Positions 1-64,000 of a stretch of DNA of 64,000 nt are shown one piece after another; positions within the stretch are counted from its first letter, which is position 1, and the number at the start of each line of letters is the position of its first letter. Source of the DNA: Anodontia alba (taxonomy: Eukaryota > Mollusca > Bivalvia > Lucinida > Lucinidae); NCBI GenBank assembly GCA_964016985.1, contig OZ024835.1:68402812-68466811 (forward strand), written 5' to 3'. The notes under the pieces are model-generated. The model searched no databases, was not told where the DNA came from, and saw only the letters and a list, made by a program, of their open reading frames with translations. The position numbers were made by a program, and so were the translations under genes.

Positions 1-179
1 AAACACAACTAGAAATGTGTCAGTATGACACAGATGCCCCCGCCAAGGGCCATCCTCATTCACACGCAGGAATTTTGCAAAAAATGGAGTTGAAAAAAGG
101 GCCATAACTCTCATAATTACTGGCAGATTTTACCCTAAATCCAACTTGACCAATATTTTATGATTATATACCTGTGTAT

Positions 180-640
180 AAACTATGAATCCAATACACC
201 AAACTTTTTTAAAATAAGCCTGTGACCTTGACCCTTAAGTCATCGGCATGGGCCAGGGTATCATTGATCAGAACTCTGAACCTGTATCTATCATCATACC
301 AAATATGAACCCAATCCATTATATGGTTCGGAAAGTATGAGCTTTTAAAATGTTTACAATCAAAATTTGTACGTGTAAGTCTATGACCTTGACCTTGTGA
401 TCATTGGCATGGGCGCGGGTATCGCTGAATAAACCCTTGACCTGTATCTATCATCAAACAAAATATGAAGTATATCCATTGTATGGTTTGGAAAATATGA
501 GCTCTTGAAAACTTTAACATCTAAGTCTCTGACCTTGACCTTGAGGTCAGGGTCGGAGGAATGGCTGAATAAAACTTTGGACCTGTAACTATCATCCTAC
601 CAAATATGAAGCAAATCCATTATATGGTTTGGAAAATACA
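180..640. repeat. TGACCTTGACC-type tandem repeat, block 1
   Basis: About three units of roughly 150 bp. Each carries a TGACCTTGACC core, then a GGCATGGGC..GGTAT stretch, a segment reading GACCTGTATCTATCATC, and an ATATGGTTTGGAAAATATGAGC end. Units differ by many substitutions, so the array is old. The same unit recurs near 2.3-2.9 kb. It is typical of dispersed bivalve repeats, and no coding frame is maintained. Confidence 0.8.
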
Positions 641-2289
641 AGCCAGAGTTCTCGGAAATGCCGAATCCGGCGTATTTTTACGCCTACTTTTGCTTTTGTA
701 CACGTAAAATTTCCTTCCGAGGATTCTCACTTACGCTCTATTGCTGCCGGACGTCCAAACTGAACTTCAAAGACGTACCGCGGACTTCCGAAATTTCTTT
801 TGTCCGTCGAAATCGATACCTGAGATGTCCAAAAATTGTCAAAAAGCCCGCCCACTTTTAATGAGTTGTATGATGTTTGCCCCGCCTACTTATTGGAAAT
901 TCGCTGTGTTGACTGAGCTTTAAGGACGTCCCACTTCCCGCTTGTGGGAGTTTTATTGACATCGGTGTCAAGCGTCGCGGCACCCTTTTGATGGCTGTGT
1001 GATCACTGTGTGTATTTGTCACGCGTGCTGAGTTGATTAATTGATGTTTGTATAATTAAACTTTCTTCTGCGACACCCGAAAATATTCGGTGAAATTATA
1101 TGAAGTCATTATTATTTTTAAATATTCACGTCTTAAAATCTTAAATTATTATTTTGCTAAGAACGTGTGTCGTCTGAAAACACCTCAACACTTCCGGGAG
1201 TTACCGAGTGAAATTGAATAAATAAATAACAATTATGCACAGAACGCAAATTTAAATCTATTCGAATTTAGAAGCTTATATTTGTCATGACAACAAAAGC
1301 AATTTTTCAAATGAGAAGAAAACATATTTTTCGTCAAAATTTTCAGAAAACCCGTTTCTAAATTCGTAGCCTTGTTCCGGCTGCGCTGTTTACCAGCGCA
1401 GAAAAGAGGCAAAGTAAGTCTAAATATAGGCAAATTGTGATGGTTTTGCTTGCTATTCTCCGCGAACGAACGTATTGCTGTTGGTAACTCATCGAGAGCT
1501 GCCTTTTATTTGTTTGTTGTTGCACGAGTCGGCGCCATTTTCCCGCAATTTTTGTGAAGTAAGCAACTCGCTCGCTCGTGTTGATCAGCTTCAATCCGAG
1601 CAAATATTTCATTAAATACATTTCTGCAAAATAATTTCAGCATAGTTTGTTTTTAAGAAAACATGTTTTGGGTGTTTTCTCTTATGTATTTTCTTTTCTT
1701 TTTTTCTTTCTCTGGGCTTTGAAATGAACGCGAAGTTGGACCAATGTTGGTGCTTTCTATAAGATCCGATATACAAGTACAGACTTTCCAAAAAGATGCG
1801 ATCGAATTTTAATAAGCGATAAGGATATGTTTAAAACACATCTAAGAGAAGTGTATATCATGATGATTCTGTGTGACACTGAATTAAGAACCTCTGTTCT
1901 ACTAAAGAAAGGGCAGACTGCCGCAGCAGGGAAAAAAGTGGGACTTCCTAGATTTTCCTGTGGGACTTCCACATTTGAGGGGTAGGAAGTCTGGGACTTC
2001 CTGAGTCTGGAAGTTAATGGGTCCTGTCACTATTTCCTAAGCCCCAAAAGCTTTTGGATCCTTACCAGACACTCAGTGGCCAAGGTTAACTATGTTGAAA
2101 AATGAAGTTGTCCAGACAATGTCCTTAAACATTAAGTTTTCATATTTAGCCGAAAACTCCAAGTTTTCTAGGTCAAACTCCTATTTTTCAATTTTAACTC
2201 CAACTTTTCTCAGAGATGGATTCTTGAACTCCTGCTTTCAAAATCCTAGTGAGAACTCTGCAAGCTCTAAACATACTTTAAATTTAAAA
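641..2289. other. No recognisable gene
   Basis: No open frame with a recognisable domain and no convincing exon was seen. A GC-richer stretch around 1500-1570 contains GGCGCCATTTTCCCGC, which resembles YY1 and E2F sites, and could be a promoter remnant. A few short CTGGGACTTCC-like repeats lie around 1940-2010. Confidence 0.4.
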
Positions 2290-2945
2290 TTTCTATGTGT
2301 GTGACCTTGACCTTGAGGCATGGGTGAGGGTATTAGTGATATCACTTTGGACTTGTATCTATTGTTGTATCAAATATAAACCCAATGCATCATATGGTTT
2401 GGAAAATATGAACTCTTAAAAACATTAGCGTTAAAAATTTCTAAGTCTGTGACCTTGACCTTGAAGTGATAAGCATGGGTGGGGGTATTGTCGATTAAAC
2501 CTTTGGACCTGTATCTATCATCAAAGCAAATAAAAAGCAAATCTATCATATGGTTCGGAAAATATGATCCCTTTAAGAACTTTAATATTAAAAATTTCCA
2601 AGTCTGTGACCTTGAGCTTGATCATAGGCATGGACATGTGTATTGCTGAATATCACTTTGGAGCCTGTATCTATCATCATAACAAATACGAACCAAATAA
2701 ATCATAAAAGTTCAGGTGCTCCTGATACAAATACATTAACCCCAGTCTTTAACATTAAAAATTTCAAAGTCCATGACCTTGACCTTTAGGTCATTGGGCA
2801 TGGGTGGGGGTATTGTTGAATGAAACTTTGGACCTATATCTATCATCAAACCAAATATGAACCAAATACATCAGATGGTTTGGAAAATATGAGCTCTTAA
2901 AGTTCAGGTTCGACCTGGTACAAGTGCCTTAACCAGTGTCTAACA
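2290..2945. repeat. TGACCTTGACC-type tandem repeat, block 2
   Basis: Four further diverged units of the block 1 repeat. The TGACCTTGACC cores lie near 2300, 2450, 2606 (TGACCTTGAGC) and 2772, giving a period of about 150-165 bp. The block ends in the palindrome-rich ACGTACGTATTACGTACGT stretch near 2953. Confidence 0.8.
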
Positions 2946-3232
2946 GGATCACATACGTACGTATTACGTACGTACATACATTCGTACAGAAGGACGTACA
3001 TTCGTATGCACATACCCACATATGGAAAACCGAAAAACTATATGCCACTAGCAGGAGGTATAAAGATCCTGAAGAAGCCAACTAACCTCACCTGGATCTG
3101 CACTGTTTGCCATTAAGTATGTGAATTTATATCAACAATCTGGATCAAGTAATCTGATTGGCTGAAAATTAGAAGTGGGCATGGCATCTTAATTTATTCA
3201 GCATGACACGGTTAAACCAATTTATATTCATC

Positions 3233-3322
3233 CATTTTGCAAGTGTTGTTTCTGGGTAATCATTAGAAATGCCTCAGCTGAGGCATTTCTAATGATTACC
3301 CAGAAACAACACTTGCAAAATG
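3233..3322. repeat. Perfect hairpin with ~44-bp arms
   Basis: Reading outward from the CAG|CTG centre at 3277/3278, both arms match without an evident mismatch for about 44 bp. The tip is CATTAGAAATGCCTC / GAGGCATTTCTAATG, the same tip motif found in other hairpins of this window. It lies downstream of the last visible STAM exon. No transposon ends were recognised outside the arms. Confidence 0.85.
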
Positions 3323-3552
3323 TGTTTATGAAGAAAAAAACTTTTTACTTGAAAGAAGTTTCTGCAGCAAACATTGCAGGGCTGAAAAAATCCACTTGTC
3401 TCCTTTCCATGATGCGTAATTTTTTTTCTATTTTCTATATAATTGAGGGTACACAATATGTCTGGACATGCAGGACGAATGAAAATTTTAAGAATTTTCA
3501 AAACTTCATTCAGTATAATACACTATCAGGCTAAGGTTCAGTATTCACTTAC

Positions 3553-3628
3553 AGTGAGTGCCTGCATGGACACAAAGGGAACCCTGTGATTTAATCTCTT
3601 CACAATAGAACGCAAACAGTCTTTGGAC
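3553..3628 (-). CDS. STAM: STAM coding exon 3 (VHS domain), partial gene
   Basis: A 76-nt exon bounded by a TTTTCAG acceptor and a GTAAGT donor. Together with the last two bases of exon 2 it encodes GSKDCLRSIVKRLNHR followed by VPFVSMQALT. This matches the VHS domain of STAM (PKDCLRSI..R.NH..PHV.MQALT pattern), where the helix pairs contribute to ubiquitinated-cargo recognition. Exon phases join exactly with the exon at 6741-6822 and end in phase 0. The next expected segment (LLG.CVSNCGK region) was not found to the left, so the rest of the gene (VHS end, UIM, SH3, GAT-like coiled coil) lies outside the window. Confidence 0.92.
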
Positions 3629-4739
3629 CTGAAAATTAAACAACAACATTAATTAAGACAAATCAGTGGAATTGAAACTACAGTGATTATCCAAAGTGTT
3701 GGGACAGATACGCCTTTGTAAACAGTGTAGACCCAATTAGATGACACAGAAAGGAGCCTCTGATCAGGGTCATCACTGTTTGCCATACTTACAGCAATAT
3801 TTTAGACATATCAACAGGTAGTAGAATAGACTATTTCAAATTTTAGCATGGGAGATACTTGATAAGGTGTCCCAATACTCAGAGTAATAGCCAACTTCTA
3901 CAAGTACTAAATTAGCCTAATTAATACTGGGAAAATATAAATGTGAAATGATAATACCCGCCATTATCTCGCTGTCAAAAATGGACAAAATTCGCCCATT
4001 AGCAATCCCAAACCAGATCTCCTTATTATCAATGCATGTTCCAAGTTTGGTTAAATTGATTAATTGAGTTGGGGTTTAATGACACGTCAACCATTGTGGG
4101 TCATTCTGGGTCGTCTCCCAGAGAAAGGGAGAAAAGAGACAGAAGAGATAGTACTGGAGATGAAAGAGAGGGACAGGGAAGAAAGAGGAACAGAAATGAA
4201 AGTGAAGATACAGAGGAAATGAAAACATTCCCCCTCTACCTTTATCTGCTACAAGGACAGCAGGCCTTGCCCAACTGTAAGCCAATCCCATTTAGATGCC
4301 CCGGTGATGCACATGTAAGGTACACGACACCTTTGCCACACCCGACTACCCCCAACAAGTTTGGTTAAAATCCCTTGACAGTTACTCAAGTTATCATCCA
4401 TAAACAAAAATATGGGCATCTCAGGCAGATAACTCCATCAAAATTTGATAGCAATGCACATACCAAGTTTGGTGAAAATCCATTGATGTTTACTCAAATT
4501 ATCATTTGGAAACTAAATAAGGACAGACAGATGTACAACTGACGGATGGACAGACAGACATCCAATGTGAAACCATAATACCCCTCAACTATGGTGTGGC
4601 CGGGATATAACAAGAGGTCCAAACGCGGGGCATCATATGCCCTTGGCAAGTAATCAGATGTAGCACCTATACTGACACAGAGTAGGAGGGGTTAGCCTGA
4701 GAAGAAAAGCTTATAGGGATAGACAGACACACATAACTC
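3629..4739. other. STAM intron 2, left part: dispersed repeats
   Basis: The stretch contains a CAAACAGTG..CACTGTTTG hairpin remnant (about 3735-3787), a molluscan repeat with GACAGACAG and CGGATGGACAGACAG (about 4515-4560), and a GCCCTTGGCAAG-type tail near 4645. The open frame near 4069-4368 is low-complexity and unlike any known protein. No exon was seen. Confidence 0.5.
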
Positions 4740-6150
4740 TATTAATATTTGGTGAACTGTAACCTCAAAAGAAAATGTGCTGCTCCACATCATGGTCTAA
4801 CTACATGTATAAATCACTATTTCAGCTTGATAGGATGTTAATCGTAAGAAGAATATTGGTAGACTGTAACCTCGAAATGGTATGCACTGCTCCACATCAT
4901 AATGGAACTTTTTACAAAGTTTCAGCTGCTAATGTAATCCATAGGAGGAGTTAGCTTATGAAATTTTCAAAGGGGCATTACTGCTGATATTTCATGGCCT
5001 GTAACCTCAAAACAACATGTGCTGCTCCACATCATTGTCTAACAGTTACTATAAATAAAGTTTCAGCTTGATCAAATGTAAACTGCAGAAGGAGTTAGCA
5101 AGAAACAAAATATTTACTGAAATTTTCAAAGGAACATAACTGCTACTCTCTGGTGGACTGTTAACTCGAAATAATATGCACTGCTCTACATCATGGTGCA
5201 ACTCTACAAAGTTTCAGCTTAATATAATGTAACCTACAGGAGGAGTTAGCTGGAAATGAAATGGTTACAGAAATTTTCAAATGGGCGTATCTCTGTTAAT
5301 ATTTGACTGTGACCTTGAAACACTATGCATTGTTCCACATCATGGTCTAACTATAAATCAAGTTTCAGGTCTCTGATATAAACTGTAGGAGGAGTTAAAT
5401 TGAAACAAAGTTTACAGAAATTTTCAAAGGGGGCATAACTCTATTAACATTTGCAACCTCGAAACAATATGCACTGCTCCACATCATCATGGTCTAATTA
5501 TAATTTAAGTTTCTGTTTGATCAATTGTAATCTGAGGGAAGATTTAGCCGGAAACAAATTTTTTACAAAAATTTTCAATGATGCATAACTCTTTAATATT
5601 TGGTGGCTAGTAACACTGAGATAGTATGCGCTGCTCCACATCATGATCTAACTTTATACATGTATATCAAGTTTCAGCTTGATTGGATGTACATGTAAAC
5701 TGTAGGAGGAGTAAGCTGGAAACAAAATGTTTACAAAAATTTTCAAAGGGGCGTAACTAATGGTATTTGGTGGACTGTAACCTTGAGACAATATGCGCTG
5801 CTCCACATCATGATCTAACTAAATACCAAGTTTCTGCTTGGTAGGAGGAGTAAGCTGAAAACAAAAAGTAAAGTAGGAGGAGTAAGCCGGAAATGACATG
5901 TCTTATTATAATTCAAGTTTCTGCTTGATCATATGTAATCTACGTTGGATTTAGCCGGAAACAAAATGTTTACAAAAATTTTCAAAGGGGCATAACTATG
6001 TTAATATTTGGTGGACTGTAATCCCAAAACAATATGTGCTGCTTGAAATCATAGTCTAACTATGTATCAAGTTTCAGCTAGATCGGATGTTAACTGTAGG
6101 CGGAGTTATCCAGAAACGAAAAGTTTACAGATGAACTGACGGTCATAACG
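4740..6150. repeat. Tandem array of ~120-170 bp units in STAM intron 2
   Basis: About nine diverged units. Each has a GGGGCATAACT segment, a TTGGTGGACTGTAACCTC segment, CTGCTCCACATCATGGTC, AAGTTTCAGCTTGATC, and TAGGAGGAGTTAGC. CTGCTCCACATCAT-like cores occur near 4778, 4887, 5022, 5180, 5333, 5474, 5632, 5800 and 6050. Divergence between units indicates an old array. There is no coding potential. Confidence 0.85.
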
Positions 6151-6382
6151 GACGCCAATGAGCAAAATTATAATAATATGTCCTGTTTTTCAAATGGGTG
6201 TATAAAATATGTTTTGGGTCTCATCAGGCCAAAAAAGTTCCTCTAGACATGTGTAAAATGCCCAGTTTCAGATCATCCTACATATAGGGTAAATGTCCTA
6301 AAATTTTGAACACTTTATTCCAAACTATTTTGGCCTAAAATTTGCTTTTTATGCAATTGTTTCTTAAAATACTTAGTGGAAT

Positions 6383-6452
6383 GGCAAACAGTGTAGACCC
6401 TGATCAGACTGCTCCTTCAGGAGCAGTCTGATCTGGGTCTGCACTGTTTGCA
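6383..6452. repeat. CAAACAGTG hairpin repeat
   Basis: A near-perfect inverted repeat with arms of about 34 bp, running GGCAAACAGTGTAGACCC to GGGTCTGCACTGTTTGC around a TCAG centre. It is one of about ten copies in the window (near 3735, 22097, 22580, 25396, 28703, 29712, 30109, 57668, 61372 and 62020). The flanks are unrelated, so this is a small dispersed foldback element. Confidence 0.8.
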
Positions 6453-6740
6453 TATACATGTATCACTTTGTCAGAAACTTTGGTGTTCAAAATTTTATGA
6501 CATTTATTGTACCAACAGGGCATTTGCTCTCCATTCATACATGTACATACTGCAGTATCCAATGATTTTGTAAAAGGACTGAGCTACATGCTGATCTAGA
6601 CTTTCACTATCCACAAACATGTACATGTATGCCTACTTCTAAAGAGTACACATAAAATATGTATTCCTGTAGAATTAAGAAAAAATATCAGGGCCTATCA
6701 GCAGTTGTTGTATTTTCATAAAAAACAATTGCTCACTCAC

Positions 6741-6822
6741 CCATTTGTTGTCTTCACTTTATCACATATGTCCATAATTACAGCCCAGTCTTCTGTAGTG
6801 TTCATCTCACTTGTTGCTTTTT
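6741..6822 (-). CDS. STAM: STAM coding exon 2 (VHS domain start)
   Basis: An 82-nt exon with a TTCTACAG acceptor and a GTGAGT donor. With the last base of exon 1 it encodes [18 protein letters not shown] followed by ICDKVKTTN. This aligns residue for residue with the start of the STAM VHS domain ([19 protein letters not shown]). STAM partners HGS/Hrs in ESCRT-0 on early endosomes and sorts ubiquitinated receptors. The phases (1 in, 2 out) fit exons 1 and 3 exactly, which is independent support for the gene model. Confidence 0.95.
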
Positions 6823-6874
6823 CTGTAGAATAAAACAGTCCTTATACATGAAGTTTTTGATAAAAGTACATGTA

Positions 6875-7180
6875 CAGTCAAACCTCGATAGCTGGAACAG
6901 CAATGGCTCGTTTACCATGGCTAATTCAAACTCATTTTTTGAGTCCCTATGAAATTCTTCCGATAGCGCATGAAATTTTCTTATTTTACCACAAAATTAT
7001 ATGTTGTGTGTACTCATTAGAATCACCTCATCAAGGCAATTCTAATGAGTACACTCAACAAACAATCATTATGTACAAAATCGAAAAGATTACCCTAAAA
7101 TATCGCTATTTGCTTCCTGAACTGGTGCCATGATTAACCCTCAGTGGCCCAAAGATGTTCGTGCCATTGAAGTTCGACTG
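6875..7180. mobile_element. TA-flanked Tigger/pogo-like MITE with central hairpin
   Basis: The ends are CAGTCAAACCTCGATAGC and a right end whose reverse complement is CAGTCGAACTTCAATGGC. TA flanks both ends (6873-6874 and 7181-7182), as for Tc1/mariner/pogo elements. There is no transposase. A separate hairpin (about 6997-7068) with the tip CATTAGAATCACCTC / TTCTAATG sits in the middle. It is inserted in STAM intron 1. Confidence 0.75.
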
Positions 7181-8802
7181 TATCTGGATTTAATATTTAT
7201 CTTTATCTCCATAAAAATATACAGTCACTGGCAAAAGACAAATAGAGATGGTACAGAGACATGCTGCCAGATATGCAATTGCCATGATAATACAAGCAGC
7301 GTGTGTGACAGATATGTTGCAAGCTCTGGATTGGGAATCTCTAGAATCAAGATCTGACTGACCCTGCCTCTACCTACAGTACAACTCGAGTGGTTTTTCA
7401 AAATCCCCCTCCTACCCCTGAGCCGGTGGGGAGAGGATTCGAGTGGGAAGGATTAAATTTTAGTATCCCACAGTGGTTTCACCTGGGTCGGTGCGCTGCA
7501 TTCCCGCAGTAAAAATCGCCTGATAGAACTTTTTTTTGAACAGGTAAAATTCGAAGCAATTATGACAAACTGCTGACCTGATCAAAATCAGTCCTTTCAA
7601 CTCAATGTGTGACAAATTTTGATTGTCTGCTTCCCATTCACGTACCACAGTACAGTGTATGTTCATGTAGACAATCTTCTATGAGCGTACAGAATTGTTG
7701 GTATCTACGAACACAAAACGTACCGCAAATTTGGTGCACGTATAAATGCAACATTCGTACATCCTGCTTGCGTCAGTTTTCACTCATTAGCAGCCTTTTA
7801 AATATTAATAAAGTATCAAAACACTGCGATTGCCCGCGGACAATAACGAATGCGTATGGCCAGTGCATAGAAATGTTTCGAGGATTGTTAGGGCGAACAC
7901 AGAATTTAATTATCGTCTTACAGAGAGGGATGAGATAATTGTTCATTGGTTATTGCTTATGGTCTTTTTCACATTATCCAATCACTGACGATCATGTGGT
8001 TTATATCTGAGAGGGAGATCTTGATTGTTCATTACCTAGCCAAAACACTTGGTCGGTTGAAACGCTTCATAAAAAAATGTCACAAGCTAGCATTCTGAGC
8101 TTCTTCAGTTCAAACTTTGCGGAGTAAGGGGTGCAAAAGCGCAAATCTTCGGATTCTACTGAAGGTCCCTCTGCCACCAAAACACTGAAATGCTTAGGAC
8201 CGTCTGAGATCAATGTGTCTGCTTCCGAGGCATTGTCATGTTTTTTTTTCCCGGGACGATGCTTGTTGATCTCCAAATAAAAGCCTTTAAGATAGCAGAA
8301 GCGCCCCTTTAAGTCCCAGGTACAAGGTAAGAAATAAACAAACAGAAATGTCATTTTTTTTCTTGTTTTATTCATTAAATCTTTTTTCTTTCTTGTCTTT
8401 TTTCTTTGTTTTTAATCTCTAGGTAGGAATATTTCTGTATATTTATTCAGCGCTGCCAGCGGCAAATCAGCCAAATGATGTATAACCAAAATACAGGTTC
8501 TGATTTCCTCCCCGTGCAAACTTTCATTGCAAGCTGGCCAGGATAAACTTTTGTCTGCCGCAGAGTTCTACAAGTAAGTGGGTGGTTTTGTGGATAAAAA
8601 ACTCGACGGGAACGAGTGGGCGAAAAATCTGCCGCGGGGGGAATTGGAGAGGGATATCGGGAGGATCTGTGGTGGGCTTAAAAATCAACCCCACCGGTTT
8701 GGGGGGGAGGGAGTTGGGGAGGGGGGGATTTTTACTTAAGCTGTACTGTATCTCACACCTGTAAGTACCCAAAATCGAGAAAATCACACCAAGAAACTTA
8801 CC
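7181..8802. other. STAM intron 1 sequence without recognised gene
   Basis: Several open frames of 60-110 codons exist on both strands (for example 7609-7938 and 8067-8375). None has a recognisable domain, a splice context or a repeat relationship. A G-rich stretch near 8620-8730 and homopolymer runs near 8240 are the only notable features. Confidence 0.4.
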
Positions 8803-8986
8803 ATGTCCATAATCTATAGTAATGTACTACTGACAAGTAAATACTCACACAGCCAGTGCATACAAATGGCACATGCCCAATCCAAACATTGCATATAACA
8901 CAATTAGCATATTTTCCATTTGCATGTACTGGCTGTACAGTAGGAGTACTAGTATTTACTTGTCAGTACAGTTCTGCAGATTATGG
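8803..8986. repeat. Long imperfect inverted repeat
   Basis: The arm ATGTCCATAATCTATAGTA...GACAAGTAAATACT returns as AGTATTTACTTGTCAGTACA...CAGATTATGGACAT. A second paired segment (CAGCCAGTGCATACAAATGG / CCATTTGCATGTACTGGCTG) lies nearer the loop. Arms are about 80 bp with several mismatches. It is probably an old foldback element in STAM intron 1. No target duplication was recognised. Confidence 0.7.
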
Positions 8987-9757
8987 ACATTGTCGTTATT
9001 ATCCAATTTTCTACCTGTTCCATTTTTAGAAATATTAAATATATGAAAATTGTAAAATTCAGCAATTTAACGTTTTCTGTTACAGCTTCATTTAGCCATA
9101 TATAATTTATTTCTAAATTTGAAGAACCTGTGTAACAATTGATGGTTTATCAAAGATTATAGAAAAAACTTAAAACAATCAAAGAATGTTTGGTCTCTGG
9201 GTTTTACACTTATACCCCATGAAACGATAAATCTGGGTTTAAAAAATAATTACGTCCGATCTAAATTTCCTTTGTCCGATCTAAATTTCCTTTCTCTTGG
9301 ATAATATTTCTTTAATACCTCATAGTATTAACCCTAAATGAACAAAGTTAAAAACATAGTCTTGCTATCCAGAATGGAAATTTTGGTCACGGTCTCTGGG
9401 TTCCAGTCTTTGGGTTTCATACCGACCTGTCATTTGCCTGTCACCAATAAGAATTCTGAATCTGACACAGTAATCAAGTGGGATTGTGGTCTCTAGAAGA
9501 ACAGATCAAAAAGGGTTGGTTGCACACCACCTTCAATTTGTGCATATTAAGTGTGCATGCAGGCCAACTTCGATTGGCAGTTTGCTTCAAAAATCGTTTT
9601 TGTTTACCAAATTCTATCCTTGGTCAAAAATACTGATTCATGTCTTGTGACTTTGACTCGTTTTTTTCGACAAGATATATTTTCATATATGAACGAGTTA
9701 CAGAAAATTTGTGGATTTTCCTTAAAAGAAAGTAACTAACAGTATTCAGCGCCTTAC

Positions 9758-9800
9758 CAACATCGCCATCAAATGGCGAACTGCTTGCAAATAAAGGCAT
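9758..9800 (-). CDS. STAM: STAM coding exon 1 (initiator exon)
   Basis: ATG at 9800 opens a 43-nt exon encoding MPLFASSSPFDGDV plus one base, followed by a GTAAGG donor. The family N-terminus is [18 protein letters not shown], so the start and the splice junction into exon 2 (completing the Glu codon) are both well supported. The residues between MPLF and PFD are SSS-rich here. Intron 1 is about 2.9 kb. Confidence 0.93.
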
Positions 9801-9900
9801 AATTGCGTTCTTTTTTACGTCGTCTTTTCCTTGTTTTTATTCTAATCAACTAACCCAGTGCGCATGCCAAGCAGGAAGTAAGATAAAGCAATTCGCTACC
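9801..9900 (-). promoter_or_regulatory. Probable STAM 5'UTR/promoter
   Basis: Directly upstream of the STAM start are an ETS-type core (CTTACTTCCTGC on the minus strand, about 9868-9880) and a GCGCATGC half-NRF1 motif (about 9859-9868). Both are common in TATA-less housekeeping promoters. No TATA box is evident. The transcription start cannot be placed from sequence alone. Confidence 0.4.
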
Positions 9901-10019
9901 AATGGTTTCGTACAAACAGTTTTCGCTCCAACAAATAATGTAGGTTTAATACTATTGCATTGATCGTGTTTTGATTACTTAAAAACGGAGCGTTTTATTC
10001 TGGGAGGTTGCGTGGGAGG

Positions 10020-11600
10020 AATCCTAGACGTTTCGCCCCAAACCATTTCCTCCCTTGGTCGTTTCGCCCCAATACGTTTCCTCCCTGGTCGTTTCCCCCC
10101 TAGTCGTCCCCCAGTCATTTCTCCCCCCCCTAGTCGTTTCGCCCACTTTTCACTGTAAAACTAATTTTCACTGTTGAACTTTTATTAGAGGTGAGAAGAG
10201 GCAACTATTTAAGTAGCATCATCACCCTGTCACGTCAGCCTAAGGATAACTTATCCTTAGTTACCGGCCGGCACCGGGCCTTAGAAGTGGCCACTCAGGG
10301 AGGTGTGACTAGAACTTGTTACGCTAAAATTATTGAGGATTTTAGTGTAACCATTTACCGGCCATCTTTTTTTCTTCTTCTTCTTCTTCTTCTTCTTTTT
10401 TTTTAAATCTTATTTATGTATTTTTTTACGTATTTTATTGTTTTATTATCTTTTTTTATTACGTTTAATCACTTGTTTTGATTATTATTTTTTCTTTCTT
10501 CTTTTTTTTTTGTCATTTATCTTTTTTATTCATTAGTTTTACTTTTGTTACATATTTTAATAACAGCAGATGACAATTAACTATCTGTGGACCATAACCT
10601 TTTCTTCTAAAGTCTCGTAACTTCGTGACTGTTCACACGAACATCTCTGGTGATACATATATAATCAGTAATATGCTATATACATACATACATGCCCATA
10701 TGTCCGAAATCCAATAGCTTACCGAAACGAAATATAAGACAAAGGATTCGCTAGACATATGAGTGAAATATGTACAACAAAACTGGTAAAGGTGCTTAAG
10801 CGATAATTAAAGACGTTTAACTTTGCAAAGAGAGCGTTTTCACACCTCATCATTAATCGCATTAAGTGCGTGATTAATGAGTCAAACCAAATAAACAATG
10901 TGATTAACGGTATTGATCAAAACAGGAACAGAACAGAACAGATCTTTATTGAGAACTCCAAAGGGCTATAAATCCCATCAGGACATAACATTTAACAGTG
11001 TGATGGCGAATATACACAATGACAGCATTTTACATACACAAATCTGTAGTAAGGCTCAGTACTAGTAAATATGTGTTAATCCAAATGATTTGAAAAAATT
11101 AGTTATCTGAATAACTACCCAGAAAGGACAAGCCAAAGTGATTGGAGCTTGTCCCTACCTACTAAGGCTCACCTGTCTGGGTAGCTATTTTCAACAGTAG
11201 AGTAGAAATCTGTGTTGTAATATACATCGTATATACTATCTATCCTTCAGACAAAATATTTGCAGACACTAATAAGATATAATATAGGAAATAGTAACAT
11301 ACGGAGAAGGTATATACAGTTAAAATGATTTTATACTTTGATTTTATACTATTTCATAATTCCTACTTAACATTTTCATTCAAAGTACATGCTCTTCTCT
11401 TCTCTCTCTCCCTTTCTCTCTGTCTCACATGGAGTTAATAAATCTTTTATATAAAAAATAGGGGGAAATGGTTTGGGGGCGAAACGACTAGGGTTGGTGG
11501 GGGGCGAAACGACTAGGGGCCAAAAAATGGGGCGAAACGACTAGGGAGGAAACGACCAGGGGGGAAACGTCTTGGGGGCGAAACGTCTTGTTACCAGTGG
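10020..11600. mobile_element. Element bounded by inverted GGGGCGAAACGAC arrays
   Basis: The left boundary (about 10027-10145) is an array of GTTTCGCCCC and GGTCGTTTC-type units. The right boundary (about 11462-11593) is the same array reverse-complemented (GGGGCGAAACGACTAG units). The outermost bases pair as AGACGTTTCGCCCC. The interior (about 1.3 kb) has no transposase, contains T-rich and TTC microsatellites and another retroelement tail. The arrangement suggests a non-autonomous element whose termini are themselves short tandem repeats. Confidence 0.6.
10922..11260 (-). mobile_element. LINE-like 3' tail fragment
   Basis: On the minus strand this ends in AATAAAGATCTGTTCTGTTC, a polyadenylation-type hexamer followed by short TTCTG-type tail repeats as in CR1-like LINEs. 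No reverse transcriptase coding was seen next to it, so this would be a strongly 5'-truncated copy. It lies inside the GGGGCGAAACGAC-bounded element. Confidence 0.4.
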
Positions 11601-12124
11601 GATCAGAAGTGGATAGGGGATATGGCTGTTTTTTAAATTTAATTTTATTTTAGTTTTCTTTTTTTATATATAAATCTGTCTGTATCTGTATAAATATGGT
11701 GTAGAGCTTGAGGCCCTCCCATGGGATTGGGGGAACAGGGGAATAAGGCCATTTATTTTACGGGAACAAGGGAACAAAAGTCTAAAACTGAAGGGAACAG
11801 GGTAACAAAGGCAATTTTGGGAAACTGGGAACATAAAAAGTCAAGATTTTGATTTTGGGGAACAAGGAAAAATGCCGATTTTTTTTTCAGAGGAACAAGG
11901 GAACAGGTACACACCAACCCGCCTAGGAGGGCCTCAGCTCGTTCAGCGTAGCACACCGGTTCCGAGTCCCTGAAGATTCAACCTGAAAGCGTTCTTAGTT
12001 CTAGAAACTACTTTAACCATACATCGTAAGTTACAGCCTTTAGTCTTTAATAGGCTACGTTTGGATAAAATGATTTTCCAACATTGTGTATGAGGATGAA
12101 AATTAAACCATGCCGTAAACATGT
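11601..12124. other. Dispersed repeats, no gene
   Basis: The stretch holds short GGGAACAAGGGAACA-like repeats (about 11730-11915). After them comes a sequence with GATTCAACCTGAAAGC and TCTTAGTTCT that also occurs at 21150-21200 and 21765-21795, a common bivalve interspersed repeat. No coding feature is supported. Confidence 0.5.
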
Positions 12125-12707
12125 CAGAATCAGAATCAGAATATTTTACTGTGACATCAATAGACATTCATTCACCAGGGCCAACGATTGCAAAGACTAG
12201 TCTCCAGATCTCACAAGTGATGTGAATCTAGCAACCGGGTCCTCAGAACTTTCAACAGAGGAGATTATAGGTGCAGGGAGTGCATTCCAATCCCTAATGG
12301 TCTGGGAAGAAACTGTACTCATAAATGTCAGTTCTAACATATCGCACTTGAAATGCCATTGGATGCTGATTCCTACTGCGCCTATTTTGGGGTTGAAGGT
12401 CGCCACAAGGTATACTAGCTCTACCTTTCAATAGCAATATGAGTTTACTACATTTTCGTCTCTTGTGAAGAGACTCCCACCCTAACTGTTCAAGAATGCT
12501 AGTCATACTTCCAGTTTCAAAGTTGTAGTTTCCAGTCACAAACCTAGCTGCACTATTCTGAACATTTTCTAATTCTTCCTGGACTACTATTCCATGTGGG
12601 TCCCAAACAGGGCTAGCATACTCCAGGATTGGTCGCACCAACCCCTTGTATGCCGTTTCCTTAACATCTTGAGGGCATGGCGATAGGTTACGTCTTAAAA
12701 ACCAAGA
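12125..12707 (-). pseudogene. CR1-like LINE, 3' end of ORF2
   Basis: On the minus strand the translation reads FLRRNLSPCPQDVKETAYKG, LVRPILEYASPVWDPHG, then a frameshift near 12320 and SSQTIRDWNALPA, the usual C-terminus of CR1/Jockey-type LINE RT proteins. It ends in a short (TTCTGA)n tail near 12128-12143. The remaining RT part lies at 20268-21105, separated by a nested insertion. Reading frames are broken, so the copy is inactive. Confidence 0.85.
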
Positions 12708-13083
12708 CCCAGCAAACATGTATATATGGGACCCATATGGGCAGAATCTGGGCATTTATCCCATTCGGGTCCTGCATGGGCCCCATATAGGCTTTGTTTG
12801 CCCATATAAGACCTATATAGGTCCCATATTGGTAAACTTTGACCAGCAAACACGTATATATGGGAACCATATGGGCAGATTCGGGGCATTTATCCCATTT
12901 GGGTCCTACTTGGGCCCCATATAGGCTTTTTTGCCTATATAAGACCCTTATAGGTCCCATATTGGTAAAATTTGATAACTATAAAAATACATTCTAATAT
13001 ATGGGACCCCCGAGATAAAATTGAAATAATCCTGGAAAAGTGATATTTTCTAGATACATAATTGGGGCCCAAATGGCTCCCAT

Positions 13084-13677
13084 TGTTACGAGCCAGGCGT
13101 AACGAGAAAGAAATGAAAGTGAAACCAGCAACAAGTTTTAAATTATTAACAATATTTATTCCACAAAAAAAAAAAATAAGACAAGATTCAAAACAAAAGA
13201 ATGTAAGTAAACAGTACCTTTCAAGTTTATGTCACAAAGTCCCTCTGAAATAATCCATGAGAATTTATAAAACAAATCCTTTGAATATCAGTTTCTGATC
13301 CCACAATTTAATGTTCCTGAATTCAGAATTTAAGTCCAGAATGAATAAAATAGTAAGTAATCCAGTATAGAATAATTTCCAGTGAAAGTATACAAAGATA
13401 CCCAGATGAAAATCTTTTCTCCTTATATAATATCAAAGAAGGTTCTAGAAAAAGAATTTACTACAAGCATCTCTTATTTTCCAGTTCCAATCAAGAAACT
13501 TCTAAATCTTCCATGACATTCCAAAAAGAACTCAGTCCAGAATCAAGGACGTAAACATCATGTTATTGTAAACATGCTGTTCTAGAAAGTTATTTTTGGA
13601 AACGTAGTAAATAAAGCTATTTAAGGAAACATAGTAAACATGTTGTTTAAAACAATTGAACACCCTGTTATATAACA
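13084..13677 (-). repeat. 3' LTR
   Basis: A 594-bp LTR, downstream in element orientation. It is nearly identical to 18976-19568, differing in an A-run length and at about three substitutions. Its ends are the usual TG...CA. The left flank is CCAT, matching the far side of the other LTR. Confidence 0.95.
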
Positions 13678-13690
13678 CTTCCCCTCTTCA
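13678..13690 (-). other. Polypurine tract
   Basis: On the minus strand GAAGAGGGGAAG lies immediately upstream of the 3' LTR start. This is the expected position and composition for plus-strand DNA priming in an LTR retrotransposon. Confidence 0.85.
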
Positions 13691-13813
13691 GGGAAAAGAA
13701 AGATTTATGTAATAAAGCTTTATTTTGCCATAAAATTATCATTAAATAAAATACTGATAAAGGCAATTATTATCTTATATACAGCAAGTTACAGGAAACC
13801 ACAGATCAAGACA

Positions 13814-16252
13814 TCATGCTCTGGACAAGGCATCAGGAATAATATTATCTTTTCCCCTGATATGCCTGATGTCAAGATTGTATTCCTGTAACAACAGGCT
13901 CCATCTGAGCAACCTCTGATTCTTGTTTTTCATCTTATGGATGAAAGTCAGTGGATTGTGATCACTGAAAACAACAATAGGTGAGGACGAAGAAGTCAGA
14001 TAAACTTCAAAATGTTGAAGAGCAAGAATGAGAGACAAACATTCTTTCTCTACTGTAGAATAATTCTTTTGATGTTTGTTAAACTTTTTCGAAAAGTAAC
14101 AAACTGGATGATCCACACCATTGTCATCCTCTTGCAGTAATACACCACCTGCACCAACATCACTCGCATCTACTGCTAACTTGAATTCTTTATTAAAATT
14201 CGGTGCCAAGAGAACCGGCTCACTTCTCAGTATGGCTTTCAGTTTATCAAAGGCATTCTGACAATCACTGGTCCACTTAAACCTCATTCTTTTACTAAGT
14301 AAATTAGTCAGTGGCTCAGCAATGACAGAAAAATTATTACAGAATTTTCTGTAATAACCGGCCATACCAAGAAACCTCATCAGTTGTCTTTTGCATGTAG
14401 GCACCGGAAAATTTGAAATAGCTTCAACTTTAGCCTCTATAGGTTTAACCTGACCATGACCCACAACATGTCCTAGAAATGTTAAAGTTGCATGACAGAA
14501 TTCACTTTTAGCAAGGTTTATTGTCAATTTTGCTTCACTTAGTTTATCAAAGAATGCTTTGATAGTTCCAAGATGGTGATTCCATTCATCACTGTATATG
14601 ATGGCATCATCGATGTAAGCATCGCAATGCTCGATTCCAGCTATTATGGTGTTGATTAAGCGTTGAAATGTTGCTGGAGAGTTTTTCATTCCGAAAGGCA
14701 TTACTTTATAGTGATATAATCCATCAGGAGTAACAAATGCTGAGACCTCTTTGGCTCTTTCTGTGAGAGGAATTTGCCAAAATCCTTTCAGAAGATCAAA
14801 TTTAGTTATATATTTTGAATTTCCAACTTTGTCAATACAGTCATCCATTCTTGGAATGGGAAAAGTGTCTGTTTTACTCAAATTATTGACCTTCCTGTAA
14901 TCGGTGCCCATCCGATATGTTCCGTCAGGTTTTGGCACAAGAATGCAAGGTGAACTCCATTCACTTTGACTTGGTTCAATAAAATCATTGTCCAGCAAAT
15001 ACTGAATTTCCTCCTTAAGATATTTTTGTTTTGTTGGGTTCATTCTATATGGATGCTGTTTGACAGGTTGTGAGTCCTCAACATTCACATCATGATAAAT
15101 TTTGTCAGTCCTTGTAGGAATGTCCGGAAATAAGTGTTCATATTGATAAATTAACTGTTTCAGTTCTTTTCTTTGGACTGGATCTAGGTGTGAAAGTTTC
15201 TGGTCGAGATCCTTTAGGATGTCAGAATTCTGAAGTTTTGATGAAGCAGGATCAGATTTGGCGAATTTCATGTCTTCAGAGTTCATTTCACTGTGTTCCT
15301 GAGGGACTGAACTAACAACACTAATTGATGTAACAGAAGAACTATCCCTATCTATGTATTGTTTAAGCATGTTAACATGACATAACTGTTTTTGTTTGCG
15401 TCTCCCAGGAGTGTTAACAATGTAATTAACATCACTAATCTGTTTATCTACAGTGTAAGGGCCGTAATATCTGGCTTGCAGTGGTTTGCCAGGAATAGGC
15501 AAAAGAGCAAGTACCCTGTCTCCAGGCATGAATTGTCTTTCTTTTGCATTTTCATCATACCAACGTTTCATTTTCCTTTGTGCTGACTTAAGATTGGTCC
15601 GAGCAGCTTCACAAGCTTTAGACAGCCGGTCTTTAAAATCTGATACATACTGAAGTAAGTTCAGAGAACTGTCATCATTTGAGAGAAATTTCTCTTTTAA
15701 AAGTTTCAAAGGTCCACGCACAGTGTGGCCAAATACCAGCTCAAATGGGCTGAAACCAAGAGATTCCTGAACAGATTCTCTAACGGCAAACAACAACAAA
15801 TGAATGCCTTCATCCCAATCTTTTTCAGTGTCAAAGCAGTATGACCTGATCATATTTTTCAGTGTCTGATGAAATCTTTCAAGGGCACCTTGACTTTCAG
15901 GATGGTAAGGCGATGACTTAAATTGAGTAATGCCCAACTCATGCATGACCTGCTGAAAAATTCCTGACATGAAATTTGAGCCCTGATCCGACTGAACAGA
16001 CTTTGGGAGGCCTACAAATGTGAAAAACTTTACCAGAGCCCTAACAATGTTCTTAGTTTTAATATTCCTAAGTGGAATGGCTTCTGGGAAACGTGTAGAA
16101 GCACACATTATAGTGAGAAGATACTCATGGCCTGACTTGGTTTTGGGCAAGGGACCAACACAGTCAATAATTATCCTGCTAAAAGGTTCATCAAAAGCAG
16201 GTATGGGCTGTAAATGAGCTTTCGGTATTGTCTGGTTGGGTTTTCCTACCAT
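13814..16252 (-). CDS. Integrase-RT-RNase H polyprotein portion of the LTR element
   Basis: An intact 812-codon frame. Residues ~20-190 are the integrase core, with catalytic Asp in IIIDCVGPLP, Asp in SDQGSNF and Glu in QGALERFH. Residues ~245-300 hold a GPY/F-type module (ARYYGPYTV). Residues ~395-570 are RT (GTDYRKVN, FDLLKGFWQI, MPFGMKNSPATFQR, and YIDD as the catalytic box). Residues ~665-800 are RNase H (AVDASDVGAGG, VEKECLS, IRGKDNIIPDALSR). The start at 16252 is only the first Met after a frameshift. The zinc-binding part of the integrase lies upstream in another frame. Integrase precedes RT within one uninterrupted frame, so the order is not an assembly artefact of separate fragments. 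Confidence 0.95.
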   Translation of the reverse strand: MVGKPNQTIPKAHLQPIPAFDEPFSRIIIDCVGPLPKTKSGHEYLLTIMCASTRFPEAIPLRNIKTKNIVRALVKFFTFVGLPKSVQSDQGSNFMSGIFQQVMHELGITQFKSSPYHPESQGALERFHQTLKNMIRSYCFDTEKDWDEGIHLLLFAVRESVQESLGFSPFELVFGHTVRGPLKLLKEKFLSNDDSSLNLLQYVSDFKDRLSKACEAARTNLKSAQRKMKRWYDENAKERQFMPGDRVLALLPIPGKPLQARYYGPYTVDKQISDVNYIVNTPGRRKQKQLCHVNMLKQYIDRDSSSVTSISVVSSVPQEHSEMNSEDMKFAKSDPASSKLQNSDILKDLDQKLSHLDPVQRKELKQLIYQYEHLFPDIPTRTDKIYHDVNVEDSQPVKQHPYRMNPTKQKYLKEEIQYLLDNDFIEPSQSEWSSPCILVPKPDGTYRMGTDYRKVNNLSKTDTFPIPRMDDCIDKVGNSKYITKFDLLKGFWQIPLTERAKEVSAFVTPDGLYHYKVMPFGMKNSPATFQRLINTIIAGIEHCDAYIDDAIIYSDEWNHHLGTIKAFFDKLSEAKLTINLAKSEFCHATLTFLGHVVGHGQVKPIEAKVEAISNFPVPTCKRQLMRFLGMAGYYRKFCNNFSVIAEPLTNLLSKRMRFKWTSDCQNAFDKLKAILRSEPVLLAPNFNKEFKLAVDASDVGAGGVLLQEDDNGVDHPVCYFSKKFNKHQKNYSTVEKECLSLILALQHFEVYLTSSSSPIVVFSDHNPLTFIHKMKNKNQRLLRWSLLLQEYNLDIRHIRGKDNIIPDALSRA

Positions 16253-16805
16253 CTGACAAGTATGGCAAGATTTAAAAAAAATCGAGAAACGTCAGATTTT
16301 AACCCTGGCCAGTAAAAATGGTTAAGAATTTTGTGATAGGTCTTATTTATACCTAAATGACCTGACATGGGAGTGTCATGGGCCAAGTTCAAAATTTCAG
16401 GGCGATAAACCCTCGGAACCACTATTTGGTGGTAACAGTCCATTCATCTTCTGCTGAGACATCAGGAGGACGCCATTTTCTCATCAAAATGCCGTTTTTG
16501 ACATAAAAACAGACTGGGACTTGATCTATTTCTTTCTCATCTAAAGCCCTTTCAAGCAAAGGCAAAATTTCAGGATCATTATGCTGTTCCATACAAAGCT
16601 GGGACCTTGACACCAAGTCATGACCTTGACCTTGGTCATTTAATATTGCAGAGTAATGACTGGACTCTGACTTGTTATGTAACTCCGTCTGTTTGTCAGA
16701 CAGGCTGGATGAAAGAGAATTTGTAATCTCATGTTTAAAAGACTGACCCAAAAAGGTATCAGTTAAATCAATGTCCCCATCATTCTGTTTTGCTTTCTTT
16801 GCCAT
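16246..16805 (-). pseudogene. Integrase zinc-binding region and linker, frame-broken
   Basis: One frame (16805-16422) encodes a linker beginning AMAKKAKQND. A second (16443-16246) carries the HHCC-type integrase N-terminal segment (LAHDTPMSGHLGINKTY, FYWPGL). There is a frameshift near 16430. A second break falls in a run of eight T at about 16268-16275, after which the Cys pair of the zinc finger continues into the downstream frame. A homopolymer slip, real or from sequencing, is the simplest explanation for the second break. Confidence 0.85.
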
Positions 16806-16829
16806 GGCCCTTGTAACGGCACAAGATGG

Positions 16830-17627
16830 CTAAAGATCAGGGATTTCCTGTTCAATGGGATCAGGTGGCTGATCAATACAAGGTATGTTAGTCAAAAGTG
16901 GGTTTACCACAACCTTATCTCCTGCTAAGTCATTGCCTAACAGTAAGTGAACACCTTTAAAAGGTAAAGAAGGTCGAATACCGACAGCCACTAAACCAGT
17001 CACCAAGTCTGAGGATAAATAAATGTTATGAAGAGGAACATTAACAAATCCACACTCTACACCCTGAATAAGGACACTTGTCCCAGAAGAAGTCTTCTCA
17101 GAAAAAGGCAGAGTATCTGCTAAAATAAGGGATTGAGAAGCTCCGGTATCTCGTAAGATTTTAATTGGGGTAGACTGGGCATAGTCACTATTTAGTGACA
17201 CAAAACCATCCGATAAGAATGGTTCATAAATCTCCATAACAGAATCAGTCTCAGGCCTTTCGGTCTGGATAGGATCTTCCTCCTTAACACATGACTGCGG
17301 TTTTGACCGTAAAGAGGTAAGGCCTGTAGGTTTAAGCCCCTCTTGTTTTTCTTTCTTTCTTTTCAAATGTAAACATTCAGAAATAATATGACCTGTCTTT
17401 TTGCAATAATAGCAAATTGGTTGAGATAAGGGATTTTGATCCTTGTTTTCACCAGAAGATTTGGGTTGCGGAGTAAATGTTTGGCTATAATTGCCAGATG
17501 GATTACTGGGACTATGTTTGGATCCTGACTGTGGGAAAAATGGTCTTCTAGAGGGATTTGACTTATTAATAAAGGAAACTTTATGTGTTAAAGCATAATC
17601 GTCTGCAAGTCTAGCTGCAGCTTCCAA
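16830..17627 (-). pseudogene. Gag nucleocapsid and protease segment
   Basis: The 265-codon frame has a CCHC zinc knuckle (CYYCKKTGHIISEC, residues ~72-85) and an aspartic protease region with the active-site motif RDTGASQSLI (residues ~158-167) and a flap/C-terminal segment HLLLGNDLAGDKV. The frame ends in UAG at DL*, then continues in the same frame with PSCAVTRAMAKK. The stop is therefore either a nonsense mutation or a read-through site between protease and the rest of pol. Confidence 0.88.
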
Positions 17628-17658
17628 AGTTTCAACCTGTTTCTCATCTAAAAAGGAC

Positions 17659-18653
17659 TTAATATCTGAATTTATGCACCTTTTTGTATTCCTCTACAAG
17701 CATGAGCTGCCTAAGTTTTTCATGATTAGAGCCAATTTTCTTTGAAGAGCACCACCTGTCAAATAGCTGTTCTTTAGTTCTGGCAAATTTTACATGGGTC
17801 TGCTCATTTTCTTTCTTACAGTTCCTAAATTTTTGCCTGTAAGCCTCAGGGACCAACTCATAAGCCTTAAGAATTAATTCCTTTACAGTATCATAACTGG
17901 AGCTCTGCTGGACAGTCAGCTGAGTATAAATTTCTCGAGCCTTCCCAATTATAACACTTTGCAAAAGCAAGGTCCAATGCTCCTTTGGTCATTTTAAATT
18001 TTCTGCTACTTTTTCAAAATGAAGAAAATATTTGTCAACCTCTTTTTCTTGAAAAAAGGGAACTAATCTGATGTGTTTGGTAATGTCAAAATGAACGCCA
18101 GACTCTAAAGGTTGCCGTTTTACCGTCATATTTTGCATTTCTAATTCTTTCATTCTTAATTCTGTATCAAATTTTATTTTTTCCCTTTCTATCTGAATTT
18201 GTCTTTCTTTTTCTTTCTCTCTCTCTTCCATTTCCATTCTTTCTTTCTGCATTTGTCTTTCTTTTTCTTTCTCCCTCTCTTCCATTTCCATTCTTTCTTT
18301 CTGCACTCTTCCTTCCATTTCCATTCTTTCCTTCTGCATTTGTCTTTCTTGTTCAATTCTAAGTTTTTCTTGCTCTAATCTTAATTTTTCTAACTCAATT
18401 TGCTTCTGAATCTCAAGCTCTCGCATTTGCAAACCTGTCTGTGTAACGAGAACAAGAGACAAAGCAGAAGAATCAAGAATTTCCTTATCAACCAAAAATT
18501 GGACCAAATATTTTTTATTTCCTGTTTTAACATGGACTTGTTGACGGTAGTCAATTTATAGTGAGCAGCAATATCCAACAAATCAGACTTTTTGGCCAAA
18601 TCTAACAGCTCCTGCGAAGGCGCAGTGATAAAAGCTTGAAGGTCAAATGACAT
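17659..18653 (-). pseudogene. Gag region, three broken frames
   Basis: The first frame starts MSFDLQAFITAPSQELLDLA. The second (18507-17989) carries a long charged coiled coil of repeated QKERMEMEEREKEKERQ units and ends VAENLK. The third (17970-17659) has EHWTLLLQSVIIGKAREIY, a capsid-like segment of Ty3-type gags. Breaks are a frameshift near 18510, an in-frame UGA near 17987, and a frameshift near 17680. The element could not make full-length Gag as assembled. Confidence 0.8.
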
Positions 18654-18719
18654 GATTGCTTTTTGCTGGTTTTATCAAGTAAATTTATCAATCAGAGTTT
18701 ATTTATTGATACTTTTCAA

Positions 18720-18890
18720 AAGTCAATACTTGCTTTTTTTTTTTTTTTTTTTTTTTTATATATTTTTTGAAAGTCAATACTTGTTTTTTATCAAATAAAG
18801 ATTTTTATAATTATGAATTTTTTTTTTTAAAGTCAGTACTTGTTTTATAGCAAACAAATATTTCTTTTTTTTTTTTTTTTTTTTTTTCTT
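18720..18890. repeat. Poly-T runs in the LTR-element leader
   Basis: Several long T homopolymers (about 18728-18758 and 18861-18888; A-runs in element sense) with imperfect AAGTCAATACTTG repeats lie between the LTR and the gag start. They form an untranslated leader of low complexity. Confidence 0.75.
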
Positions 18891-18952
18891 TAAAAATCAA
18901 TATTTGTTTTCTTTAAAAAGCTCAAACTTGTTTTAGCTCAAGAAAATGTTCG

Positions 18953-18969
18953 ATCCCGGACGAGCCCCA
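18953..18969 (-). other. Primer-binding site, tRNA-Pro type
   Basis: Six bases inside the 5' LTR, the minus strand reads TGGGGCTCGTCCGGGAT, complementary to the 3' end of tRNA-Pro, with the match continuing toward the T-loop (CGAAC). This identifies the minus-strand primer and confirms element orientation. Confidence 0.85.
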
Positions 18970-18975
18970 AATTTC

Positions 18976-19568
18976 TGTTACGAGCCAGGCGTAACGAGAA
19001 AGAAATGAAAGTGAAACCAGCAACAAGTTTTAAATTATTAACAATATTTATTCCACACAAAAAAAAATAAGACAAGATTCAAAACAAAAGAATGTAAGTA
19101 AACAGTACCTTTCAAGTTTATGTCACAAAGTCCCTCTGAAATAATCCATGAGAATTTATAAAACAAATCCTTTGAATATCAGTTTCTGATCCCACAATTT
19201 AATGTTCCTGAATTCAGAATTTAAGTCCAGAATGAATAAAATAGTAAGTAATCCAGTATAGAATAATTTCCAGTGAAAGTATACAAAGATGCCCAGATGA
19301 AAATGTTTTCTCCTTATATAATATCAAAGAAGGTTCTAGAAAAAGAATTTACTACAAGCATCTCTTATTTTCCAGTTCCAATCAAGAAACTTCTAAATCT
19401 TCCATGACATTCCAAAAAGAACTCAGTCCAGAATCAAGGACGTAAACATCATGTTATTGTAAACATGCTGTTCTAGAAAGTTATTTTTGGAAACGTAGTA
19501 AATAAAGCTATTTATGGAAACATAGTAAACATGTTGTTTAAAACAATTGAACACCCTGTTATATAACA
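18976..19568 (-). repeat. 5' LTR
   Basis: A 593-bp LTR with TG...CA ends, followed by the CCAT target duplication at 19569-19572. It differs from the other LTR at about four to five positions (for example ATACCC/ATGCCC, AATCTTTT/AATGTTTT, TTTAAGG/TTTATGG), consistent with a recent insertion. Confidence 0.95.
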
Positions 19569-20267
19569 CCATGTGATACAGATATTGGATCTCTATGGTT
19601 CCAATGTTGACCTCCCATTACTGTATGGGACCCATATGGGTTCAATATGTGTATTAAGGGGAACAACTCTACCACTATTTAAACATAATATCAAAAAATA
19701 GTAAATTTCCTGATATAAATGCAAATAATAATGATAATAATAAAATAAAAAAAATAGTTTGTTCATTACAAAATGAAAGTATCTATTAAATTTATCTTAA
19801 TTTTTTTCCCGACATGGACGTCGATTTATGGTCATATTTTTATTTTAACTCGTATGTCCCTGTTATTTTTAAAATTGAGAGGTATATATAAATACGCATG
19901 ATGCCAACATTTCCAACTATTAAAAAAGACGCCTTTATCTATACGGCAATAACTTGCACACGTACATAGGTGTCTATCGGTTGGGACCTTACCAGTCCAT
20001 CAAATGGGCTGGGACTGGGGACTTATAATCATTTGTGTAAAAATGTGTAAAAATTGTTTTTCTGGAAGATAAATGTGGGTTGATTTTTCCCATACTGGAC
20101 CCATATAGTTCCCACATGGCTTTGCCTATGTGGGTCCAACATGGAACCCTGTTGCAAATCCCTCATGAGTCCCTTATGGGTTGCCCATGTAGGACCCATA
20201 TAAATACCCATTTAGGGCCAATGTGGGTCCTATATTTTTTGCTTGCTGGGGAGTTCTGTTTGCTTTT

Positions 20268-21105
20268 GTGCAAACACTGCTTACATGAGTCATTTCAAAT
20301 CCTTAGAAATTGTCACATCAAAGTATTTAATATTATCCACATTTCCGAGGACTATTCCTTCTAAGGAGTAAACTGCATTGATCTTTTTTTATCCGCTTCC
20401 TAATAAGCTGCATGTTACATTTCACGGGCTGAAATCTCATACCCCATTTCCTGGCCCATTTGCCCAGTTGATCAATATTCTTTTGGAGTTTCGATGTGTC
20501 TTCATTGCTATCGATCTGACGATAGCAGACACAGTCATCAGCGAACAAACGATTCACAGATTCTATTCCAACCATGATGTCATTTATATACAAGGAAAAC
20601 AACAGTGGACCGAGATCCGTGCCCTGCGGCACACAAGACAAAACAGGTGCCCATTGATATTTTACTCCATTGACTACAACCCTTTGTTGCCTGTTGCACA
20701 GAAATGAATCAATCCACACTAAAGTTTATCCACTTATGCCATATCCATGGGGTTGGCATTTCATGTTCATGAGGAGTGTGAAAGGCCTTCTAGAAGTCCA
20801 ATATGACTGTATCTGCTTGACTTTCTGCATCCAATATTTTAGCCCAATCATTTATTACTGTGATCAACTAAGTTTCACAGCTACGGTTCTTCCTGAAAGC
20901 ATGTTGCCTGTCTGATAGAAGCTTGTGTTCATGAAGATGAGCCATAATATTTGTACATACTATGTGTTCAAGCATCTTGCAAGGAACACATGTCAAGGAC
21001 ACTGGCGGATAGTTACTTGGTAAAACTCTTTCGTCCTTTTTATAAAGTGGACAGATGTTAGCAAAAGAGCATTCCTTGGGGATTTCACCCTTAGTCAAAG
21101 GTTAT
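20268..21105 (-). pseudogene. CR1-like LINE, reverse transcriptase part
   Basis: The minus-strand translation shows CSFANICPLYKKDERVLPSN and MLEHIVCTNIMAHL, then after frame breaks WIDSFLCNRQQRVVVNG, CVPQGTDLGPLLFSLYINDI and the catalytic LFADDC box. These are standard LINE RT motifs, with GTDLGP where GTVLGP is usual. The frame is broken around 20720-20870 and the element is truncated near 21105. The 3' remainder is at 12125-12707. Confidence 0.88.
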
Positions 21106-21936
21106 CCTAAGATTATCATCTGAACAAATTTGGTAAACCTTGAGTCCCCGACATTATATATGAACATTCAACCTCGAAGCTTTCTTAGTTCTGGAGAAGA
21201 ACATTTTTAAATGTCTTTTAACATATACATGTATGGGCATGGCGGTCAGTTGGCTCAATCATGAGAAACCATTTGAATAAATTGTCAATATCCTTCCACA
21301 GAAGACTACGTATAAAATCTGGTGAAAATTGATCAAGCGCTTTCAGAGAAGAAGACTTCAATCAATCAGTTAGATATTTTGAGTGTTTTTACTATATACG
21401 AGTATGGCGGCCATCTTGTTCAATGGTGCAGAACCATTTGAACATATTGACTAAACTCCTTCAGTAGAAGGCGCCATGTGAAATCTGATGAAAATTGGTT
21501 AAGCTGTTTCAGAGAAGAAGACATGATTTTATACATGCGTATAGCCCAGGTGCAAGGGCAAATAGCCCCGAGGATAAAATTTTGTAACTAAATGGGTTTG
21601 CTACTTTGACCATATATTGTAAGTTTCAGCCATATGTCTTTAATACATTTTGAAAAAATGAGTTTTCAATATTTTCTCTACCTTGCCGTAACATGGTCAA
21701 ATGTCAACCTAGGGTCATCATTTGAACAAACTTGGCAGTCCTTGAGCGCCCGATGCTATATACCAAGATTCAACTTCAAAGCTTTCTTGGTTCTAAAGAA
21801 GAAGACTTTAAAGTGTTTTTTACTATATATGGGCCTGGCGGCCATATTACTTTTTAACAGACCATGGCCATTTGTAAAGAATGGACGGGGATTGATCACA
21901 ATAGCTCATTCTGAGCCTTCGGCTCAGGTGAGTTAA
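21106..21936. repeat. Dispersed bivalve repeat with Helitron-like end
   Basis: Two imperfect internal copies are seen (around 21120-21540 and 21600-21936). Each carries CAACTTCAAAGCTTTCTTGG-like and GGCGGCCAT segments. The right end has a short stem-loop (CTGAGCC TTC GGCTCAG at 21911-21927) followed by GTGAGTTAA, resembling the stem plus CTRR terminus of Helitron-like elements. There is no helicase coding. Confidence 0.55.
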
Positions 21937-22096
21937 AAAGCACTGGTGGCCTTAAAACCTGTATCACTGAGCTTATTTGTTTCTTTGACCTTAACCCTTG
22001 TCACGCTGAATAAAAAAAAAATACCACACCCACTTCTAATTTTCAGCCAGTCAGATTGCTTGATCCTGATTGTTGCTATAAATTCACATACTTTAT

Positions 22097-22158
22097 GGCA
22101 AACAGTGCAGATCCAGATCAGTTGGCTTCAAACTGATCTGGATCTACACTGTTTGCAA
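22097..22158. repeat. CAAACAGTG hairpin repeat
   Basis: Arms GCAAACAGTGCAGATCCAG and CTGGATCTACACTGTTTGC surround a loop near GGCTTC. It is one of the dispersed hairpins described at 6383-6452. Confidence 0.8.
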
Positions 22159-22334
22159 AGACAGGGTATATCCGGGTTCAGCATAACAAAGGTTAAAATA
22201 CAGTACAAGGATTGCACTAATGAATGTCCAAGGAATTAGGGAAAACTGTGCTCTTTTGGGAGGAGTTAACGAAGTCTGCAATTTTAAGGTTAATGTGTTT
22301 TCTGAAACTTGTGTAGCCACATAATAGATAGCGC

Positions 22335-22545
22335 AATAGAACCATTACATTACTATGAGCAGTATGCAAAAACGAATGAACAGTCCGGTCAGGGACCTTG
22401 CTCTTTGCACACAGAAACCTGAATTAATTGACAGTAACAGACAAGATGTAAAACCAGTACATTACTATGAGCAGTATGCAACAAGAATGTAAAGCCCTGT
22501 CAGGGGCTTTGTTCTTTGCACCCAGAGAACATGAATTAACCAATT
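22335..22545. repeat. Two-unit tandem duplication (~115 bp)
   Basis: Two direct copies share CATTACTATGAGCAGTATGC, an AATG..CAGTCCGGTCAGGG / AATG..GCCCTGTCAGGG segment and TTTGCACCCAGAGAACATG-like ends. The second copy is followed by a CAAACAGTG hairpin. No coding. Confidence 0.7.
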
Positions 22546-22579
22546 TTAGTCGAGAAACCCACAAAATGGTAATTGGGAA

Positions 22580-22640
22580 ACAGTGCAGACCCAGAACAGA
22601 TGCCACAGAAAGCGGCGTCTGATCAGGGTCTACACTGTTT
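22580..22640. repeat. CAAACAGTG hairpin repeat
   Basis: Inverted arms AAACAGTGCAGACCCAGA and TCAGGGTCTACACTGTTTG are separated by a short loop containing AAAGCGG. Same dispersed foldback family. Confidence 0.75.
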
Positions 22641-22834
22641 GTATTAATTACAGATTGTTTTTTCTATATAACATAACAATAATAAAAACTAACCAGACAC
22701 CCGACTATAAATAATCTGGATTTAAACAGCTAGGATCAGAGAACATTAAATTGAGACATTAGCATATTCCGTGAACTCGATTCGGTTATCATCGGTTTCC
22801 GAATGATATTGCAGTAAACGTATTAAGTTACAGT

Positions 22835-22912
22835 TAACCGGTTAGTTTAATGAATAAAACGGAAAATTTTCAATCACATGGTCGTGGGTTCGACCCTCAG
22901 CAGAAGCTGGCA
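22835..22912 (+). other. tRNA-like sequence (possible SINE head or tRNA pseudogene)
   Basis: GGTTAGTTTAATGA resembles an A-box and GTGGGTTCGACCCTC contains a perfect B-box-type GGTTCGACCC about 40 nt downstream, as in tRNA genes and tRNA-derived SINEs. A complete acceptor stem could not be paired by eye, so it is not called as a functional tRNA. Confidence 0.35.
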
Positions 22913-23232
22913 AAATTTTTTATTGTCTTTGTTTGCGATATGAAGAAGTATATGTCACAATATGTTACATTCAGGTATATATTATAATCGGCCAGTAATC
23001 GATATCCAGTTATAGATAGCTTTCTTCCGAGTAAAACCGATCTTAGCAGATACTCTTTAACAAGCTTTGGATTCTGTGGAGGCAGGTAGCTGCTTAATGC
23101 AGACCGAAAGTCATATAGAAAGCTCCCAGTGGAACTTTCTGCATTATACCCATCCTGTATTTATAAAGCCGCCACCTGTCTTTAAGACCACATGGAATCA
23201 TTTTTGCGTGACAGCTAAAGGGACGTTTTATT

Positions 23233-24364
23233 GTACGTACGTATCATCATAAGATTGAATGACGTGATAGAGATTACTGAGAAAGCCTTTGTGTAGTTTA
23301 AGGTGGCCAGATTGAGACAAGCCTGCGACCCGAGGCCTGCGACCATGTGGAGATGATAGATTAGTAGTTGCGGTCATGGTACCAAAGCCGTAATCCAAAA
23401 TCATAAATCCATAAACGAATGACGAATCAGAATGTTCAGACCAACAGATATGGACCCCAGAACAAAGGGTGTAATCAGGCGTCCGCGGATAGTAAGCATT
23501 ACTTGGTAAGCAAGCTTCGCCCACCATGCCCATGGGCCTGAACGAAGGAAATATCGGTAGAAGCGTATGTCCGGGATTTGGGAAGTCTACTTATGGTGCG
23601 TCCCTGGCAAAAACATCAGAAACAATTCTGGAAACTGCCACATTGTAGGGATTGACTAGATCATGATGTCTCCCATAGAACTTCTTAAGTGTTGCTACCA
23701 GTTTGGTTTTTTGATACCCCTGGCTCAACAACTTTTGAGTGAGCACTTTCCCACGCTCCATGAAGTCCTGATAATTTGAACAAGTTCTGGCATAACGGAT
23801 TAACTGTGAAACGTAAACGCCGTATGCTGGTGCGGAAGGGATATTACTGCTCAGGAAAGGAAAGTTAACGATGGGAAAATTGAAGTCATCCCGTTTGTCG
23901 TAAAGCCTAGTAGTAAGCTTTCCATTGTCGATGTAGAGATAACAATCCAAGTATGATGAGGAGGCTGAAGTCTCCGTTGTTTCCTTTATTTCAAGTTCAC
24001 GTGGGTAGATGAATTCTAAATACTCTGCAAATTTTGTGTTTTTCAGAGACAATACATCATCTATATATCTGTAGGTGAAATTGAATTGTTGTGCGAGGTG
24101 TTTCTTGCCTGCTTGGAGGAGACTTTGTACAAACTCCGCCTCATACGAGTATAAAAACAAGTCGGCAAGTAACGGTGCACAATTAGTACCCATCGGTATG
24201 CCGATTGTTTGTTGAAATATCCGACCGCCGAACTCCACAAAAATATTGTCGATTAGATATTCCAGCATCTTAATGACATCTGCATCTGAGTATTTTTGTG
24301 GTGCATGAAAACCGCAGATTTCGACACTGGGTAGCAAGGTGAACGTTTTGTGATCTACATGCAT
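23233..24364 (-). pseudogene. RT element fragment (GIPMGTNCAP family, tentatively Penelope-like)
   Basis: A 257-codon open frame (24364-23591) carries RT motifs IGIPMGTNCAPLLADLF and YRYIDDVLSL, followed by YLDC, RLYDKRDDFNFPIVNFPF and YGVYVSQLIRYAR. The A.DLF..E and Y(I/L)DD pattern resembles Penelope-like RTs more than LINE or Ty3 RTs, but the family is inferred. The N-terminal part is missing (5' truncation at ~24364). A 3' untranslated segment runs to an AATAAA near 23233. Confidence 0.8.
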
Positions 24365-24879
24365 ATGACGGGCTCTGATGGCAGCGGCACTGACACAGCT
24401 GAGGAGGACAGTGGCACCGACACAGCGACTGAATCAGAACCGGTTCACTGAATCGATTGTATTGTTTGAAATGCATTGTAGTCGAACCGCCCCGTTGACA
24501 CTCCGATTGGTAATACAGACCCCGTTGTAAATCTGGTTGGTAAGAGTTTCAGTATGGCGCTGAACCAAGGCGTTGAAACCGACAGGTAAAAATTTATGTT
24601 TTTTTACTATTTAAGGTTAATTTTAGAATACGATGAACCTCGCTGATGCTTCAGCTTTAATCGCTTAGTTGCATTCCGTTCTCCAGGAGCTGAACTGATT
24701 AGCTGTCCTTCAAAATTACGGAGAAATACTGATACGCTAATTTATCATCAAATGCCCTCTTTATCTGCTTCTTTGGATCAAATACAGAACATTAATTAGG
24801 TAGTATTTATTTATTTATTTATACATTGAAAAAGGCAAGCTTTATAGCATAATTTACACAGATGCGCAGGCTAATACGA

Positions 24880-26012
24880 ATCTTCACTGAACATACAGAC
24901 TATTTTGTAGAAATAACTATGTTTCAGAAAATTCAGTTAGTGTGATTGGCCAAAATACTGTGTGTAAATAAATATTCAAAATTTGGATACAACTATTTAT
25001 TTATTTATATATATTATCTACCGGATTTTTTTATATAGTGCTCCATCGGTAGGATTAGTTTATTTGTGTCAAAATATGTGTCTTGTGAAATTTTTAAACG
25101 AAATATTTATATTTTAAATGATGACTTGAACATTGAAATTCTGAAACATTTTTAATTTGCAATGCTATTCTTGAAGGAAAAAAAATGTAACCGCTCACTC
25201 TTTATCAAATGTGTGTTATGTAGACTTGAAAAGACAAATAAACAAAAAAAGTGGCATATGGATTAGGTAACATGAAATACCGTAAAAGAACTAAGAATTC
25301 GTACACCTCAAAATTGCTGTAATATATATATATATATATAATGAATAATGTGTTGTTGTTTTTTCACGTACAGATATGGCCAAAAGATGCAGACAGACTG
25401 GCAAACAGTAAAAACCTGATCAGACTGCTCCTCTGATCTGGATCTGCACCTTTTTTTTGCCGAAAACTTAGGATCATTTCGGTAAATAAGGTAAAGTGGA
25501 TAAAACGATAAGGAAAAATCAGAAAACTTTCTAATAATTATATATATTATTTTTTATACTTTCATTAATAAGTATTATTCAGTATTCCTTTGCTGTTCTT
25601 TCCTAGTGGACTTCTAGTCTCAAGACAAAGCATTTGCAGATTCAGTTTGAAGCTAAAAATTAGTTTTGAGACAGCAATGGAAAATTATTTTGTAGTTTCA
25701 ACAGTTTGTCTTATTTACTTTAGAAAATAAATAAATAAATAAAAACTTTGAATTTTATCTTTCTATTTCCATCTTTATGCAAGAAGAAACAACACTTCTT
25801 ATTTTGAAAAAAAAATATGAAAAAAAATAAAGAGTTACAATACAACAATTTAAATGCAAATTTGCAGAAACGAATATGTTTGGTTCTAAAGTAACATATT
25901 GAACATTTCTCAATTATATCGAATGCCCCTGATATGGCCCCACCTTGGGAAACATTCTTATAATCACCTCATAATCACTTATATAAGATAAGCCTTTGAT
26001 GTGCACTATGTT
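24880..26012. repeat. Segmental duplication, copy A
   Basis: About 1.1 kb is directly repeated at 26228-27352. Shared blocks include GTGTGTAAATAAATATTCA, GGATTAGTTTATTTGTG, AATGATGACTTGAAC, TCTCAAGACAAAGCATTTGC and ATCACCTCATAATCACTTA. This copy carries a CAAACAGTG hairpin insertion (about 25396-25455) absent from copy B. AT-rich, with no coding potential. Confidence 0.8.
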
Positions 26013-26227
26013 ATCAAGACCGTATATATGGGCTGAACACGACAGGGTTGTCTAGCCAAATAAGGAAACATTTGCTCCTTTCAAGACACAATTTGGATTG
26101 TGTAACACCCTACTGGCTCTAGAAGATTAGAGATAAGAAATCCTTGGTGACTTATGTCTTCCTTACAGGTAGAAGTCTGACAAGGGGTCATTATTTCATA
26201 AAATATATCTGGTTGTTATTCATTAGA

Positions 26228-27352
26228 ATCTCCTCGCCAATAACTGTGTTTCAGAAACACAGTTCAGTTTGTTCAGTTTGTGTGATGCACAAAATATTGT
26301 GTGTAAATAAATATTCAGAATTTGGATATAATTATTCATTTTTTTGCCAGATTTATTACATAGCACTCTGTCGGTACACAAAAAAAAATAAGAGAAAAGT
26401 CCAGGGATTGCCATAATCACAAACCGCAGCCCTTCCCAGACACCAAGAGGAGACACCAGACACCAAGACACAAATTGGCTGTAAAGTTATGCTAAACTCT
26501 CTTTTGGTGCATGTAGCGAGCGTAGCTCGCAGAGATGCGTTTAAGAGGTTTAAGTGACTTTTTTAAAACTATTTTGTGGCTTCTAATTAAAACTCAGAGG
26601 CCAAAAATCGATAGGATTAGTTTCTTTGTGTCAAAATGTGTGTCTTGTGTAATTCATAAACGGAATATTTATATTTCAAATGATGACTTGAACGCTGAAA
26701 TACTGAAACATATAGCTTTGTTATTCTTGAAGAAAACTTTCTTATAATCCCTTTATGTTTTACTTTCATTAATAAATATTATTTAGTATTTCTTTGCTGT
26801 CCTTTCTTCGTGAACTCTTAGTCTCAAGACAAAATATTTGCAGATTTAATTTGATTAAAGCTATTTTTTTTACAGTTTTGAGACTGCTATGGAATCATTG
26901 TACAGTGTTCTTATTTACTTTAGAAAATAAACAAATAAATAGATAAATAACAACTTTCAATTTTATATTCCTATTTCATATATTTTGCACTATGCAAGAA
27001 AAAAAAAAACAACAAAAAAAAAAACAACAACACATTTTTATTTTGGAAAAACTATCCCCCCAAAAAATAAATAAATAAATAAATAAAATAAGTAAATAGA
27101 TAAATAAAATAAAAAAAAATAAAATAAAGAGATACAATACAAATCAACAAATTAAATGCAGAATTTGCAGTCAGATGTATTAATTAGGTTCTAAACTAAC
27201 ATATTGAGCACTTCTCAATTATTTCACATTACCTCTTATTAGGCCCTACCTAAGGGGGGTGGGATGCGGGGGTGGGGGGGGGGGCTTAATATCCTTTTAA
27301 TCACCTCATAATCACTTAGATATGATAAGCCTTCGATGCTCACTATGGTATG
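26228..27352. repeat. Segmental duplication, copy B
   Basis: Direct repeat of 24880-26012. A 3' fragment of the RT family (minus, from about 26386, ending AAAAAAAAATAAGAGAAAAG on the plus strand) plus about 130 bp of other DNA interrupts it up to about 26610. It also carries long (AAAT)n and poly-G runs absent from copy A. A half-hairpin with the tip CATTAGAATCTCCTC sits at its left edge (about 26220). Confidence 0.8.
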
Positions 27353-27509
27353 TCTTTAAAGTTGTTGTCTACGTGATTATCATTGACCAATAAAATCAAA
27401 CCGCGCGTTTGTACGAAAGCCAGGTAACGACTATTTATAACCGCACTATTCTTGTCGCTGTGGCGTCAGAGTGTCGTGAAAAGAGGGTTATTAGACTGCT
27501 TCACTGTGT

Positions 27510-28637
27510 AGTCTTTATCAGACAACGACTTTATAGTCAATTTCCCTTTTCTGGATGGCGTTGTCTCCCGGCGTACATCATATGGGGTATACATATCTCA
27601 ACTTATTAGATTCGCCAGAGCTTCTTCAAATCTTAATGACTAACTACCGTAATAAAGCCCTTACTGACAAGCTTCTTAGGCAGGGCTATCGTTATTTTAA
27701 ACTTCGTAAGGCGTTTTCGAAATTTTATCGCAGACACAGTGCCTTGTTAGAAAAATATAGCGTCAGTCTGAAAACACTTCTGCAACAAGGTATATCGGAA
27801 CCCGAATTTTACGGTGACTTAAGTGTACAGATTTAGAAAAATTGTAGGTAAATCTAACTTTTCGGAGCAATTCAGAAAACTTATTAACCGTTATAAAAGA
27901 ATTGGCTATAGCCTGGATATTATGAGGCAGACTGCATGCCTAGTTATCAATCCAATCATTTTTTATGGCTATGCTTCACTCTTTAATTGCACGACGGCGG
28001 TTCGGGCCTCTGAGTCAATGACGGTCTCTTCGTAAAACTTTAACCAGTGGGTTGGGGCTTGACGATATGTCTTTGGCTTGGCCCGCCGTGGTTCAGCTAT
28101 TGGTTTTCATTTACTCTGGCATACAGTAGAATTAGCCATGAGTATTCGTCTTTGTTTATTATAGTGATTAATTTGATTTTTATGTTTTTCGCTTTGATGC
28201 ATTGACTGAGTTGGGAGCCTTTATGCGAGCCGAATTTTTATGTGTTTCTGTATTAAGAGTAGCATCGGGACCCAGGGTGAAGTTAGCTAGCTGTAAAAGT
28301 GCTTTAACCTCATCCCCCTCCCCCGGTGGTTTGCTCTATTGACCGTTCTAAGGCGGTGGCCCCGGTGTTAGTCTTACTCTTTGTTGCTTTGTGGTTTATT
28401 CTACGAGGCGATTTGTTGTATGTCTTTCCGTGTGTCATTTTGTTCTCGAGTTTTTCCGTCCTTTTAGTATTGCGATAACCTCGCTTGGGGAAGAGAGAGC
28501 TAATCTTAGTGCTTTTCGTACGTTTGTTCGATTCGTGCTTGTTTGGATTTGTCGGTTTCCTCTTCCTCTTGGGGTCTGGGAAGGGCTGCGGTTTGTGATT
28601 GTGGCACTCCCTGAACTTTTCTCTTACCTTTTTTTTT
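27510..28637 (+). pseudogene. RT element, C-terminal half and full 3'UTR
   Basis: Degraded coding (VNFPFLDG, TSYGVYIS, then after a frameshift LRQGYRYFKLRKAFSKFYRR, GISEPEFYGDL, then another shift YRFRKIVGKSNFSEQFRK and NPIIFYGYASLFNC) is followed by about 600 bp of 3' region. That region has a C-rich tract near 28305 and ends CTTTTCTCTTACC plus a T-run at 28637. It provides the reference 3' end to which the many truncated copies in this window align. 5' truncated, with at least two frameshifts. Confidence 0.85.
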
Positions 28638-28702
28638 CTATTTCGACGCTACCGGTATGTAATGGTCTAACAGGGTTATCTGTAAAATATGGACTGGAAC
28701 AT

Positions 28703-28767
28703 TGGCAAACAGTGCAGATCCAGATCAGACGCACGCGGCGTCTAATCAGGATCTGCACTATTGGCTT
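28703..28767. repeat. CAAACAGTG hairpin repeat
   Basis: Inverted arms GGCAAACAGTGCAGATCC and GGATCTGCACTATTGGC surround an ACGCACGCGGCGT loop. Same dispersed family. Confidence 0.75.
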
Positions 28768-28869
28768 AAATTACAGAAAGTTAAGGGTTAAATGAAACAG
28801 TCTTAAGTCCCTGTTCAGGACCGTTTTTCCAGGCTACACTAAGAGACAATCGATCCACCAGTGCTGTCA

Positions 28870-29078
28870 GTGCTTTGATTGCTAACAGTTCTGAGGCGGT
28901 GGTTAGTTCTGGCATTGTGCGTTCTTTGTATGGCATTGTAGCTAATTTGAATAACCTTGGTAAAGGTGTACTAGATGACGCTACCTACCAAATCAAAGGC
29001 CTTGGCCTTCTAGTTTCACAAAAGACAGTTTTTAAATTTTTCCCTATAAAGCTTTGCATGAAAGCTAATACTTGTTAA
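28870..29078 (+). other. Unrecognised short open frame
   Basis: An open frame containing VSALIANSSEAVVSSGIVRS and LYGIVANLNNLGKGVLDD. Its composition looks protein-like rather than random, but no family is recognised and no splice context was found. It could be a remnant of a transposon ORF. Confidence 0.25.
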
Positions 29079-29377
29079 GACCTTTACATTATTATCTTTT
29101 ATTCAGCACTTCATGCTTTTAATATCTCTTATTTGTCTGGCGCATGCGCAGATGTCCTGCATATGACTCTCGCTAGTACTAATTGATAGGAAGTTACAGA
29201 GAATGGCATGACATTTAGATAGCACTTAGTAAGGGACAGAAAATCAAATGTCGTCATCTAGATTAGCATTTAATACAAGCTAGGAAAATATCAGTGCGAA
29301 CCATACATCGAAAATATATTGTATTTATCGTAAATATATGGACATCATTACTCTCTACCGTACTTGTCCAAACATTT

Positions 29378-29662
29378 CATTACGAAAACACACTTATTCA
29401 AATATACTAAAAATTTTACCACACGCACACAAAAATGAATATCTTAAGATAAAAATTCTGATACATTTTATATTTCTGCTTAAAACATAGATTGTGGGTA
29501 CTCGTTAGAACCGCCTCCACGAGGCGGTTCTAACGAGTACCTACAATCTATGTTTTTAAACAAAAATAAGAAAAAATAATGTATACCCCTGTAAAACCCA
29601 GTTTTACTATATAAAAGTGGGGTTTAAGGGATTCAACATTATATAGGTATGTTTTCGTGATG
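29378..29662. mobile_element. CAT...ATG foldback element, copy 1
   Basis: Ends CATTACGAAAACA and GGTATGTTTTCGTGATG are inverted. A central long hairpin ACATAGATTGTGGGTACTCG with tip GTTAGAACCGCCTC / GAGGCGGTTCTAAC is followed by the constant right arm (ATGTATACCCCTGT, GTTTTACTATATAAAAGTGG). Total about 285 bp with no coding. Confidence 0.88.
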
Positions 29663-29711
29663 AACAAGTCAGTTTTTTAATGCCTGTTTGATATGTGTCA
29701 AAAACTGCTTG

Positions 29712-30178
29712 ATGAGTGTCAGACAGTGTAGACCCTGACGAGACACCACAGGGCGTGTGACCCAGGTCTATACTGTTTACTCAGCCCTATCTGTCTCAAT
29801 AATCTTAGACGCAATACGGTAATATCAAATGGCTTGACTTTTCACAATGTAATGTTAGGGCAAATTATACTTTGCAAAAATGATGTATGTAAGCTTTACA
29901 TTCCCCGTTGTGCACCCGATACTGTTACGTTCCGTTCCGTCTCGCACAGTCCAAAACATATATGTGTGTTTAGGGTAATCTTACCCTACTTAACCTTTTT
30001 ATTGAAAATAGCATAGTTTTCATGTTTTCTCAAAAAAGGTGTTACTATGATAAAAAAAATATTTGTGGTATTATATTTATGCTAAATATTTGGAAAAATA
30101 GGTATGAGCAAACAGTGTAGACCAAGATCAAACCGCTTCTATATAGGAGCAGTTAGATCAGGGTCTGCACTATTTGTC
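29712..30178. repeat. Two CAAACAGTG hairpin copies in AT-rich DNA
   Basis: Copies at about 29712-29772 (arms ACAGTGTAGACCCTGA / GGTCTATACTGTT) and 30109-30178 (GCAAACAGTGTAGACC / GGGTCTGCACTATTTG). The DNA between them has no recognised gene. Confidence 0.7.
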
Positions 30179-30220
30179 TTTCTATCAATACCTTTTAGAC
30201 ACATCAAAGGGTAGCAAAAC

Positions 30221-30583
30221 AAAAAAGGTAAGAGAAAAGTCCAGGAGTGCCACAATCACAAACCGCAGCCCTTCCCAGACCCCAAGAGGAAGAGGAACCG
30301 ACAAATCTAAACAAGCACAAACCGAACAAACGTACGAAAAGCACTAAGATTAGCTCTCTTCCCCAAAGCAAAGTAATCGCAATACTAAAAGGACTGAAAA
30401 ACACAAGAACAAAATGACACACGGAAAGACATACAACAAATCGCCTCGTAGAATAAACCACAAAGCAACAAAGAGTAAGATTAACACCGGGACCACCGAC
30501 TTAGAACGGTCGGTAGAGCAAACCACCGGGCGGGGGGGGGGGGGGGGGGTGGTTTAAAGCACTTTTACAGCTAGCTAACTTCA
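30221..30583 (-). mobile_element. 5'-truncated RT-family copy (3' region only)
   Basis: The minus-strand copy of the RT-family 3' region ends at an A-run followed by GGTAAGAGAAAAGTCC (plus strand). It carries a very long internal homopolymer (about 20 G on the plus strand near 30530-30550) at the place where the reference copy has its C-rich tract. Confidence 0.85.
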
Positions 30584-30711
30584 AGACTTCTTGTCATTCA
30601 TACTATTACCCCTGACATATCAGATTGTAAAGATTCCAAGTTTGTTTATTATGCAGCTAGACATGTCATTACAGGACATTTTAAAGTCATTTCAGATCCA
30701 TGAATTCGTAA

Positions 30712-31097
30712 AATTAGGGGATAACTGCTTTCAAATTTGGCATTTGGGGAGGTAAATCGGCGGTTTTACGGTCGGAAATTTCGTTTTACGGCGACGCGTC
30801 AGCGGAGCCGTAAAACGTAATTTGCGACCGTAAAACCGCCGATTTACCTCCCCAAATGACAAATTTGATGCAGTTATCCCCATTCTAATGCATTTATTCA
30901 TTTTTTCTATTGAAAAAATGTACTGTTTGCACAAAACGACAAGTGCTGTGAGCTGCGTAAAATCAAATGCCTGCCAATGAGAAGCGACGTTACGTGATGA
31001 CGTCGGATTTGCGACAGTATATCGCAGAATATACCGTCGCAAATTTTTGACGTTATCCAATCAGACGTCGCGTTACATACGCGAGTGCATTAGAATA
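30712..31097. mobile_element. GC-rich foldback element
   Basis: A hairpin at 30743-30862 with arms starting GGGGAGGTAAATCGGCGG and ending CCGCCGATTTACCTCCCC surrounds an ACGCGTCAGCGG tip. Outer sequences GGGGATAACTGC / GCAGTTATCCCC also pair. The following 230 bp, with GTCGCAAATTTTTGACG, may belong to the same element. No coding. Confidence 0.7.
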
Positions 31098-31117
31098 GTT
31101 TCTAAGGGTCTAAAATA

Positions 31118-31790
<673 letters not shown>

Positions 31791-32389
31791 ATTTGATATT
31801 CATTAGGAAAGGTCCACTGAACAATTTAGGCATGCCAGTCAGAAAACCACTCATTCCATCTGAGACAGCCATTCGCTAACTTGTACAGGTAAAACCTATA
31901 AACATAGACTTATAAATATGATAATCAAGGTCAAAGCGATAGGTCTGTTTGGTCGGCCTATACTAAATACTGATCAATATAAAACGTATGCCACAAATAC
32001 ATGTTATAACGTGCGCAGTTTTTGGGACAAAGTGTTTTGTAACAAATACCAAATATCATGGAGAATCTGTTGGAACTTACGAATACATTAACAATAAATT
32101 CTCTTAAGCCTGTCTAAATGTTTTTAGACTCGTGCTTGTCATTAGTTTTGTACTGACTCGGGCATTACGCTGGTAATATTTATTTCTAGAATCTTTGAAA
32201 AAAAAAAAAAAACTACAGAAAACAAAAACAAAACAATCTCGCATTCAAATAAATAGCGTTGTTCATCAGAATAAGGTAAGGTAGGGTTTTCCATAAACAC
32301 ACATTTTTTTTCGTTTGGCCTAATCAGGAAAAGTTTTCTCCCCTCAAAATTGATAATTGGTTTGCTCATACATTGGAAATGCACTGAAC
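31791..32389. other. No recognised gene
   Basis: AT-rich DNA without a supported exon, RT motif or hairpin of the families seen elsewhere. The open frame on the minus strand at 32142-32462 crosses the left end of the following TTAA element and is not considered coding. Confidence 0.4.
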
Positions 32390-32910
32390 TTAAAGAGGAA
32401 CGCAACCTTAAAAGGTATTTTTCTTTAAAGTAAAGAACTTTCCAAACAATGAATTTTGACACAAATTTGATCGAAATCGGTGGAAAATTAAGTAGGTTTT
32501 AGACAATTGAATATTTCAACATTGTTGAAATGTGCGCCGCCATTTTGAATATATAATAAGATTTCATAAAAATTAAAAATTCGTTTCATAAAACTAGTTA
32601 TTCTCATAAGGTTGGTTTATTTTGGGAGAAATGGTTGCTTGTCACCAGAATTAAAAGATTATAACAAAATCTGCAGCAAAATTATTCTTAAAAACACTTT
32701 ACAATTTGGTTTTACATATTTAATTTGGGCTTTGTGGCGTCACTAATCCTACAATATGGCGGCATCCTTGACAGCAATTTTAAATATATTTAAACCACCA
32801 TAACTTCCGTATTTCTAGGCCGATTTTAAAAACTCGTGCATCAAGATAAATGACTTGTTAAGCACTTTACTCCAAGATATACTTACAACTTATATTGCGT
32901 TCCCCTTTAA
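32390..32910. mobile_element. TTAA-flanked MITE
   Basis: TTAA occurs at both borders (32390-32393 and 32907-32910). Inverted ends AGAGGAACGCAA and TTGCGTTCCCCT lie just inside. TTAA target sites are used by piggyBac and Kolobok transposases. No transposase is encoded in the 0.5 kb interior, so it would be mobilised in trans. Confidence 0.7.
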
Positions 32911-33084
32911 CCAAAAGCCATTTTTCGTACCCGAACGGCAATGGCTAAGATCTACACGCATGTAGTCTGAATGACCTTTGCATGCACTACTTTGATATGA
33001 GCCGTCCGAAAATGTACCTTCGGACAATGTTCGCCCAGCCAGATCGGAATCTTCAATTGGCGCATTTTGGATAGACAAGGATGC

Positions 33085-33815
33085 AAAAACAGTTAAGAGA
33101 AAAGTCCAGGGAGTGCCACAATCACAACCCGCAGCCCTTCCCAGACACCAAGAGGAAGAGGAAACAGACAAAACCAAGCAAGCGCAAATCGAATAAACGT
33201 ACGAAAAGCACTAAGATTAGCTCTCTCTTCCCAAGCGAGGTAATCGCAATGCTAAAAGGACAGAAAAAACACAAGAACTAAATAACACAAAAAAGGTAAG
33301 AGAAAAGTCCAGGGAGTGCCACAATCACAAACCGCAGCCCTTCCCAGACCCCAAGAGGAAGAGGAAACCGACAAATCTAAACAAGCACAAACCGAACAAA
33401 CGTACGAAAAGCACTAAGATTAGCTATCTCTTCCCCAAGCGAGGTAATCGCAATACTAAAAGGACTGAAAAACACAAGAACAAAATAACACACGGAAAGA
33501 CATACAACAAATCGCCTCGTAGAATATCCCACAAAGCAACAAAGAGTAAGACTAACATCGGGACCACCGCCTTAGAACGGTCGGTAGAGCAAACCTACGG
33601 GGGGTTTAAAGCACTTTTACAGCTAGCTAACTTCACAAGTTAAGACATAAAACAAATCGCCTTGTAGAATAAACCACAAAGCAACAAAGAGTAAGACTTC
33701 CAAGTAAGCATTCTACTTATATCTATAGCGGGCCGTTATCGGCCCGTCAGGGTAGCTGACTGGCCGATAACGGCCAGCTATAGATTTATAAAGAATGCTG
33801 TCTGGGCTAACACCG
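33085..33815 (-). mobile_element. RT-family 3' copy carrying two nested insertions
   Basis: The outer minus-strand copy begins near 33085 (AGTTAAGAGAAAAGTCC) and resumes at about 33636-33697 and 33807-33815. Inside it is a second, longer copy of the same 3' region (33289-33635, with its own AAAAAAGGTAAGAG end). A CCCAG-type hairpin element (33699-33806) is flanked by CT on both sides. Alignment to the other copies shows which bases belong to which insertion. Confidence 0.8.
33699..33806. mobile_element. CCCAG-type hairpin MITE (CCGTTATCGGCCC family), copy 1
   Basis: Ends TCCAAGTAAGCATTC and GAATGCTGTCTGGG surround a long stem AAATCTATAGCGGGCCG-like / GGCCGATAACGGCC. It is inserted in a recognisable repeat, with CT duplicated at 33697-33698 and 33807-33808. 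Two other copies lie at 53840 and 60185. Confidence 0.85.
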
Positions 33816-33844
33816 GGAATCTTATTTCTCTTGGCAAGGCACAA

Positions 33845-34090
33845 ATGGGCCGCGCCATGCGAAAACGTCTTTCGGGCGGACAGCGAAGGCCAAACACAAT
33901 CTGCACAGTCTGATCAGTGCTTTCACTGTCCGCAAACAGAATCAGTGGTTACTACAGAATGTTTGAACGGAGAGCGAAATCCCCATATAATACTTTGTGC
34001 ATCCGCAGGATGGTCTGAATCTGCGCTTTTTGTGCCTGTTTGAAGGCACTTTTTCTCTTGACGCTGCCTGTATAATCTGAGTAATACCAG
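33845..34090. repeat. Dispersed bivalve repeat at left edge of GPCR duplication
   Basis: A sequence with GGGCCGCGCCATGCGAAAAC, CAGTCTGATCAGTGC and AGGCACTTTTTC belongs to the GATCAGCCTGCGCA-type repeats common in this window. A diverged version occupies the equivalent position (about 36680-37190) upstream of the second GPCR gene, so it predates the duplication. Confidence 0.65.
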
Positions 34091-34857
34091 CGGTACGAAA
34101 TTGGTTCAATTAATCCCAGTCATAATTATCAAAGCAAATCAGATACGTTTACTTGATAATATAGATAAAATTTGAAAACAATAAAAACAGTGGCAAACAA
34201 AAATACATATATTATAATTGTGAACATTTACAATTTTGTTATATATTTTAATAGAACGAATAATCAATTTCAAATTCTTCAAGTTAGTTCAGTGATAGAC
34301 AGTTATGGCAAAACAAGCAAGAGCGATAAATTTCCCGGCCGTTGCGCATGGTGAAAAAGAGATTTTACTTGTGGAATTGTACTCATTCTAATAACGGTCT
34401 AAGTTCAACTAATTAAGCTTGACCAAATCACATTTTGAAGGTTTTTAGCCCTGCAGCCAGTCTTCGACCTGTTGACGATGCAATTCAAGACTAACGCTAG
34501 ACATGCTAGGAATGTCTTATTTTTTCCGGATAACGGACTTAAAAAACTTTCATGTAAGTGAGCCAATTTGTATGAAAGTCAAATTATGCTTTCTGGGAAA
34601 ATGATAAAATTATTATTTGTATAGTCTGCCGTGCCGAACTTGCTCATAGAGTGGTAAAGGTTCAGTATCACATTGTTTTATACGCCATGGTGATAAATGA
34701 ACAAGAAATCTGATCATAAAACTTATTTCATTCTACACTGGAAATATTCATTTGACATATACCACTGTTGAATGCCAAAGTGAACTTACTACAAAAATTC
34801 AGAGAAAACTTAGTTCATTGTGGGACTGGAATGAAAGATACTGACAATACACTGAAA

Positions 34858-35901
34858 ATGACTGAGCATTATGGAGACATCAGTAATGACAGTATTTGCT
34901 GCAATGTAAGTGAGTATTATGACAATGCAACTGACAGTAATCATACAGATTCAACGATAGACGGAGATAAAGAATTTTTTGGCGATCCTGTCCAGGTTGC
35001 GTTTTTTCTTATTGCTATATTGGCATTGCTGGCAAATATTATGTCAATTGCTGCAACATTACACATCCCGCACAGTCTAAATCTGCATTTGAAACTCGTT
35101 ATAAGTCTCGCAGCATCAGACATCTGCGCCAGCGCAAGCTTAATTACGATTATGCTTTTTGATATTATTCCTAGACGGAGTATCTGTATCAGTCATTTGG
35201 CATCTACACTGTACAATTGTGCAGTATCTACTTCGTTGATGAATCTCCTGGCTATGGCAATAGATCACTACATAGCAATAGTGAAACCATTACATTATGC
35301 TCAAATAATATCTTCGTTTCGCCAAAAGTCAGTGTTGCTCTTGCTTTGGATTGTTGGTGTACTGATAGGAATACGGGCTGTAATTGTTGCCCTAATAACG
35401 CATAGACTCGCCAATGAAACGCATGCTCTGTGTGACGAAATATTTCGTATACACGACGTAGCTATACATAATGCCGTAGCTAGCGTCCTTTATTTACTTG
35501 CTTTGTTGGAATTATGTGTGCTGATATATTTGTATTTACGTATATACGTCGCCATTAGGAAATTTCAAGACAGGTGTCACACGCGTCAGCATGACAACAC
35601 ACACAATTCAAAAGCAATAATTACCTCGTTGTTTATAGTCGGAACTTTTTTCATTTGTTGGATTCCACTTAGTGCTTATCGTCTAACAAATATTGTTTTG
35701 TATTACATTGACATAGAAATATTGTTAGAATTTAGGGAATCATCTCGTTTAGAGCATTTACAATGGGTTCTATTAATGCTCTGGCATTTTAACTCATTAT
35801 GTGATCCATTTATTTATGCTTTACGTCTTCAGAGCATTCAACAGGGCTACAGACGTTTGTTTGGAAAACTGTGTAATTATCAGCAATCGAGAAACTCATA
35901 G
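34858..35901 (+). CDS. Orphan rhodopsin-class GPCR, copy 1 (intronless)
   Basis: A 347-residue seven-helix receptor. The N-terminus has three N-glycosylation sequons (NVS 16, NAT 23, NHT 28). TM1 contains LLAN (Asn 60), TM2 LAASD (Asp 88), and Cys 110 and Cys 192 can form the TM3-ECL2 disulfide. The DRY motif reads DHY (136-138). TM4 has Trp 164, TM6 CWIP (267-270), and TM7 has DPFIY (316-320) instead of NPxxY. The start at 34858 is chosen because copy 2 has the same in-frame ATG and an equal length. An upstream in-frame ATG at 34831 would add nine residues but is not conserved. It acts at the plasma membrane, coupling an unknown ligand to G proteins. The subfamily is not identified. Confidence 0.9.
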   Translation: MTEHYGDISNDSICCNVSEYYDNATDSNHTDSTIDGDKEFFGDPVQVAFFLIAILALLANIMSIAATLHIPHSLNLHLKLVISLAASDICASASLITIMLFDIIPRRSICISHLASTLYNCAVSTSLMNLLAMAIDHYIAIVKPLHYAQIISSFRQKSVLLLLWIVGVLIGIRAVIVALITHRLANETHALCDEIFRIHDVAIHNAVASVLYLLALLELCVLIYLYLRIYVAIRKFQDRCHTRQHDNTHNSKAIITSLFIVGTFFICWIPLSAYRLTNIVLYYIDIEILLEFRESSRLEHLQWVLLMLWHFNSLCDPFIYALRLQSIQQGYRRLFGKLCNYQQSRNS

Positions 35902-36225
35902 ATGCAACTGTGTCGCAAAATAAGACTAATATCATTTTACTCTGACCTCATCTTGGCGAGAAATCTGACCAAAAATTGGCGCGAAGAGGGAACAGAAGAA
36001 AATATATGACATACAATATGACAAGATTTTCGTTGCTGACGTCCTCTATATAACATTGATCTGCCGCATTTAGACAGATTGAATCCTTACCATATTAATA
36101 TTAAATTTCGAACAAAACTATATATGAACATTTCCAGGAAATGCCCGTCACGAAGCACAATCTTCCGGAGAAGCAGGCGGATGCGCAGGCTGATTTGAGT
36201 CTTCGTTGATGCAGCCAAAGGTACG

Positions 36226-36299
36226 TTTTCCTCTTGGTGTCTGGGAAGGACTGCGGTTTGTGATTGTGGCACTCCCTGGAGTTTTCTCTTATCTTTTTC
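36226..36299 (+). mobile_element. Short RT-family 3' fragment
   Basis: Only the last ~75 bp of the RT 3' region are present (TTCCTCTTGGTGTCTGGG to CTCTTATC plus a T-run). It is one of the shortest copies, consistent with strong 5' truncation. Confidence 0.75.
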
Positions 36300-36331
36300 T
36301 GACGTTGGAGCTCATACGTCCCATAGGATGT

Positions 36332-36600
36332 CATTACGAAAACACGACTGTTCAAATTTACTGAAAATTTTACCACCAAAAATGAAAAAAAAAAAAAATC
36401 GGATAAAAATTCTAATACTCTTCCTATGTCTGTTTAAAACATAGATTGTGGGTAATTGTAAGAACCGCCTTGGTGAGGCGGTTCTTACGAGTACCCACAA
36501 TCTATGGTTTTAAGCAGAAACAAGAAAAATAATGTATACCCCTGAAAACCCCAGTTTTACAATATAAAAGTGCGGTTAAGGGGGTAAGCATTATATAGAC
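36332..36600. mobile_element. CAT...ATG foldback element, copy 2
   Basis: Left end CATTACGAAAACACG, with a central hairpin whose tip is GTAAGAACCGCCTTGGTGAGGCGGTTCTTAC-like (both arms changed in step). The right arm is constant but the right terminus is degraded (ATTATATAGAC). It lies between the two GPCR duplication units. Confidence 0.8.
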
Positions 36601-36824
36601 AGACAACGCATGGGCAGTCTGATCGGGGTCTTCCTTGAAAGTTAATGCGACGAGAAATTTGTTTCTTATAGCAAGGTAAAAATTGGCCATGCTATGAAAA
36701 ACGTGTCTATGGCCATATGCGACAGCGAAGGTTCAGATCAGCCTGCGCAATCTGATCCGCGCAATCTGATCAGGCTTTTACTGTACCCTAACAGAATCAG
36801 TGAATACTAAAGAAAGTTTGAACG

Positions 36825-37102
36825 CATCACGAAAACATGCCTATATAATTTTGACCCCCTTAAACCCCACTTTTATATAGTAAAACTGGGGTTTACAGGG
36901 GTATACATTATTTTTCTTATTTCTGCTCAAAAACATAGATTGTGGGTACGCATTAGAACCGCCTCGGCGAGGCGGTTCTAACGCGTACCCACAATCTATG
37001 TTTTGAGCAGAAATATGAAAAATATCAGAATTTTTATCTGAAAACTTTCAGTTTTTGGTGGTGAAATTTTCAATATATTTGAATAGGCATGTTTTCGTAA
37101 TG
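36825..37102. mobile_element. CAT...ATG foldback element, copy 3, inserted in GPCR duplication unit 2
   Basis: A complete element in opposite orientation (CATCACGAAAACATGCC to GGCATGTTTTCGTAATG). Its hairpin tip GCATTAGAACCGCCTC / GAGGCGGTTCTAACGC is perfect. The equivalent place in duplication unit 1 (GTTTGAACGGAGAGC near 33962) is empty, so it inserted after the duplication, with no clear target duplication. Confidence 0.9.
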
Positions 37103-37967
37103 GGAGGGCAAAATGCCTGGATGATACTTTACGTATGCGCAGGCTGATCCGAATCTGCACATTATGTGCAAATTAGAAGGCACTTTTTCGCCTGACAAGC
37201 TCCATATAACCTTAGTAATATCAAACGGTACGCAATTGGTTCGATTAATCCCAGTCATAATTATCAAAGCAAATCAGCTGCATGTTCTTGATAATATAGA
37301 TAAAAATATGAAAGCAATTAAAGGAGTGGCAAACAACAAAGGATTTCATAGTTGTGAACATTTACAATTTTGTTATTTATTTTGACAGAACGAATAATCA
37401 ATTTTAAATTCTTCAAGTTAGCTAAGTGAGAGACAGTTAAGGCTAAACAAACAAGAATGAACAATCTCCCGTCGCGCATGGTGAAACAGTGATTTCCATT
37501 CTGGAATTGTAATTCAGAATCAATCTTATAACGGACTGAGTTCAACCTCTTAAGCTTAGGTTTTTGGCCCTGCTATTAGTCCTCGTCTTGTTGGTGATGC
37601 AATTTATGAGTAACGCTAGGCATGATAGGGATTTCTTATTTTTCCCAGTAAAAGACTTAAAACTTTCATGCAAATGAGCCAACTTGTATGAAAGTCAAAT
37701 TATGCTTTCTGGGAAGTAAGAATAATATTATTAATTTATCGTCTGCCGAACTTGCTCATAGGATGGTAGAGGATAACAGTCTTGCATTGTTTTATATGAC
37801 ATGGTGATAAATGAACAGAAAAATCGGATCAGAAAGCTTATTTTATTAAACATTAGAAATATTCATTTGACATATACCACTTTTGAATGCCAAAGTGAAC
37901 TTACCTCTAAAATTCAGAGACAATATTCATTGTGGGACTGGAATGGAATACTGACAATATACTGAAA

Positions 37968-39011
37968 ATGACTGAGAATAATAGAGACATTAGTAATGAC
38001 AGTATTTGCTGCAATGTAAGTGAGCATTATAATAATGCAACTGACAATATCCATACAGATCCAATGATAGACGGATATAAACTATTCTTTGGCAATCCTT
38101 TCCTGGTTACTTTTCTTGTTATTGATGTCTTAGCATTGCTGGCAAACATTTTGTCAATTGCTGCAACAATACACGTACCACATAGCCTAAATCTACATTT
38201 AAAACTCGTCGTAAGTCTTGCAGTATCAGACATCTGCGTCAGCGTAAGCTTTTTTACGCTCATGCTTAATTATATAATTCCTGGATGGAATGCGTGTGTC
38301 CTCCATTTGTCTAATATATTGACCCAGTGTGCTGTATCAACTAGGTTGATGAATCTTCTGGCTATGGCAATAGATCACTACATAGCTGTAGTGAAACCAT
38401 TACATCATGCTCAAATAATATCTTCGTTTCGCCACAAGTCAGTGTTGCTCTTGCTTTGGATTGTTGGTGTATTGATAGGAATACGGGCTGTAATTGTTGC
38501 CCTAATAACGCATAGACTCGTCAATGAAACACATGCTCTATGTGACGAGATATTTCACATACACAACATAGCTATAAGTAATGCCGTAGCTAGTGTCCCA
38601 TATGTACTTGTTTTGTTGGAATTATGTGTGCTGATATATTTGTATTTATGTATATTCGCTGCCATTAGGAAATTTCAAGACAGGTGTCAAACGCGTCAGC
38701 ATGACAACACACACTATTCAAAAGCGATAATTACCACGATGATTATAGTCGGAACTTTTTTCATTTGTTGGGTACCGCTTAGTGTTTATCGTCTAACACG
38801 TATTGTTTTGTATTACATTGACATAGAAAGATTGTTAGAATTGAGCAAATCAGCCTATTTGCGGTATTTAGACAGGATTCTATTAATGTTCTGGCATTTT
38901 AACTCATTATGTGATCCAATTATTTATGCTTTACGTCTTCAGGACGTTCGACAGGGCTACAGAGGTTTGTTTAGAAAACTGTGTAATCATCAGCAATCGA
39001 GAAACTCATAG
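37968..39011 (+). CDS. Orphan rhodopsin-class GPCR, copy 2 (intronless)
   Basis: A 347-residue paralogue of the receptor at 34858, with the same landmarks: NVS/NAT sequons, LLAN in TM1, LAVSD in TM2, DHY after TM3, CWVP in TM6 and DPIIY in TM7. The region from TM3 to TM6 is almost identical to copy 1 (for example WIVGVLIGIRAVIVALITHR), whereas TM1-ECL1 and TM7-proximal loops differ more. An upstream ATG near 37943 is out of frame and opens a three-codon uORF. Ligand unknown. Both copies are intact, so both may function. Confidence 0.9.
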   Translation: MTENNRDISNDSICCNVSEHYNNATDNIHTDPMIDGYKLFFGNPFLVTFLVIDVLALLANILSIAATIHVPHSLNLHLKLVVSLAVSDICVSVSFFTLMLNYIIPGWNACVLHLSNILTQCAVSTRLMNLLAMAIDHYIAVVKPLHHAQIISSFRHKSVLLLLWIVGVLIGIRAVIVALITHRLVNETHALCDEIFHIHNIAISNAVASVPYVLVLLELCVLIYLYLCIFAAIRKFQDRCQTRQHDNTHYSKAIITTMIIVGTFFICWVPLSVYRLTRIVLYYIDIERLLELSKSAYLRYLDRILLMFWHFNSLCDPIIYALRLQDVRQGYRGLFRKLCNHQQSRNS

Positions 39012-39199
39012 ATCCAACTGTGCCGCAAAATAATAAACGTACCTTCTGACATATGTGACTGTAGTATTTGATTAGACCTCTGGTATCATTTTTATTCTGA
39101 CCTCATCTTGGCGAGAAATCAGACCAAATGTTTGGCGCGAAGCGGGAGCAGAAGAGAATATACGACATACAATATGACAAGATTTGCGTGGCTGACGTA

Positions 39200-39587
39200 C
39201 CCAGGGTGAGAGAGCTAATCTTAGTGCTTTTCGTATGTTTGATCGATTTGTGCTTGTTTGGATTTGTCGGTTTCCTCTGCCTCTTGATGACTGGGAAGGG
39301 CTGCGGTTTGTGATTGTGGCACTCCCTCGACTTTTCTCTTACCTTTTTTTATTCTATGAGGCAATTTGTTTTAAGTCTTGCCTTGTGTTATTTTGTTCTT
39401 GTGTTTTCAGTTTTTTTAGCATTGCTATTACCTCGCTTGGGGAAGAAAGAGCTAATCTTAGTGCTTTTTGTACATTTGTTCGATTTGCGCTTGTTTGGTT
39501 TTGTCTGTTTCATCGTCCTCTTGGTGTCTGGGAAGGACTGCGACTTGTGATTGTGACACCCCTTGGACTTTTCTCTTACCTTTTTTT
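39200..39587 (+). mobile_element. Two RT-family 3' copies head to tail
   Basis: The first copy (39200-39350) lacks an internal segment (CCAGGGTGA joined to GAGAGCTAATC) and ends CTCTTACC plus T-run. The second (39351-39587) starts at once with ATTCTATGAGGC and ends the same way. The direct abutment suggests insertion of one at the other's 3' end or a tandem integration. Confidence 0.8.
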
Positions 39588-39805
39588 GAAGACTAAGAAA
39601 ATTGTGGACTGTGTGCTTATAAGGGTATCTGTGGTAATTGGTAATTCATTTGTGACTATGAAATGTACCCAGTGTAAAACTGTACAATGGTTGGTAGCTA
39701 AAGCTGACTGGCCATACTAATTTCACAATTAAACACACCAAATACAGTGGACGTCTGACTTTAAAACGTCACTATTAGTTTAAAACAATATATTCTGAAG
39801 AACTT

Positions 39806-39966
39806 ACCTCGCTTGGGGAAGAGAGAGAGCTAATCTTAGTGCTTTTCGTACGTTTGTTTGATTTGTGCTTGTTTGGATTTGTCGGTTTTCTCTTCCTCTT
39901 GGGGTCTGGGAAGGGCTGCGGTTTGTGATTATGGCACTTCCTGGACTTTTCTCTTACATTTTTTTT
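39806..39966 (+). mobile_element. RT-family 3' fragment
   Basis: Starts CCTCGCTTGGGGAAGAGAG and ends CTCTTACATTTTTTTT, the family 3' terminus. 5' truncated at about 160 bp from the end. Confidence 0.8.
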
Positions 39967-40019
39967 ACCTGACATGTAATGCTTATGCAATTATTATACA
40001 ATTATTGACTACTGATGCT

Positions 40020-40095
40020 ATGTCGACCAGAGAATTCCAATATTGACCTCGGCCTCAAAACCGAGGTCAATACTGGTATTCTCTGGTCGATATCA
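40020..40095. repeat. Hairpin with GACCTCGG arms
   Basis: Arms GTCGACCAGAGAATTCCA and the inverted ATACTGGTATTCTCTGGTCG enclose TTGACCTCGG / CCGAGGTCAA with an eight-base loop. Partial tandem copies of the right arm follow up to about 40195. The frame through it (40043-40393) is probably not coding. Confidence 0.7.
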
Positions 40096-40469
40096 CATCA
40101 TGTCCAATGACTCCAAGGTCAATATTGGTATTCTTTGGTCGATATTACATTATGTGCAATGGCTTCGAGGTCAAAAGTGGTACATCGATATTACATCATT
40201 TAGAAAGGATTCTATTCACGATATCTTTGGCGATGGCCGTCCGAGTTCGACAGAATGGCTTTTTTCTGAGTTGAGTGCATCTATTTTGTACGAGAAAACT
40301 AATACATTATCAATGGAGGGAGGAAGAAAACTTTTCCAGATAAGGTCTTTTCAAAAGTTCGTTCCCGCTCGTAGTTCAGTTGTGCAATCTTAAAATGTCT
40401 TCTCATACCCACTTCAGTTTTCCATAGCACTGTATAAGGTGTTTTTCTCGACCAAAAAGTATTGATAGT

Positions 40470-40580
40470 TTTTATATCTCCAAAAAAGCATATGCTGTGG
40501 GTTACTACTAGAAGCGCCTCACAGATGCGCTTCTAATGAATACCCACAATATAAGTTGTATTGAGAAATAAGAAACATAC
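40470..40580. repeat. Hairpin element with TAGAAGCGCCTC tip
   Basis: Imperfect arms around AGCATATGCTGTGGGTTAC and GAATACCCACAATATAAG, tip CTAGAAGCGCCTC / GCGCTTCTAATG. Related in layout to the hairpins at 45300 and 49056, which share ATATGTTGTGG-type stems. Confidence 0.7.
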
Positions 40581-41528
40581 TTGACTGACAAATCCTTCTA
40601 TCTGGTTTCTGGTTTTCTTTATAATTTTGGCCCGTTAGGAATATGTGATATTTGCAGCCCTGCATTTTAACAAAGAAGTGGCCTACAGATGCATCGGAGA
40701 TTACATACTGGAGAAGACCTCTATAAATGTGATACTTGTGGCAAGACTTTCACATAAAATAGCAGTTTACTGAGGCTTGTAACAGTACATACTGGAGGAA
40801 AAGCCTATAATTTGATACTTGTGGCAAGACTGTCACATGCAGTAGCAGTTTACAGAGACATGTAACGATACATACAGGAGAAAACCCCTCTAAATGTGAT
40901 ATTCACATGCAGAGACATGTAAAGATACATACTGGAGAAAACCACTATAAATAGACTTCCATATGCAGTAGCAATTTACAGAGACATGTAAAGATACATA
41001 CTGCAGAAAACCCCTCTAAATGTGATACTCACATGCAGAGACATGTAAAAGATACATACTGGAGAAAACCACTATGAATAAACTTCCACATGCAGTAGCA
41101 GTTTACAGAGACTTGTAACGATACATACTGGAGAAAAAGCCCTATAAATGTGATACTTGTGGCAAGACTTTCAAATGGCGTAGCAGTTTACAGATTTCAT
41201 TTCCTTTGAGATCATTAGACTCATTGTGGTTTATTTGAAAATGGGCTTCATGTATATGATAGAAGGCGTAAGCAGTGTTGCAAACTTCATTACTGTTTAT
41301 GAACAGTCTCGATTAAACCGAGACTTCCATTTTGTAATCTGTAATGTGTTCTTTGTTTCCAAAAGCAATCTTTTTGATGTTTATTTTACTATACTGCAGC
41401 TGGTGTCAGTGCCGTGTGTCGACGGTAGAACGTCCCCCCGTACTTCACCATAGTGCAGAATATATTTCATATCATTTGGGATCGTTGGGCTTATTGTGGT
41501 AAATTTGAAAATGGAGTACTGCTCATGT

Positions 41529-41807
41529 CATTACGAAAACATGCCTATTCAATTATGCTGAAAATTTTACCACCAAAACTATGAAAATTTACAGATAAAA
41601 ATTATGATAATTTTCATATTTCTGCTCAAAACATAGATTGTGAGTACTCGTTAGAACAGCCTCGACGAGGCGGTTCTAACGAGTACCCACAATCTATGTT
41701 TTTGAGCACAAATAAGAAAAATAATGTATACCCCTATAAACCCCAGTTTTACCATGTAAAAGTGGGGTTTAAGGGGGTCAAAATTATATAGGCATGTTTT
41801 CGTGATG
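41529..41807. mobile_element. CAT...ATG foldback element, copy 4
   Basis: Complete: CATTACGAAAACATGCC to GGCATGTTTTCGTGATG, with central hairpin tip GTTAGAACAGCCTCGACG / GAGGCGGTTCTAAC. It lies within DNA interrupting the zinc-finger array. Confidence 0.9.
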
Positions 41808-41834
41808 TTATACGCTAGAGGGTGTAAGCAGTGT

Positions 41835-42143
41835 TTGGTTTGCTCTACCGACCGTTCTAAGGCGGTGGTCCCGGTGTTAGTCTTACTCTTTGTTGCTTTG
41901 TGGTTTATTCTACGAGGCGATTTGTTGTATGTCTTTCCGTGTGTCATTTTGTTCTTGTATTTTTCAGTCCTTTTAGTATTGCGATTACCTCGCTTGGGGA
42001 AGAGAGAGCTAATCTTAGTGCTTTTCGTACGTTTGTTCGGTTTGTGCTTGTTTAGATTTGTTGGTTTCCTCTTCCTCTTGGAGTCTGGGAAGGGCTGCGG
42101 TTTGTGATTGTGGCACTCCCTGGACTTTTCTCTTACCTTTTTT
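41835..42143 (+). mobile_element. RT-family 3' copy with readable empty site
   Basis: Runs from TGGTTTGCTCTACCGACCG to CTCTTACC plus T-run. The flanks GTAAGCAGTGTT and TTGCAAACCACATTAC together match an uninterrupted paralogous sequence GTAAGCAGTGTTGCAAAC at 41270-41290. The insertion added at most a 2-bp (TT) duplication. Confidence 0.85.
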
Positions 42144-42361
42144 GCAAACCACATTACTGCTTATGAACAGTCTCAATAAAACCGAGACTCCCATTTTCTT
42201 ATATGTCGTGTGTTTCCTGTTTCAAAAGGCAATCTTTTTAACGTTTATGTAAAGATACAAACTGGAGAACTGGAGAAAAGCTTTATAAATGTGATACTTG
42301 CGACAAGACTTTTACATGCAGAAGTAGTTTACAGGAACAGCTTACGATATATACTGGATAA

Positions 42362-42484
<123 letters not shown>

Positions 42485-42519
42485 TGATACTTGCAACAAG
42501 CTTTCACATGCAGTAAAAG

Positions 42520-42768
42520 TTTTGTGGTATATTCTACGGGGCGATTTGTTTTATGTCTTGCCTAGTGTTATTTTGTTCTTTTGCTTTTCAGTCCTTTTAG
42601 CATTGCGATTACTTCGCCTGGGGAAGAGAGAGCTAATCTTAGTTCTTTTCATACGTTTTTTCGATTTGTGTTTGTTTGGGTTTGTCTGTTTCCTCTTCCT
42701 CTTGTTTTCTGGGAGGAACTGCGGTTTGTGATTGTCGTAGTCCCTGGACTTTTCTCTTACCTTTTTTT
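42520..42768 (+). mobile_element. RT-family 3' copy inside a zinc-finger unit
   Basis: Flanks GTAAAAGTTT and ACAGACATGTAAAG match the uninterrupted finger unit at 42990-43018 (GTAAAAGTTTACAGACATG). The insert runs from TGTGGTATATTCTACGG to CTCTTACC plus T-run. Insertion was at TTT^ACAG. Confidence 0.85.
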
Positions 42769-43147
42769 TTACAGACATGTAAAGATACATACTGAAGAAA
42801 AGACCTATAAATGTGATACTTGCAAAAAGCTTTCACTCGCAGAAACATGTACAGAGACATGTAAAGATACATACATAATGTAATGCTTGTACTTGCGACA
42901 AGTTTTTACAGGCAGTGCAAGTTTACAGGCATATAAAGATACATACTGGAGAAAAGCCCTATAAATGTGCTACTTGCGACAAGCTTTCACATGTAGTAAA
43001 AGTTTACAGACATGTAAAGATACATACGGGAGAAAAGCACCATAAATCTGATACTTCCGAGAAGACTTTCACATACAGCAGCAGTTTACAGGGACATCTT
43101 ACGATACATACTGGAGAAAAGCCCTATAAATATGATACTTATGACCA

Positions 43148-44521
43148 GACTTTGTTCTTGTTTTGTTATGAAAAAGACTTCATGATGTCCCTTTCCGTTG
43201 AAAACCAATCCGAAATCATTGAAGCTTTTAGCTCGACTTCAAGATATTTGGATGATTTATTGAATATTGACAATACCTACTTCGATGGTTTAATCAGTCA
43301 AATTAACCACCCAGAACTTCAGTTAAATAAAGCTAACTCTTCTGATACCGAAGCCGCGTTTATGGGTTTACATCTATTGTAGATGGGTTTGTTTCCTGCA
43401 AAATTTATGATAAACGCGATGATTTTGATTTTGAGATTGTAAATTTTCCTTTCTTGGATGGTGATGTTCATCGTGCTGCATCCTACGGTGTTTATATTTC
43501 ACAATTAATTCGATTTGCCAGAGTGTCTAGTCGTGTAACTGACTTCAACACTCGTAATAAATTGCTAACTGCTAAGCTTCTTAATCAGGATTATCGCTTT
43601 CATAAACTACGTAAAGCCTTTTCTAAGTTTTATAGACGTCATTCCGATTTAGTTTCAAAATTCAATGTTGAACTAAAATCTCTTCTGCAACAAGGCCTAT
43701 CGGAACCCGAATTTTATGGTGACTTAGTGTATAAATTCCGAAAAATATATGCTTGCAATGACTTCAGTACCCAATTTCGTAAAATCATTCTTCGATATAA
43801 AAAGATTGGGTACAACATAAATGTTATACGACAGACTGCATGCATGGTTGTTAACCCAATCACGGTTAATAACTTTGCTTCCCTCTTTAATTGCACGCCG
43901 GCGGGTTAGGCCTCAGATTCTATGATGGTTCCAGCGTAAAGGCTTACTTGAAATTTAATTTTGGGTAATGTTGGTTGGTACTTGATGCTTTATCTTTGGT
44001 CGGGCCCACCGGAGTCTAACTGTTGGTTTTCTTTTGCTCCAGCATTTATTTCAGTTGTTTCGTGCTGTCGAGTCCTCATCGTTGTTTCGTCTCTGTAATT
44101 AGTTGATTTTTTGTGTTCTTGGAGATGTAGCACTGATGAGCTAGGAAGCCTTCATGCGGACTGAACAAATTATGTGTCTAACCGCGGCAGAAGTAAGGGC
44201 GAGGATTGTGGCCACGTAAAATCGATTTAAGCCCCCCCACCCCCCCCCCCCCCCCCCATTGAAATACTTTTCACTGGTTCTTCTGCCATGGTTTATTTTT
44301 GTTATAGTTCGTCTTTGAATGCGTGTGTCGCTAACTTATTTTTGTTTTGGATAGCCATTTGGCCACTTTGTGGGAAAGCAACTGTCCGTTTGGCTTTCCC
44401 CTAGTGATGTTTCCATTAGGGTCCAGTTATTTCGTGTTTGTGTTTCTTTCCCTTTGATGTCTCTGATGGGAGGTGTGGGATAATTGTATCGATTCCTGAT
44501 CATTGCCTTCCCTTCTATTCT
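43148..44521 (+). pseudogene. RT element C-terminal part inserted in zinc-finger array
   Basis: Coding starts mid-RT (FLFCYEKDFMMSL) and includes the YLDD catalytic box (SRYLDDLLNIDN). A frameshift near 43375 follows. The next frame (to 43909) gives KIYDKRDDFDFEIVNFPF, YGVYISQLIRFARV, LLQQGLSEPEFYGDLVYKFR and FASLFNCTPAG. A 3' region with a C-run near 44230-44257 ends at about 44521. It differs from the 27510-28637 copy, so a second subfamily is present. The left junction is CAGACTTT and the right junction TTCACATGC of a finger unit. Confidence 0.88.
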
Positions 44522-45299
44522 TCACATGCAGTAAGAGAAATGTTAAAATACATACTGGAGAAAAGCCTAAGTCTAACGATACATACTGCAGATAAGTCAT
44601 ATAAATGAGATACTTGCGACCAGACTTTCACATGCAGTTAACATTTACAGGGATATATAAAGACGCATACTGGAGAAAAGCCCGATAAGCTGATGATACC
44701 AGCGACCAGACGTTCACATGCATTAGAAGTTTACAGGGACATCAAACGATAGGTATTGGAGAAAAGTTGTATAAATGAGATTCTTGCAATCAGACTTTAA
44801 CATGCAGTTACCATTTACTGAGACATGTAAAGATATATGCTGGAAAAAAGCCCTATAAATGTGAAACATTTGGTCGGACTTTTTCACGCAATAGTGATTT
44901 ACGGATGCACACAAGAATACATACTGGAAGAGAGAAACTCTTCGTATGCAAGCTTTGTTAAAAGGCTTTTACATACTGTTCAACTTTACTGCAGCATCTG
45001 CGAATACGTACCGGAAAAAAGTCCTGCAAATACCATCGGACATTTGCACGCAGTAGCAGTTCACGGAGATATCTAAAACACACACTTGAGAAAAGCCTTT
45101 CAAATGCGATTTTATACAAAGTGCTGGCACACCTATGATTACATTCTGGAGAGACCCCTACATATGTAGTACTATTGGTCTAGCATTTACTTTCAGTGAT
45201 AATTTATGTAAACATTGAAAACGTCCACTGGGTAGACAGAGAACTTGTTAAGAAAAAGTATTCGCTGATGATTATGGGATTATTTTCTCTGTATCCATA

Positions 45300-45395
45300 A
45301 ACAACGTATGCTGTGTGTAATTAGAAGCGTCTCGTCGATGCACTTCTAATGAGTATCCACAACATACGTTTTTAATTAGAAATAAGAAAAATATC
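45300..45395. repeat. Hairpin element with TAGAAGCGTCTC tip
   Basis: Arms AACGTATGCTGTGTG and CACAACATACGTTTTTAATT with tip ATTAGAAGCGTCTC / CACTTCTAATGAG, followed by AGAAATAAGAAAAATATC. Imperfect, so older than the 49056 copy. Confidence 0.65.
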
Positions 45396-45399
45396 CCAA

Positions 45400-46080
45400 A
45401 ATTATTACCAACAACTCCTCCTTAAGAAGTCCTCTAGTGTGGATGTGTTGTATGAATGAGACACTTGTAGTGAACTGTAGAGTTCTAACTTGCCTTTAAT
45501 GTTTTTAATTAAAATGCCAGTTATTGAAGGTCATGCCTGAATCATTGCAGTGCTGAATACTGTTGCCTCAAGCATATTTGTCTGACTTGGGCAAGATAGT
45601 CCACACTTAGCCTTTGACCTAAACATTGCAAATCGATATGGCTGTTGAACGCAGTAATGAGCCTAATGTAATATAAGATTAACGGAACAGTTTAAGGATT
45701 TCTTGTGTCCTCTGTTCGTTTAAATTATTATACCTCATTAATATTCGTAAGCTATATTAGAAATCTCATTGGTCGAGAGCATATCACGTCCAGAGAATAT
45801 AGTTCATGTAACCCTGTTATATAACCCTCGCAAAAATATTACCATCTGACGTCATGTTGGTAAGCGCATTCCATGTGCAGTGTAATATTCAATAAGGTTG
45901 TCCTGCAATATTACCCACGCAGGTAATATTTCCCTCTGGTGACGACGTTGCTGTCAGTAGAGTTGTAGTTGTAAGAATTCAATATAATAAAACAATTGTT
46001 GCCCTTGTACGAGGGTAATATAACAACGATGTGTTCATCCTTGACAGTTAATGTTACCCTCGGGCAAGCCCTCGGGTAAT
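45400..46080. other. No recognised gene
   Basis: AT-rich sequence with repeated GGTAATATT/CGGGTAATATTAC motifs around 45830-46090 that resemble a bivalve repeat (TTACCCTCG and inverted forms). No exon is supported. Confidence 0.4.
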
Positions 46081-46084
46081 ATTA

Positions 46085-46690
46085 CAGCCTCGGGTAAGAT
46101 AAAAGTCAAAACGGATTGCCTTTGGAAACAAAGAACACACACGAAAACCACGAAAATCGGAGACCCGGTTTTATTGAGTCTCTTCATATGCAACACTGTA
46201 GTTTGCGAAGCTGCATACGCCACCCCCTGACCCCCTCCCCACCCAGCGCCGGCTTAAGCGGTATTCGATTTTCAAAATAAACAGGCTGGGCTCAATGATC
46301 CCAAAGAAAATAACTATAACCTGCACTATGATGATGCACGGGGAGACTTTGTACGGCCGCCATACGGCACAACACCAACTAAGAGTAAAATAAACGTCAA
46401 AAAGGATTGCCTTTGGAAACAAAGAACACACAAAATCACGAAAATCGGAGAATCGGTTTGATTGTTTCTTCGTATACAACAATGTAGTTTGCGAGGCTGC
46501 ATAGGCGCCCCCGCCCCCCCCCCCACCGCCCCCCCCCCCTCCACCACCACCTACTAGCGCCGGCTTAAGCGGTATTCGATTTTCAAAATAACCTGGATGG
46601 GCTCAATGATCCAAAAGGAAATAAAATATAATCTGCAATAAGATAATGTACGGGGAGACTTTTAAGGCCGCCGCACGGCACAACATAAAA
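46085..46690. repeat. Two direct copies of a ~300-bp dispersed repeat
   Basis: Copies at about 46100-46390 and 46393-46690 share GGATTGCCTTTGGAAACAAA, GTAGTTTGCGA.GCTGCATA, CAGCGCCGGCTTAAGCGG-like and ACGGGGAGACTTT segments. Reverse-complement relatives occur at 41270-41460 and 42145-42240. C-rich homopolymers differ strongly in length. Confidence 0.75.
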
Positions 46691-46993
46691 GGTCAAAAAG
46701 GAACAAATCTTTATTATTATTATAACAAATCATATTACCCTCGCACATGGGTAATAATTGTGTTATATCAACCCAGTAAACATTTCGATATTTTTTGTTA
46801 CGAACAAGCATACCAAAATGTTGTTTTTTTTTTTCGCACAGGCCACCATCTTGTTTGCGCCAAAAGACAGATTGAGCCTAGTTTCCGAATATTCGTGACT
46901 TTCCACCGAAATTTGTCACAACTGAACTGAAAGTTTGCTTTTATTTGCGAGTGACCGAGAAGCCACTGTTAACGGAATACAGCCAATATCTTA

Positions 46994-47267
46994 CATTACG
47001 AAAACACGCCTATTCAATTATATTGAACATCTCACCACCAAAAAATTTAAAGTTTTTAGATAAAAAATCTGATATATTTTCATTTTTCTGCTCAAAACAT
47101 AGATTGTGGGTACTCGTTAGAACCGCCTCGCCGAGGCGGTTCTAACGAGTACCCACAATCTATGTTTTAGCAGAAATAAGAAAACTAGTGTACCCCTGTA
47201 AACCCGTTTTACTGCATAAAAGTGGGGTTTAAGGGGATCCAAATTATATAGGTATGTTTTCGTGATG
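46994..47267. mobile_element. CAT...ATG foldback element, copy 5
   Basis: Complete copy, CATTACGAAAACACGCC to GGTATGTTTTCGTGATG. The central hairpin is perfect (TACTCGTTAGAACCGCCTC, GCCGAGGC, GGTTCTAACGAGTA). Confidence 0.9.
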
Positions 47268-47384
47268 TCAACAAGATATGGGGAAGACCAATTAAAACCA
47301 AAAAGTCTATTTCAATACTATATTAAGACAGCCAATCAGATATTGTTTTACGTACCTTTTTCGGTTTGGTTTACAAAATGGAGA

Positions 47385-47722
47385 CATCGGAAAGCAGTGT
47401 TAGGGAAAGCTGAAGGAATTTAAATACTACCGGCAGTTTATTTTTGACTGATGAAGAAACAAGCCTGTGGCGGCATACTTCCGATAGGATATGACTAAAT
47501 AAATGTAAGAGAAAAGTCCAGGGAGTGCCACAATCACAAACCGCTCTCGTATCATTGGAAAGCAGTGTTAGGGAATGCTGAAGGAATTTAAATACTACCG
47601 GCAGTTTATTTTTGACTGATGAAGAAACAAGCTTGTGGCAGCATACTTCCGATAGGATATGACTAAAAAATGTAAGAGAAAAGACCAGGGAGTGCCACAA
47701 TCACAAACCGCTCTCGTATCAG
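47385..47722. repeat. Tandem duplication carrying an RT-family tail
   Basis: Two head-to-tail units of about 170 bp contain GAAAGCAGTGTTAGGGAA, TTTAAATACTACCGGCAG and GATAGGATATGACTAAA. Each is followed by the last ~40 bp of the RT 3' region (minus strand, TAAGAGAAAAG.CCAGGGAG). The RT tail was therefore present before the duplication. Confidence 0.8.
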
Positions 47723-47939
47723 ACAACTGCCTGTAAAGAACATACATTTTTCGGCGTCATCACTTTATTTTCTGTGGTCATAGGCGTCGTCATTTTGAGT
47801 TTCTGGATCAGTTAGAACCTTGCCAATTGTTAATGTCACAAAACGTTAATCGGATCGTCCGAACAATTTTACTTTTTAAATTTTGTAACCGATTTGCAGG
47901 TCAGTTCAAAGGTTCATTCGATGGTGACCCTCTATAGGT

Positions 47940-48835
47940 CATCAGAAAACAGGCTTAAATAATTTTGACCCCCTTTAACCCCACTTGTATATAGTAAAAC
48001 TGGGGTTTACAGGGGTATACATTATTTTTCTTATTTCTGCATAGTTTGTGGGTACTCCCCTCTCCGAGGCGGTTCTAACGTGTACCCACAATCTATGTTT
48101 TCAGCAGAAACATGAAAAAAAAAAAAAAAAAAAAAAAAAATCAGGATTTTTTTACCTGAAAATTTTTATTTTTTGTTGGTAAAATTTTCAGTATATTTGA
48201 ATAGGCATGTTTTTGTGTGTTCGTCCTTCTACGAGTTCTGTTAAAGGGGTATACATTATTTTTTCTTATTTTCATATAAAACATAGATTCTGGGTACTCC
48301 TTAGAACCGCCTCGCCGAGGCGGCTCTCTAACGAGTACTCACAATCTAAGTTTTGAGCAGAAATTTGACAAATATCAGATTTTGTTTTTTATCTGAAAAT
48401 TTTCATTTTTTGGTTGTAAAATTCTCAATATATTTAAATAGGCGTGTTTTCGTAATAATGAGATGCGCAGGCAGTTGCACATTCTGATCAAGACATACTG
48501 TGTGCATCAACATACTCTACAATATTCAACCAATCTGTGGATGCACAGCAGAAGACCCTGATCAAACTGTCTGGATATTCAAAAAGGCATTACGAAAACA
48601 TGCCTATTCAAATATACTGAAAATTTTACCACCAAAAAAAAATTAAAATTTTCAAATAAAAAATTCTGATATTTTTCATATTTCATATCTCGGCGAGGCG
48701 GTTCTAACGAGTACCCACAATCTATGTTTTTGAGCAGAAATAAGAAAAATAATGTATACCCCTGTAAACCCTAGTTTTACTATATAAAAGTGGGGTTTCA
48801 GGGGGTAAAAATTATATAGGCATGTTTTCGTGATG
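47940..48835. mobile_element. Three further CAT...ATG copies, two damaged
   Basis: A copy at 47940-48217 (reverse orientation) has lost part of the hairpin left arm and carries a long A-run. A copy at about 48245-48456 lacks one end. A copy at 48588-48835 has complete termini but a deletion removing the left hairpin arm. Together they show progressive decay of the palindrome. Confidence 0.8.
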
Positions 48836-49055
48836 GTATTTTTCTGTTTGATAATTTTAGTCACAAATTTGTTCATTTTAGTCACAAATTGATGGCTATT
48901 GCTTTCGGGATTTTTGAAAATTTATATGAGGGTCTTTGATGAGAATAAATTCGCTGAAACTAGCTAGTCTTGCCCAAAGAGCTTGACACTTCGATTGGTT
49001 TCAATTTTGTAAGCATAGCTCTAGTTAAGGCGCTTTTTTCAATCCAAAAATATTG

Positions 49056-49175
49056 ATAGTTTTCTTATTTCTCCACAAAAACATATGTTGTGGTTTTCAT
49101 TAGAATCCCCTCGCCGAGGCGCTTCTAATGAGTACCCACAACATATGTTTTTGTGGAGAAATAAGAAAAATATTA
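49056..49175. mobile_element. Long hairpin element with CATTAGAATC tip
   Basis: Arms of about 55 bp from TTTTCTTATTTCTCCACAAA through ACATATGTTGTGG to the inverted CCACAACATATGTTTTTGTG and GAGAAATAAGAAAAATA. Tip CATTAGAATCCCCTCGCC / GAGGCGCTTCTAATG. Outer bases TTGATAGTTTTC precede it. No TA or other target duplication is clear. Confidence 0.8.
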
Positions 49176-49529
49176 ACCTGATACCCACTCTTATCTAGGC
49201 CTATGTGTAAGAGTGCTCATTGCTCTCAAGGGTCATTCCTTTCAGAATATATTCATCTTCTGACTTGAAGTTTGTTTTGAAATCAGAGCAACACCTGTGG
49301 TTATTTGGGAATGATTATAATACGTTAAGACGAGTGGGTGCTTCTACCTTAATTCTTTAGACGGTCTATTTCCAGTAAAATGGGTGTCCGGTAAGTTTTT
49401 GTTCAAAACATCAGTTTTCTACAGTCGGGCAACGAATGCGGTTCTGATCAGACCGCTGGGATTTCACATGTTGCGACACATCTTGCATCAAATTAATCAC
49501 AGAAACGGCAAAATTTTCCCTTACAACTC

Positions 49530-49615
49530 AGCGGGCACACATCGTTAAAAGAACGTCGTATCAACGTCGATGAAACGTAATGATGTTGCATCGACGTTGT
49601 TTCAACGTTGTCTGC
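49530..49615. mobile_element. ACGTTG-type MITE with CAGCGGGCACAC end
   Basis: TCAGCGGGCACACATCGTT opens a stretch of AACGTCG/ACGTTG imperfect repeats ending near GTCTGCTGCTG. It is related to 53384-53474 and to the stretch near 52830. Its terminus resembles the CCCAGC ends of the other CCCAG-type elements. Confidence 0.55.
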
Positions 49616-50137
49616 TGCTGTTTTTAAGCTGTCGAGCAGAATCGCCGATCTAGTGACCTGATCTGTTTCGTAGCGGTTCACCGGTATTCTCTGTAAATCC
49701 GGTCGGAATTAAGTCACATGAACCAATCACGTGACCGAATTAACCGATCAACTGATTAGTCATTGCTGACAAAACTTCTTGCGCTTCCTTTCTAGACGAT
49801 GAAAACTACACATCATCACCGATGTTTCCATACAATTTGCAGCCTTTACAATGCAGTTAGATAGCAGTTTGCGTTTCTACTACCTTCTTATGTTTATATG
49901 GTAAACAAGTATTAGCTTTCACAGAAAGCTTGGTCTACGCTTAGCACATAATGTATGCTAAGCAAATTTTTTTTTTTTTTTTTTTTTTTTTGTGAAAGCT
50001 ATAATAACGTTGAGCAATTCCTGGGAATTAGAATTGAACCAGTCTATGACCTTTCATAAAGTGCTTCCGGATCAGTGACAATCTCTGATTGTCTACGCAC
50101 ATAATCTCTACAGGAAGACCACTGATCGTGACCTTAC

Positions 50138-50244
50138 TTTCCACCAGCATTGATTGGTCGATAATTTCATCATGGACTTGCCTTCGAAAAGTTGTCGATA
50201 ATTCTGTGCCGGCCCGGAGGTTTTTGTACGCGGCTTACGAAAGC
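50138..50244 (-). CDS. Probable exon 3 of unrecognised membrane protein gene
   Basis: 107 nt between an AG acceptor and a GTAAGG donor encode (C)FRKPRTKTSGPAQNYRQ then LFEGKSMMKLSTNQCWWK. The incoming phase matches exactly the phase leaving the exon at 54430-54685, completing a Cys codon. The polypyrimidine tract is weak, so the assignment rests on phase, frame and composition. The C-W-W-K end would fit the position just before the catalytic-like barrel in SLC3/alpha-glucosidase-type type II proteins, but this is a guess. The following exon was not found. Confidence 0.4.
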
Positions 50245-50612
50245 CTTGATCAGACATCGCAGACGCATATGACATAATTATGACAGGTTTTCTTCTCATA
50301 TGTCATATTAGCAAGTGCAGATCCAAAATTACACTAAATAATGGGAAACCTCAATTCCTTGCCATACTTGTCGTAAAAAGTCCGCTTTATTACCATTTGA
50401 GGTGTCTAACAGATTGCTGGGTGATTGGCATTATTGCACAGGTCCCGGCCCCGGGGCTATAAAACTTTTTCATGCTCAACTCAGCTGAACATGAAATTTT
50501 CTTTGCTAATAAATATGAAAATACCAACAAAAGCAGAGAAATTTTCATGCTCAGTCATGTTTAGCAAGAAAGAATTTTCAGTTATTAATAATTTGCGATT
50601 TATTAGCAGGAC

Positions 50613-51840
50613 CATTACGAAAACACGCCGATTCAAATATATTTAAGAAATAAATTATTCCGAACCGTGCTCAAATGCCCAAGATAAAGCACAGTTGAGT
50701 TTGGGTTGTACCCATTTGAGCACGAGCGAGCGCAGCGAGCGAGTGTTCAAATGGGTACAACCCAAACTCAACTGTGCTTTATCTGCGGCATTTGAGCACG
50801 GTTCAGAATAATTTATTTCTTTTCTAACACCCCTCACCGAGCGAATGTTTTGCATAAATGAGATTTTTATTGATTTTTATGATTATTTTTATTACCTGAT
50901 TTCCCCATTTGGTAGTTGACGTCAACCGTTAAGCATTACGTCACACGGTTACGTAGTTACAAGGTTCGATGACGAACATTCAAAATGGCGGATACTTATG
51001 CGAATCAGCTGACGATGTAAAATATTAAAACGATGTAAAACATAAAAACTTGTATCCTGTGTTCATGAAAGAATCGCAAATCGAATGAAATTGGAGTGCC
51101 GCGATGGACCTTTGGAGGACAGATATAAAACAACGGCTAATTATACTTTGCGGAACGGAACGGAACAACTTCAGGGGCACGCAATGGGGAATAAATATAA
51201 AATTATAATATTTGTTCTTGTTCACTGTTTTGGAGAATATTTAGCCTAAAACAACAAAATAAGAATGTTAACCGACACTTTTGTTTGTCGATAATGTCAA
51301 CAAATACACGATGGCAACAAGGAGTAAAACGAATGTGTTTGAATGGTATCGCTATAACCTGTAGAGGAACACTTCAGGTGAAAAAGTCAAAGAACTGCAA
51401 TATTCGTAGATCATTTTCTCTCTTACTAATATAATTTATTATGTATATGAATGTTTCGACCAATATTGTAAGCTAGCGTCCATCGTTACCAGGGACGCAA
51501 CTTTCGCAACAGTAATATGATTGGTTTCCCGTTGATAGCGCGCGACGAAATTCCTGTGCTCAAATGCCTTAGATAAAGCACGGCTAGAAATGTGAAGACA
51601 AATAAGGAACAACACGAGCAGGGGTGTTAGAATAAATATTTCACCACCAAAAACTGAAAATTTTCAGATAAAAATTCTGATATTTTTCATATTTCTGCTT
51701 AAAACATAGATTTTGGGTACTCGTTAGAACCGCCTCGCCGAAATAAGAAAAATAATGTATACCCCTGTAAACCCCGCTTTTACTATATAAAAGTGGGGTT
51801 TAAGGAGGTCAAAATTATATAGGCACTTGTTTTCGTGATG
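50613..51840. mobile_element. CAT...ATG element split by a ~1 kb foldback insertion
   Basis: The left terminus CATTACGAAAACACGCC (50613) and the remainder from TTCACCACCAAAAACTG to TTTTCGTGATG (51840) belong to one CAT...ATG element. The insert (about 50646-51632) starts with a palindrome of ~85-bp arms (CCGAACCGTGCTCAAATGCC to GGCATTTGAGCACGGTTC). It ends CAGGGGTGTTAGAATAA, which inversely repeats TTCTAACACCCC near 50820. An ATATTT-like sequence occurs on both sides. Confidence 0.75.
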
Positions 51841-53026
51841 AAGTTTAATGCTCAGCTGAGTAAGATGAGATACTGAAGAAAATACCAACAAACAATGACC
51901 CTGATAATACTGCACACGCATGAATTTTGTCCTTCCCTTTTCACATACGACAAAAAGACCCTTCCGAGCAAACACACAACGTAGCAAAGTTTTTTTCGCA
52001 CAAATCGCCGATAGGTGGCTTTCAGAAAACGATCTGTCGCTGTGCGGGATGCTACTGTCATACAAGATGGCATCCAATCGTTTGTCGTTTGGAATAAAAA
52101 ATGTAAACACGTGAAGATATCGACGAAAACATTTTCTAGAGGAACAAATTTTCTTTTGACCCAGATACAGGGCTCGAAACGCAACTCAACTGTTATCCAC
52201 ACTAGGCAATTCACTCATCATGAACAGTTAGCTTATTAGTGTTAAGTAAAACTAGAGGAATGATTTGATCTCAAACATACAAATAGCTGCAACTTTCGGT
52301 TTCCACTTTTATCTATATTTAGAAGCACGGTTTTGAGAATCACAAATACCTTAAACTATATGTTTATGTATTTTTAAGTTTTATTTCATATAATTGAAAC
52401 AAAAAATAATAAACAGAAATATTGTCCACTTACTTTCATGCTGTTTTATTATTTTTTACGTTGCTATGTTTTTGTGGAATCTTTCATGACCAAGGCTAAT
52501 GACGTCATGCAAATTAATTTTATCCTTTGGAGGATAGTTGTCCGTCTTTTGAGACAGGCCGTTCTGTGGTAAGCACGTGACCTGTCAAGACAAAGCGTTT
52601 CGGCGTCCCGCAACGTCAAAATTGACGTCATTTGTCGAACGGCGTGTCGCCGGATGTTTACCGGGTTTCATTTTGTTGCCGCTCAGTGTATTCCCCGCAA
52701 AAATATAACATCGAAACGCCGTGACAACGTCCCCGCACGAAGTCGCAGTGAGTCGAAATAGCGTAAATATGTTGTTGTGTGCTTTCAGGGTTTAGTCTTG
52801 TTCATGCTTGTTGCCGCTGTTATTACCCAACAAACACGCAACGTCATATCAACATCGTTTCGACATTGATATCACAGTGACGGCCAAACGACATTGAGTA
52901 TTTACTGTTTTTTTGCGAGACAAGCCTTATCATGTTGTGTTGAACATTGGTCCTTGCGTTGCGTAATCTGTAGAAACATCTGTCGAGGCTTCATACATCA
53001 CTGAAAATAAAATATACAGTCGAACC
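51841..53026. other. No recognised gene
   Basis: Open frames on both strands at 51852-52239 overlap one another and have no known domain. A CCCAACAAACACGCAACGTC stretch at about 52826 looks like another degraded ACGTTG-type MITE. The CRE/octamer cluster is listed separately. Confidence 0.4.
52500..52630. promoter_or_regulatory. Paired CRE motifs, one joined to an octamer
   Basis: TGACGTCATGCAAATTA at 52500-52516 combines a perfect cAMP-response element with an octamer-type ATGCAAAT. A second perfect TGACGTCA lies at 52623-52630. The interval is relatively GC-rich. It lies inside the second intron of the minus-strand membrane protein gene. Function is inferred only from motif identity. Confidence 0.3.
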
Positions 53027-53352
53027 TCGTTATCTCGAACTCGCTTATTTCGAATTACCGCTTATCTCGAAGTAAAAATCTGGTCCCTGTTTTAACATGA
53101 AACTATGACAACAGGTAACAAAATAATGTGGAAAAGAGGAGAAATTGCTCCTCAGGAGCAATTTCTCCTCTTTTTCCACATTATTATATATATTTATTTC
53201 AAACTTCAGGAGTCAAATTTCATATTCATTTGTTAAATGTGGTTGTTCAATTTATTGTTTTCTTCACTCTCTCAACTCTGATATGTCGAAGTACGGATAT
53301 CTCGAAGTGTTTCAGTGAGTCCCTTGGAATTCGAGATAACGGGAGTCGACTG
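53027..53352. mobile_element. TA-flanked Tigger/pogo-like MITE with central hairpin
   Basis: Ends CAGTCGAACCTCGTTATC and GATAACGGGAGTCGACTG are flanked by TA (53025-53026, 53353-53354). Sub-terminal TCTCGAA repeats are typical of this group. The centre holds a perfect hairpin (about 53121-53187) with arms AATAATGTGGAAAA and GAGGAGAAATTGCTCC around a CTCAGGAG tip. Confidence 0.85.
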
Positions 53353-53383
53353 TATTAAAATGAGCCGCAACGGGATCCGAGGG

Positions 53384-53474
53384 GGCACACAACGTTGAAA
53401 CAGCATCGATTCAACGTTGATTTAATGTCTCAATATTGAATTAACGTTGTTTAAACAGTGTGTGCCTGCTGGGA
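53384..53474. mobile_element. ACGTTG-type MITE ending GTGCCTGCTGGG
   Basis: GGGGCACACAACGTTGAAAC opens and GTGTGTGCCTGCTGGG closes a stretch of AACGTTGA repeats. The right end matches the CCCAGCAGGCAC type terminus. The left end is degraded. Confidence 0.6.
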
Positions 53475-53689
53475 TAAAACGTACCTTCTGACAGTGCACA
53501 CACAACGAAGACTCAAATGAGCCTGCGCACTCGTGCAGTCTGATTAGTCCTTGTTGTCTGCATTTAAAACTTTGCAAATGCGCAGGCTGATCCGAGTCTT
53601 TGCTGGGCGCACATGTTCAAAGGTACTTTTCTGACGATTCCACTTGAAATACAGGATTGGATTGAAACATTATAGGAATGATCTTTTTC

Positions 53690-53812
53690 TGCAGATTTTA
53701 TCGATGTGTAAACACCGGCAAACCACTCACAAGCTGCATAAAGCCGGAAGGGCTTTACTTTAAGTTTGTGATAGATTCACCGGCGTTTACACATCGATGA
53801 AATCCACAAAAC
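53690..53812. repeat. Inverted repeat with ATCGATGTGTAAACACCGG arms
   Basis: TTATCGATGTGTAAACACCG pairs with CCGGCGTTTACACATCGATG about 75 bp away, and sequences outside also pair (GCAGATTTTATC / GATGAAATCC). A partial relative lies near 62610-62640 (GTGAGCGATTCACCGGCG). Confidence 0.7.
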
Positions 53813-53839
53813 GAAATCCGTTTCTTATAATTCCAACAG

Positions 53840-53936
53840 CCCAGTAACAATTCTACATAAATCTATAGCGGGCCGTTATCGGTAGCTGACGGGCCGATAA
53901 CGGCCCGCTGTAGATTTATGTAAAATGCTAGCTGGG
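53840..53936. mobile_element. CCCAG-type hairpin MITE (CCGTTATCGGCCC family), copy 2
   Basis: Ends CCCAGTAACAATTCTACAT and ATGTAAAATGCTAGCTGGG are flanked by AG on both sides (53838-53839, 53937-53938). The internal stem is AAATCTATAGCGGGCCG / CGGCCCGCTGTAGATTT with a truncated loop. Confidence 0.85.
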
Positions 53937-54429
53937 AGTATAATTGCTTTGAAAACGTAAGTGCAACAGCTTATTTTAGAAATATATGTAAAGAAACAGT
54001 AGTTCCAAATTCCTACTCAGAGAGGATTTATCAAAGTGTAAATGCCGTTCTGAATTTGCTAGCGACCAATCCAATCGTGCTGAATTGAGCGTAAACCTGT
54101 TGAGTTAGAAATTTAAGCAAATATTTTTTCCATGCCAAGACATCAATATCTACGGCTACTATTTAACCACGTCTACGGAAGCCTATATGTGACTTTATAC
54201 AATTGATGCATTCTATTGAGGTTAACATAATTCTATGTGGTCAATCAGAAAAACTGAACCTCATTAGGCCAAGAGAAAAATAACACAGCTATTCAAGACT
54301 TGATGAGTCAAGGTAACAGCTATTTAGAAACATCAACAGGTTGAAAAAAGTACGTTCAAATTTTAGGACAAGTATGGTAACGCGTTTAAGGGTACGAATA
54401 TTTAGAGAAAGTATGGTATTTAAACTTAC

Positions 54430-54685
54430 ATGACATAAATATCACAGCAAATACCAGGCCTAGTACAACCACCGTCGCCAAAAACCATAAAAATAAACTG
54501 CCGTCTTCTCGGTGGATTTTAGGAAGTTCCAAATTAAAGGCGGTGGCATATAGGTGGCCCCGCCCATACGGATGGATATCCTCTGCTATTGGTTCGTTAA
54601 TCAGCTTGCTAACTACGTCAGCAAAAGACGGGTTTTTAGATAGATCGTCATCGTCTTCAAATGCAGGATTGTCGAAAACTGTTAT
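54430..54685 (-). CDS. Exon 2 of unrecognised single-pass membrane protein gene
   Basis: A 256-nt exon (acceptor TTTTACTAG, donor GTAAGT). It encodes 85 residues beginning ITVFDNPAFEDDDDLSKNPS, continuing INEPIAEDIHPYGRGHLYAT and RED, and ending in a 20-residue hydrophobic helix (LFLWFLATVVVLGLVFAVIF). The layout is an acidic cytoplasmic tail before one membrane span, so a type II or first-span protein is likely. It joins in phase 0 to the first coding exon at 62881-63018. The family is not recognised. An SLC3A1-like anchor is one possibility, because PY.G...F...I.RE..FWL resembles that group's pre-membrane segment. Confidence 0.75.
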
Positions 54686-55283
54686 CTAGTAAAAGTAAAA
54701 TACAAGGCGGACTTTCACGTGATTCACAATTGGTAGTTTCTTTTTGTTTACCTTTTTCGTTCTCTTCTTGGTATGTAATACAAACATTTTACTTTTTTGT
54801 GGATTTCAGAAGTGACACCAAGTGCAGAGTACCCGACATTTAAGGCCCTTTTTTTGGTTGTGGACAATTTTTCCTGGGACCTATTGTTTTCTTGAAATCC
54901 TCTGCAGAGTGTACAGGAGCGGCTAGGTAGGACTCGCACTTTTGTCAGCCTATGCTGATTGTGAAAAGTATTTAGCATATATTCATTTTTTTTTTTTTTT
55001 TTGCATACTACGGCGAATTTATGCAATTCTGCCGATATCTGTAGTATACTGAAAATAGTCTGCCAGTGTTTGAGTATTGTGTTGCTGTTCTTTGCTAAGA
55101 AAAATAGAGAAAAAGGCAATGATAGGAATCACAAGGCGTGATGGGTCACACATGAAACTGTTACTGTTAAATGATAGGAATGACACTTCTTTTGGTAAGA
55201 CTTTACTGGACTCACAGATCATTTCATTGGTTCTGTTATGCTCATTCATAATTCATGTCGAATCATTTTTCTGTATTTCTGAT

Positions 55284-55657
55284 ATTAAGAGTAGCATCGG
55301 GACCCAGGTGAAGTTGGCTAGCTGTAAAAGTGCTTTAAACCCCACGGTGGTTTACTCTACTGACTAAGGCGGTGGTCCCGGTGTTAGTCTTACGCTTTGT
55401 TGCTTTGTGGTTCATTCTATGAGGCGATTTGTTTTAAGTATTGCCTTGTGTTATTTTGTTCTTGAGTTTTTCAGTCCTTTTAGCATTGCGATTACCTCGC
55501 TTGTGGAAGAGAAAGCTAATCTTACTGCTTTTCGTACGTTTGTTCGATTTGTGCTTGTTTGGTTTTGTCTGTTTCCTCTTCCTCTTGGTGTCTGGGAAGG
55601 GCTGCGGTTTGTGATTGTGGCACTCCCTGGACTTTTCTCTTACCTTTTTTTTTTTTT
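55284..55657 (+). mobile_element. RT-family 3' copy
   Basis: Runs from TTAAGAGTAGCATCGGGACC through AAGTGCTTTAAACCCCACGG to CTCTTACC and a 12-T run. It is one of the longest untranslated-only copies. Confidence 0.85.
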
Positions 55658-56479
55658 AATTTTATATAGGTAGAGTTCAGGTTTTCCGCAAATAATGAAC
55701 CTGTCATGTATGCGGTGATTCAAGAGGCATTTCGTGTAAACATGCATCAACTACCAACAAAAGTCGTTAAATTTGGCAAGATGATTAGTACTTTAGTTAG
55801 TATGAAAAAAACAAAACAAAAAAAATTAACAGATTGCCATTAAAAGGCTTATATTAACCGATCTTTCTTATCTAAAAATAAGTATACAAAATGGGCAACT
55901 CGCGAGTAAACCAACACAATGACCTGTGGATTCAGGAAAGACTCAGATCAGCTTGGGCATTCGCACAGTCTGATAAGAGCCTTCGCTGTCCATATAAGAA
56001 ACATTGTGCCCTTTGCTACCCTTGAGCGCATAGAAAAGACTCGGACAGGACTTGGTGTAAACAATATTTTATTTGTTCCTTTAAATGTAAACAAATATAT
56101 AGAACATCAACTGTTCCAGGATCTGACGGTAAGCTCGTAGAAGCTTATACAGGTCATTTTCTTGATTGGGCTTTGAAGATGTCCAGGATAATTTTAGTCT
56201 TCCCTGGGAGCACAGGCTATTTTGTTTATTTTTATCATGCGGCGGCTAAAATAAAAATGCATTGCAAATTGTGAATTAATACTTGTATGAATGCTGTGTG
56301 GGTTTAGCTGTTTTTGCTAAACTGTTTGCAAATATGTAACTCCTTACATCCGACGAGTTCTAGTCATACAACTGAGCGTAATACTCAATAATATTGACAT
56401 ATAGATCTAGATGTTTAAATGAGTTTCAAACCAGCATACATAGCATAATAGTATTCAAGGATGTTTGCAGATATCTAAC

Positions 56480-57440
56480 ACATTAAACTTTGTGTGTGGT
56501 GGTAGATCCTGCTTTGTTTCGTCATAATGATATTTGATCTTTGTGTTTTCGCTCTGTTGCTTAGATTGAATTAGGGGGCCATTATGTGAACCGAACTTTT
56601 ACGTATTTATGTATGAAGAAATGCATTGGAAACAAAAGGTAAGAGAAAAGTCCAGGGAGAGCTACAATTACGAGCCGCAGCCCTTCCCAGACACCGAGAG
56701 GAAGCGGCATCAGACAAAACCGAACAAGCGCAAATCGAACAAACGTACGAAAAGCATAAAATTAGCTCTCTCTCCCCCAAGCGAGGTAATCGCAATGCTA
56801 AAAGGACTGAAAAACACAAGACCAAAATAACACAAAGCAAAACAAATCGCCTCGTAGAATAAACCACAAAGCAACAAAGAGTAAGACTAACACCGTGACC
56901 ACCGCCTTAGAACGGTCAGTAGAATAAACCACCGCGGGGTTTAAAGCACTTTTACAGCCGACTAACTTCACCCTGGGTCCCGAAGCCACTCTTAATCACA
57001 ACTAGTAAAAACAGAAAGCAAAATGGGCAGCTGTTGAAGGTGACCAAAATGCTACGTAGCATCACAACACAACTAGTAACTATGTATGAAGAACTGCATT
57101 GGAACCTGGAGGTGAAGTTAGTCGACTGTAAAAGTGCATTACATCCCAATGGCTATTACTACTGACCATATTAGGGCAGTTGTTCATGTGTTGCTCTGAT
57201 TCTCTGTAGCTGTTTAGTTTTTACTATGAGGCGTTTCATGTTAGTCTTGCCTTACTCTTTGTTCTTACGCATTCTTTCCTTTTAGCATTGTGATGAAATC
57301 GCTGGGGTAGAGACAGCTGTTCTGTGTGTTTCTCGTGCATTTAATGGTATTGTACATGTTGATATATGTGACTTTCCTTTTCCAATTTGTGATGAGTGAT
57401 AGCTGCGTCTTACGATTTTGGAACTCCCTGGACTTTTTCT
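56480..57440 (+). mobile_element. RT-family 3' copy with an antisense copy nested in it
   Basis: The outer plus-strand copy is present at 56480-56633 and 57080-57440. The inner copy (about 56634-57079) is in the opposite orientation, with its CTTACC end at 56640. About 23 bp (TATGTATGAAGAA.TGCATT) are repeated on both sides of the inner copy, a long target duplication. The outer copy's 3' half is more diverged than the others in the window. Confidence 0.78.
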
Positions 57441-57754
57441 ATTTACTCTTTTATAAAACCGAGTAGAAAATCCAATTGCTTTGCTACAAAGATTCAAACT
57501 CTGTTTCATCTCAGAAATACAACTAAATCGCCAGAGAATAATTGGTTTAGTTCATGCAAGAAAACCGTGAAAATCATTAAATCCTATAATGATTTGCTGT
57601 AATCACACAAAAATTTGAACAAGATGTTCTTACTACAGAGTAATTGGTCTAAAAGATGTTGACGGAATGGCAAACAGTGCAGACCCTGATCAGACTACTC
57701 CTCTGCACTGTTTGTCTAGACCTGTCTGAAAACTTTTATTTTAACGATGTTTAT

Positions 57755-58086
57755 AAGTCAACCCTCTTTATACCGACACTCGATACAAGGAAAAAAATCG
57801 TTATAATGACAATTTGAATGTCACAAAACCTCCGCTCAAGAGGTGACAGTTAGTGAAAATTATGCAAGAATATTGCATTAAAACTTCAAGCAACATATGT
57901 TTTGGATATTTGTTAGACCCGCGATTCTAACAAATATCCAAAACATATGTTCTGTTAGGAAATAACAATTAAACAAGGTATTTCTTACATATCATTCCGG
58001 CCACTGAGGATTCTTTATAACAGCAAATTCATTTTAATGGCAACAGCTTTGGGAACAAATGCTGTCGTTGTAACGAGGGTTCACTG
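57755..58086. mobile_element. TA-flanked MITE (CAGTAAACCCTCGTTAC family), copy 1, reverse
   Basis: The left end AAGTCAACCCTCTTTATACC and right end GTTGTAACGAGGGTTCACTG correspond to the 59709-60054 element in reverse. The central hairpin ATATGTTTTGGATATTTG / CAAATATCCAAAACATAT has a damaged tip (GTTAGACCCGCGATTCTAAC). Confidence 0.8.
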
Positions 58087-58110
58087 TAAATCTTATCTTA
58101 GTTTGTTTCA

Positions 58111-58192
58111 GGGTTAGGGTTAGGGTTAGGGTTAGGGTTAGGGTTAACCCTAACCCTAACCCTAACCCTAACCCTAACCCTAACCCTAACCC
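58111..58192. repeat. Head-to-head interstitial telomeric repeat
   Basis: About 35 bp of (GGGTTA)n switch at 58145/58146 into about 47 bp of (AACCCT)n without interruption. The order 5'-(TTAGGG)n-(CCCTAA)n-3' is that expected when two chromosome ends are joined. Repeats are perfect, with no degenerate units. Confidence 0.97.
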
Positions 58193-58884
58193 TTTTGTTT
58201 ATATATATTCATTTTCATATTTATATGTGTTTCACATGCAGTATTTTAATTGAGATTGTTTTTAATCACTCATACACTCATTTCATTAGCAATAAAGGTT
58301 TTATTGTTAATTTTCGTACTTTTATTCTGTTTCAACCAAGATGTTCAGCTGTCTTTTGAGTTGATATAAACAAACCTCCAGTCAAGAACAAAGCTAAACT
58401 GCAACTTTCTTCTGAAAGAAGTGTCAGATCAGTTTAGGTTCTTCAGTCCTATATCTCATCCTAAGACTACAAATCGAGACAAATAATATAGCATGTGCTA
58501 ATAGGCTGAACGTTACAAGCAGGAATAGACTTGGAGCAGTGGTTTATTTTTTCACCTTGCAAATCAAGGAATTGGGGACCGAAAACCATACTATTTTCTT
58601 TCGGATGAGACTTTAAACCATTATTCCATTTCTGTAACTAGGTCAGAGAGACTCAACGGCTGACATGCATTCAAATATGCATCAGGACAAAGCAAAGATT
58701 TTGCCTTCATGTGTGTGTCGGTAGTTGCAATTTTTCTAGCATTGGCTGTGGCATTTTCATGACATATTTTGTTTGAAACAAAAAAAAAAAAAACGTTTTG
58801 TGTGAAAATGACCTGCAAAAGCATATGGGTCGGGTATTGTTTACATTTGCAAAGGGCATGTTACAGCATACAGATTTTTTTTTT

Positions 58885-59178
58885 CATTACGAAAACATGC
58901 CTATTCAAATATACTGAAAATTTTACCATAAAAAAATGAAAAAAAAAAAAAAAAAAAAAAAACAGATAAAATTTCTTATATTTTTCATATTTCTGCTCAA
59001 AACATAGATTGTGGGCACCCGTTAGAACCGCCTTTGCGAGGCGGTTCTAACGAGTACTCACAATCTATGTTTTTGAGCAGAAATAAGAAAAATAATATAT
59101 ACCCCTCTAAACCCCAGTTTTTCTATATAAAAGTGGGGTTTAAGGGGGTCAAAATTATATAGGCGTATTTTCGTGATG
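58885..59178. mobile_element. CAT...ATG foldback element, copy
   Basis: Complete ends CATTACGAAAACATGCC and GGCGTATTTTCGTGATG, hairpin tip CGTTAGAACCGCCTTTGCG / GAGGCGGTTCTAACG. An A-run of over 20 bases lies in the left arm. Confidence 0.9.
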
Positions 59179-59419
59179 CACTCTGTTATGGCGTTATAGT
59201 ATATTCCAAGTAGTGCGTATAGGGGAATTATTGTGGGTTCTGAATAGCTGGCATTGATGCAGAAAGTGTTTTTAGCAGTAGTCGTCAAAATGGTTGTGCC
59301 AGCCTATGAAATACTGTTATTCACCACCTAACAAGTCTTTGTAGTGACTTAATCTCTGCAATTTGCAAGGCACACGAAACAAGAGTGATTCCTATCCTTT
59401 ATTTACTATAGATTTACAG

Positions 59420-59613
59420 TGTGGCTCTTATCATACATTGTGACTCCTATCATCGTCTCTCTCCTCTGGACATTTCGCGACATTTGGAGATCTCTGGGTG
59501 TCAAACAACACCTTCGGAATACTGGAGCAAAAGAAAACCACCAGTTGAACCCCATTGAACCGAGAAACAGGTATAAAACTTTTCATCCCAGACCGGAACA
59601 ACAAAATATGTGA
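59420..59613 (+). CDS. Possible terminal exon, membrane-protein-like, unrecognised
   Basis: After a good acceptor (pyrimidine-rich, then TTTACAG) an open frame reads WLLSYIVTPIIVSLLWTFRD then IWRSLGVKQHLRNTGAKE and ends PRPEQQNM before TGA. It has one hydrophobic helix and a polar tail. No upstream exon on this strand was found, and a GTATAA donor-like site at ~59570 is an alternative end. It lies inside intron 1 of the opposite-strand gene. It could be spurious. Confidence 0.3.
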
Positions 59614-59708
59614 GATAACCAATTGTGAATCACGTGATTGTCCGCCTTGAAAATAGATTAAGATAAATGAATATGATAAATATAATGAACTGTCCCTTGG
59701 ACTGAATA

Positions 59709-60054
59709 CAGTAAACCCTCGTTACAACGACATCATTTGTTCACAAAAAATGTTGCCATTATAATGAATTTGCTGTTCTAAAGATTCCTTAATGAACATA
59801 ATGATATGTAAGAAAGGCCTTGTTTTATTCTTATTTCCTCATAGAACATATGTTTTGGATATTTGTTAGAATCGCCTCTCTGAGGCGATTCTAACAAATA
59901 TCCAAAACATATGTTGCTTGAAGATATTATGCAATGTTTTTGCATAAAATTCTCATTAACCGTCACCTCTTGAGCGAATGTTTCGTGACATTTAAATTGT
60001 CATTATAACGAATTTTGTCGTTGTATCGAGCGTCGGTATAAAATGGGTTGACTG
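59709..60054. mobile_element. TA-flanked MITE (CAGTAAACCCTCGTTAC family), copy 2
   Basis: CAGTAAACCCTCGTTACAAC to AAAATGGGTTGACTG, TA at 59707-59708 and 60055-60056. The central perfect hairpin (about 59842-59915) has arms ACATATGTTTTGGATATTTG and inverted, tip GTTAGAATCGCCTCTCTG / AGGCGATTCTAAC. Confidence 0.88.
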
Positions 60055-60184
60055 TATTTCATTTATTTGACTACAATAGTGAAAGTTATAGGAAGAATAA
60101 CTCACATGTATAATGCATCTGCGCCACAATATCAGCAAACGTACCTTTGGATATGTACGACTAGCGAAGACTCAGATCAGCCTG

Positions 60185-60291
60185 CCCAGTAAGCATTCTA
60201 CATAAATCTATAGCGGGCCGTTATCGGCCCGTCAGGCTAGCTGACGGGCCGATAACGGCCCGCTGTAGATTTATAAAGAATGCTAGTTGTG
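60185..60291. mobile_element. CCCAG-type hairpin MITE (CCGTTATCGGCCC family), copy 3
   Basis: Starts CCCAGTAAGCATTCTACAT, with the longest stem of the three (CGGGCCGTTATCGGCCCGTC / GACGGGCCGATAACGGCCCG), and ends AAGAATGCTAGTTGTG. The right terminus is degraded. It is inserted in a GATCAGCCTGC..GCGCATTCGC repeat. Confidence 0.8.
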
Positions 60292-60779
60292 AGCGCATTC
60301 GCAGAGTCTGCGTTGTCCACATGTAGAAATCTTGCATCATTAGCTATCCAACATGTGCCCAGTGAAGATTCGATCAGACTGCGAGAATGCGCACATGTAC
60401 GAATGTACGTTTTCTTGGACGTTGTTGCTCATACAGAGGAATTATTTAAGTTTGCTTTACATGTTGCTAGTGCATGGTATACAGAGGCATAGACAGAACG
60501 GAATTAGCTTTACGCACACTGAGGAAAAATCTTGAAAAGTATGCGCAGAATAACGCTCCCAAAGTGGGGGCTGAATCTGCTCCCAGAGGAATCAAAGAGC
60601 AGTCTATATGGTAAAGAAGCAAAGTAATTTATGTAAATGACACTTTATTATAGATAGTTTCTTTTGTGCGAAATGAGCGCTACGGCCAAAATACACCGTA
60701 CACCTTGCCTCACGGTGAAACTCAGGTTGGTATCTATATATCGTTTGTACAAGTATTGTAAGGAGTTATAGTGTCCGAA

Positions 60780-61020
60780 CAGATATGAGCCAAGGACCAG
60801 GATTTCCTACAAGATTGCATGTGCGCCCTGCGAAGACGCAGATCAGCCTGCGCATCCGCGCAGTCTGATCAGAGTCTTCACAGGGCACTTTGTGAGTAAC
60901 CAAGGATACAAAGCGTATACAGGCGAACAGTGAAGACTGGTCAGACTGCGCAGGTGCGCAGGCTGATATGAGTCTTCGCTGGGCAGACATGCAATCTTGT
61001 AAAACATGCTGTGTCCCGGC
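60780..61020. repeat. GATCAGCCTGCGCA-type foldback repeat
   Basis: Several nested palindromes (GACGCAGATCAGCCTGCGCA / TGCGCAGGCTGATATGAGTC) lie between outer segments ATATGAGCCAAGGACCAGG and ATGCTGTGTCCCGGCTC. A relative lies at 62244-62490. Confidence 0.7.
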
Positions 61021-61421
61021 TCAGTAGGAGTAATACTGTAATTATATAGTGTACCGTTGAGTTTCTGTGCTTCCTATAAAGTGGGGCAGGCGCCGAGAGC
61101 TGTTGCCTCAATTTCGATGTTTTGCCGTTGAGCCTGGGTGGGATTTTATCAACTGATCCACCTTTTAGTTCCCTTTCTGATATCTTTTTGGGTGACACCT
61201 GTAAAATATTAATGAGCCTATTTCAGCAAAACAAAATAGGAAAAACTAAAGAGTGGTTCTTGTGCTTTCTAAAGCTGGTTGATAATGATGTAAAATTATA
61301 TTGACATTTGGACACTTAAAACCCATTTATGCCTATTAATGCCTAGTTTCCCCCTAAAGGGACACTGGCAAAACAGTTTAGACCCAGATCAGATGCCAAA
61401 CAACAACAATAACAACAACAA

Positions 61422-61455
<34 letters not shown>

Positions 61456-62243
61456 GACACAGATTGCACACCCAGGTAAAATATGGTTACAACAACATCT
61501 AACCAGACACTCCTTATATTGAAATGAACGCGTCTAAAGAGTTAAGGTAGAAGAGTCCACCAGGTATAAATGGGTTAATTAAATTCTTGTTTTTTGTTTG
61601 TTTTTTTTTGTTTTTTTTTCTATGCAGGAATGGATATCGTCAAGAGAGGGAGATAACTGTATCAATATGTTCAAGTTTGTCTCCCTTCTTAAAACGGATC
61701 TATTCTTTTAGAGTAGACCTTTTTTTCAGAAGGGGACTGGTAAGCAGGAAAGCAAACAGGAAGTCACAAAAGTTGTTTCCCTTAACGAAAATGGAGGATT
61801 CCAAGCGTATCATCTCACGCTGACTATTATGGTTAAGGCTGCGTAAAGCAAAAAAGTGTCTCCGAACATGCACAAAGTGCGCAGACTCAGATCATCTTGC
61901 ACATGCGCAAAGTGTCATCCGGGCCTTTGCTCTCTATTAATAGATTCTGAAGTACCTATTGAAGATCTGTTAGCGGAAAGTGTAGGCCCTGATCAGACTG
62001 CGCAGACATTGTTTCGGATGGCAAATAGTGTAGACCCAGATCAGACACCGCAAAATGCTACACAATTTGCATTAAATACAGGAATTTCTATAAAACATGG
62101 TAATACAAACCAAGCGGACAGTCCGTCTATTGGAAAAAGGACCTGCCCAAAGAGTTGAGATAGTCCACTTGGCATAACTGAGTTTATGAAGGGCGTAACC
62201 AATGTTGTGAGAAATTGTAGCGCGACCGCAATACAAGTTTGAC
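61021..62243. other. No recognised gene; low-complexity and dispersed repeats
   Basis: A long A-run (about 61426-61452) follows a half CAAACAGTG hairpin at 61372. The segment 61640-61800 (GGGAGATAAC, GAAGTCACAAAAGTTG) recurs diverged at 63550-63690 and is a repeat. No exon is supported. Confidence 0.4.
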
Positions 62244-62490
62244 ATATGAGCCGGGGCACAGCATTCCCTTGCCAGATTGCTTGTTCGTCCAGGACGGAAG
62301 ACTTAGATCAGCCTGCACATCCTGGCATTCTAATCAGAACCTCTGCCGCCCGTCTAAAGAAAGTTTGGATGTTTGGCTACCCACAAAGCGCGAAGCAATG
62401 ACTCTGATCAGCCTGCGCATTTGCGCAGGCTGATCTGAGTCATTGCTTCGCGGGCATGCGATCTCATAGAAAATGCTGTGCCCCGTCTTA
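62244..62490. repeat. GATCAGCCTGCGCA-type foldback repeat
   Basis: Outer ends GCCGGGGCACAGCATTCCC and AAAATGCTGTGCCCCGTC are inverted. The centre is a strong hairpin (GCGAAGCAATGACTCTGATC to GATCTGAGTCATTGCTTCGC, tip CAGCCTGCGCATTTGCGCAG-like). Confidence 0.8.
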
Positions 62491-62880
62491 AACTACAATA
62501 AATTATGTTAAAATTAAATCTAAAAATGTATTGTTTCAATAGAACAAATACAGAAATCTTAGGGTTTCAACCCTAAAATATAAATAATAGCATGGTACCC
62601 TTTTTATGTTAAGTTTGTGAGCGATTCACCGGCGTACATTCAGAGATAACTTACACAAAAATAAAATTAATTTCGTATACATGTAATTCCAAGTATATAT
62701 CGTATTTATGCTGAAAATATAGGTAAAATATCTCATATCAAAATTTACGCTAAACAAAGTAGTTCGTGGATTCATGCTCAGTGGATTTGTCGGACTATAA
62801 ATTTCGTTTGCAAATTGCGCTGGACCAATGAAACTGGTATAAGTGTAAGCAGGTCAAGTTAAACTTATTATTTGACACAC

Positions 62881-63018
62881 CTTGACATTATTTGGCACTA
62901 AAGTTATTTCCGTTGTTTCGACCATCAGATTGACGTCGTTCAGTTGCTTGTGACTGTCATCGTTGCTATGGTTACATGTATCTTTCGATTCTTCAATGAC
63001 TGGATGATGACCCGCCAT
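62881..63018 (-). CDS. First coding exon of unrecognised membrane protein gene
   Basis: ATG at 63018 opens exactly 46 codons (MAGHHPVIEESKDTCNHSND ... VETTEITLVPNNVK) ending at a GTGTGT donor in phase 0. This fits the phase-0 acceptor of the exon at 54430-54685. A TTTCAG acceptor about 25 nt upstream of the ATG suggests a preceding non-coding exon. The 25 nt contain a short uORF (ATGGTTACGTGA). The segment is acidic and polar with no signal peptide, so it would be cytoplasmic. Confidence 0.65.
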
Positions 63019-63296
63019 TAGATCACGTAACCATCGTTATCTGAAATTGGAATAGATGAAATTCATAAATAGCGAGAAATTTGTTTTCTGAAAGGAAACA
63101 GATGCCACCCCCCCACCCCCCCCCCCCAACCCCCTCCCCACCTCGAACTTTCTGAGTTATATATCGACCTTGATTACAAGGTCAAGGTTACTAAATTCTA
63201 ATCAGCTTGAAGGCATGTCCCAATAATATATATATCCATGGCTTGATGAACATCCGACGATCTGTTAAACAGAAATGGCGCAAATATGAAACCGTT

Positions 63297-63345
63297 ACGC
63301 CAACACCGACGCCAATACTGACGCCGACGCAAACGCTAACGGGAT
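63297..63345. repeat. Short ACGCCAAC-type minisatellite
   Basis: Six to seven imperfect units of (C/G)ACGC(C/A)(A/G) lie between GAAACCGTT and GGGATCCGC. A C-rich homopolymer stretch lies at about 63100-63140. Confidence 0.6.
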
Positions 63346-63764
63346 CCGCACACACACAAAAAACAACAAAAAACAATATGACCCCTCCTTTCACCTCAGA
63401 TGGGGTGGGAGGAAGCGAGGGGGAAGTGGGGGGAGCATTTTGAATCAGGGTGTAGCTAAGGCATTATGATAAACGGATCACTTTGTAGATTTTCTGCCAT
63501 TTTTTGAAAAAGGAGACAAATATTTTGATGCCCTTTCATTAATGCCCTAAACACAAACCCTCTGAAAAGGGGTCTACTATTTTAGAGCAAATTCTTTCCT
63601 TATAGAGTAGCCCCTTTCAGAAGAGGCTTTGGAGTGCAGTAAATCTAGCAAGAAGTCACAAAAGTTACCTCCCTTGGCAGAAATGGTGAAAAATCTACAA
63701 GTGGATTAAGAATATGTAATAACGGGGATAGGATACACTCAATACACAGTGAAATTTTATTATA

Positions 63765-64000
63765 CATTACGAAAACAAGTCTATTCAAATGTATTGAACG
63801 TTTTACAACCAGAAAATGAAAATTTTCAGATAAAAAATTCTGATATTTTTCATATTTCTGCTCAAAACAAAGATTATGGGTACCCGTTAGAACCGCCTCT
63901 GCGAGGCGGTTCTAACGAGTACCCACAATCTATGTTTTTGAGCAGAAATAAGAAAAATAATGTATACCCCTGTAAACCCCAGTTTTACTATATAAAATTG
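63765..64000. mobile_element. CAT...ATG foldback element, cut by window edge
   Basis: Starts CATTACGAAAACAAGTC. The hairpin is complete (CCGTTAGAACCGCCTCTGCG / GAGGCGGTTCTAACGAG). It continues through the constant right arm to the last base of the window. Confidence 0.9.

What the first reader, a model, noticed from the sequence alone, without database searches (positions are those of the whole stretch)
3233..63940. One hairpin tip motif shared by sequence-unrelated foldback elements
Around 13 hairpins end in the same tip: (A/G)TTAGAA-N3-CCTC, a 3-6 nt turn, GAGG-N3-TTCTAA(C/T). Examples are 3268, 7018, 29506, 36960, 47117, 49097 and 59868. Degenerate versions lie at 40505, 45325 and 57918. 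The stems outside the tip are unrelated: ACATAGATTGTGGGTAC in the CAT...ATG family, ACATATGTTTTGGATATTT in one TA-flanked MITE, GTTGTTTCTGGGTAA at 3233. The host elements also have different termini (TA/CAGTC, CAT...ATG, none). Changes are compensated on both arms (GTAAGAAC / GTTCTTAC at 36455). This suggests the tip is a module kept by function, such as a recognition structure for a replicase or nuclease, or a small hairpin element that lands in other MITEs and then acquires stem sequence.
Basis: partly seen in the sequence, partly recalled or inferred. Interest (0 to 1): 0.8.

Follow-up and report, generated by a model that had tools for sequence, protein, structure and literature searches.

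The report
Shared hairpin core of several MITEs
A near-perfect DNA hairpin of about 75 to 117 bases with one conserved tip sits inside several kinds of small mobile elements in what looks like a bivalve genome; the hairpins are mostly one diverging family rather than unrelated ones, and their two arms seem to copy changes from each other.

Summary
The tip is real and far above chance: 8 exact copies in the window, 145,615 in the 1.86-Gb source genome, 0 for the reversed control. 'Sequence-unrelated stems' fails: in the four host types tested (F1-F4) and one divergent copy the stem outside the tip aligns; the hairpin at 3233 shows no significant stem kinship. Mostly it is one palindromic core carried by MITEs with different ends (CAT...ATG elements of about 278 and 194 bp; two TA/CAGT pogo-like MITEs). 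Compensated changes are in excess: at one tip pair 70 mirrored doubles against 2.2 expected, not one clade by their flanks. Arm-to-arm template switching explains this without function, but the genome-wide control for doubles at unpaired positions did not complete. The base on the symmetry axis is almost random (commonest letter 34% of 74 copies) between conserved arms; I cannot explain that.

The parts
3233..3322 (.). Perfect palindrome, 45-bp arms, tip ATTAGAAATGCCTC; stem not significantly related to the others; host unidentified (S3)
7002..7060 (.). Tip hairpin in an F4-type host (TA/CAGTC MITE with an inner palindrome)
29378..29662 (.). F1 element (CAT...ATG ends); hairpin 29482-29556
36436..36510 (.). 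F1 hairpin with the mirrored change GTAAGAAC/GTTCTTAC
36825..37102 (.). F1 element; hairpin 36930-37004; empty-site match suggests one duplicated G
40484..40558 (.). Degenerate F2-type hairpin centred at 40521 (ends approximate)
41529..41807 (.). F1 element; hairpin 41628-41702
45297..45371 (.). Degenerate F5-type hairpin centred at 45334 (ends approximate)
46994..47267 (.). F1 element; hairpin 47094-47168 pairs fully, DNA fold -43.3 kcal/mol
48278..48350 (.). Degenerate F1 hairpin centred at 48314 (ends approximate)
48588..48835 (.). F1 element, 248 bp by its ends, without an intact tip hairpin
49077..49151 (.). F2-type hairpin centred at 49113 (ends approximate)
57892..57951 (.). F3-like hairpin with the apex deleted (type by its arms, seen by eye)
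58885..59178 (.). F1 element; hairpin 58999-59073
59845..59915 (.). F3 hairpin in a TA/CAGT pogo-like MITE
63864..63938 (.). F1 hairpin; the right end of the element lies outside the window

Best explanation
The hairpins (all but perhaps 3233) are diverged copies of one palindromic core, about 75 bp and with its base up to 117 bp, that belongs to a group of CAT...ATG-ended MITEs and has also been carried into TA/CAGT pogo-like MITEs, which then amplified it. Shown: copy number, stem kinship, different host ends, slower change of the tip. Inferred: when replication passes the palindrome, one arm is now and then used as template for the other, so a change in one arm is mirrored in the other or erased; this keeps the arms complementary without any selection. 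The tip is slowest because source elements need it, most likely as a dyad or hairpin recognised in amplification; that last step is inference and no protein was identified.
For: 145,615 exact tips, control 0. Stem kinship between host types, with F2 between F1 and F3. An inner palindrome with CATAGC and GAGCTAT ends inside a TA/CAGTC MITE. F1 elements found by ends only, 29 of 35 kept after a check of orientation: tip 1.5%, stem 4.6%, right flank 5.3%, left flank 10.3% substituted per non-CpG site; tip below stem in 19, equal in 7, above in 3; medians over all 35 are 0, 3.0, 6.0 and 11.3%. Mirrored double at one tip pair: 65,667 unchanged, 376 and 384 with one arm changed, 70 with both, 2.2 expected if independent. 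20 of the 70 fetched: the nearest neighbour by flank is another doubly changed copy in 6 of 20, as many in 1874 of 5000 shuffles, and their flanks are not more diverged than those of other copies. In 57 F1 copies, inner 32 pairs, 13 of 14 same-pair doubles are complementary; non-CpG 6 against 0.85 permuted (reached in 1 of 5000), CpG 7 against 1.97 (9 of 5000); doubles at different pairs in the same copies average 3.9, highest 8.0, against 14 at the same pair.
Against: The matching genome-wide control (one change in each arm at different pairs) was asked for many times and never answered. Local tests with the outer positions included showed no excess: 18 doubles against 15.1 expected, 18 against 14.75 permuted, reached in 840 of 5000, non-CpG complementary 6 against 6.5; leaving out badly registered outer positions was decided after seeing these. 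Three of the 20 fetched doubles (L059, L070, L074) are within 3-7% of each other, so not all need be independent. 3233 shares the tip but not the stem. Hairpin family B shares the base of the stem but not the tip, so the tip is not needed by every element with this base. The shuffle test keeps only base composition, and the AT-rich arm of family C also scores well against F1 (3 of 2000), so it is not fully specific. Axis bases do not show the flip pattern that plain spacer inversion would give.
Confidence: 0.6

Rival explanations
1. Selection on an RNA or DNA hairpin keeps the arms complementary: the tip is a structure read by a nuclease, replicase or RNA-processing enzyme, and compensated changes are selected.
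For: Tip slowest of the parts measured; the three variable tip pairs vary with their partners across host types, for example pair 8 G-C 30 and T-A 14 of 53 non-F1 copies.
Against: Single dispersed copies with a mirrored change at an otherwise constant site (70 copies) are hard to get by selection on each insertion; no product or reader was seen, and small RNAs could not be tested.
Confidence: 0.2
2. The tip is a two-fold symmetric site for a dimeric DNA-binding protein, for example a transposase, and hairpin formation is incidental.
For: Constant half-sites TTAGAA and CCTC with free positions between them and at the axis.
Against: Independent half-sites give no reason for the free positions to vary together or for mirrored doubles.
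Confidence: 0.12
3. Compensated doubles are inherited: a few founders with both changes were amplified.
For: Some variants are shared by whole host types; L059, L070 and L074 of the 20 fetched doubles are close relatives.
Against: The 20 fetched doubles as a set are not closer by flank than random copies (nearest neighbours 1874 of 5000 shuffles; mean distance 190 of 2000). Their nine apex triplets say little, because the apex varies anyway.
Confidence: 0.08
4. Assembly artefact: apex bases and arms were mis-called at hairpins.
For: Axis letters vary in several palindrome families.
Against: Mis-calling would not give a tip/stem gradient or stem kinship.
Confidence: 0.1

Closest known systems
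SINE highly conserved domains; V domain carried in the MER6 MITE (PMC6887750, abstract and section list seen)
   Same: A conserved core spread by mobile elements with different ends, once inside a Tc1/mariner-type MITE
   Different: Here the core is a near-perfect palindrome, and its presence in other animals was not tested
Template switching between inverted-repeat arms (PMC8604942, passages seen; PMC8794818, abstract and opening seen)
   Same: Arm homogenisation and compensatory changes in hairpins
   Different: Those cases are genes; here one palindrome exists in over 100,000 copies, and axis letters are not simple flips
Palindromic MITEs such as MADE1, source of mir-548 (PMC1784062, listing with start of abstract seen)
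   Same: Short element that folds into a hairpin
   Different: One core shared by several element types; no small-RNA data here
pogo/Tigger-like MITEs of the Tc1/mariner superfamily (family signs recalled; PMC7325037 seen in a listing only)
   Same: F3 and F4 hosts are flanked by TA and have CAGT ends
   Different: F1 and F2 have CAT...ATG ends; F1 shows 0 or 1 duplicated base

Membership tests
MITE (F1) | Short element with terminal inverted repeats in high copy number | tested here: met
   52 rows by ends alone, overlaps and duplicated loci included; 43 unique elements
MITE (F1) | Target-site duplication of fixed length | tested here: inconclusive
   13 of 71 F1/F2 elements had a spanning match; informative ones show 0 or 1 extra base; 22 of 43 have the same base on both sides
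MITE (F1) | Autonomous partner with matching ends | not tested
   No transposase search was made
Tc1/mariner pogo-like MITE (hosts F3, F4) | TA flanks and CAGT... inverted ends | tested here: met
   Consensus of 5 F3 and 9 F4 copies
Tc1/mariner pogo-like MITE (hosts F3, F4) | DDE/D transposase in the autonomous parent | not tested
   -
Template-switch homogenised inverted repeat | Mirrored changes in both arms above independence | tested here: met
   70 against 2.2 at one pair; local 6 against 0.85 on inner pairs but no excess with outer positions included; matched genome-wide control not answered
Template-switch homogenised inverted repeat | Spacer inversion | tested here: inconclusive
   Axis complementary in 0.20-0.25 of pairs at every flank distance
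Highly conserved domain shared by different mobile elements | Same core in elements with unrelated ends | tested here: met
Highly conserved domain shared by different mobile elements | Conservation across distant species | not testable with these tools
   No collection of animal genomes is held beyond the window's own
MITE-derived small-RNA hairpin | Small RNAs from the stem | not testable with these tools
   -

The most novel reading that the evidence does not exclude
The symmetry axis of these palindromes is a mutation hot spot in germline DNA: the hairpin is extruded, its apex is opened and refilled with a near-random base, and arms are copied from each other in the same events, so over 100,000 copies record how the cell processes hairpins.
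Probability: 0.3. Interest if true: 0.75.

Novelty: new variant of a known kind. Interest (0 to 1): 0.5.

Why it matters
A single palindrome in more than 100,000 dispersed copies is a natural test bed for arm-to-arm copying and hairpin processing. It also warns that compensated changes in a repeat hairpin are not by themselves a sign of function, and it adds a palindromic case to the known conserved cores that ride in unrelated mobile elements.

Tried and rejected
Rejected: unrelated stems; one founder for the mirrored doubles (with the reserve that three of 20 are close relatives); a viral or prokaryotic source of the tip (no Rfam family at gathering score in the window). Corrected: flank divergences and the first flank comparison were inflated by wrongly oriented copies; replace them (of the six copies dropped, five are diverged in both flanks, as misorientation would give, and one only in the left). 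My note says 0 of 2000 for all stem pairs; F3-F4 is 12. Local tests of doubles with outer positions gave no excess; one search leaves out badly registered positions, a choice made after seeing them. In one search, 128 tip-like places were sorted: F1 60, F2 21, F4 9, F5 7, F3 5, S3 4, B 1, unassigned 21; several unassigned ones, and some S3 labels, are other hairpins or chance, and the flank labels also fire at random places (of 300: F1 30, S3 17, F4 6, F3 6, B 4, F5 3, F2 1). Iterated profiles blended all host types and linking by flank joined 101 of 128; neither was used. Species: a bivalve is likely (reading frame 34768-35901, nearest named proteins from Pecten maximus and Tegillarca granosa). 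Mercenaria mercenaria was considered (PMC8905726, passages seen: 1.86 Gb, N50 83 Mb); the contigs whose lengths I saw look longer, so no species is named. Paper searches (listings) showed no title or abstract start about this core, which does not show that none exists.
Full report
Where it lies. The window is part of an assembly of 1,862,613,979 bases in 317 contigs. It holds a GPCR-type reading frame whose nearest named relatives are from bivalves, a Ty3-type polyprotein frame (named by eye) and a block of TTAGGG repeats. The species is not known to me.

The observation. The pattern read backwards gives 0 matches in the genome against 145,615 for the real one. In 190 kb of genome taken at random within the first 66 Mb of contigs 1-16 (19 of 20 stretches; one lay beyond the end of its contig) there are 20 exact tips and 54 with up to three mismatches, in 15 of 19 stretches. 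So the tip is common throughout the sampled genome and the window is typical.

Stems. Arms outside the tip were compared by local alignment against 2000 composition-keeping shuffles. Pairs among F1, F2, F3, F4 and the divergent copy L040:8173 gave 0 of 2000 in nine of ten cases and 12 for F3-F4. F2 lies between F1 and F3 (scores 55 and 45, against 30 for F1-F3). The hairpin at 3233 gave 112 of 2000 at best and may be a separate palindrome that shares the tip. A second hairpin family, B, with another tip (ATGCAAATTGTCTCC) and TTAA at its ends, shares the base of the stem (F2-B 0, F4-B 1, F3-B 3, F1-B 14 of 2000). Family C also scores well against F1 (3 of 2000), and family D, of other composition, does not (1198); AT-rich arms therefore make the test less than fully specific. 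F5 was not tested.

Hosts. F1 is an element of about 278 bp that starts CAT(T/C)ACGAAAACA and ends in its inverse (43 unique elements). F2 has CATAGC..CAGATAAG ends and measured 189 to 204 bp in four copies. F3 and F4 are TA-flanked with CAGT ends, and F4 contains a palindrome with CATAGC and GAGCTAT ends, read here as a nested insertion. Empty-site matches were found for 13 of 71 F1 and F2 elements; the informative F1 cases show 0 or 1 extra base.

Conservation. To avoid choosing copies by their tip, F1 elements were found by their ends alone in the window and the random stretches (35 elements). Six had a flank over 30% diverged and were dropped; five of them look wrongly oriented. In the other 29 the substitution rate per non-CpG site is 1.5% in the tip, 4.6% in the stem, 5.3% in the right flank and 10.3% in the left flank; the tip is below the stem in 19, equal in 7 and above in 3; medians over all 35 are 0, 3.0, 6.0 and 11.3%. 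The stem is hardly slower than the right flank; it is the tip that stands out. Changes made after insertion should hit all parts alike, so the excess outside the tip reflects differences between source elements. That the tip differs least among sources suggests it is needed for spreading; this is inference.

Mirrored changes. For the second T of TTAGAA in F1, 65,667 copies are unchanged, 376 carry T to C in the left arm only and 384 in the right only, and 70 carry it in both. Independence predicts 376 x 384 / 65,667 = 2.2. Twenty of the 70 were fetched. By flank sequence their nearest neighbour is another double in 6 of 20 cases, reached by 1874 of 5000 label shuffles; their mean flank distance is 0.148 against 0.177 among other F1 copies, as low in 190 of 2000 shuffles. 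Three of them (L059, L070, L074) are within 3-7% of each other. So they are not one clade and not unusually old, though not all need be independent. In 57 F1 copies at hand, many of them fetched because they hold a tip, 13 of 14 same-pair doubles in the inner 32 pairs are complementary, above permutation for non-CpG (6 against 0.85) and CpG pairs (7 against 1.97), while doubles at different pairs in the same copies average 3.9. With outer, badly registered positions included there was no excess. The whole fits template switching between arms as described for yeast genes (PMC8604942, passages) and RNA genes (PMC8794818, abstract and opening). The genome-wide control at unpaired positions did not complete.

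The axis. The central base of F1 is G 25, A 23, C 16, T 10 in 74 aligned copies, 20 of them the doubles; it is, with a few columns that probably lie outside the element, the least conserved column. In the 35 elements found by ends its commonest letter reaches 48%. Copies with flanks 6-8% apart share it in 35% of 34 pairs, against 94% at other hairpin sites; the ten closest pairs share it in 60%. In other palindrome families the central letters vary too, but those copies were not oriented, so part of that is strand choice. Complementary letters are no commoner than chance, so simple flipping does not explain it. Mis-calling at hairpins is possible and was not testable.

Verdict. A true, very abundant feature: one palindromic core with a conserved tip, riding in several MITE types.

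Noticed in passing
F1 copies in the window and L007-L075: The base on the palindrome axis is almost random while other hairpin sites are 89-95% identical between copies.
   Followed up: partly
window 36825-37102; L020, L037, L038, L049: F1 appears to insert with 0 or 1 duplicated base; 22 of 43 have the same base on both sides.
   Followed up: partly
window 6384-6451, 22098-22156, 33707-33799, 53850-53926, 60192-60284, 62389-62452; L037-L055: Several other palindrome families in this genome: 181 palindromes in the DNA at hand, 75 of them in the tip family, a share raised by loci fetched for their tip.
   Followed up: partly
L041:4691-4807, L044:5190-5306 and others: Hairpin family B with TTAA at its ends shares the stem base with the tip family but has another tip.
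   Followed up: partly
window 57892-57951: F3-like copy whose apex is deleted but whose arms still pair.
   Followed up: no
window 34768-35901 and 37932-39011: Two similar GPCR-like reading frames about 3 kb apart, within a longer repeated stretch.
   Followed up: no
window 40686-44860: Many degenerate zinc-finger-like repeats of about 84 nt, named by eye.
   Followed up: no
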